From NCBI GenBank assembly GCA_018715195.1, contig DVMA01000041.1, forward strand, positions 1 through 32,207: a stretch of 32,207 bases of DNA, read 5' to 3'. Under the pieces are notes generated by a model. It did not search any database. It saw only the letters and a program-made list of their open reading frames with translations, and was not told the DNA's origin. This DNA is from Candidatus Coproplasma excrementavium. GTDB lineage: Bacteria; Bacillota; Clostridia; Christensenellales; Borkfalkiaceae. Both the position numbers and the translations under genes were made by a program. Positions within the stretch are counted from its first letter, which is position 1. The number at the start of each line of letters is the position of its first letter. Of this stretch, positions 1-32,207 are shown one piece after another.

Positions 1-36
1 CGCCCGTTTTCAGTCGAAAACGGGCGGTTTTCTTTT
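1..36 (+). terminator. Rho-independent terminator of a gene left of the window
   Basis: A perfect 10-bp stem (CGCCCGTTTT at 1-10 with AAAACGGGCG at 17-26) and a six-base loop are followed by a T-rich stretch (GTTTTCTTTT). It would end transcription of a plus-strand gene lying outside the window. Confidence 0.7.
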
Positions 37-46
37 CCCAAAAAAA

Positions 47-262
47 CACTCGCTGAGCGAGTGGATAAAGAGCTTACAGCTATGGACAAAAAATAACTCC
101 CGTAATGCAATTTCAGCGACTGGAATCGCAAAAAAGTAAACCTTGAGGTATCCGGTGAGGGATGCAGATAGGTTATCACATATAAAATGGAGACGCCAAT
201 GTCACATAGTGTTTGCTCTGAAATATCGCTGGCAAATAATACACGGTAAATACAGAGAATAC
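47..262 (+). mobile_element. Remnant of the left end of an IS200-type element with tnpA start
   Basis: A perfect hairpin (CACTCGC, loop TGA, GCGAGTG, 47-63) lies about 80 bp ahead of a reading frame whose residues 10-34 read RLSHIKW...CHIVFALKYRWQIIHGKYRE. This closely resembles the start of IS200/IS605 TnpA (family pattern SLSHTKW..KYHIVFAPKYRR..IYGK). IS200 elements carry subterminal hairpins, so 47-63 may be the left-end hairpin. The catalytic HUH motif and the Tyr that should follow are absent, because the frame changes to GH2 sequence near 262. It is a dead remnant. The exact left tip and the junction cannot be fixed without a reference element. Confidence 0.6.
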
Positions 263-1003
263 GCTCCGTCATTCTTTCACGACGATTCGTGGGTTGCGGC
301 GGGAAGTGGCAGGCTGGACCTCATAGGTACGCCCTGGGGCGAAGCGCTCTATACAAAGGTGGCTTTCGACCTGGAGGATAAGCCTCAGATTGCCGTCGTG
401 CCCGTAAATCATACCAAAGAAAAACATTCGCCTTCCGCATGGCGTTTCTCAAACGCAATACCTTCGTGGAGCTGGAACGGGCTGGACGGCAAAAAAGCAA
501 AAGTGGAAGTTTATTCCAAAGCGCCCGTCGTAGAACTCTATGTCAATGGCGAAAAAGTCGGTAAGAAAAAGTTCAGAAAAAATTGTTGCTTCAATTTCAG
601 CGTCATTTATAAAGGCGGAAAAATAGAGGCGGTTGCCAAAGACAAAGATGGAAAAGAGCTGAGCCGTAACAGCCTTGTCACTGCAGGAGAGGAAACCATT
701 CTTGCCGTAATTCCCGAAAAGCGGAAGGTAAGCGCAGGCGAGGTCTGCTTTGTGAATGTGGCATATACCGATTCGCTCGGCACGGTTAAACCGCTCTGTC
801 ATAAGGATATTGAAATAAAAGTAGAGGGCGGCGAGCTTTTGGCATTCGGCAATGGCTGTCCCGTCAATAAAAATGGCTTTAACGATACAAAGACATTCAC
901 CTATTACGGCCGCGCAATGGCAGTCATAAAAGCTGGCAAAACAGATGTAAAAGTGACGGTAAGTGACGGTACGCTTACTGGTGAAGCGGTGATTAAGGTC
1001 TGA
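143..1003 (+). CDS. Chimeric fragment: TnpA start joined to C-terminal part of a GH2 glycosidase
   Basis: The 286-residue frame is two pieces. Residues ~1-38 are the start of an IS200-type transposase. From about residue 40 it reads as the C-terminal third of a glycoside hydrolase family 2 protein of the beta-galactosidase/glucuronidase type: GSGRLDLIGTPWGEALY, then NHTKEKHSPSAWRFSN and SWSWNGLDGKKAKVEVYSKAP (residues ~52-130), followed by Ig-like beta domains with VELYVNGEKVGKKKF, AGEVCFVNVAY and GGELLAFGNGCP. The sugar-binding domain, the TIM barrel and both catalytic Glu residues of GH2 are missing, so it cannot be an active glycosidase. Frames stay open across the junction, suggesting a recent event. 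No good ribosome-binding site is seen at 143. GH2 assignment of the tail is fairly sure; whether any product is made is not. Confidence 0.65.
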   Translation: MRYPVRDADRLSHIKWRRQCHIVFALKYRWQIIHGKYREYAPSFFHDDSWVAAGSGRLDLIGTPWGEALYTKVAFDLEDKPQIAVVPVNHTKEKHSPSAWRFSNAIPSWSWNGLDGKKAKVEVYSKAPVVELYVNGEKVGKKKFRKNCCFNFSVIYKGGKIEAVAKDKDGKELSRNSLVTAGEETILAVIPEKRKVSAGEVCFVNVAYTDSLGTVKPLCHKDIEIKVEGGELLAFGNGCPVNKNGFNDTKTFTYYGRAMAVIKAGKTDVKVTVSDGTLTGEAVIKV

Positions 1004-1013
1004 TTTTCTGTTT

Positions 1014-1047
1014 AAAAGTGCGTGGGCATTGTTGTCCATGCACTTTT
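1014..1047 (+). terminator. Terminator after the GH2 fragment
   Basis: AAAAGTGCGTGG (1014-1025) pairs with CCATGCACTTTT (1036-1047), with one G-T pair and a ten-base loop. The 3' arm ends in TTTT, 10 bp after the GH2 stop codon. Confidence 0.65.
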
Positions 1048-1202
1048 CATTTGTTGAGTGTTACAGAGAAAATTTTTATATTTAATCAGGTAAAAAGATA
1101 TAGGTTTTTTTGCGGAGCGTAAAGGCCGACGCACTCGTCTGTGACACGCACGAACCACGGTGAGATGTTATAGTTTATACGGGGGCATTTTTTGCCGGGG
1201 TA
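1048..1202. other. Gene-free part of the 1004-1327 spacer
   Basis: The 324-bp gap between the GH2 fragment and the next gene holds a terminator at its left, a promoter at its right (1203-1231) and a 5' leader of about 90 nt. Between them the sequence is AT-rich with no frame of note, no recognised RNA and no copy of the 28-nt repeat found elsewhere in the window. Confidence 0.4.
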
Positions 1203-1231
1203 TTGCAAAACAATTTCGGCTATGATATAAT
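1203..1231 (+). promoter_or_regulatory. Sigma-A promoter for the 469-residue anchored protein
   Basis: TTGCAA (1203-1208), a 17-bp spacer and TATAAT (1226-1231), with TGA immediately before the -10 (extended -10). The predicted start of transcription near 1238 leaves a leader of about 90 nt before the ATG at 1328. Confidence 0.7.
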
Positions 1232-1327
1232 TTAATAAAAATATAAGAGTTTTAATGGAAAGGCATAAAAACAGTCAGCCGAATTTATGTCGCCGTCCGG
1301 AAAATATGACAAGGAGGAAAAAGCAGA

Positions 1328-2737
1328 ATGAAAAAACGTGCAGCAATCATAACCGTAACTTTTGTCTCTGTGCTTGTCGTTGCCGCCGCAATCTTTGTCG
1401 GCCTGTTTTTCGGCCTTAGAACAAAAGCCGATTTCAACGCGAACATTCACCGTCTGATGAACGGTACGCAGTTGGCAAACGATGAGTTCGTCGGCTTTGC
1501 TATTCACTCCGCTCGTCAGAGCGGTGACGGTACAGCATCCCTCGTAATGCGCAGCAAAGAATCAGCCGCGGAAACAGTAACGGATACTCTGTTCGCCGTC
1601 GATGAGGATTTCACCGCCGAAGAAGTACAGTTCAACAATCTTTCCGTTGAAAATACGGGAGAGATTACACAAAAAGACATAAATGAATACGGAGCGATTA
1701 CGCAGATCGCCGTCATGAACAACATTCTGTTTATACAGATTACCGCACGCGATGCCGTAACTTCCGATGAAATCAAGGAAGATTCTTATTTTACGATAAG
1801 CCCTTTTTCCGCGGTATTTGCCGTTGATCTGGAATCTAAAAAGGTATCTTCCGTCAGGGACGCCTGTCTGGACGTCGGACTGCAGGAAGCCGGGGAAATT
1901 ATGTATTTTGACATCAGCTACGGGCTGTTTTTCACCAATCCCGGTATAACGTCGTGGCGACAGGAAACTTATCTCATACAGTTGCAGGACGGTATTTTCC
2001 GAATTATAAAAGTTGCCGATACGCCGAACGGAGAATATATACAGGACAAATACAAGAACATTTATCTGTTCGACAGCGAGTATATCAATCATAAAGATTA
2101 CGATATGAACCTTGTCACTCTGTTTACCTTCGACGACAAGATTTATGATTATTTCATGTCCTCGGATAAATGCATTTTCAGAGCGTTGAAGAGCGACAGG
2201 TATTCTAACGGAAATTATTTTACCGTGGAAAGCCTTCAGGCGGATGGCCGTTGGGAGGAAGAAACGTCCTCTTCCGATAAAATTCTTAGAAACCAACTGA
2301 CATATTCCAGCGCTTTCCAGGGCGGAGAATGGATGCTGAAAGAAGGCAACATTATACGTATTGCCTATAATGTCGGAGGAACGCTGGATTGCTATAACGT
2401 GGACGGCAAGCTGATAGCGCATCTCAAGGGCGACAGCGAAGAGGTTGTCCTTTGCATAGGCGACGAAAATCAGATTACGGCGGACTTTGAGTACATAAAT
2501 TTCGATGCCGACGGTTATGCCGACTATGAAAAGATAGTTTGCTATGAAACCGACAGCCCTGTATATCGGTACTGGATTTCGATAAACGGAACGACGCACA
2601 TTCTGAAAGAGTATAACGACGATAATTCTTTCCGACAGTACAAAATTGAGGTAAATGACGGAAAGATTGAACTGACAGAGATTAAACCAATGTATAACGG
2701 GGTAGAAATATCCGAAGAAATAATATTTCCGAACTGA
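1328..2737 (+). CDS. Membrane-anchored extracytoplasmic protein of unknown function
   Basis: 469 residues. The start is fixed by AAGGAGG about 10 bp upstream. A basic N-terminus (MKKRAA) and one hydrophobic segment (residues ~6-31, ITVTFVSVLVVAAAIFVGLF) without a lipobox Cys point to an uncleaved anchor, with the remaining ~435 residues outside the membrane. The rest is rich in Asp, Tyr and short beta-strand-like stretches (for example YQ/LFTFDDKIYDYFM and RIAYNVGGTLDCYNVDGKLIAHLKG near residues 260-365), as in beta-propeller or other all-beta folds, but no family was recognised. It has its own promoter and a strong terminator, so it is probably monocistronic. The ABC transporter follows on the same strand after 150 bp, which may be coincidence. 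Confidence 0.75.
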   Translation: MKKRAAIITVTFVSVLVVAAAIFVGLFFGLRTKADFNANIHRLMNGTQLANDEFVGFAIHSARQSGDGTASLVMRSKESAAETVTDTLFAVDEDFTAEEVQFNNLSVENTGEITQKDINEYGAITQIAVMNNILFIQITARDAVTSDEIKEDSYFTISPFSAVFAVDLESKKVSSVRDACLDVGLQEAGEIMYFDISYGLFFTNPGITSWRQETYLIQLQDGIFRIIKVADTPNGEYIQDKYKNIYLFDSEYINHKDYDMNLVTLFTFDDKIYDYFMSSDKCIFRALKSDRYSNGNYFTVESLQADGRWEEETSSSDKILRNQLTYSSAFQGGEWMLKEGNIIRIAYNVGGTLDCYNVDGKLIAHLKGDSEEVVLCIGDENQITADFEYINFDADGYADYEKIVCYETDSPVYRYWISINGTTHILKEYNDDNSFRQYKIEVNDGKIELTEIKPMYNGVEISEEIIFPN

Positions 2738-2746
2738 ACCACAAAT

Positions 2747-2787
2747 AAAAGCGGCGGGAGCCATATGGCTCCCGCCGCTTTTATTTT
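2747..2787 (+). terminator. Perfect 36-nt palindromic terminator
   Basis: 2747-2782 is a perfect inverted repeat: AAAAGCGGCGGGAGCCAT and its exact complement, 18 bp per arm, followed by ATTTTATTTT. It lies 10 bp after the stop codon of the anchored protein and can act on either strand. Confidence 0.85.
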
Positions 2788-2891
2788 ATTTTCAGTTATA
2801 AGCCTCGCCGATTTATTACAATAATTTTACAAAAAATGCCTAAAAAAATTACATCTTTATTATACAATCAACCGTGTGGATTGGTCGGTAT

Positions 2892-5141
2892 ATGATTCAG
2901 GCGAAAAATATTTCAAAAATTTATAAAAAGAAGGGGCAGCATATACGTGCACTGAAGCCCTGCAGCCTCACTCTGGAAGACAGCGGACTGGTTGTAATTA
3001 CGGGCGAAACGGGCAGCGGAAAATCTACCCTTTTATCCATTCTCGGCGGCATGCAAAAGCCCGATTCGGGCGAGGTTATCGGCGCGCAGAGGGCTGTTTC
3101 CTTTGTCTATCAGAACTCAATGCTGCTTGACGATATGACTCTGCGGCAGAACATACAGTTTGTAAACAGACTGTATCCCGAACACGCAGAAAATACTGAC
3201 GCGCTGATTGAAAAGTTTGGTCTGAGCAGTCGGTTGAACAACTACCCCAATGAGCTTTCCGGCGGCGAAAAACAGCGTGCGGCGCTGCTTATTGCCATTA
3301 TGGAAAACAAGCCTGCCGTGTTTGCGGACGAGCCTACGGGCAATCTTGACGAGGAGCACGCCCGCGGCATTGCAATGCTGTTGAAGGAACTTTCTCAAAC
3401 CCGACTGGTGGTTGTGGTGACTCACGACAACGATATCTTTGAAGACCTTGCCGACAGAACGATAGTCGTTGCAGACGGGGAAATTATAAGCGACAGTCTG
3501 GCTTATAAACAGCCTGAAAGCTCCGCGGGCGCTGTGCAAAATATTGAAAGCAATTTTTTGCCGCGTTCGCCGCGGTTCGGAATAAGGGATACGGCGGCGG
3601 TTGCCCTTTCGGCGGTAAAAAAATCAAAGACGAGGTTTGCTCTATTATTCGTTTCCCTTCTGCTGGCGCTGTTATGCGTTATAACTTTCACGAATAATCT
3701 GTTTTCGCGGGAGGAAAACAGAGTGTATACCGCGCTTTGTTCGCAAAACGCCGAATGCATGGATTTTGTAAAGACAGACGGCGAAAACTTTCAGCCCCTC
3801 AAAATGACGGAAGAGGAGCTTAAAGGTTACCTGGATAAATATTCAGCCGCGTATTTTATCGACAGCGAGCGCTCCTGTATCTTTGAAAGTGACGGCAACG
3901 CGCTCACGGAAGAAATCAAGGTTGCAAGAGTGTATGTTTATGGCGAATGCAATATGCGCATTCTTGCGGGAACAGCCGCTCTTTCTGACGGCGAAATTGC
4001 CATCTCCGACTGCGTTGCTTCGGACATATGTGCGGGTGTTTTGCGCGTTTTCGGGACAGATATGCAGTATGCGGACCTGCTCGGAAAAACGCTTGACGGG
4101 TACGTTATCTCCGCAGTATACTCCACCGCTTATGACGGGCGGGAACCTTCCGCGGACAACGCCGACGCCTTCGACAGACAGCACCGCACCATTTATTTCA
4201 ATTACAATACATACGTTTCCCGCATACCAGGTTCAACGCAGGTAAATTACGGGTTTGACGATATGTATTCCAACTTTGTGGTCGTCTACAGCGAAAGCGA
4301 CCTGCCCTTCGGATACAGACTTTTGTATGGCTCGGATAAGCTTGAAGAGGGGGAAGTGCTGCTGCCCGAAGAGTATGCGCGCTATTTTGCGGGTGACGGC
4401 GACCCGCAGAGTATTGTCGGACGTGAGATTGTGCTCACTTTTGCGGAAATGTCGGCGCTGCCCGCAAACAAGGAACACCTCATTTCCCTTGCCGAAAAGA
4501 AGTATAAAGTTGCGGGCATATATTCCTCGCAGACGGGCTATGTCAATCTGGTGATGAACGCGCACGACTATCCCGAAATTTATTTCACTTATTCCACGCA
4601 GATTACGGGCGCAAGCGCGGGCATAAGCATAGCGGGGTGCAACCTGGGCGTCATTGAAAAGGCGTATGCCGACGGACTTGTCGATGGTTCCTTTGCACGG
4701 TACAATATTTCTGGCAGTTTCTCGTGGTTGCAGACCATTGCTCTGATTGCCGAATTTGTAAGCGCCGTGCTTATCCTGATTTCGTTTTTCATACTCGTAT
4801 CGTTCATAAATGATTCCGTGGCAAAAAATCTGCGTACAATGGGTGCATTGAAGTCGCTGGGCATATCCTCTGCAAAGATTGCCTGCATATGGCTGTTACA
4901 GTGCGCCGTGTGCGTTGCGGCCGTGTTTTTATGCACCGCGCTGTTGCAGATTCCGCTCGTGTTTGCGTGGAACGGTCTGCTTGCGGATGTGGTGGAGGGA
5001 GGCATATCAATTGTGTATTACGGCTTGCCGAGCGTACTGCTCGCGGCGGGAGTGCTTGCCGCATATCTCGGGTGCGCGTATGCAATCATACTTTCAAAGC
5101 TGAAAGCAAAGAGTTCGGCCGACCTGGTATATGAGAGGTAA
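2892..5141 (+). CDS. MacB-like ABC transporter, ATPase fused to FtsX-type permease
   Basis: About 749 residues from the ATG at 2892 (MIQAKNISKIYK, the usual start of this family); an in-frame GTG at 2874 is the alternative, and neither has a clear Shine-Dalgarno site. The first ~215 residues are an ABC ATPase with Walker A GETGSGKST, Q-loop YQNS, signature LSGGEKQR, Walker B AVFADEPTGNLD and the switch His in VVVVTHD. Next come one transmembrane helix (~residues 249-270), an extracytoplasmic domain of about 340 residues, and three helices at the C-terminus around SFINDSVAKNLRTMGALKSLGIS, typical of FtsX permeases. MacB/LolD-type ATPases act on lipoproteins, antimicrobial peptides or envelope processes rather than importing sugars. 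As one chain it would dimerise. The substrate is unknown. Confidence 0.88.
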   Translation: MIQAKNISKIYKKKGQHIRALKPCSLTLEDSGLVVITGETGSGKSTLLSILGGMQKPDSGEVIGAQRAVSFVYQNSMLLDDMTLRQNIQFVNRLYPEHAENTDALIEKFGLSSRLNNYPNELSGGEKQRAALLIAIMENKPAVFADEPTGNLDEEHARGIAMLLKELSQTRLVVVVTHDNDIFEDLADRTIVVADGEIISDSLAYKQPESSAGAVQNIESNFLPRSPRFGIRDTAAVALSAVKKSKTRFALLFVSLLLALLCVITFTNNLFSREENRVYTALCSQNAECMDFVKTDGENFQPLKMTEEELKGYLDKYSAAYFIDSERSCIFESDGNALTEEIKVARVYVYGECNMRILAGTAALSDGEIAISDCVASDICAGVLRVFGTDMQYADLLGKTLDGYVISAVYSTAYDGREPSADNADAFDRQHRTIYFNYNTYVSRIPGSTQVNYGFDDMYSNFVVVYSESDLPFGYRLLYGSDKLEEGEVLLPEEYARYFAGDGDPQSIVGREIVLTFAEMSALPANKEHLISLAEKKYKVAGIYSSQTGYVNLVMNAHDYPEIYFTYSTQITGASAGISIAGCNLGVIEKAYADGLVDGSFARYNISGSFSWLQTIALIAEFVSAVLILISFFILVSFINDSVAKNLRTMGALKSLGISSAKIACIWLLQCAVCVAAVFLCTALLQIPLVFAWNGLLADVVEGGISIVYYGLPSVLLAAGVLAAYLGCAYAIILSKLKAKSSADLVYER

Positions 5142-5185
5142 GCAGGTTATATTTTTCTCGAAACGTATTGCAAATTTTATCTTCA

Positions 5186-5230
5186 AAAAAAGGGAGCAGC
5201 CCGCCGCAGAATGCGGCGGGCTGCTCTTTT
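5186..5230. terminator. Bidirectional terminator between convergent genes
   Basis: GAGCAGCCCGCCGCA (5194-5208) pairs perfectly with TGCGGCGGGCTGCTC (5212-5226) over a three-base loop, with an A run before it and TTTT after. It serves the ABC transporter on the plus strand and the GH3 #1 operon on the minus strand. Confidence 0.85.
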
Positions 5231-5264
5231 ATTCAGGCGTCTGGAGGGAATATGTAAAGTGAAA

Positions 5265-5669
5265 TTACTTTATCTTTTTGTCTACGCCCATAAAGCCGCT
5301 CACGCAGTTGCATATCATTGCAAGCACGGTGAATACAGCCGCTGCAATGAGCGAGGAGGAGATGCTCTGCTCGACAACGTTGTTGAGTATGAGGCCTATC
5401 ATGTTGAGCTGGGGTACGAGTGCGAGCATAAATCCCGCGCCCGCGCAAACGCACGATACGAGCAGGCCTATGCCGAAGAAATCTTTATACATAGTCACGG
5501 CGGAGCCGAGTATGGCTACTATGAACAGCACGGCTATGCCGCCCAGGTCGTCCTTGTCCGCCGCAACGAGCGTGCATATCATTGCGATGATTGTGAGCAC
5601 CGCTGCCGCGAAAGTAATGTAAAAACCTATCTTCTTTTTTGAGAGAAAGGATGCAAAAGCGTTATTCAT
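5265..5669 (-). CDS. Small four-helix membrane protein coupled to GH3 #1
   Basis: 134 residues with four predicted membrane helices (about 14-36, 43-60, 64-87 and 105-127) and a lysine-rich end (FMGVDKKIK). Its ATG overlaps the stop codon of the GH3 gene (ATGA at 5666-5669), so translation is probably coupled and the two products made together. No family was recognised. A protein of the same layout follows GH3 #3 at 28911 with the same ATGA overlap, which suggests a partner in anchoring, folding or export of the enzyme, or sensing; this is inference from context only. Confidence 0.8.
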   Translation of the reverse strand: MNNAFASFLSKKKIGFYITFAAAVLTIIAMICTLVAADKDDLGGIAVLFIVAILGSAVTMYKDFFGIGLLVSCVCAGAGFMLALVPQLNMIGLILNNVVEQSISSSLIAAAVFTVLAMICNCVSGFMGVDKKIK

Positions 5670-8581
5670 TCTGCGTTTCCTCCGTTATTCTTTTTGCCTT
5701 TTACAAGGAATACTACATACGCTGCAAGCGAAATGGCTGTAAGGCCTGCCACTATGCCGATTGCCGTGTAGATTGCGCTTTCCCACCAGGGCAGTACCGC
5801 TATGGAAGTGCCTTCAACCGCGTGGCTGTTCACATAAGCGTACAGAACGCGCTTGTTTGCTTCGCGCAGAGCCGCCTGAGCTACGGGGTCGTCGCCCTTG
5901 GTTACGTTTGCAAGTATTACGCTGCTGTAAGTATCGGCAGTGGTATCGAACATATCGGTGCCCGCTTTGAGGCATTCAATGGCGTGCATGAAATCCCATG
6001 CCGCATAGTCGGTTATGGTGTAGCCCTTGAAGCCCCATTCGCCGCGGAGAACGCCCGTAAGCAGTGACCACGATGCGCCTGCATAGGTGCAGCCCACGCG
6101 GGAGAAGGAGGTCATGGTGCCCATTGCGCCGCCTATGGTGAATGAACCCTGGAAGGAACGGAGCTGAAGTTCGCGTCCGCTCTGCTCATTGAAGAAGTTG
6201 ATAAGGCTGCAACGGTTCTTTTCCTGGTCGTTGAACGCATAGTGCTTGGGGCAGGCTATGCAACCCTTGTCCTGAAGGCCGCGGCACTGGCGCGCGCCCA
6301 TCCAGTAAGCCATCATCGAATCTTCGGAATAATATTCAAAGTTACGTGCGGAGTAGGGGGTGCGGTGAAGGTTGGCGCCGGGTGCCCATATGGAAGTCTT
6401 GCCGAGGTACAGACCGTCCTCGCCCATGAATTCGCCCTGCTTGTATGCAAGGTCCTGGTTCCAGGTGGAGGCAAGCGTGCACTGCGACTGGTATACGCGT
6501 GCGCTGAGTTCTTCGGGGTTGGTGCTTGCGTCGCCGTATGTGCCCGAGAAGCCTGCGGGGCCGTCGCCGTCTACCGAGCCTTCATATCCGATAGACTCTA
6601 TGGGACGGGTAAGGCTGTTGCCCTGGGTGAACGTGCACATCTCTTCCCAGCTCATCTGCGCAAGAATAAGCTCCCACGCGGAGTCGTTGTAGTTGTCGCT
6701 GCCGTACAGCATGGAAAGGTCGTAGCTGTTGCCGCTGGATACGGGCACGCTGGTCACGTCGTCGTAGTCGCCGTGGGAATAGTCGTAGTCGGGATTCTTA
6801 TCCTGCTGACCTGAGAGCAGTTCCATCATATCCTGGGTGGCGTACAGGTCGTCCTCGGTGGTGGGGAAGGTGGACCAGTCTTTGCGCGTCAGATATGTGT
6901 ACTTGTCAGCATCGTCATCCATAAAGTAGTTGTAGTCGGCATCGTCGAAGAGGTTGGTTATCTCGTTGCCCGTTATGGAGGAGGTGCTGTAAGTTTCGTC
7001 GTCAAATGTATCCTGCTCGAACGTTCTTGTCTTGTCGGCATCGCCGAGGTCGCTGTGCGCGGAGGACTTTGCCGCGATTATGTTGTTGAGCGCGTCGTGC
7101 GCGTCGTCGCCTATTGCAAAGTAGTAGGTGCCCGCGTCGAGTATGTAGGTCTTTGCCTTGGTGTAGTCGTAGCTTGCAAGGAATTCAAGGCTGCACTCTA
7201 TTTCAACGGTGCGCTCCTCGCCCTTGGGTACTTCCACCTTTGCAAAGTTGAGCAGCTGAACGGCCGACTTTTCAACGTTGTTTTCCTTGTCGTAGTCGGT
7301 GTAGGGCGACTGCGCGTACAGCTGAACGACCGACTTGCCGTCCATATCGCCCGTATTTTCAACCTTTACGCTGACTTTTACCGTGCCGTTCTCAACGGAG
7401 AAGCTCTCTATCGTCTGCTCGAAAGTGGTGTAGGAGAGGCCGTGGCCGAATGCGTAGCATACTTCGTCGTCATAGTTCCACGTATCGCCTTCGCTTGCAT
7501 ATATGCCGTAGTTGCCGCCCGCCTTGGAGTCGGGGTTGAGCAGAGCATCTTCATAGCGCGTTTCGTAGTAGCGGTAACCTACGTAAATGCCCTCCTTCAT
7601 TGCAACGTACTTGGTGGCGTATTCGTTCGCGCCGCCTACGTACTCTTCAACTTCAGCTGCGTTTGTAAGGGTGTGGTCGTACATATTCTGCGCTGCGGGA
7701 GAGGAGAGGGAGGATGCCGCATATGTATCGGTGAGGTGACCAGAGGGGTTTACCTTGCCCGTGAGTATGTCCACAAGCGCCTCGGTGCCGTTTATGCCGA
7801 AGCCGCCCGCGTGAACTATCGCGTCTATTTCGGGGTCGTCGGCAATGGGGCCTACGCCCATGGTGTTGTCCTCGTTGAGCACCACAACTATGTGCTCTAT
7901 GTAGGAAAGCGATTTTACGTAGCTTATCAGCGCCTTTTCAGCTTCGTCAAGCTCCATAAAGCCGGGTGCGGGGTCGGTGCCTTCACCTATGCAGCGCGCC
8001 AGCCAGATTATCGCCGTGTTTCCGTACTGGCTGAAAGTGCTGGTAACGTTCTCGGGGAACTGCGAGGGATTGACTTCGCCCGTGGTGTATTCGTCCGACA
8101 GACGTCCGCCAGTCTTGCGCTTTTCGCAGGTGGAGTAGTAGTTGTAAAGCGTGTCGTTTATCTCTATGCCCGCATTGTTGAAAGCCGTCTTTACGTTTAT
8201 GCAGTTGGGGTCGGTAACCTGACCTGCGCCGCCGCCGCCGCCATATACGGCGCTTTCGGAGTTGCGGCCGAATATGTTGAGTTTGCTCACGTTCTTAAGC
8301 GGAAGCACGCCGTTGTTCTTGAGCAGAACTATGCCCTCCTGTGCGACAGCCTTTATGTTGGCGTGTTTGGCTTCCACCATATCCTGCCAGCTGTCGTAAG
8401 AGCTCTTGTAAGTTGCATCGGCATCGGGTACCACAACACGGTTGGACGTGCCGAGGTAAGAGTTGATGTCCGATTCGTTCAGCTTTGCGCCGACGGCGAG
8501 GCCCGCTCCGAGCGTGAGCACGGACGCAAGCGAGATTGTCAGGCCGCGGAACAGACTGCTGAGAAGTGTTCCCTGTTTCAT
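5666..8581 (-). CDS. Membrane-tethered GH3 glycosidase with reversed domain order (#1)
   Basis: 971 residues; start set by GGAGG 6-10 bp before the ATG. A hydrophobic segment lies at residues ~12-32 and a second at ~936-960, followed by KGKKNN. Between them the GH3 domains are in reverse order: the alpha/beta sandwich first (EGIVLLKNNGVLPLKN at 82-97; ARCIGEG with Glu200 as likely acid/base), a fibronectin-like domain (VENTGDMDGKSVVQLY, 408-422), then the TIM barrel (DGDGPAGF at 671-678, HRTPYSARNFEYYSED, KHYAFNDQE at 779-787, and GYTITDYAA with Asp858 as likely nucleophile). Reversed GH3 enzymes are known from Butyrivibrio and Ruminococcus beta-glucosidases. Both catalytic residues appear present, so activity on beta-glucosides or related glycans is likely; the substrate is not predictable. 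If both segments stay in the membrane, the enzyme is held at both ends. Confidence 0.88.
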   Translation of the reverse strand: MKQGTLLSSLFRGLTISLASVLTLGAGLAVGAKLNESDINSYLGTSNRVVVPDADATYKSSYDSWQDMVEAKHANIKAVAQEGIVLLKNNGVLPLKNVSKLNIFGRNSESAVYGGGGGAGQVTDPNCINVKTAFNNAGIEINDTLYNYYSTCEKRKTGGRLSDEYTTGEVNPSQFPENVTSTFSQYGNTAIIWLARCIGEGTDPAPGFMELDEAEKALISYVKSLSYIEHIVVVLNEDNTMGVGPIADDPEIDAIVHAGGFGINGTEALVDILTGKVNPSGHLTDTYAASSLSSPAAQNMYDHTLTNAAEVEEYVGGANEYATKYVAMKEGIYVGYRYYETRYEDALLNPDSKAGGNYGIYASEGDTWNYDDEVCYAFGHGLSYTTFEQTIESFSVENGTVKVSVKVENTGDMDGKSVVQLYAQSPYTDYDKENNVEKSAVQLLNFAKVEVPKGEERTVEIECSLEFLASYDYTKAKTYILDAGTYYFAIGDDAHDALNNIIAAKSSAHSDLGDADKTRTFEQDTFDDETYSTSSITGNEITNLFDDADYNYFMDDDADKYTYLTRKDWSTFPTTEDDLYATQDMMELLSGQQDKNPDYDYSHGDYDDVTSVPVSSGNSYDLSMLYGSDNYNDSAWELILAQMSWEEMCTFTQGNSLTRPIESIGYEGSVDGDGPAGFSGTYGDASTNPEELSARVYQSQCTLASTWNQDLAYKQGEFMGEDGLYLGKTSIWAPGANLHRTPYSARNFEYYSEDSMMAYWMGARQCRGLQDKGCIACPKHYAFNDQEKNRCSLINFFNEQSGRELQLRSFQGSFTIGGAMGTMTSFSRVGCTYAGASWSLLTGVLRGEWGFKGYTITDYAAWDFMHAIECLKAGTDMFDTTADTYSSVILANVTKGDDPVAQAALREANKRVLYAYVNSHAVEGTSIAVLPWWESAIYTAIGIVAGLTAISLAAYVVFLVKGKKNNGGNAE

Positions 8582-8726
8582 CTGAAACCTCCAATATTTT
8601 TTTCGGGAAAAAGGTCTCCCTTATCTGTTTTGAACGGGGTTTTCCCTGTTGCGGTCATAACATAACATAAATTTTTTAGTTTTTCACATTTTTGGCAAAA
8701 TTCGCACAAAACAGGCAAAAATCACG

Positions 8727-8753
8727 AAAAGGGCGCGGCCATCGGCCGCGCCC
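8727..8753 (-). terminator. Terminator of the response regulator/kinase operon
   Basis: GGGCGCGGCC (8731-8740) and GGCCGCGCCC (8744-8753) form a perfect 10-bp stem with a three-base loop. On the minus strand it is followed by TTTTCGTGATTTTT, 28 bp beyond the kinase stop codon. Confidence 0.8.
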
Positions 8754-8780
8754 GTCATCTTTTGCGTCTGATTTAAGTTT

Positions 8781-10067
8781 TTACTCTATCGGAATGAGTA
8801 TGTCCAGCATAAAGAAGTTGTCTTTCAGCGAAAATACCGCATTTCCGCCGTATTTTCCGGCTATGTAGCGTATGCTGCGCGTGCCTATGCCGTGGTTCTG
8901 TTTGTCGTCTTTTGTGGTAAGCGGCAACCCGTCCTCAAATGTTACGGGGTGCGAACAGTAATTTTCCACGTGTATGCACAAAAAGTCGCCCTTCGCGCCT
9001 ATGTTAAGAAAGAGTATGCGGTTTTCTTCCTCATTTTCGCGCGCGGCGCTCTCGATGGCGTTGTCCAGCGCGTTGCCCAGCATGGACCACACGTCGGAAG
9101 GCTGTATCCTGCCCATCCGCGAACCGTCGGCCATATAGGTAAAGTTTATGCCTCGAGTTTCGCAGGTCAGCGATTTCTGCGTAAGCACGCTGTCCAGCGC
9201 CTCGTTTCCCGTCTTTGCCACGTTCTCGTAGAAGAGTACGGCGTCCTCAATGTCGCGCAGCTGCTCCGCGCTGTCCTTTCCGCCGTTTGCGCGTATCTGC
9301 GAAAGGCGGTGTTTAAGGTCGTGGCACTTTATGTTTACAAGGTCTATCGTCTCGCGCGAAAGGCGATACTGCTCGCGCTCGGCCTGCAACAGCGCCTCCA
9401 TGCGCTCGTTTTCCTGTTCAAGTTTGCCCACGCTGAAAGAGCTGTATTGCAGCAGCAGGGCAAGTATGTCCGAACAAGACATGCTCACACGCACTATAAG
9501 GTTGTCCGCAATGCCCTGCCACGTGGCAAATTTTACCAGCACGTCCACAAGCAGAACAACGCCCACCGTCAGAAGCATCATTGCCACGCGCTTTATGTTT
9601 ATATCCTCTTCGCGCGCGCTGCGGCGGGCAAAGGCCAGCCAGCCCAGGGGAAATATTATTGCGGCGCAGACAAAGTCTACAAGTATGCGGTATTCGCCCA
9701 GCACGGGGAACACATCGCGCAGACATATGCCTATGTTTACGGTAAAATTCTGCAGCGCATATGCGCCTATCCCGTTGAACATCACCTTTTTGAAGGAATA
9801 TGCCGAACAGAACCAGTGCAGAAGTACCGAAAGGGCAAATATGGGTATGGTTATGTATGAACCTAAGTTCAGCTGATTTTCGGGGAAGAAGTAGGCCGCG
9901 CCGATATATATCAGCAGCGCTATCGGCAGACGCCACGCAAAGCCCTTGCGCCTGCGGTACGGCAGCATAAACAGCAGTTCGGCAAAAAATAACTGGGTGG
10001 CAAACACAATGCGGGACTCCATGCCCATGCTTATGTGCTGTGAGTACCAGTCAATGAATTCCTGCAT
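8781..10067 (-). CDS. GHKL-type sensor histidine kinase (AgrC/LytTR-partner class)
   Basis: 428 residues. The N-terminal ~210 residues form about six membrane helices, followed by a coiled-coil linker (QENERMEALLQAEREQYRLSRE), the phosphoacceptor region KCHDLKHRL with His249, and a GHKL ATPase domain with N box LGNALDNAIESA (330-341) and G box NHGIGTRSI (391-399). This is the layout of kinases that partner LytTR regulators. It starts 3 bp after the stop codon of the response regulator, so the two form one operon and almost surely one two-component system. The signal is unknown; AgrC itself senses peptides, but no pre-peptide gene is seen nearby. The operon lies directly upstream of GH3 #1 on the same strand, separated by a strong terminator. 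Confidence 0.9.
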   Translation of the reverse strand: MQEFIDWYSQHISMGMESRIVFATQLFFAELLFMLPYRRRKGFAWRLPIALLIYIGAAYFFPENQLNLGSYITIPIFALSVLLHWFCSAYSFKKVMFNGIGAYALQNFTVNIGICLRDVFPVLGEYRILVDFVCAAIIFPLGWLAFARRSAREEDINIKRVAMMLLTVGVVLLVDVLVKFATWQGIADNLIVRVSMSCSDILALLLQYSSFSVGKLEQENERMEALLQAEREQYRLSRETIDLVNIKCHDLKHRLSQIRANGGKDSAEQLRDIEDAVLFYENVAKTGNEALDSVLTQKSLTCETRGINFTYMADGSRMGRIQPSDVWSMLGNALDNAIESAARENEEENRILFLNIGAKGDFLCIHVENYCSHPVTFEDGLPLTTKDDKQNHGIGTRSIRYIAGKYGGNAVFSLKDNFFMLDILIPIE

Positions 10068-10070
10068 ATG

Positions 10071-10781
10071 TTATACACCCCCGCCGCTGACATACAGCGT
10101 AAGCGCGTCCATGAACTCCTGTTTTCTTGTGCGGCTGAGGGGCAGGCTCTCTCCCGCAACGGTGACCGTGTCGCGGCGGACGTTGGAAACGTGCGCAAGA
10201 TTGACAAGAAAAGATGCGCTCGCCCGCGCAAAGTGTCTGCCTTCAAGCAGGCTTTCCGCCTCGGACATAGTCATCCGCGCGCGCCTGTCGCCATTCGTCG
10301 TATGAAAGTAGAGGTAGTGTTTTTCACTCTCCACATATAGTATGCTTCCGCAGTCAATGGCAATCTGTCCCTCGCTTGTGGGCAGCAGTATGTTCGCCTC
10401 GCGGCGGCGCAGACTGCTTTTCAATATCTTTTTCAGCTTTACGGAAAAAGTTCCCCACGTCAGCGGCTTGGCTATAAAGTCGGTTGCGCCCACTTCGTAG
10501 CCGTTTATCGCGTACTTGACCATATTCGTGACGAATATAAGGCACACGCTCTCGTCGCGCTCGCGCAGTTTGCGCGCGGCGGACATTCCGTCAAGATTGG
10601 GCATTTCAATGTCCATGAATATCACGTCTGAATTGGAGGTGTAGCCGCTTATAAAGTCAATTCCGTCGCGGTAGGTGGTAATTTCAAACTGTTCCTTGTT
10701 CTCGTCGGCATACCGATGCAAAAAACTGACAAGCAGGTCAATGCTTGCCAAATCGTCCTCAACTATTGCAACCCTTATCAT
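10071..10781 (-). CDS. LytTR-family response regulator
   Basis: 236 residues from the ATG at 10781 (MIRVAIVEDD), chosen over a longer frame because AAGGAG sits 6 bp upstream and the receiver domain begins here. The receiver domain carries Asp9/Asp10, the phosphoacceptor Asp57 (VIFMDIEMP), the Thr/Ser position in FVTN and Lys105 (IAKPL). Residues ~135-235 are a LytTR DNA-binding domain (LYVESEKHYLYFHT, FARASASFLVNLAHVSNVRRDTV, LPLSRTRKQEFMDAL). Such regulators bind pairs of short direct repeats near target promoters. It is first in the operon with the GHKL kinase and has a consensus promoter. Confidence 0.92.
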   Translation of the reverse strand: MIRVAIVEDDLASIDLLVSFLHRYADENKEQFEITTYRDGIDFISGYTSNSDVIFMDIEMPNLDGMSAARKLRERDESVCLIFVTNMVKYAINGYEVGATDFIAKPLTWGTFSVKLKKILKSSLRRREANILLPTSEGQIAIDCGSILYVESEKHYLYFHTTNGDRRARMTMSEAESLLEGRHFARASASFLVNLAHVSNVRRDTVTVAGESLPLSRTRKQEFMDALTLYVSGGGV

Positions 10782-10839
10782 ATTTTTCTCCTTATTTTCG
10801 CACCAGATTAAATACAGACTGAATGTAAAACACGGTTTA

Positions 10840-10867
10840 ATTATAACATAACACACCGTCTTGTCAA
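10840..10867 (-). promoter_or_regulatory. Consensus promoter of the two-component operon
   Basis: Read on the minus strand: TTGACA (10867-10862), a 16-bp spacer and TATAAT (10845-10840), with TG one base before the -10. Transcription should begin near 10833, leaving a leader of about 50 nt with a normal ribosome-binding site. Confidence 0.8.
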
Positions 10868-10884
10868 CCCCGATTGTAAAAAAA

Positions 10885-10897
10885 TTGCACCGTGCAA
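10885..10897. promoter_or_regulatory. 13-bp palindrome between divergent promoters
   Basis: TTGCAC-C-GTGCAA is a perfect inverted repeat about 18 bp upstream of the -35 box of the two-component operon and about 100 bp upstream of the PocR-AraC promoter. The position fits a binding site for an activator or repressor; the protein is unknown. Confidence 0.35.
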
Positions 10898-10998
10898 CTG
10901 CGGAAAAATATACGTATTCTCCGCGGCTGGAGGCGGAAAAACAATGGGTGATTTTGCTCTACAATTGGGTATTTTTGTTTTTTATTTATACATAAGTA

Positions 10999-11027
10999 TT
11001 GAAAATGACTGTGCGGAGGAGTATAAT
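10999..11027 (+). promoter_or_regulatory. Promoter of the PocR-AraC gene, apparently leaderless
   Basis: TTGAAA (10999-11004), a 17-bp spacer and TATAAT (11022-11027). The ATG at 11036 begins only 9 bp after the -10 box, so transcription would start at or within one or two bases of the start codon. Confidence 0.6.
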
Positions 11028-11035
11028 TCGGGTGT

Positions 11036-11869
11036 ATGATAAGTTCGTTCGACAAAAGCAATCTCGAAGGTTTGCTGTATGATTTTTACACCGCGGTCGG
11101 CATACGCATTTCCATATTCGATGACGAATTCAGTCTGGTCACCGAATATCCCGAGCGGCCTCCCGAATTTTGTGCGCTGATAAGGGCGTCGGAAAAGGGA
11201 CTGGAGGGTTGTCGCAGGTGTGACGCTGCGGCGTGCAACCGCGCAAAAAAACTGCATAAGCCGCACATATACACCTGTCACGCAGGCCTTACCGAGGCTA
11301 TTACGCCCATCCAGCTCGGCGGAGGAGTCGTGGGCTACGCCATACTGGCGCATATGATGCCGGGCGAAAATTACGAAAAAGCGGTGGAAAATGCCTGTCG
11401 GCTGGCGCAGGGCTACGGCGTTCCCGAAGAAAAGAGCCTTGCCGCCGTGCGCGCAATCACTCCGCGCAGTTCCACGCAGATTAACGCCGCCGTGCACATT
11501 CTGGACGCCGTCTCGGCCTATGTGCAGATTCGCAATCTCGCCAGGTGGAAGAACGATGACATCGCCGTGGAGATAGAAAAGTATATCCGCGAAAATCTTG
11601 CGCGGGACATAACTTCGCAGACCCTGTGCGAAAAATTTCATTGCTCGCGGTCGGCGCTCTATCATATCTCAATGCAGGCGTTCGGAATGGGGATAAAGCA
11701 GTACGTGGCCTTTATCAGAATGGAGAATGCCAAAAAAATGCTCTCATCGGGCGCGGATATAGCGCAGACCGCGGCCGAAAACGGCTTTAAAGATTACAGC
11801 TATTTCTGCCGTGCGTTCCGCCGCGAAACGGGTTGCACGCCCGCCCGTTACAGGGACAAATTCAACTGA
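11036..11869 (+). CDS. AraC-family regulator with PocR-type sensory domain
   Basis: 277 residues. Residues ~5-165 look like a PocR domain: Cys residues in FCALIRASEKGLEGCRRCDAAACNRA and IYTCHAGLTEAITPIQLGGGVVGYAILAHM are typical of this small-molecule-binding, possibly metal- or redox-sensitive, domain. Residues ~185-277 are an AraC-type double helix-turn-helix (LARDITSQTLCEKFHCSRSALYHI and ADIAQTAAENGFKDYSYFCRAFRRETGCTPARYR). It lies 95 bp upstream of xylA on the same strand, so it probably controls xylA-xylB, the role XylR proteins play elsewhere; whether the ligand is xylose is unproven. A GGAGGAG lies at 11015-11021 but is too far from the ATG and partly upstream of the -10, so it probably does not guide translation. 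Confidence 0.87.
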   Translation: MISSFDKSNLEGLLYDFYTAVGIRISIFDDEFSLVTEYPERPPEFCALIRASEKGLEGCRRCDAAACNRAKKLHKPHIYTCHAGLTEAITPIQLGGGVVGYAILAHMMPGENYEKAVENACRLAQGYGVPEEKSLAAVRAITPRSSTQINAAVHILDAVSAYVQIRNLARWKNDDIAVEIEKYIRENLARDITSQTLCEKFHCSRSALYHISMQAFGMGIKQYVAFIRMENAKKMLSSGADIAQTAAENGFKDYSYFCRAFRRETGCTPARYRDKFN

Positions 11870-11964
11870 CGGACAGATATCGTCTGCACATTCTTAAAAT
11901 CAAACGTTTTGCGGCCGTGTATGTCGCCGCTCAGATACTGTATACATAAAATGGAGGAGTTTTT

Positions 11965-13284
11965 ATGAAAGAATATTTTGAAAACGTGCCCGAAATCAGG
12001 TATGCGGGCGCTGACAGCAAAGACCCATTCACATTCAGATTTTACGATGCCGACCGCGTGGTGCTCGGCAAACCGATGCGCGAACATCTGCCCTTTGCAA
12101 TGGCCTGGTGGCATAACCTTTGCGCAAACGGCACGGATATGTTCGGCCGCGGTACGGCGGATAAGTCCTTCGGCGAAGTGCCCGGCACAATGGCCCACGC
12201 AAAGGCAAAGGTTGACGCGGGCTTCGAGTTTATGCGCAAGCTGGGAATACGTTATTTCTGTTTCCACGATGTGGACCTCGTTCCCGAGGCGGACGACATA
12301 AAGGAAACCAACCGCAGACTGGACGAAATTTCCGACTATATTCTCTCAAAGATGAAGGATACGGGCATAAAGTGTCTGTGGGGCACGGCAAATATGTTCG
12401 GCAATCCCCGCTATATGAACGGTGCGGGCTCTTCAAACAGTTTCGATGTGTACTGCTTTGCGGCGGCGCAGATTAAAAAGGCGCTGGACATAACTGTAAA
12501 GCTCGGCGGCAGAGGGTACGTGTTCTGGGGCGGCAGAGAGGGGTACGAAACGCTGCTCAATACAGACGTCGCCTTCGAGCAGGAAAATATCGCCTGCCTT
12601 ATGAAAATGGCGGTGGAGTATGGCAGAAGCATAGGGTTCAAGGGCGACTTTTACGTTGAACCTAAACCCAAGGAGCCTATGAAGCACCAGTACGACTTTG
12701 ACGCCGCAACCGCAATAGGCTTTTTAAAGGCGCACGGACTGGATAAAGATTTCAAACTGAACATAGAGGCCAACCACGCCACGCTCGCAGGCCATACATT
12801 TGAACACGAGCTGCGCATTGCGGGCATGAACGGCATGCTCGGTTCGGTGGACGCCAATCAGGGCGATATGTTCCTCGGCTGGGACACCGATGAATTTCCC
12901 TATGACGTGTATACCTCGACTATGGCAATGTATGAGATAATCAGGGCGGGCGGCCTTACCGGCGGTTTCAATTTCGACGCCAAGAACCGCAGGCCTTCAT
13001 ACACGCACGAGGATATGTTCCACGCGTACATACTCGGCATGGATACGTGGGCGCTGGGACTTATCAAGGCGGCGGAAATAATAGAGGACGGCAGACTGGA
13101 TAAGTTTGTAAAACAGCGCTATGCAAGCTACGGACAGAGCGAGCTTGGCAGAAAGGTACTTGCAAAAACTGCCATTTTGAAGGAGCTTGCCGCCCGTGCC
13201 GACAGCCTTGGCGCGCCCGAACTTCCTTCAAGCGGCAGACAGGAGTATCTGCAGTCTGTAATAAATTCCATACTTTTCAGATAA
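11965..13284 (+). CDS. xylA: Xylose isomerase
   Basis: 439 residues, the normal length for class II xylose isomerases; GGAGGAG lies 6 bp before the ATG. It converts D-xylose to D-xylulose in the cytoplasm using two divalent metal ions. All expected active-site residues are present: His101 and Asp104 (FHDVD), Glu232 and Lys234 (VEPKPKEP), Glu268 and His271 ([18 protein letters not shown]), Asp296, Asp307 and Asp309 ([17 protein letters not shown]) and Asp338. The signature [17 protein letters not shown] lies at 185-201. xylB follows after 54 bp. The spacer upstream contains the palindrome AAACGTTT (11902-11909) and two CAGATA copies (11874, 11932), possible operator sequences, but no convincing promoter. 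Confidence 0.97.
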
Positions 13285-13338
13285 TTTGCGCTACAGAGTT
13301 TATGCTCCGCGGCAAATTGCTGCGCTTAGGGAGGCGTT

Positions 13339-14793
13339 ATGAATTATATTGGCATAGACCTTGGCACGTCGGCGGTAAAACTTCTGCTGTGCGACGGTCG
13401 CGGAAAAATACTTTCTGAAGTTTCGGAAAGTTATCCCGTATACACCCCGCACGCGGGTTGGAGCGAACAGAACCCCGAGGACTGGTTTGACGCCGTGCTC
13501 CGCGGCCTTGAACGGCTTGGCGGGGAGGACGTAGCGGGAATTTCGTTCGGCGGACAGATGCACGGCCTTGTGGCGCTTGACGAGCACGATAACGTAATCC
13601 GCCCGTGCATATTGTGGAACGACGGCCGCACGGAGAGACAGACGGAGTGGCTCAACAACGTATTCGGCAGGGAAAAACTTTCCGCGTTCACGGGCAATAT
13701 CGCCTTTGCGGGGTTCACTGCGCCTAAACTGTTGTGGCTGAAAGAAAACGAGCCTCAGAATTTTGCAAAAATCAGCAAAATAATGCTGCCCAAGGACTAC
13801 ATAGCTTACCGAATTACGGGCACTTTCTGCACCGACTATTCAGATGCTTCCGGCACGCTTCTGCTGGACGTAAAAAACAGACGGTGGTCGCAGGAGATGT
13901 GCAATGTTTGCGGCATATATGCGGAGCAATTGCCTCGGCTGTATGAAAGTTATGCCCCCGTAGGCTATGTGAAAAGCTGCTACCGCGGTATCGGCGGGAT
14001 AGGCGAGCTCACGGTGGTTGCGGCGGGTGCGGGCGACAATGCTGCCGCGGCAATCGGCACTGGTACGGTGTATGACGGCGCCTGCAATATCTCCCTCGGC
14101 ACAAGCGGCACTCTGTTCATCTCGAACGATAAATTTCTTTCTGATAAAAACAACGCCCTTCATTCGTTTGCGCACGCAAACGGCAGGTACCACCTTATGG
14201 GCTGTCTGCTCTCGGCGGCCTCGGCAAATAAATGGTGGACGGAGGATATATTGGGGGCAAATTACTCTCTGGCAGAGCAGGCCAGGGACATAATGGGCAA
14301 AAATGAAGTGCTCTTTCTGCCATATCTTTCGGGGGAGCGCAGTCCGCACAACGATGTGAATGCTCGCGGAGCATTCATCGGGCTTACACCTTCGACAACA
14401 CGCGCGCAGATGTCGCTTGCCGTGCTTGAAGGCGTTGCATTTGCCTTCCGTGACTGCCTTAATATCGCCGTGCGCGACGGGGTAAGCGTGACAAGCAGTA
14501 CAATATGCGGCGGAGGTGCAAAGAGCAGGCTGTGGTGCGAAATTATGGCTGATGTGCTTGGTATCCGCATAGATTCGGTGAAAACCGAGCAGGGCCCTTC
14601 CTACGGGGCGGCAATTCTTGCAATGGTGGCGTGCGGGGAGTATCCCTCGGTGGAGGAGGCCGTAGGCAGAATAATCAGGCGCGTGCCCCTGGTTCAGCCT
14701 GATGAAAAAATTTCTGCGCTTTATAATCAGCGGTATGCCGCATTTTCCTCTCTGTATCCCGCGCTTAAAAAATGGTTCAAAGAAAATGCGTAA
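13339..14793 (+). CDS. xylB: Xylulokinase
   Basis: 484 residues of the FGGY sugar kinase family; start supported by AGGGAGG 4 bp upstream. It phosphorylates D-xylulose to xylulose 5-phosphate, which enters the pentose phosphate pathway. The ATP-binding phosphate-1 motif is IGIDLGTSAVKLLL (4-17), the sugar-contact region is GISFGGQMHGLV (67-78), and the catalytic base is Asp233 in AGAGDNAA, the same number as in E. coli XylB. NISLGTSGTLF (250-260) and GGGAKSRLWCEIMADV are the C-terminal nucleotide-binding motifs. It is co-transcribed with xylA. No xylose transporter is in the window, so uptake must be encoded elsewhere. Confidence 0.95.
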   Translation: MNYIGIDLGTSAVKLLLCDGRGKILSEVSESYPVYTPHAGWSEQNPEDWFDAVLRGLERLGGEDVAGISFGGQMHGLVALDEHDNVIRPCILWNDGRTERQTEWLNNVFGREKLSAFTGNIAFAGFTAPKLLWLKENEPQNFAKISKIMLPKDYIAYRITGTFCTDYSDASGTLLLDVKNRRWSQEMCNVCGIYAEQLPRLYESYAPVGYVKSCYRGIGGIGELTVVAAGAGDNAAAAIGTGTVYDGACNISLGTSGTLFISNDKFLSDKNNALHSFAHANGRYHLMGCLLSAASANKWWTEDILGANYSLAEQARDIMGKNEVLFLPYLSGERSPHNDVNARGAFIGLTPSTTRAQMSLAVLEGVAFAFRDCLNIAVRDGVSVTSSTICGGGAKSRLWCEIMADVLGIRIDSVKTEQGPSYGAAILAMVACGEYPSVEEAVGRIIRRVPLVQPDEKISALYNQRYAAFSSLYPALKKWFKENA

Positions 14794-14800
14794 CTGTTTT

Positions 14801-14829
14801 AATGGGCGCCGCGTTATGCGGCGCCCATT
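14801..14829 (+). terminator. Hairpin terminating the xylAB operon
   Basis: AATGGGCGCCGC (14801-14812) pairs perfectly with GCGGCGCCCATT (14818-14829). There is no T run directly after it, so it may be a weak terminator or an RNA-stabilising end. Confidence 0.6.
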
Positions 14830-14855
14830 CGCATATAAAATAATCTGATTTTGTG

Positions 14856-14884
14856 TTGTATGTTTTCTTTCTTTGCGCTATAAT
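14856..14884 (+). promoter_or_regulatory. Promoter of the ybaK-like gene
   Basis: TTGTAT (14856-14861), a 17-bp spacer and TATAAT (14879-14884). The leader of about 95 nt carries a copy of the 28-nt repeat and a GC hairpin just ahead of the ribosome-binding site. Confidence 0.65.
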
Positions 14885-14909
14885 GGTATGTGAAAGGGAG
14901 TGTGCCGCG

Positions 14910-14937
14910 ATAGTTGCGGCATATGTGCCGTTCAATT
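14910..14937 (-). repeat. 28-nt hairpin repeat, copy 1
   Basis: Read on the minus strand: AATTGAACGGCACATATG followed by CCGCAACTAT. It shares ATATGCCGCAACTAT with copy 4. It lies inside the 5' leader of the ybaK-like gene. Confidence 0.75.
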
Positions 14938-14955
14938 AAAAAATTGTGGCTGAAT

Positions 14956-14972
14956 GCGGGCTTTTTGCCCGC
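14956..14972 (+). promoter_or_regulatory. Leader hairpin just before the ybaK ribosome-binding site
   Basis: GCGGGC, loop TTTTT, GCCCGC ends 5 bp before GGAGGAG. It could modulate translation; without a T run after the stem it is not a standard terminator. Confidence 0.4.
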
Positions 14973-14986
14973 TGTACGGAGGAGAT

Positions 14987-15448
14987 ATGAACAAGACGAA
15001 CGCTATGAGGATTATTGAGCGCGACGGCGCGGAATATACCGTGCATACATACGATGGCGGCGCGCTTTCCGGTGTGGCCGTTGCCGAAGAGTTGGGGGAG
15101 GATGTGTCCAGGGTGTACAAAACGCTTGTCACCACGTCGGGGCCGGGTAAATTTTTCGTGTTTGTAATTCCCGTTGCGGAGGAGCTCGACCTCAAAAAAG
15201 CTGCAAAGGCGGCGGGGGAAAAGTCTGTGGAGATGTTGCCGCAGAAACAGCTTCTGCCCGTCACCGGCTATATTCACGGCGGTTGTTCGCCCGTCGGAAT
15301 GAAGAAGTTGTTTCCCACCTTTTTCGACAGCTCTGCCGAAGGAAAGGTTATATTTGTCAGCGCGGGCAAGGTGGGCATGCAGGTTGAACTTTCCTCTGCC
15401 GAGCTTGTGCGCATAACGGGTGCATCCTTTGCGCCGCTCACAAGGTAA
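14987..15448 (+). CDS. ybaK: YbaK/EbsC family aminoacyl-tRNA deacylase
   Basis: 153 residues from the ATG at 14987 (MNKTNAMRIIERDG), chosen because GGAGGAG lies directly upstream; a longer frame from 14954 has no such site. The family removes wrongly attached amino acids from tRNA, typically Cys from Cys-tRNA(Pro), in the cytoplasm. The catalytic Lys45 is in RVYKTLV, and the substrate pocket motif GGCSPVGMKKLFPTFFD lies at ~97-113. The C-terminus (GKVIFVSAGKVGMQVELSSAELVRITGASFAPLT) is also typical. It stands alone with its own promoter and terminator and is not obviously tied to the sugar genes. Confidence 0.93.
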   Translation: MNKTNAMRIIERDGAEYTVHTYDGGALSGVAVAEELGEDVSRVYKTLVTTSGPGKFFVFVIPVAEELDLKKAAKAAGEKSVEMLPQKQLLPVTGYIHGGCSPVGMKKLFPTFFDSSAEGKVIFVSAGKVGMQVELSSAELVRITGASFAPLTR

Positions 15449-15469
15449 TTTTAGTCATTTATTTTATGC

Positions 15470-15504
15470 GCCGTGCGTTTTCTTTCGCACGGCTTTTCGC
15501 GTTT
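15470..15504 (+). terminator. Terminator of the ybaK-like gene
   Basis: GCCGTGCG (15470-15477) pairs with CGCACGGC (15486-15493) over an eight-base T-rich loop and is followed by TTTTCGCGTTTTT. Confidence 0.75.
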
Positions 15505-15510
15505 TTATTA

Positions 15511-15534
15511 AATTGCCCCGCATATATGGCCTAT
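15511..15534 (+). repeat. 28-nt hairpin repeat, copy 2
   Basis: AATTGCCCCGCATATATGGC is identical to the matching part of copy 6, but the right arm (GCAACTAT) is changed to CTAT. It lies between the ybaK terminator and the promoter of the second kinase. Confidence 0.75.
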
Positions 15535-15648
15535 TTAACGCGCTTTCTGATGTGTAAAATGCGATATTTTTTGTTTTTTTGATGTAAATGCTCCTATATT
15601 CAGGAGCGTTATTTCGTTCCTTTTTATGCTCCGTTCGTTCTGCGGCTA

Positions 15649-15676
15649 TTGACTTTTGCGGTCGGAATGGTATCAT
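15649..15676 (+). promoter_or_regulatory. Promoter of the second kinase / GH3 #2 operon
   Basis: TTGACT (15649-15654), a 16-bp spacer and TATCAT (15671-15676) with TGG before it (extended -10). The start codon chosen at 15693 leaves a leader of only about 10 nt. Confidence 0.65.
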
Positions 15677-15692
15677 TTATTCGGTAGGCGGT

Positions 15693-16886
15693 ATGGGAAA
15701 TTATTTTGTAGATTTTTTTGTTGAACTCAAATTCGGACTTTTGGGAGCGATGATGAATATTGTCGCCGCCATCCTTATTCCCGTACTGTTCGACGAACTC
15801 AATGTAAAAAAAGTCAGATCATGGCTTAAGCTGGCCCTTCATATGCTTATATGCGCCGTGCTCATGACTGTTTTCTGTGCGGTATATTATCTGTGGACTT
15901 CAAAGGGCATGCCGCAGATATGTTGCGCCGCGGTGACGGTGATTTACGCAATTTTCTTTGTGAAGTCCAATATGCCTTCCAGGCTGATGATGGCTGTTTC
16001 ATACATATCCTGTCATATGAATGTGTTTGTAATCTGCTTTTCCATAAGCGACCTGCTTAAAATTGCGGGGGCGAAGGGTGAACAGGTAATTGCCGTTCTT
16101 ATGTGCATAATAATACTCACAAGCTGCATGCTCTTTCTGCGCAACTATGCCGTAAGGAACATCAGCGAAATACCGGTAATAAGCGTAGTGCTGGTCTGCG
16201 TGGTGGGCGCGATAAACATAATTTACTGGGTTATGTCCAATGTTATGGATATAGAGCCCGCGCTGGACATAATCTTCGGCATAATAGTTGTCGTGCTTTT
16301 GCTGTTTGCCTATTACAGCGCCTATGCGCTTTCCGTGAACATCAACAAGACCCACCGCGACCGTGCCCAGGCAATGATGCGCATGGCTGATGAACGGCTG
16401 ATGCGTGCGTCTGAGGAAAATCTTGAATCGATGCGCAAACTGCGGCACGAACTAAAAAACCAGTACGCATATATGCGGCTTTTGCTCAGGGAAAAGCAAT
16501 ACGACAAGCTTGACGCCTATTTTTCGCAGTATGAAGCCAGTCTGCCCGAAACGCTGTTCTATATAGACTGCGGCAACCGCACGATAAATGCAATAATCGC
16601 CGTGGAAGAGGGCAAGGCGAAAAGCGCTGACGTAAAGCTCGATTGCAGAATAGAGGTTCCGTCCGACCTTCCCGTAAAGGATATCGACCTGTGCACGGTG
16701 ATAATGAATCTCATAAACAATGCCGTGGAGTATTGCGAAAGATATCCCGAACTTGCCGACCGCACCGTAAGTGTTGCGATAAGACTGATAAACAGTGTTC
16801 TGCATTTTGCTCTGTTTTTGACGCCGTTCGTTCCGCGGAGGGAGAAGTTGATACTTTCAGTGCGCCGTATTATCCGCGCGTATTGA
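15693..16886 (+). CDS. Second GHKL-type sensor kinase, frameshifted near its end
   Basis: 397 residues in the open frame. An upstream ATG at 15588 lies before the promoter, so MGNYFVDFF at 15693 is preferred. About six membrane helices (residues ~14-215) precede a linker and the phosphoacceptor region RKLRHELKNQY (His252), then the N box VIMNLINNAVEY (336-347). After residue ~375 the sequence turns unnatural (LTPFVPRREKLILSVRR) and stops. Adding one T to the T5 run at 16815-16819 moves into a frame that reads FFDAVRSAEGEVDTF, then LKARSADIIMSALGVVHG, and stops at 16960, 13 bp before GH3 #2. So the gene probably ended at 16960 (~422 residues) and has lost one T, or the base is a sequencing error. 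No GxG box is seen even in the restored end. No response regulator is adjacent. Confidence 0.75.
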   Translation: MGNYFVDFFVELKFGLLGAMMNIVAAILIPVLFDELNVKKVRSWLKLALHMLICAVLMTVFCAVYYLWTSKGMPQICCAAVTVIYAIFFVKSNMPSRLMMAVSYISCHMNVFVICFSISDLLKIAGAKGEQVIAVLMCIIILTSCMLFLRNYAVRNISEIPVISVVLVCVVGAINIIYWVMSNVMDIEPALDIIFGIIVVVLLLFAYYSAYALSVNINKTHRDRAQAMMRMADERLMRASEENLESMRKLRHELKNQYAYMRLLLREKQYDKLDAYFSQYEASLPETLFYIDCGNRTINAIIAVEEGKAKSADVKLDCRIEVPSDLPVKDIDLCTVIMNLINNAVEYCERYPELADRTVSVAIRLINSVLHFALFLTPFVPRREKLILSVRRIIRAY

Positions 16887-16961
16887 AAGCGCGCAGTGCC
16901 GATATTATAATGTCAGCGTTAGGTGTGGTTCACGGCCGCACCGCAGAAATCATATTATAAT

Positions 16962-16967
16962 AGGAGG
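16962..16967 (+). promoter_or_regulatory. Ribosome-binding site fixing a GTG start for GH3 #2
   Basis: AGGAGG ends 6 bp before GTG at 16974. An upstream in-frame ATG-like start would overlap the kinase gene and has no such site. Confidence 0.8.
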
Positions 16968-16973
16968 AAAAAC

Positions 16974-19900
16974 GTGAAGCAAAGAAGCAAAAAAGTCGGC
17001 GTCATAGGCATCATACTGGCGGCATTGCTCATCGCCATACTTATCGTCGTCGATGTTTTGTGTGCAACGTTCTCGGCCCTGATTACACAGGCGTTCAGGG
17101 GCGAGGCAGACTCGTCGGCTCAGGAGGCGCTTGCGGCGTCCAATGAGTTTACGGTTAAGCAGGAGGCATCGGGTCTTGTTCTTCTCAAAAATGAAAACAA
17201 CGCTCTTCCCCTCGCAAAAGGTACTAACAAAGTCAACCTGTTCGGCGCGCTCTCTGCAAAGCAGATTTACATGGGCACCGGCAGTGCGGGAGGCTTCAAC
17301 TGGAGCCCCGAGGACTTCGTAAACCTTAAGACCGCATTCTCTGAAAAGGGCATCTCTGTAAACGACGATCTGTGGAATTTCTATACCAATCTCACGGGTA
17401 ACGCCAGCGGTACGGCGGGTTCCGTTACGGACATGCAGGGTTCAACCCACTCCATAGTGGATGTTGACCTCGGTTTCAACGGCTACCAGGCTGCGCGCGA
17501 TGCGGCTAAATCTTACAGCGACACCGCAATCGTGGTTGTAGGCCGTGCGGGCGGCGAAGGCAGCGACGCCGTAATGGATATGACCCCCTACGAGCGCAAC
17601 GGTACAAAGTACAACCAGGGCGGCAATGCGGGCAAGCACTACCTTGAGCTCATGGATGTGGAACTTGACCTCATTGATTACGTAAAGGCAAACTACAAGA
17701 ACGTTATTCTGCTTGTAAACTCGCCCATGCCCATAGAACTCGGTTTCGTGGATGAAGGCGAACAGGCAAGCAACGGCACCGGCAACATAGACGCAGCCAT
17801 CTGGATGGGCCTTCCCGGCTCCACCGGCAACCGCGGTCTTGTTCAGGTTCTCACCGGCGAAGTTTCTCCCTCGGGCAGACTCCCCGATACCTGGGCATAC
17901 GAAATGGAATCTGCGCCTTCGTACTACAACTTCGGAGCGTACGCCTATGACTTCGGCAGCACCGATGTGGGCAGCTACAAGGCGACCAACTATGTTCACT
18001 ACAAGGAAGGCATATATATCGGCTACCGCTGGTATGAAACTGCCAATGCCGAGGGCGTTAAGCTCAACGATATAGGCAACTTCCAGTATAACAACTCTAC
18101 ATATCAGTATTTTGATAAAAACCAATATACTAACGGCCAGCCCAAGGGCGCTGAACTCAAAGACTTTGACTTCTCTGACTACGACAGCATAGTTCAGTAC
18201 GCCTTCGGTTCGGGCCTTACCTATGCAGATTTTGATATCGCGTTCGACGGTACGCCTTCCTACGACGCGGCTGCCAATGAATTTGTGTTCAAGGTAAAGG
18301 TCACCAACACCAGCGAAACTTACACGGCAAAGACGCCCGTTGAAATCTATGTCGAGCAGCCCTGGAACAAGGATGAAGGCATAGAAAAGGCAAAGGTTGT
18401 TCTCGCGCAGTTCGATAAGACGGACGACATAGCTCCCGGTGCAAGCCAGACGCTTGAACTCCGCATCAACCGCGATGAAATAGCTTCCTACGACTACAAG
18501 ACCGAAAAGGCATACGTGCTCTCTTCAGGTACCTACAAATTCTATGTGGATTGGGGCGAGTACGGTTCTCACTGCTGGGCAAACACTTCCGATTCTGCTG
18601 ACGTGCTTACCTGGGATTACAACCTCTCCGACAAGATAGTATTCAAGGGCAGCGAAAAGAGGGACAGCGACGTTACCGCCGCAACCAACAAGTTTGACGA
18701 TGTCAGCATCGGCGACGGCGCATATACTCCCGCAGAGGATGATATGAAGCGCGGCGAACTTGCTGCAACCTTCCCCAAGAGCTATTCCGTAAGCCTTGGC
18801 GACAACGTTCTCAATGAAGCAACCAAGGCCAGAATGCTGGACAAGACTTCCGGCGCCGTGCTTGAAGGTTACGATGCCGCAACATACAAGTACACCGGCA
18901 AATTCGCCGATGCGGACGGCCAGTACAAGGACCCCGATGACGTTACGGCACTGCCTACCGGACAGAGCTCCGACCTCACCATATACGACCTCGTAGGTAA
19001 GGAATACGACGACGAAATGTGGGACGAGCTTATTTCCAAGATGTCCTTTGCAGACCTTGAAAAGCTCGTTGGCTACTGCGGCTGGTCCAACCCCGCAATA
19101 CAGAGCATAGGCAAGAACTTCGCGGTTGATATGGACGGCTGCCACGGTCTTCACGACCTCGTTACAGGCGTGGACGCAAACTGCTTTACCACGACTCCCA
19201 TAACGGCCGCTACCTTCGACAGAGACATAGCTTATGAATTCGGTACCAAGTACTCGGCAGAATGCCTTGCGAACGGCGTAACCGGCATGTATGGCTTCTC
19301 CATGAACATGCACCGCAGCCCCTTCGGCGGACGTGCATTCGAATATTACAGTGAAGACGGTCTGCTTGCAGGTATGATAGCAACCGCGGCAACCAGCGGT
19401 CTTCAGGATAACGGCGTAGTTGTTTACTCCAAGCACTATGCAATCAACGACCAGGAAACCAACCGCAGCACCTGCCACACCTGGGCAAGCGAACAGGCCA
19501 TCCGCGAACTCTATCTTCGTCCCTTCGAGCTTGTAACCAAAAACGCTACCACGGGCAGCGCAGTGCTTAAGGGCAACACCGGTTTCATGACCGGCATGAA
19601 CTATGTGGGCACCTCTCATACAACTTCTCACTACTCGCTGGTAACGGCAGTTCCACGCGGCGAATGGGGCTTTGACGGCAGAATAGTAACCGACGCCGAG
19701 TCCTTCAACAACACGATGTCGTGCGCTATCCGCGCAGGTACGGACATGATTCTTACTCCCCGCGCAAGGACGTTCGATACCATCTCCGGCATGGATAACC
19801 ACAGCGGCTACGGTCTCGACAAGATTCAGCAGGCTGCAAAGCACCAGCTGTTCGTATTCGCAAACAGCGCAGGCATTCATGTAGACAGCGGTCTGTCCAA

Positions 19901-20003
19901 CGCGTGGGTTGCCATCCCCGTTGTACTCTCCATAGTTCTGTTTGCGGGAGCAGTTGTAATCATAATCTTTATGGTTGTCCCTGCTTTCAGAAGGAAAAAG
20001 TAA
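16974..20003 (+). CDS. Membrane-tethered GH3 glycosidase with reversed domain order (#2)
   Basis: 1009 residues from a GTG. A basic start (MKQRSKK) and long hydrophobic segment (8-37), without a convincing cleavage site, anchor the N-terminus; a second helix (~979-1003) and RRKK end the protein. Order of domains: sandwich first (EASGLVLLKNENNALPLAKG; GRAGGEGSD with Glu195 as likely acid/base), fibronectin-like (VKVTNTSETYTAKTPVEIYV), barrel last (DMDGCHGLHD, HRSPFGGRAFEYYSED, KHYAINDQETNR, and GRIVTDAES with Asp907 as likely nucleophile). Two regions differ clearly from #1: an insertion near residues 345-410 and a longer linker before the barrel. The start lies 13 bp after the restored end of the GHKL kinase, so they form an operon. 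Unlike #1 and #3 it is not followed by a 4-TM gene. Confidence 0.88.
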   Translation: MKQRSKKVGVIGIILAALLIAILIVVDVLCATFSALITQAFRGEADSSAQEALAASNEFTVKQEASGLVLLKNENNALPLAKGTNKVNLFGALSAKQIYMGTGSAGGFNWSPEDFVNLKTAFSEKGISVNDDLWNFYTNLTGNASGTAGSVTDMQGSTHSIVDVDLGFNGYQAARDAAKSYSDTAIVVVGRAGGEGSDAVMDMTPYERNGTKYNQGGNAGKHYLELMDVELDLIDYVKANYKNVILLVNSPMPIELGFVDEGEQASNGTGNIDAAIWMGLPGSTGNRGLVQVLTGEVSPSGRLPDTWAYEMESAPSYYNFGAYAYDFGSTDVGSYKATNYVHYKEGIYIGYRWYETANAEGVKLNDIGNFQYNNSTYQYFDKNQYTNGQPKGAELKDFDFSDYDSIVQYAFGSGLTYADFDIAFDGTPSYDAAANEFVFKVKVTNTSETYTAKTPVEIYVEQPWNKDEGIEKAKVVLAQFDKTDDIAPGASQTLELRINRDEIASYDYKTEKAYVLSSGTYKFYVDWGEYGSHCWANTSDSADVLTWDYNLSDKIVFKGSEKRDSDVTAATNKFDDVSIGDGAYTPAEDDMKRGELAATFPKSYSVSLGDNVLNEATKARMLDKTSGAVLEGYDAATYKYTGKFADADGQYKDPDDVTALPTGQSSDLTIYDLVGKEYDDEMWDELISKMSFADLEKLVGYCGWSNPAIQSIGKNFAVDMDGCHGLHDLVTGVDANCFTTTPITAATFDRDIAYEFGTKYSAECLANGVTGMYGFSMNMHRSPFGGRAFEYYSEDGLLAGMIATAATSGLQDNGVVVYSKHYAINDQETNRSTCHTWASEQAIRELYLRPFELVTKNATTGSAVLKGNTGFMTGMNYVGTSHTTSHYSLVTAVPRGEWGFDGRIVTDAESFNNTMSCAIRAGTDMILTPRARTFDTISGMDNHSGYGLDKIQQAAKHQLFVFANSAGIHVDSGLSNAWVAIPVVLSIVLFAGAVVIIIFMVVPAFRRKK

Positions 20004-20062
20004 CAATAGCGTACGCTGACTGAGCGCAGCGCAAATTATATCCCTTCCGTTTGGTCATAGTG

Positions 20063-20088
20063 TGCGGCACGCCGAAAGGCGTGCCGCA
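20063..20088 (+). terminator. GNRA-loop hairpin after GH3 #2
   Basis: TGCGGCACGCC (20063-20073) and GGCGTGCCGCA (20078-20088) form an 11-bp stem closed by a GAAA tetraloop. Only ATATTAG follows, so termination may be partial; the next gene has its own promoter. Confidence 0.6.
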
Positions 20089-20123
20089 TATTAGTTGTTC
20101 TGCCGCTTTTTCTGCGTTTTGGC

Positions 20124-20152
20124 TTGATTTGCGCCGCGCGTTGCGGTATACT
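20124..20152 (+). promoter_or_regulatory. Promoter of the phosphatase gene, apparently leaderless
   Basis: TTGATT (20124-20129), a 17-bp spacer and TATACT (20147-20152). The ATG starts 7 bp after the -10 box, where transcription itself should start, and no Shine-Dalgarno sequence is present. Confidence 0.6.
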
Positions 20153-20158
20153 GCTGTT

Positions 20159-20836
20159 ATGCGTTACGTCGTTTCGGATATTCACGGCGAGTACGGACTT
20201 TTCTGCCGTCTGCTCGATAAAATTAAATTCTCTGCCGCGGACGAGCTCTTTGTCTGCGGAGATATGACGGATAAGGGGCAGGAGAGCGTAAAACTGCTGC
20301 AATGTCTTTCCGCAATGCCCAATGCCAGGTGTCTGCTCGGCAATCACGAGTACGCTTTTTTAAAGTACTATCATTCGCTCTTCCGCACATGCAGAAGCGA
20401 GGAGGAGGTGCTCGCAAAATTGCGTGAATATTTTCCGCAGCCCGACGGGTTACGCCTCGAAGAGCGTGACGTGGAGTGGCTGGAAAGTCTGCCTTTTTTC
20501 ATAGAGGAAGAGGAGTTCATATGCGTGCACGCGGGCGTGCCGCTGGACGGCTCGGGCAGAATTATTCCGCCGCGCAAAGTGAGGGCGGAATATCTGATGA
20601 ACGACAGAACTTTCATGCGCGCCGAAACTGTGCCCAAGGACAGCAAGTGCGTGTTTTTCGGACATACCCCTACGCGCAACATCTGTAACCGGGATATGAT
20701 TCTGGCCTACGTGCGGGACGGGCGCGTTGGGGACAAAATACAGGATTATTATAAAATTCATCTTGATACGGGCGTGTGGATGGGCGGAGTTCTCGGCTGT
20801 TTCTGTGTGGATACATGCAATTCTGTATACGTCTGA
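20159..20836 (+). CDS. PPP-type metallophosphatase (Ser/Thr phosphatase or Ap4A hydrolase class)
   Basis: 225 residues from MRYVVSDIHGEYG; the open frame extends further upstream, but the promoter at 20124-20152 and domain start favour 20159. It carries the metal-binding motifs of the PPP/calcineurin-like superfamily: DIHG (7-10), GDMTDKG (34-40), GNHE (61-64), His124 in CVHAG and GHT (168-170). Bacterial members dephosphorylate phosphoproteins or split diadenosine tetraphosphate; the short length and DKG rather than DRG do not decide between them. It sits alone between two terminators, after GH3 #2. The product is likely cytoplasmic. Confidence 0.88.
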   Translation: MRYVVSDIHGEYGLFCRLLDKIKFSAADELFVCGDMTDKGQESVKLLQCLSAMPNARCLLGNHEYAFLKYYHSLFRTCRSEEEVLAKLREYFPQPDGLRLEERDVEWLESLPFFIEEEEFICVHAGVPLDGSGRIIPPRKVRAEYLMNDRTFMRAETVPKDSKCVFFGHTPTRNICNRDMILAYVRDGRVGDKIQDYYKIHLDTGVWMGGVLGCFCVDTCNSVYV

Positions 20837-20852
20837 AATTCTTTGAAAAATG

Positions 20853-20879
20853 CAATTGGCCCGCATATATGGCGGAAAT
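20853..20879 (+). repeat. 28-nt hairpin repeat, copy 3
   Basis: CAATTGGCCCGCATATATGG followed by CGGAAAT. It lies between the phosphatase stop codon and its terminator, thus within the 3' end of that transcript. Confidence 0.75.
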
Positions 20880-20922
20880 AAACACGGGCGGACGCAGATA
20901 ATCTGCGTCCGCCCGTGTTTTT
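20880..20922 (+). terminator. Terminator of the phosphatase gene
   Basis: A perfect inverted repeat of 20 bp per arm with a one-base centre (20880-20899 and 20901-20920; inner part GCAGAT-A-ATCTGC) ends in TTTTT. Confidence 0.85.
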
Positions 20923-20937
20923 AAATCAGACAAATAT

Positions 20938-20967
20938 AAAAGCTGCGGAAGGTATCCGCAGCTTTTT
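20938..20967 (-). terminator. Terminator of the YeiH-family gene
   Basis: AAAAGCTGCGGA (20938-20949) pairs with TCCGCAGCTTTT (20955-20966). On the minus strand it follows the exporter stop codon and ends in TTTTATATTTG. Confidence 0.75.
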
Positions 20968-20987
20968 AATTTATTATAATCTGTTTA

Positions 20988-22268
20988 TTATAAGAGTCCG
21001 AGCGCCGCCTGAACGCCGAGGCTTACGCAGGCAATTGCAACCCAGCATACAAAACCCATCAGAATGGGCTTCCAGCCCGAACGGATGAGTTTTATTACGT
21101 TGGTGTTGAGGCCTATCGCCGCCATTGCAAGCGTTATCATAAACTTGCCCACGTCTGAAAGAGTGCCGGAAACTTCCTGGCCGAGTCCCAGAACGGGGAA
21201 CAGCCACGTGTTTATGACTGCCGCCAGCAGGAAGAATATTACAAACCAGGGGAATACCTTTACAAAGTTGAACGTAAAGCCCTCTGCCTTGCCCGTCGCT
21301 GCGTTCTTTTTGGCCTTTATAAGCTGCCATATGGCAAGCGCAAGCGTTATGGGTATAATTGCAAGCGTACGCGTCAGTTTGACTATGGTGGCGTACTGAA
21401 GGGCTGTATCGTCGCCCGTCATGCTCTCCCAGCTCTGACCTGCGGCCACTACGGAGGAGGTATCGTTTATTGCCGTGCCTGCCCACATGCCGAAGCCCGT
21501 ATCGCTTATGCCTATCGCCTGACCTATCGCGGGGAAGGTGAATGCCGCAATTACGTTGAATAAAAATATGACGGAAATGGATGTGGCCACTTCGCTGTCG
21601 CGCGCGCGGATTACGGGCGCGGTCGCCGCTATTGCCGAACCGCCGCAAATGGAGGAGCCTACGCCCACAAGCGTTGCCGTATTTGCGGGAATTTTAAGCA
21701 GCTTGGACATTATGAACGATATTATAAGCGATGTCGCAATGGTGGAAATTATTATAAGTATGGAGTTGCCGCCCACTTCAAGCACGGTGATAAAATTCAT
21801 TCCGAAACCGAGGAAGACTATGCTGGTCTGCAGAATCTTTTTTGAAGTGAACTTAATGCCGCCTTCCAGCCACTTGGGACGGCGGAAAAAGGCAATTATC
21901 ATGCCTATCACGATGGCGAATACTGCGCTGCCTATAACGGGCACAAGTTTGCCTAAAAACCACGAGGGCACTGCTATTATCGCGCACAGCACAAGTCCGG
22001 GAACAACGGCTTTCAGCCATTCCCATACCTTGACGAAGAAGTTTTTGGGCGATTTTGCCTTGTTTTCTTCTGCGGGAGTGCCGGGGGCTGCATCAGCCGC
22101 GATGGAGGTTGCGGTTCCGTCTGAAGTCGCGGCGGAAGTTGCGGCAATTTCGCTCGACTCGTTGCCGCTTTTTTCGGCGGAGGCTGCGTCTGTTGCCGTA
22201 TCGGATACGTGGGCTGCAGCTTCTGTGCTGTCGGCTGTCTTTTTCTCTTCGGAATTGAATTCTTTCAT
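20988..22268 (-). CDS. YeiH/UPF0324-family membrane transporter (putative sulfate exporter)
   Basis: 426 residues. From residue ~85 it has about ten membrane helices and family motifs LVGVGSSICGGSAIAATAPVI, MWAGTAINDTSSVVAAG and LAMAAIGLNTNV. The YeiH family is often annotated as a sulfate exporter, but experimental support is thin, so the substrate is open. Odd feature: an N-terminal extension of about 75 residues made almost only of Ala, Ser, Thr, Glu and Asp (SEIAATSAATSDGTATSIAA is typical), with no signal or helix, absent from usual members of ~340-360 residues. A start further in would remove it, but AAGGAT before the ATG at 22268 and the upstream consensus promoter support the long form. 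Confidence 0.87.
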   Translation of the reverse strand: MKEFNSEEKKTADSTEAAAHVSDTATDAASAEKSGNESSEIAATSAATSDGTATSIAADAAPGTPAEENKAKSPKNFFVKVWEWLKAVVPGLVLCAIIAVPSWFLGKLVPVIGSAVFAIVIGMIIAFFRRPKWLEGGIKFTSKKILQTSIVFLGFGMNFITVLEVGGNSILIIISTIATSLIISFIMSKLLKIPANTATLVGVGSSICGGSAIAATAPVIRARDSEVATSISVIFLFNVIAAFTFPAIGQAIGISDTGFGMWAGTAINDTSSVVAAGQSWESMTGDDTALQYATIVKLTRTLAIIPITLALAIWQLIKAKKNAATGKAEGFTFNFVKVFPWFVIFFLLAAVINTWLFPVLGLGQEVSGTLSDVGKFMITLAMAAIGLNTNVIKLIRSGWKPILMGFVCWVAIACVSLGVQAALGLL

Positions 22269-22308
22269 TGATTTATCCTTGAACCGTTAATTTATTGGTT
22301 GCCGCAAG

Positions 22309-22337
22309 ATTATAACAGGCAAGGCACATTGTGTCAA
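22309..22337 (-). promoter_or_regulatory. Consensus promoter of the YeiH-family gene
   Basis: On the minus strand: TTGACA (22337-22332), 17-bp spacer and TATAAT (22314-22309), with TGT before the -10. Leader of about 35 nt. Confidence 0.85.
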
Positions 22338-22788
22338 TCGTGTGAAAATAAGTATTTGAATTACGTAATTTTTGCAAACAGAAAAAATATTTTTGCCGAC
22401 TTTTTGTTTTTCTGCGTGAATGCGGCCGCGGAGTGTATCCGAGGCCGCATTTATGCGTTAAATTTGTATATGGCGCTGATTGCATTGCGGGGAAGGGGAG
22501 GGGTACTTTTTCTGTCGGGATAAATTTCTTATGTTAAAATTTTTTGCTGTCATATGATGAACTGATATGAACATAATGCACAAATTTTATCGGACAGAAT
22601 CAGCGAGGTTGGATTTGAATGGATGAACTGGCAAAATTTTTGTAAGAAATGCTCACTTTTATGCAAATTTTGCTATTAATTTTTATTATGACATAGGTTA
22701 TAATTATATCAGATATCAAGATACAATATCCTTGCAAAACAAAGAATTCTGCTGTCTGGCTTGAATTTTTTGTAAACCTGTTCTCTGT

Positions 22789-22823
22789 AAAAAAATGCCG
22801 TCCGCTTTTATAAAGCGGGCGGC
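22789..22823 (-). terminator. Minus-strand terminator without an obvious gene
   Basis: GCCGTCCGCTTT (22797-22808) pairs with AAAGCGGGCGGC (22812-22823), with one G-T pair. On the minus strand it is followed by A and seven Ts. No minus-strand gene lies to its right, so it may end a small RNA or be a leftover. Confidence 0.55.
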
Positions 22824-22854
22824 GTATCCACGTATACAGAAGGATGCTTGAATG

Positions 22855-22882
22855 AATTGGGCCGCATATATGCCGCAACTAT
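22855..22882 (+). repeat. 28-nt hairpin repeat, copy 4
   Basis: AATTGGGCCGCATATATG followed by CCGCAACTAT. This is a full-length copy in the 5' region of the lipoprotein operon. Confidence 0.8.
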
Positions 22883-23027
22883 TACATCAGCTCGTGTATA
22901 AATTCACAGCTTCGCGGCATAATAAATACACTTCGCTAAAAAATTTTGCGGCATGCGGGTAAGAATCAGTGGACGCATTCAGCGGACTGAAAATAAATAC
23001 AATTTTCCATGCGGCTTGTCCGCACGG

Positions 23028-23035
23028 AAAGGAGG
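23028..23035 (+). promoter_or_regulatory. Ribosome-binding site fixing a GTG start for the lipoprotein
   Basis: AAAGGAGG ends 4 bp before GTG at 23040, which begins a proper lipoprotein signal. An ATG-type start at 22953 would add 29 residues that break the signal peptide. Confidence 0.8.
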
Positions 23036-23039
23036 AAAG

Positions 23040-25679
23040 GTGAAAACAAATATCAGGAAGCTGTCGGTGCTTATATCCTGCTTCGGCGCGGTTGCAGCGA
23101 TTGCAAGCCTTTCGGCGTGCAGTATGCTGATAAACGCTGTTGAAGGCAACGGTTCAGGTTCCGACGGCGGAAACACGTCCGACGGCACATACAAATTAGA
23201 TGTAGCCGCTATGGACCCCGAATGGGCGGACAAGGTTGTCGACAGTTCGCTGTGGCGTACCACGGCAAACATTGACGCCTATGCCGAAGATACTCTCGTT
23301 CTCAATGACGACGGCACCTATGCGCTCACCAAGGAGATGGGCGCGGGTCCTGACGCCGTAGGCCGTTGGAGTTCTGATGGCGGCGTAAACGACAACAACT
23401 TCAACAGGTACACCTATTACGGTACGTATACCAAGGCTGCGGACGGCGTGACGGTCACCCTCTCAGAGTGCACCAGCATTCAGGTTGAGGTGGATGTATT
23501 CAATATGTCGCTCGGCTATGACCTCGGCAACTATGAAATTGCCGATACGGGCATAATTACCGACCTTGACTTCGGCGCGGGTACTTGCGGCGGAGAAAAG
23601 GTAGTGGACCTTATGTACGGTCCCTATATAGTTGACAGCGGCAAGGGCAACTGCTCGCAGGTCGTAAAGCTTGGCAGCGGCACTTTCACGTTCAGCGAGG
23701 AGGAGGCTGAAACTCCCGACGAGGAAGTTCCCGATACAAGACCCGGCTACGCATTCACTGCGGTTGCAACGCCTCCCGCAGAAGAGGGCGGCGAGGCCTC
23801 TCAGCCCAACAGCGAGATAACCTTTACCGTATATACCGACGGCACTTATACATTTGCCTGGGCGGCGAATAAGGTGACCGACAGCGGCACATACGTCTGG
23901 GACAGACAGAAGGAGACGCTCACGCTGACCAAACCCGACGATAAGTCCACAACGCAGACCATAACTGCGAAAGACGGTAAGCTGAACTTCACCTATTATT
24001 ACAGTGCAAGCAACCAGCTCTTCCAGTCCTATGAGGGTTCGGTTGACGAGATGGAAGCCGTAATATGCGAAATGGTATATGAGATGATGCCCACGACTGA
24101 CGGCAACATATCGCTCAATCTGTACGGCGACCACACCTATACTTACACGGACGCAAAGGCGGGTGTGAGGGAGACGGGTACCTATGACTGGAACGTGGAC
24201 GAAACTCTGCTCACGCTCACCACGCCCGCAGGCAAGGAAGTTGCCTCTGCTCTGCAGGACGGCATGGCCAACGTGTTGTATGTGACATATACCTCGGGCA
24301 ATTCCTCGCAGATATTCCTCGGCTCCATTGCTGCAATGGAGAGGGATGTGCCTTCTGCAAGGGCGGTATACAAGTTCATAGGCGTAGGCGAACAGCACTC
24401 TTCCGAGTATTCGTTCGTGCTGTACAACAATATGACGTACAGCTTCAACGATGACCAGCACGGCGTAAGCGAGCAGGGTACGTGGACGTTTGTAAACGGC
24501 GTTCTCGCGCTTACATACCCCGGCACTATAACCAATAAATTGGGGTATGTAATGGACGGTTACAAGGTATCGGAGGACGGTATAGTATCGTTCACCTATT
24601 ATTATTCGGTAACCGAGATGCTCAAACAGACGTTTGAAGGCAACTTCGCCGACCTTGCGGTAGCTGTGGCAAGTTTCGGCCTTGCGGACGAAGTTTACAA
24701 ATTCGAGTGCACCAAAAACGAGGATAAGCTCTACGACTTCATTCTGTACGACAGCGGCGCTTATTGCTTTGCCGATAATCAGCACGGCATTTCGGAGTAC
24801 GGCACTTGGACATATGCAGACGGCGTGCTCACTGCAACATATCACGGCACCATAACCAACAAACTTGGCTATGTGTTCGGCGAATACGCAGTGGCGGCTG
24901 ACGGTACTATAACCTTCACATATTACTATTCTGCAACCGAACAGCTCAGCCAGCCCTATAAGGGCAATAAGGCCGAGCTTGAAATAGCGCTTGCAAAGCA
25001 CGGCTACGCTGAAGAGATATACAAGTTCACTGGCACAAAAAATAATGCCTATGACTTCATACTCTATTCAAACGGCGTTTACTGCTTTGCTGACAACCAG
25101 CACGGCGTATTCGAGTACGGTACGTGGACCTATGCGGACGGCGCGCTTGCCGTAACGTATCCCGGCACAATAGCCAATAAACTCGGCTATGTGTTCGGCG
25201 AATATGCGGTGACTGACGACACGATATCGTTTACGTATTACTATTCCGTAACCGAACAGCTCAACCAGCCATATGCGGGCAGCAAGACGGAACTTGAAAT
25301 AGCGCTTGCCAAGTATGGCTACGCCGAGCAGCTGTACAAGTTTGTCGGCCAGAGGAATACCGCCTACGACTTCATACTCTATTCAAACGGTGTTTACTGC
25401 TTTGCGGACAACCAGCACGGCGTGTATGAGTATGGCACGTGGACGTATTCAGACGGTACGCTCTCCGTAACATATCACGGCAATATAAAAAACAAATTCG
25501 GCTACGTGTTTGCTGATTATGCCGTTGCAGAGGACGGCACTATAACGTTCACATATTACTATTCCGCAACCGAACAGCTCAGCCAGCCCTATGCGGGCAG
25601 CAAGGCGGAGCTTGAAGCGGCTATAAACTCAGCGGCGGACGGCGCACAGAGCGGTGCTGCCGCAGACGGACAGGATTAA
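23040..25679 (+). CDS. Repeat-containing surface lipoprotein, first gene of the GH3 #3 operon
   Basis: 879 residues from a GTG. The signal (MKTNIRKLSVLISCFGAVAAIASLSAC) ends in lipobox LSAC with Cys27 as the lipid-bearing residue, so it sits on the outer face of the membrane. Residues ~50-230 are a beta-rich domain with pattern LNDDGTYAL...GTY. From residue 237 to the end there are six units of about 105 residues, each with a core like YDFILYSNG.YCFADNQHGV.EYGTWTYADG...TYYYS.TEQL. The first two (237-443) are strongly diverged; those from 444, 553, 661 and 766 are close to each other, the last three nearly identical. The core recalls lipocalin-like or other beta-barrel modules, but no named family was recognised. 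Its stop codon overlaps the ribosome-binding site of GH3 #3, so the two are made together; glycan binding is a reasonable guess, not shown. Confidence 0.82.
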   Translation: MKTNIRKLSVLISCFGAVAAIASLSACSMLINAVEGNGSGSDGGNTSDGTYKLDVAAMDPEWADKVVDSSLWRTTANIDAYAEDTLVLNDDGTYALTKEMGAGPDAVGRWSSDGGVNDNNFNRYTYYGTYTKAADGVTVTLSECTSIQVEVDVFNMSLGYDLGNYEIADTGIITDLDFGAGTCGGEKVVDLMYGPYIVDSGKGNCSQVVKLGSGTFTFSEEEAETPDEEVPDTRPGYAFTAVATPPAEEGGEASQPNSEITFTVYTDGTYTFAWAANKVTDSGTYVWDRQKETLTLTKPDDKSTTQTITAKDGKLNFTYYYSASNQLFQSYEGSVDEMEAVICEMVYEMMPTTDGNISLNLYGDHTYTYTDAKAGVRETGTYDWNVDETLLTLTTPAGKEVASALQDGMANVLYVTYTSGNSSQIFLGSIAAMERDVPSARAVYKFIGVGEQHSSEYSFVLYNNMTYSFNDDQHGVSEQGTWTFVNGVLALTYPGTITNKLGYVMDGYKVSEDGIVSFTYYYSVTEMLKQTFEGNFADLAVAVASFGLADEVYKFECTKNEDKLYDFILYDSGAYCFADNQHGISEYGTWTYADGVLTATYHGTITNKLGYVFGEYAVAADGTITFTYYYSATEQLSQPYKGNKAELEIALAKHGYAEEIYKFTGTKNNAYDFILYSNGVYCFADNQHGVFEYGTWTYADGALAVTYPGTIANKLGYVFGEYAVTDDTISFTYYYSVTEQLNQPYAGSKTELEIALAKYGYAEQLYKFVGQRNTAYDFILYSNGVYCFADNQHGVYEYGTWTYSDGTLSVTYHGNIKNKFGYVFADYAVAEDGTITFTYYYSATEQLSQPYAGSKAELEAAINSAADGAQSGAAADGQD
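24369..25635 (+). repeat. Tandem ~320-bp coding repeat, four close units
   Basis: Units begin at 24369, 24696, 25020 and 25335, each at a TACAAR codon pair coding YKF (lengths 327, 324 and 315 bp, plus a last unit of about 300 bp). Unit lengths stay multiples of three. The last three share long runs of identical sequence, which implies recent duplication. Confidence 0.85.
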
Positions 25680-25692
25680 GGAGGTGGGCAGC

Positions 25693-28600
25693 ATGAAACA
25701 GAATAATTTTGGTCGCATGCGCGTTGCTGGCAGAATACTCTCCATGATATTCGCCTTTACGCTTGCCGCAGGCTGTGCGGCGGGCAGCATGCTTGAAGCC
25801 AACGCCGACCAGGTAAATAACTTCCTCGGCACAAGAACTACTGCCACCAAGGGCAACGGCGATTACGAGGCTTTCACGCCCGATGAAAAGTATCTCAACA
25901 GCGATGGCTCTGCCAATACCGATGCGCTTGTAGCCGCTCATATAGATATGGGCACGCGCATCGCGGAGGAGGGCTCCGTACTTCTTAAAAACAAGGACAA
26001 TGCGGCTCTTCCCCTTGCGGGAACGGAGAACGTTACGCTTATGGGCTACCGCAGCACGGCGGCCTATGCGGTGTACGGCATGGATATAGGCTCCCCCGAA
26101 GAGGCCAGCCAGAATGTAAGTTTCAAGGATGCGCTCACCGCGGCAGGTTTCAAAGTGAATAACGTTGTCTGCTCCGCGTACGACACCGTCTCCGCTACTG
26201 AGGCCTATACCGCCAAGGATAAGAACAGACTTGCGGGCACGGGCTATTATGTGGAGTCGATAACCTCGGCAAACCGCTACAATGTGGCAGAACCTTCTAT
26301 AGATGAAATAAAAACCAGCGCGGGCGAGCAGGCGTTCAACGACAGTATCAGGCAGTATAAGGATGCGGGCATAGTCGTACTCGGCAGACCATCTTCGGAG
26401 CAGGGCGACTACTATACTGGCGATAACGGAAGGGACGCTGCGGCCTTCTCCCAGTCAAAGACGAAGAACGTTTTAAGCCTTTCCGACGGCGAGCGCGCAC
26501 TCATTGAATTCGCAAAGCAGAATTTCGATAAGGTTGTGGTTGTGCTCACTACCGCCAACCCCATGGAGCTCAGCGAACTCGAGGCCGATGATGGCGTAGA
26601 CGCCATACTCTGGGCGGGTTACCCCGGCAACTATGGTTTCTACGGCGTTGCCAACATACTTGCAGGCAAGGCCAATCCCTCGGGCAGGCTGGCAGATACG
26701 TTCGCGGCGGACACGGCTTCCACGCCCGCAATGCAGAACTACGGTCTTTACCTCTACACCAACGGCAGCAGTCTGGGCGGCTCTAACGGGCTCAACTCCA
26801 ACGACTACTATGGCGGCGCATATATCGTGCACGCGGAGGGCATTTACAGCGGATATAAGTACTACGAAACCCGCTATGAGGACACTGTGCTCAGTCAGGG
26901 CAATGCAACCTCTGGCACGGGCATAGGTGGATACAATACCACGGGCGCGTGGAACTATGCGGACGAGGTAACCTATTCGTTCGGTTACGGTCTTTCGTAT
27001 ACTACGTTCACCCAGACGATAACGGACGTTGAATTCTCCCCCGACAACAGAACGGCGACTGTCAGCGTGGCCGTAAAGAACGATGGCGACGTTGACGGCA
27101 AGAGCGTAATTCAGATATATGGCCAGAGCCCTTACACGCAGTACGACAAGGATAACGGCGTGGAAAAGGCCTCCGTACAGCTGCTTGCATACGACAAGGT
27201 GGAAGTAGCCGCGGGTGCAACCGTGAACGTGGATGTGGAGGTGGATATGCAGTATCTCGCCTCGTACGACAGCAAGGTTGCCAAATCCTATATAATGGAG
27301 CAGGCGGACGGCTACTACTTTGCACTCGGCTGCAACTCCCAGTCGGAGGGTGCACACGCCGCAATAAACAACATACTTGCCGCAAAGGCGGAGGATGGCG
27401 CGGTTATAGATACCTCCAAGATGGACGAAACGGGCAATGCGGACGCGGTCTATAAGTTCAGATGGACGGCGGCGGAGGATACCTTCGCCACATCGGAGGC
27501 GGGCGCAACCATAACCAACCAGCTGGACGATATGGATTACAACTACTATCAGAAGGACACCGTGCAGTACCTTTCGCGCAGCAACTGGCAGTCCTCCTGG
27601 CCCAAGAGCTATACTGGTCTTTCGGTGGTTACCACGACCGATATGCTCAAGTATCTCACCAACGACTTCCACACCACAACCGATACCGATACGGAAGGCA
27701 TTGTGTTCGGCGCAGAGGGTGAAACCAACTTCACCGATATGTTCCTGTCTGACTTCAACGATGCAAGGTGGAGCGGAGTGATTGATAAAATCACGTTGGA
27801 AAATGCCGTAAGATTTACTGCAAGCGGCAACAGAACTTTCCAGCAGATGGACGAAGTTTACTTCCTCAGCGGCAACTCCTACGTTGAAAACGGTTCGGTA
27901 GGCATTCAGAAGACGCTTTCCCAGCAGTCGGATATGAACGCTCCCTGGTACGTTGACCCCACCGATGAGAACGCAGGCTTCTACTGCAACTCCTTCGGCG
28001 GCGCAACGCTTATGGCCTCCACGTGGAGCAAACAGCTCATGGAGGAGATGGGCGAGCTCTGGGGCAACGACGCATTGTTTGTAAATATCCCCATGGTATG
28101 GGCTCCCAGCATAAACATGCACCGCACGCCCTACAACGGACGCAACGGCGAGTACTATTCGGAGGACGGCGTTCTCAGCGGATATACCGCGCTCAGCGTA
28201 GGTTCGGGCGCAATATCCAAGGGCCTCATAACTTCCATAAAGCACTTTGCCTTCAACGAGCAGGAGACGGCGCGCAACGGCATATCCACATATATGAATG
28301 AACAGACCGCGCGCGAGGGCGAGCTCCGCGGCTTCCAGATAGCGCTTGAAGGCTACAAGAATGCCGAAGGCAAGCGTGTATCCGTACTCGGCATAATGAC
28401 GGGTTACAACCGCGCAGGCGCAATATATGCGGGCGCGCACCAGGGACTTATGCAGGGCATACTCCGCGACGAATGGGATTTCAACGGATATGTCACCAGC
28501 GACCTTGCCCAGTCGGGCAGCACGTATATGCCCTATATAGAGAGCATACTTGCGGGCACGACAAACTTCGATACGGCTATAAATAACGACAGCACCGTAT

Positions 28601-28914
28601 GGCGCATAAGCGTTGCCGACCTCGTTGAAGAGGTTAGCGGCGATGCAGAAGTGCTCAGGGCGCTCAAAGAAGACCTTCATTATTCTCTGTGGGCATTCTC
28701 GCAGAGCAACCTCGCCAACTGGATGACCGATACCACGCGCGTGGTATGGGTATGGAACTGGTGGCGCGGCGCGTATATCGGCACGGAAATTGTCAGCGGC
28801 ATACTTATCGCCGCGGGCGTTGTGATGTATATTTACGCCGTTGCAATAGGTCCCTGGCGCGAGGATAAAAAGAATCGTCTTGCCGCGCAGGCGGAAAGGA
28901 GTGAAAAACAATGA
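25693..28914 (+). CDS. Membrane-tethered GH3 glycosidase with reversed domain order (#3)
   Basis: 1073 residues; start at the ATG at 25693, 8 bp after AAGGAGG, which overlaps the stop codon of the lipoprotein gene. Hydrophobic segment at ~11-32, then NADQVNNFLGT, which matches ESDINSYLGT of GH3 #1. Domains are in the same reversed order: sandwich (EEGSVLLKNKDNAALPLAG; GRPSSEQGD with Glu236 as likely acid/base), fibronectin-like (VKNDGDVDGKSVIQIYGQSPY), then barrel (HRTPYNGRNGEYYSED, KHFAFNEQETARNG, GYVTSDLAQSG with Asp937 as likely nucleophile). A C-terminal helix (~1029-1052) is followed by a charged tail of 20 residues. It is closer to #1 than to #2. Its stop overlaps the next gene by ATGA. 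Catalytic residues look intact; substrate unknown. Confidence 0.88.
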   Translation: MKQNNFGRMRVAGRILSMIFAFTLAAGCAAGSMLEANADQVNNFLGTRTTATKGNGDYEAFTPDEKYLNSDGSANTDALVAAHIDMGTRIAEEGSVLLKNKDNAALPLAGTENVTLMGYRSTAAYAVYGMDIGSPEEASQNVSFKDALTAAGFKVNNVVCSAYDTVSATEAYTAKDKNRLAGTGYYVESITSANRYNVAEPSIDEIKTSAGEQAFNDSIRQYKDAGIVVLGRPSSEQGDYYTGDNGRDAAAFSQSKTKNVLSLSDGERALIEFAKQNFDKVVVVLTTANPMELSELEADDGVDAILWAGYPGNYGFYGVANILAGKANPSGRLADTFAADTASTPAMQNYGLYLYTNGSSLGGSNGLNSNDYYGGAYIVHAEGIYSGYKYYETRYEDTVLSQGNATSGTGIGGYNTTGAWNYADEVTYSFGYGLSYTTFTQTITDVEFSPDNRTATVSVAVKNDGDVDGKSVIQIYGQSPYTQYDKDNGVEKASVQLLAYDKVEVAAGATVNVDVEVDMQYLASYDSKVAKSYIMEQADGYYFALGCNSQSEGAHAAINNILAAKAEDGAVIDTSKMDETGNADAVYKFRWTAAEDTFATSEAGATITNQLDDMDYNYYQKDTVQYLSRSNWQSSWPKSYTGLSVVTTTDMLKYLTNDFHTTTDTDTEGIVFGAEGETNFTDMFLSDFNDARWSGVIDKITLENAVRFTASGNRTFQQMDEVYFLSGNSYVENGSVGIQKTLSQQSDMNAPWYVDPTDENAGFYCNSFGGATLMASTWSKQLMEEMGELWGNDALFVNIPMVWAPSINMHRTPYNGRNGEYYSEDGVLSGYTALSVGSGAISKGLITSIKHFAFNEQETARNGISTYMNEQTAREGELRGFQIALEGYKNAEGKRVSVLGIMTGYNRAGAIYAGAHQGLMQGILRDEWDFNGYVTSDLAQSGSTYMPYIESILAGTTNFDTAINNDSTVWRISVADLVEEVSGDAEVLRALKEDLHYSLWAFSQSNLANWMTDTTRVVWVWNWWRGAYIGTEIVSGILIAAGVVMYIYAVAIGPWREDKKNRLAAQAERSEKQ

Positions 28915-29444
28915 AGTCAGCTTATGCCATAAAGAGAAACGGTAACGGCACGGCGCTTTTGCTCCTGCCCATAATACTTGCCGCAGCTGCGGAAATCCTT
29001 GCATTTTTCAGCTCGCGTGCAAACAGTACCTACCCCATAACCTCGCTTGATACCGTAATGTTCCTTACCGAATTTGCCGTAGGCATACTCGTTATAATCT
29101 ACGTTTTAAGCTTTATTTTAAAGGGGACGGCCTGCATGGTTGCGTTCGACGCCCTCCGCGGCGTGGCCGTTGCGCTGCTGTGCATATGCATTTACACCGT
29201 GCTTGAAGAGCGTGCCACGCTCATGGGCTATGTGTGGTTCTCCGACCTTGAAAGCGGCAACGCAAACTCTGTAAGCGCGCTCAACCTCGGCGTAGCCTCC
29301 GCGGCTCTGTATGTGGGTTCGGTAATTCTGCTTGCCGTGACGGGCGCGGTTGAGTTTATCTCTGCCAAAAAGGTAAAGCGCACGCGCGAAGTCGTGCAGG
29401 CGGAAATTGACGAGCTCAACAAGGAACTCGCTTCAATGAAGTAA
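28911..29444 (+). CDS. Small four-helix membrane protein coupled to GH3 #3
   Basis: 177 residues with four membrane helices (about 16-34, 45-70, 77-99 and 124-146) and a basic, coiled-coil-like tail (SAKKVKRTREVVQAEIDELNKELASMK). The ATG overlaps the GH3 stop codon (ATGA, 28911-28914), with GGAG about 10 bp upstream. No family was recognised. Same position, overlap and layout as the 134-residue protein after GH3 #1, though direct sequence likeness is slight apart from the last helix (FMGVDKK there, FISAKKVK here). Likely works with the tethered GH3; how is unknown. Confidence 0.8.
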   Translation: MKSAYAIKRNGNGTALLLLPIILAAAAEILAFFSSRANSTYPITSLDTVMFLTEFAVGILVIIYVLSFILKGTACMVAFDALRGVAVALLCICIYTVLEERATLMGYVWFSDLESGNANSVSALNLGVASAALYVGSVILLAVTGAVEFISAKKVKRTREVVQAEIDELNKELASMK

Positions 29445-29475
29445 TTGATGTGCGTACAGACGCACGGAAAAAAAT

Positions 29476-29509
29476 AAAAAAGCGACAGCTTCGCGCTGTC
29501 GCTTTTTTT
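29476..29509 (+). terminator. Terminator of the lipoprotein / GH3 #3 operon
   Basis: GCGACAGC (29482-29489) pairs with GCTGTCGC (29495-29502), flanked by an A run on the left and seven Ts on the right. Confidence 0.85.
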
Positions 29510-29525
29510 ATGTGGTTTTTGTGTT

Positions 29526-29551
29526 AATTGAGCCATATGTGCGGCTCAATT
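29526..29551 (-). repeat. 28-nt hairpin repeat, copy 5 (most symmetric)
   Basis: AATTGAGCC (29526-29534) and GGCTCAATT (29543-29551) form a perfect 9-bp stem around ATATGTGC. It lies 50 bp from copy 6 in the gap between two convergent genes. Confidence 0.75.
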
Positions 29552-29602
29552 GTGTGTTGCGTTCGTTTGGCTGATGTGGCGGTTTTAACGTCAAAAAATC
29601 AG

Positions 29603-29630
29603 ATAGTTGCGCCATATATGCGGGGCAATT
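29603..29630 (-). repeat. 28-nt hairpin repeat, copy 6
   Basis: Minus-strand reading AATTGCCCCGCATATATG followed by GCGCAACTAT; a full-length copy just beyond the stop codon of the MATE gene. Confidence 0.8.
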
Positions 29631-29636
29631 GTCTTT

Positions 29637-31037
29637 TTATGCGGCGTTTTTGTTGTAACTGTGTTCAAGAGCAATCTGCTGTTCGCGCTTTTTGAGTATG
29701 CGCGGCGACATGACAAAAAAAGTGGTTGCCGTGGTTATGCCTGCAATTATGTCGGCAATGCCTTCGCTGTAATATACGCCCGCAGAGCCCGCAAACAGCG
29801 GCAGAATAAAGCACAGCGGAATGAGCAGTATAACTTTTCTCAGACACGCTAAAAATATGGAAATTTTTGCCTGGTTGAGGGCGACAAATACGTTCTGCAA
29901 CGTCATCTGTGCAAAAAAGAATATCGTGCCCATCATAAAGTAAGGCGTGTATTTTTTAATCAGCTCCATAACGGAAGGGCTTGCGCTGAACATATATCCG
30001 TATATCTGCGGAACGAGCAATGATATAAGCCACACGGTTGTGCTTACGCAAAGCGCAACAATGCTAACAATTTTGACGGCCTTTTTTATTCGTGCGGAAT
30101 TGCCCGCGCCGTAGTTGTAGCTTACAAGCGGCTGTACGCCCGTTCCCAGGCCGTTCAGCGGCATGCATACCATCTGGTTTGCGCTCAGCATAATGGTAAG
30201 CGCGGCCGTGTAGTCGCTGTCGTTGGCGGAATAGTGTTTTAAGTTGACGTTGAATACAATCTGAATGGCGCTTTCGGTGACGGACATTATAAACGGCGAA
30301 AGTCCGAGTATGAGTATGCGCCCCGCAGTCTTCGGGCTTATGCGGAAAAATTCTTTGCGGAAGCGGAACCGCGTTTTCTTGCCTGAAAAGAAGATTATCA
30401 CCCACGCGGCGGAAACTCCCTGGGAAATGATTGTCGCCAGAGCCGCGCCCTTTACGCCCATATTCAGCGCAAATATGAACAGCGGGTCAAGGCCTATGTT
30501 CAGCACTGCGCCTATCGCAACCGTGGCCATCGATGTAAAACTGAATCCCTGCGCCGTTATGAACGGATTCAGACCGAGGGAAATCATGACGAACAGCGTG
30601 CCCGCGCCGTATATGAACAGATAGTCGCTTGCATATTCAAAGCTGGAATCGGGCGCGCCGAACAGCTTTAAAATGGGGTCGCCTGCCGAAAGTATTACGG
30701 CGGTAAGCGCAACGCCGAAAATAAGCAGCAGTACAAAGCCGTTGTTGAATACGCGCTCTGCCTCGTCGCGCTTGTTTTCGCCGAGGAATATGCTTGCAAG
30801 CGGCGCGCCGCCCATGCCCACAAGGTTGCTGAACGCGCTGAGTATAAGCGTTACGGGCAGAGCAACGCCAAGGCCGGCAAGCGCGTCCGTGCCCGTCTTC
30901 GGTATGCCGCCTACGTACATTCTGTCAACTAAATTATATAAAAGGTTTATCACCTGCGCAACAACTGCGGGCGCGGCCAGCTTTGCTACCAGTCTGCCTA
31001 CGGGGCCGTTGCCCAGGTCCATAGTTTTTGATGCCAT
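29637..31037 (-). CDS. MATE-family multidrug/metabolite efflux transporter
   Basis: 466 residues, the usual length, with about twelve membrane helices. Family features are LAAPAVVAQVINLLYNLVDRMYVG near the start, VGMGGAPLASIFLGENKRDEAERV, LNIGLDPLFIFALNMGVKGAALATIISQ and the second-half QPLVSYNYGAGNSARIKKAV. These proteins export drugs or small metabolites in exchange for Na+ or H+. The start is set by the promoter at 31068-31096 and AGAGAG ahead of the ATG. It is not tied to its neighbours; the substrate is unknown. Confidence 0.93.
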   Translation of the reverse strand: MASKTMDLGNGPVGRLVAKLAAPAVVAQVINLLYNLVDRMYVGGIPKTGTDALAGLGVALPVTLILSAFSNLVGMGGAPLASIFLGENKRDEAERVFNNGFVLLLIFGVALTAVILSAGDPILKLFGAPDSSFEYASDYLFIYGAGTLFVMISLGLNPFITAQGFSFTSMATVAIGAVLNIGLDPLFIFALNMGVKGAALATIISQGVSAAWVIIFFSGKKTRFRFRKEFFRISPKTAGRILILGLSPFIMSVTESAIQIVFNVNLKHYSANDSDYTAALTIMLSANQMVCMPLNGLGTGVQPLVSYNYGAGNSARIKKAVKIVSIVALCVSTTVWLISLLVPQIYGYMFSASPSVMELIKKYTPYFMMGTIFFFAQMTLQNVFVALNQAKISIFLACLRKVILLIPLCFILPLFAGSAGVYYSEGIADIIAGITTATTFFVMSPRILKKREQQIALEHSYNKNAA

Positions 31038-31067
31038 AATAGCTCTCTTGTTTTCCGTATAGGTGCA

Positions 31068-31096
31068 ATTATATCACCGCGGCAACGTTAAGTCAA
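31068..31096 (-). promoter_or_regulatory. Consensus promoter of the MATE gene
   Basis: On the minus strand: TTGACT (31096-31091), 17-bp spacer, TATAAT (31073-31068), with TGA before the -10. Leader of about 25 nt. Confidence 0.85.
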
Positions 31097-31119
31097 AGAG
31101 TTTTCCTCTGTATGCATAA

Positions 31120-31156
31120 GCTGCGGGCGGACTGAATTTTTCAGTCCGCCCGCAGC
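31120..31156 (-). terminator. Hairpin after the L-serine dehydratase gene
   Basis: GCTGCGGGCGGACTGA (31120-31135) pairs perfectly with TCAGTCCGCCCGCAGC (31141-31156) over a five-base loop, 6 bp past the stop codon. The T run after it on the minus strand is short. Confidence 0.7.
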
Positions 31157-31162
31157 GTTGAT

Positions 31163-32207
31163 TTATTCAAAATGAAGTTTGCTTACGGGGTAGTACTTTG
31201 CAAGTCCGCCTGAAGATGTCTCGCGGTAGCTGTTCAGAAGGTCGCGTCCCGTGTTGTACATTGTCTTTACAATTAAATCAAAACTTATCTTGCGCGAATC
31301 TGCAAGGAAATTTGCAAGGCTGAGCGCGTTTATCGCCCTCATGGCGGCAACGGCGTTGCGCTCTATGCAGGGTATCTGCACAAGTCCCGCAATCGGGTCG
31401 CACGTAAGGCCCAGATGGTGTTCCATTGCAACTTCGGCCGCATAGTCAATCTGCGAAAGGTCCATTTCAAACAGCTCTGCAAGCGCTGCCGCCGCCATGG
31501 AGCAGGCCGAACCTATCTCTGCCTGACAGCCGCATTCCGCACCGCTTATGGAGGCGTTTGTCTTTATTACGTTGCCTATAATTCCGCCCGCCGCTAAGGC
31601 GTGCACAATCTGCTCGTCGGAAAAGCCGCGCGTCTGCTGCATATAGTACAGCACGCTGGGCACAACGCCGCTGCTGCCGCAGGTCGGCGCGGTAACTATC
31701 ACTCCGCCCGATGCGTTCTGTTCGCTCACGGCAAACGCGTAGGAGCAGACCAATCTGTTTTCCCGCGTCTGTGCGGACTCGTCTATGTGGTGCTGTGTGA
31801 ACAGATGGTGTGCGCGGCGCTGTGTTCCGAGGCAGCCGGGCAGAACGCCCGTCGTTGCAAGTCCTTCACGTATGGAGGCCTTCATCTGATTCCACACTTT
31901 TTCAAGGTAGTCAAAAATTTCTTCGCCCTCGCACTCAAAGGTGTACTGCCACAGCCGTATTCCCTTTTCGTTGCAGTAGGCCGTAATTTCGTCAAAGGTG
32001 GAAAGAGGGTAAACAGTATTGTCAATTCCCGTGTTGGAGTCTGGTTCGCCCTCAATTCTTATCGTGCCGCCGCCGATGCTGTAAAAGCGCGTCTTTGCAA
32101 GTACCTTGCCGCCCTTTACTGCCTCTATGTCCATAGTGTTGGGATGGACGGGGCAGGGTGTGGCGGTATCGAATATCACTTCGCAGTTGAAGGGCGCAAG
32201 CGTCTTT
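31163..32207 (-). CDS. sdaA: L-serine dehydratase, iron-sulfur type, C-terminal part
   Basis: Partial: the frame runs open to the window edge, where KTLAPFNCEVIFDTATPCPVHPN continues in frame, so the first ~100 residues lie outside. The enzyme deaminates L-serine to pyruvate and ammonia with an oxygen-sensitive [4Fe-4S] cluster. Seen here are YSIGGGTIRIEGE, TEGVLPG-like TTGVLPGCLGTQRRAH, VTAPTCGSSGVVPSVL, KTNASISGAECGCQAEIGSACSMAAAALAEL, LTCDPIAGLVQIPCIERNA and the end TMYNTGRDLLNSYRETSSGGLA, all as in one-chain E. coli SdaA/SdaB. The Cys residues for the cluster are present. Other Firmicutes split the enzyme into SdaAA/SdaAB; this looks like the fused form, though the window does not show its start. 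Confidence 0.93.
   Translation of the reverse strand, partial: KTLAPFNCEVIFDTATPCPVHPNTMDIEAVKGGKVLAKTRFYSIGGGTIRIEGEPDSNTGIDNTVYPLSTFDEITAYCNEKGIRLWQYTFECEGEEIFDYLEKVWNQMKASIREGLATTGVLPGCLGTQRRAHHLFTQHHIDESAQTRENRLVCSYAFAVSEQNASGGVIVTAPTCGSSGVVPSVLYYMQQTRGFSDEQIVHALAAGGIIGNVIKTNASISGAECGCQAEIGSACSMAAAALAELFEMDLSQIDYAAEVAMEHHLGLTCDPIAGLVQIPCIERNAVAAMRAINALSLANFLADSRKISFDLIVKTMYNTGRDLLNSYRETSSGGLAKYYPVSKLHFE

Follow-up and report, generated by a model that had tools for sequence, protein, structure and literature searches.

The dispersed repeat in the window (the whole 32,207-nucleotide contig of Candidatus Coproplasma excrementavium that was analysed) may be the conserved centre of a ~130-bp phased DNA-wrapping site at gene 3' ends, and its likeliest ligand would be one of the type IIA topoisomerases, in the first place DNA gyrase; we put this forward tentatively, as something close to an even chance. 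The motif and its genus-wide spread were computed directly, as were its 3'-end placement, independence of orientation, origin by substitution, conservation at orthologous gaps, symmetric phasing and neighbour spacing.

The repeat has a 31-bp, strongly base-specific consensus with a near-palindromic core that contains a near-invariant ATAT. The first-pass annotation had described six copies and suggested a genome search for an excess; the search found 51 + 76 = 127 strand matches of CSGCAYATATGSC in the 1.45-Mb genome, compared with 0 for the reversed pattern, so the family is real and larger than first noted. Palindromic places are counted on both strands (in the sampled part of the genome, 70 core matches correspond to 65 places). 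This part was selected for holding core matches (70 of the 127 in ~25% of the genome), and absolute densities in it are therefore inflated. In the window, 34 matches with at most 2 mismatches, exact ones included, were found against 6.8 expected, a number reached in 0 of 100 shuffles. Members of the family were found across the genus ("Candidatus Coproplasma" and kin; 41 genomes examined), with consensus sequences that differ between species as dialects, and copy numbers in the richest species come to at least 150 per genome; 24 genomes from other families of the same order showed no excess of core matches. A phage element was rejected as an explanation, since the 24-mer AATTGNNCSGCAYATATGSCGCAA has 0 exact matches in viral contigs (IMG/VR). 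The window contains no Rfam family or tRNA. Among the open PMC papers listed on gyrase with REP, repeats or convergent genes, on the strong gyrase site, on Topo-Seq and on Coproplasma, none was seen to describe such an element, and searches there with the motif letters and for Christensenellales repeats gave no match.

According to a sequence-only family profile (70 training rows, including the window copies at 15510, 20853, 22855 and 29602, but not the other window copies), all six copies noted earlier are present with coordinates shifted by a few bases (each E<=4.1e-7), the second and sixth of them sharing the 20-mer AATTGCCCCGCATATATGGC; the true count is seven. The additional copy (13903..13932, minus strand; 29.3 bits, E 2.5e-8; not a training row) lies antisense inside an FGGY-kinase (xylulokinase-type) gene at 13339-14793, which contradicts the earlier statement that none is in a coding region (the kinase and neighbouring gene families were named by Pfam). 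Orthologs align with this copy without an indel among the matches listed, and the relative G015 carries a copy of equal quality at the same kinase codons (36.9 and 37.0). Two copies are found in co-directional gaps, 14908..14938 (minus strand, 29.2 bits) between the kinase gene and a tRNA-editing-domain gene, and 15510..15540 (plus strand, 25.5 bits) 3' of the latter. Two others, 29523..29552 (29.7 bits) and 29602..29631 (31.6 bits, adjoining the 3' end of a MatE gene), both on the minus strand, share the convergent gap 29444/29637 as had been noted, and with 20853..20881 (plus strand, 26.8 bits), between a Metallophos gene and a Cons_hypoth698 gene, our gene calls give three copies in convergent gaps. 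One copy, left unnamed, had been said to sit before a terminator; by eye, the plus-strand gene ending at this gap has a terminator-like hairpin at ~29481-29509, and copy 29523 lies beyond it. The remaining copy, 22855..22882 (plus strand, 30.7 bits), has its two called neighbour genes 599 bp and 199 bp away, in a gap of 798 bp that is classed as divergent, and breaks the 3'-end rule, barring an uncalled gene in this gap.

Copies mark gene 3' ends, in either orientation. With genes called by a simple caller built for this analysis, 23 of 127 copies scoring at least 16 fall in called genes (367.6 kb of the organism's own sequence, 84% of bases coding). Among gaps of 40-700 bp, copies are found in 29 of 62 convergent, 106 of 340 co-directional and 2 of 61 divergent gaps (Fisher p 1e-8 and 5e-7); without an upper length limit, which brings in copy 22855, the counts are 30/66, 113/362 and 3/68. 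Gaps with a copy have slightly longer upstream transcription runs (p 0.050 and 0.039, uncorrected). Copies are often conserved at orthologous gaps, and orientation is kept in 51 of 61 orthologous pairs (the pairs are not independent). We also considered an orientation-guided motif of the Chi/KOPS type and rejected it, as orientation has no clear tie to GC skew (r -0.16; 57 stretches, 273 sites), with 49 plus and 68 minus sites at positive skew and 32 and 33 at negative skew.

The location at 3' ends, the near-palindromic core and an inverted pair in G015 that makes a long palindrome would fit an element acting at the RNA level (a hairpin terminator, an mRNA-end stabiliser or an RNase site). 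We regard this as very improbable, because copies show no strand preference (69 sense to 65 antisense relative to the gene), 23 of 42 gene-internal copies are antisense, and none of ten proposed stem pairs covaries above its shuffles (101 intergenic copies of this genome), leaving the compensating differences claimed earlier for the arms unsupported. In the commonest core, pair 1/12 is C.C and there is a 2-nt offset. In mutual information over 130 copies the leading links join neighbouring bases, a few weak ones reach further, and the ten stem pairs are outside the top 40. The repeat also lacks the layout of an intrinsic terminator (a G+C hairpin with a T tract directly after it, in the sense direction of the gene), and terminator-like hairpins are not clearly scarcer beside copies in a crude scan (27 of 106 co-directional gaps with a copy and 79 of 234 without; 36 of 58 convergent ends with a copy and 34 of 66 without). 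The view that this is not a terminator family is thus borne out as far as tested.

The first-pass annotation had offered a REP-like element mobilised by a transposase of the IS200 type, i.e. a REP/MITE-type mobile repeat with a Y1 (IS200-like/RAYT) transposase. Copies are indeed dispersed, mostly intergenic, in both orientations and partly in tandem arrays, and one small contig of this genome has two adjoining Y1_Tnp matches. This reading is largely refuted and keeps next to no probability: 84 of 87 distinct ortholog comparisons at <95% identity, covering 34 of 65 distinct gene-internal copies, show no indel (139 of 142 among the matches listed in a wider alignment set, in which many loci are near-identical or overlapping), so gene-internal copies arose by base substitution. 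The comparison covers gene-internal copies, the gaps of relatives being too diverged to align for intergenic ones. The linked TnpA-REP gene that had been suggested as a check did not emerge either, as Y1_Tnp is found in 12 of the 41 genus genomes and does not track copy number (G016 has 102 core matches and no Y1_Tnp; G019 and G034 have 0 and 2 core matches with 2 and 3 hits). Against a mobile repeat also stand the hairpin without covariation and the phased flanks that extend outside the repeat.

Around a dyad that lies within the core, these flanks contain A/T tracts phased at ~11.3 bp, which extend ~65 bp to either side. After removal of copies that have another within 182 bp, 210 isolated intergenic copies show an A/T power of the flanks at 11.5 bp that is 45-fold the mean null (above all 200 circular shifts), and 103 gene-internal copies reach 24-fold, orthologous copies among them not being statistically independent. 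The best period is 11.3-11.4 bp, and the amplitude is 0.095-0.13 per side in this genome (48 copies) and in other genomes (166), compared with 0.007-0.009 at 410 random 3' gap positions, where the pattern is absent. Measured from the centre of the core, A/T peaks are found near 20, 30, 42, 54 and 64 bp; the pattern weakens past ~66 bp, with one more weak peak near 77 bp. Depending on the range used, the dyad of the flanks falls at core position 7.0-7.5 (7.5 in 473 of 500 bootstraps for one range), within the near-invariant ATAT. Between direct neighbours the spacing follows steps of ~11.9 bp (55 pairs), a regularity that 0 of 2000 jitters reached.

Such flanks bear on a DNA-uptake-type sequence (like DUS/USS), spread by biased transformation and piling up where it is least harmful, for which speak the many copies, the gene-internal ones among them arising by substitution, the dialects between species, the 24-mer without a match in IMG/VR, and ComEC in 35 of 41 genomes. 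Symmetric 11-bp phasing over 130 bp and near-absence from divergent gaps are not predicted by it, and ComEC shows exceptions both ways, some from incomplete genomes (G021 and G063 carry ComEC with 0 and 1 copies; G005, 84% complete, has 37 copies and no ComEC hit); we consider this reading unlikely. Among the readings first noted, a binding site of a global regulator came nearest, although the position at gene 3' ends, rarity in divergent gaps and phased ~130-bp flanks speak for a protein that wraps DNA more than for a classical regulator acting at promoters.

As the putative wrapping protein we favour gyrase. The E. coli gyrase motif is reported as symmetric and 130 bp long, with a 36-bp centre, two 47-bp flanks and a 10.75-bp period (PMC6379681), and periodic GC flanks are described for the gyrases of three species (PMC12324340). 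The repeat shares with such motifs a symmetric ~130-bp pattern whose flanks have a periodicity of about 10-11 bp (A/T peaks to ~65 bp on both sides, period ~11.3 bp). It also shares their position after the ends of transcription units (at gene 3' ends and in convergent gaps, but in only 3 of 68 divergent gaps). The conserved 31-bp centre would lie within the gyrase DNA gate, and the phased A/T tracts on both sides would turn their minor grooves towards the C-terminal pinwheels of GyrA. Where transcription units end, especially between convergent genes, such sites would then hold gyrase where positive supercoils collect, and divergent gaps would need few of them; we infer the wrapping by a protein, its identity as gyrase and the purpose of positive-supercoil relief.

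Several observations count against gyrase. Gyrase is near-universal, and the motif is restricted to one genus. In E. coli, the draw of gyrase to downstream regions is reported not to be hard-wired (PMC6379681). Two copies lying 31-60 bp apart leave no room for a 130-bp gyrase on each at the same time, neighbour spacings are not whole multiples of the ~11.9-bp step, the period exceeds the published 10.75 bp, and copy 22855 is in a divergent gap. The mapped gyrase cut of the phage Mu strong gyrase site (SGS), a single site, counts against the phase: the annotated cut 17879/17880 allows dyads at 17877.5 and 17881.5, for which the right-arm profile gives r of 0.03 and -0.24 (best fit 4-8 bp off), and the symmetric profile including the centre gives z of 2.27 (rank 395 of 36586) and -1.75, respectively. 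Type IIA cut preferences are reported as -4G/+8C, -2A/+6T and -1T/+5A (PMC10117906); in the dyad-7.5 register the left half-site fits and the right does not, which makes a weak match.

A serious rival, which we judge possible but somewhat doubtful, is that a dedicated nucleoid protein or global regulator (an Lrp-like octamer or an undescribed protein) binds the motif and, acting as an insulator or to organise the chromosome, wraps ~130 bp at the ends of genes. It fits the phasing, symmetry and 3' placement equally, and the strongly base-specific core and genus-restricted motif with species dialects agree with it, as does the regular neighbour spacing, which suggests cooperative binding. HU turned up in only 11 of the 41 genomes of the genus, which makes for an unusual nucleoid in these bacteria. 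On the other side, no candidate protein was found: HU presence is unrelated to copy number, and of 14 genomes searched for Lrp/AsnC, 11 have it, among them G017, G019 and G021 with 10, 6 and 0 copies, but it was not found in G004 with its 79 copies. As their distributions do not track copy number, HU and Lrp were rejected as the ligand.

Taken further, in a reading that we judge about as doubtful, the chromosome may carry at least 150 (probably more) hard-wired sites evolved by point mutation, at about one third of gene ends in the motif-rich stretches sampled. There, either an undescribed bacterial protein or a gyrase adapted to a strong consensus would wrap ~130 bp in a nucleosome-like fixed register, in a genus with HU patchily missing. 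With a strong ~130-bp phased site at many gene ends, it would become directly testable whether selection places the sites of a topoisomerase or wrapping protein, and genomes could be read for their topological design, as the motif can easily be scored with nothing but sequence. Should the ligand be something other than gyrase, the repeat would mark a new bacterial DNA-wrapping protein.

Among known systems, DUS/USS resemble the repeat in their hundreds of copies, substitution origin and species dialects, and differ in that neither an equally strong restriction to gene ends nor symmetric 130-bp phased flanks are expected of them. Lrp/AsnC sites resemble it in wrapped DNA and regularly spaced neighbouring sites; known ones act at promoters with a different consensus, and here the distribution of the gene does not track the motif. 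The BIME-2/REP elements of Enterobacteriaceae are likewise short palindrome-like repeats at gene 3' ends, REPs being inserted hairpins with RAYT genes, whereas our repeat has a substitution origin in genes, no hairpin covariation and no link to a Y1 transposase. BIME-2 is reported to be cleaved by gyrase (PMC6379681). The E. coli gyrase motif and Mu SGS share the ~130-bp symmetric footprint, short centre, periodic A/T-G/C flanks and location 3' of transcription units (PMC6379681). The period here is 11.3 bp rather than 10.75 bp, and the annotated Mu cut is out of phase. In E. coli, the attraction of gyrase to downstream regions is reported as not hard-wired, the enzyme being drawn by supercoiling to transcript ends (PMC6379681), whereas the repeat has a strong 31-bp consensus, reaches at least 150 copies in the richest species and is fixed at gene ends.

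Scored with a family profile built from sequence alone, the window contains seven copies of the element, each at 25–32 bits (four of the seven are training rows of the profile). They include all six copies reported by the first-pass annotation, and a seventh at 13903-13932(-) inside the FGGY-kinase gene (13339-14793), contrary to its statement that no copy lies in a coding region. The excess over chance was borne out: counted over both strands of the genome, the 13-base core matches 127 times as compared to 0 for the reversed control, and weight-matrix iteration on the genome's own sequence gave 127 copies (score ≥16) as compared to 0 in the reversed sequence. Using 70 core matches from own sequence totalling 367.6 kb (those lying 40 bases or less from an end were excluded), we obtained the consensus AATTG-NN-CSGCAYATATGSC-GCAAYTA-ACG, in which information content spans positions -7 to +22 about the core, and positions 7–9 (TAT) and A19 are invariant in all 70 aligned copies.

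Closely similar consensus sequences were obtained from five other genomes, and a more altered one from a sixth, G004. Stretches L189-L192 of G004 show a dialect with an altered core, approximately ATTGCCCCCCA.ATATGCCC..ATTAACG (10 copies), and the core pattern misses most of this dialect (3 exact core matches vs 79 profile matches in G004). Few or zero hits were found in the tested stretches of G019 and G017. Elsewhere in the genus (Candidatus Coproplasma and kin), 36 genomes have core counts between 0 and 102, and a 32-position profile (E≤0.1) has matches in 40 of 41 genus genomes, the highest count being at least about 150. In 24 genomes from other families of the order, there are 20 core matches in total vs 45 control matches, i.e. 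chance level. A 24-base version matches at least 99 stretches across database contigs; among the 80 matches listed, the titles are Candidatus Coproplasma, (uncultured) Clostridia, Clostridiales or uncultured bacterium.

The copies had been described as hairpins, possibly moved by an IS200-type (Y1) transposase. We rejected the hairpin reading, because none of 10 proposed stem pairs exceeds the shuffled-partner level in a covariation check of 101 intergenic copies, the most frequent core holds a C.C mismatch, and there is a two-base offset between the outer arms. The Y1 family fares no better as a mover, being found in 12 of 41 genomes and unrelated to copy number. Called genes contain 69 copies (score ≥22), and 84 of 87 distinct ortholog comparisons (identity <95%) are gap-free at the copy, so copies within genes arise by substitution, and insertion was rejected for them. 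In the kinase gene, the same codons form a full copy in the own genome and in G015, and two more of the relatives shown match in part. Near the contig start, an ORF (143-260) has by eye an IS200-TnpA-like N-terminus followed by a glycosidase-like tail, and may be a relic or result from an assembly join; it was not reported by a PF01797 search. Another contig of this genome, C78, carries two adjoining Y1_Tnp matches.

A gene-free location holds for most copies: 57 of 65 distinct core places counted in own stretches are intergenic, 7 fall in called genes and the remaining one is at a contig edge. We surveyed gaps of 40–700 bp in 50 stretches (925 kb) from six motif-rich genomes, and found copies in 29/62 convergent, 106/340 co-directional and 2/61 divergent gaps (3.02, 1.84 and 0.12 copies per kb, respectively). 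Without an upper gap limit, the counts are 30/66, 113/362 and 3/68 (2.31, 1.52 and 0.14 copies per kb, respectively). The window copy at 22855, in a divergent gap, breaks this pattern. In the surveyed stretches, which were picked because they bear copies, the ratio of copies to gene ends is about 1:3. Copy density in co-directional gaps peaks in the first 25 bp after the stop codon, declining with distance, sense and antisense copies are nearly balanced (69:65 in gaps, 19:23 in genes), and terminator-like hairpins are not displaced by copies according to a crude scan. Out of 348 orthologous gap pairs, a copy occurs in one or both members of 133 and in both members of 69, many of the stretches behind these having been fetched as copy-bearing; among pairs with neither stretch from the pattern scan, both members bear a copy in 22 of 41, a set in which some stretches were picked near BLAST hits of the element. 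Orientation is the same in 51 of 61 orthologous pairs.

The flanks are phased. A/T peaks lie at -35, -24, -13, -5, 8, 19, 27, 39, 50 and 61 from the core start (with an additional weak peak near -70), and the period is 11.3–11.4 bp. At 11.5 bp, the 210 isolated intergenic copies have a power 45 times the null mean, higher than in any null, and gene-internal copies reach 24 times the null mean. Left and right amplitudes are 0.095–0.13 in own and other genomes, as compared to <0.01 at 410 random 3' gap positions. Mirror symmetry is centred on core position 7.0–7.5 (7.5 in 473 of 500 bootstraps using flanks of 16–66 bp; two of four ranges give 7.0). Direct neighbour copies step by about 11.9 bp (30, 42, 54, 66, 78, 89), the spacings themselves not being integer multiples of this step. 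L010 (14660-15101) has a tandem array of seven or eight degenerate copies, mostly about 52 bp apart, that fills an 861-bp gap upstream of a 6-phosphofructokinase-like gene (named by eye). In L163 (2836-2900; G015), two head-to-head copies between convergent genes make a long palindrome resembling a bidirectional terminator.

Phased A/T minor grooves over about 130 bp around a central dyad suggest, from base composition, bent and wrapped DNA, and a period above 10.5 bp would suit right-handed wrapping. We tentatively propose DNA gyrase as the wrapping ligand, a reading to which we give somewhat less than an even chance. The placement of copies, in front of RNA polymerases that are terminating and in gaps between convergent genes, fits gyrase, and GyrA C-terminal repeats were matched in 14 of 14 genomes searched (G010 gives only weaker hits, presumably ParC-type). 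Against gyrase, the phase does not agree with the annotated cut of the phage Mu strong site, cut-site base preferences (PMC10117906) match one half only, tandem copies are spaced too tightly for separate gyrases, and E. coli reportedly has no hard-wired gyrase at transcript ends (PMC6379681). Some other wrapping protein could be the ligand instead, which we consider less likely than gyrase but a serious rival. Only 11 of the 41 genus genomes gave a hit to HU (PF00216), and several near-complete ones (e.g. G011, G013, G018 and G008) gave none, which is patchy loss of a nucleoid protein within the genus; its presence is unrelated to repeat copy number across the 41. As for gyrase, its E. coli motif is described as symmetric over 130 bp, with a 36-bp centre, 47-bp flanks and a 10.75-bp period (PMC6379681), and gyrase is the best dimensional fit; size (about 130 bp) and symmetry are alike, and the period of the element (11.3–11.4 bp) is longer.
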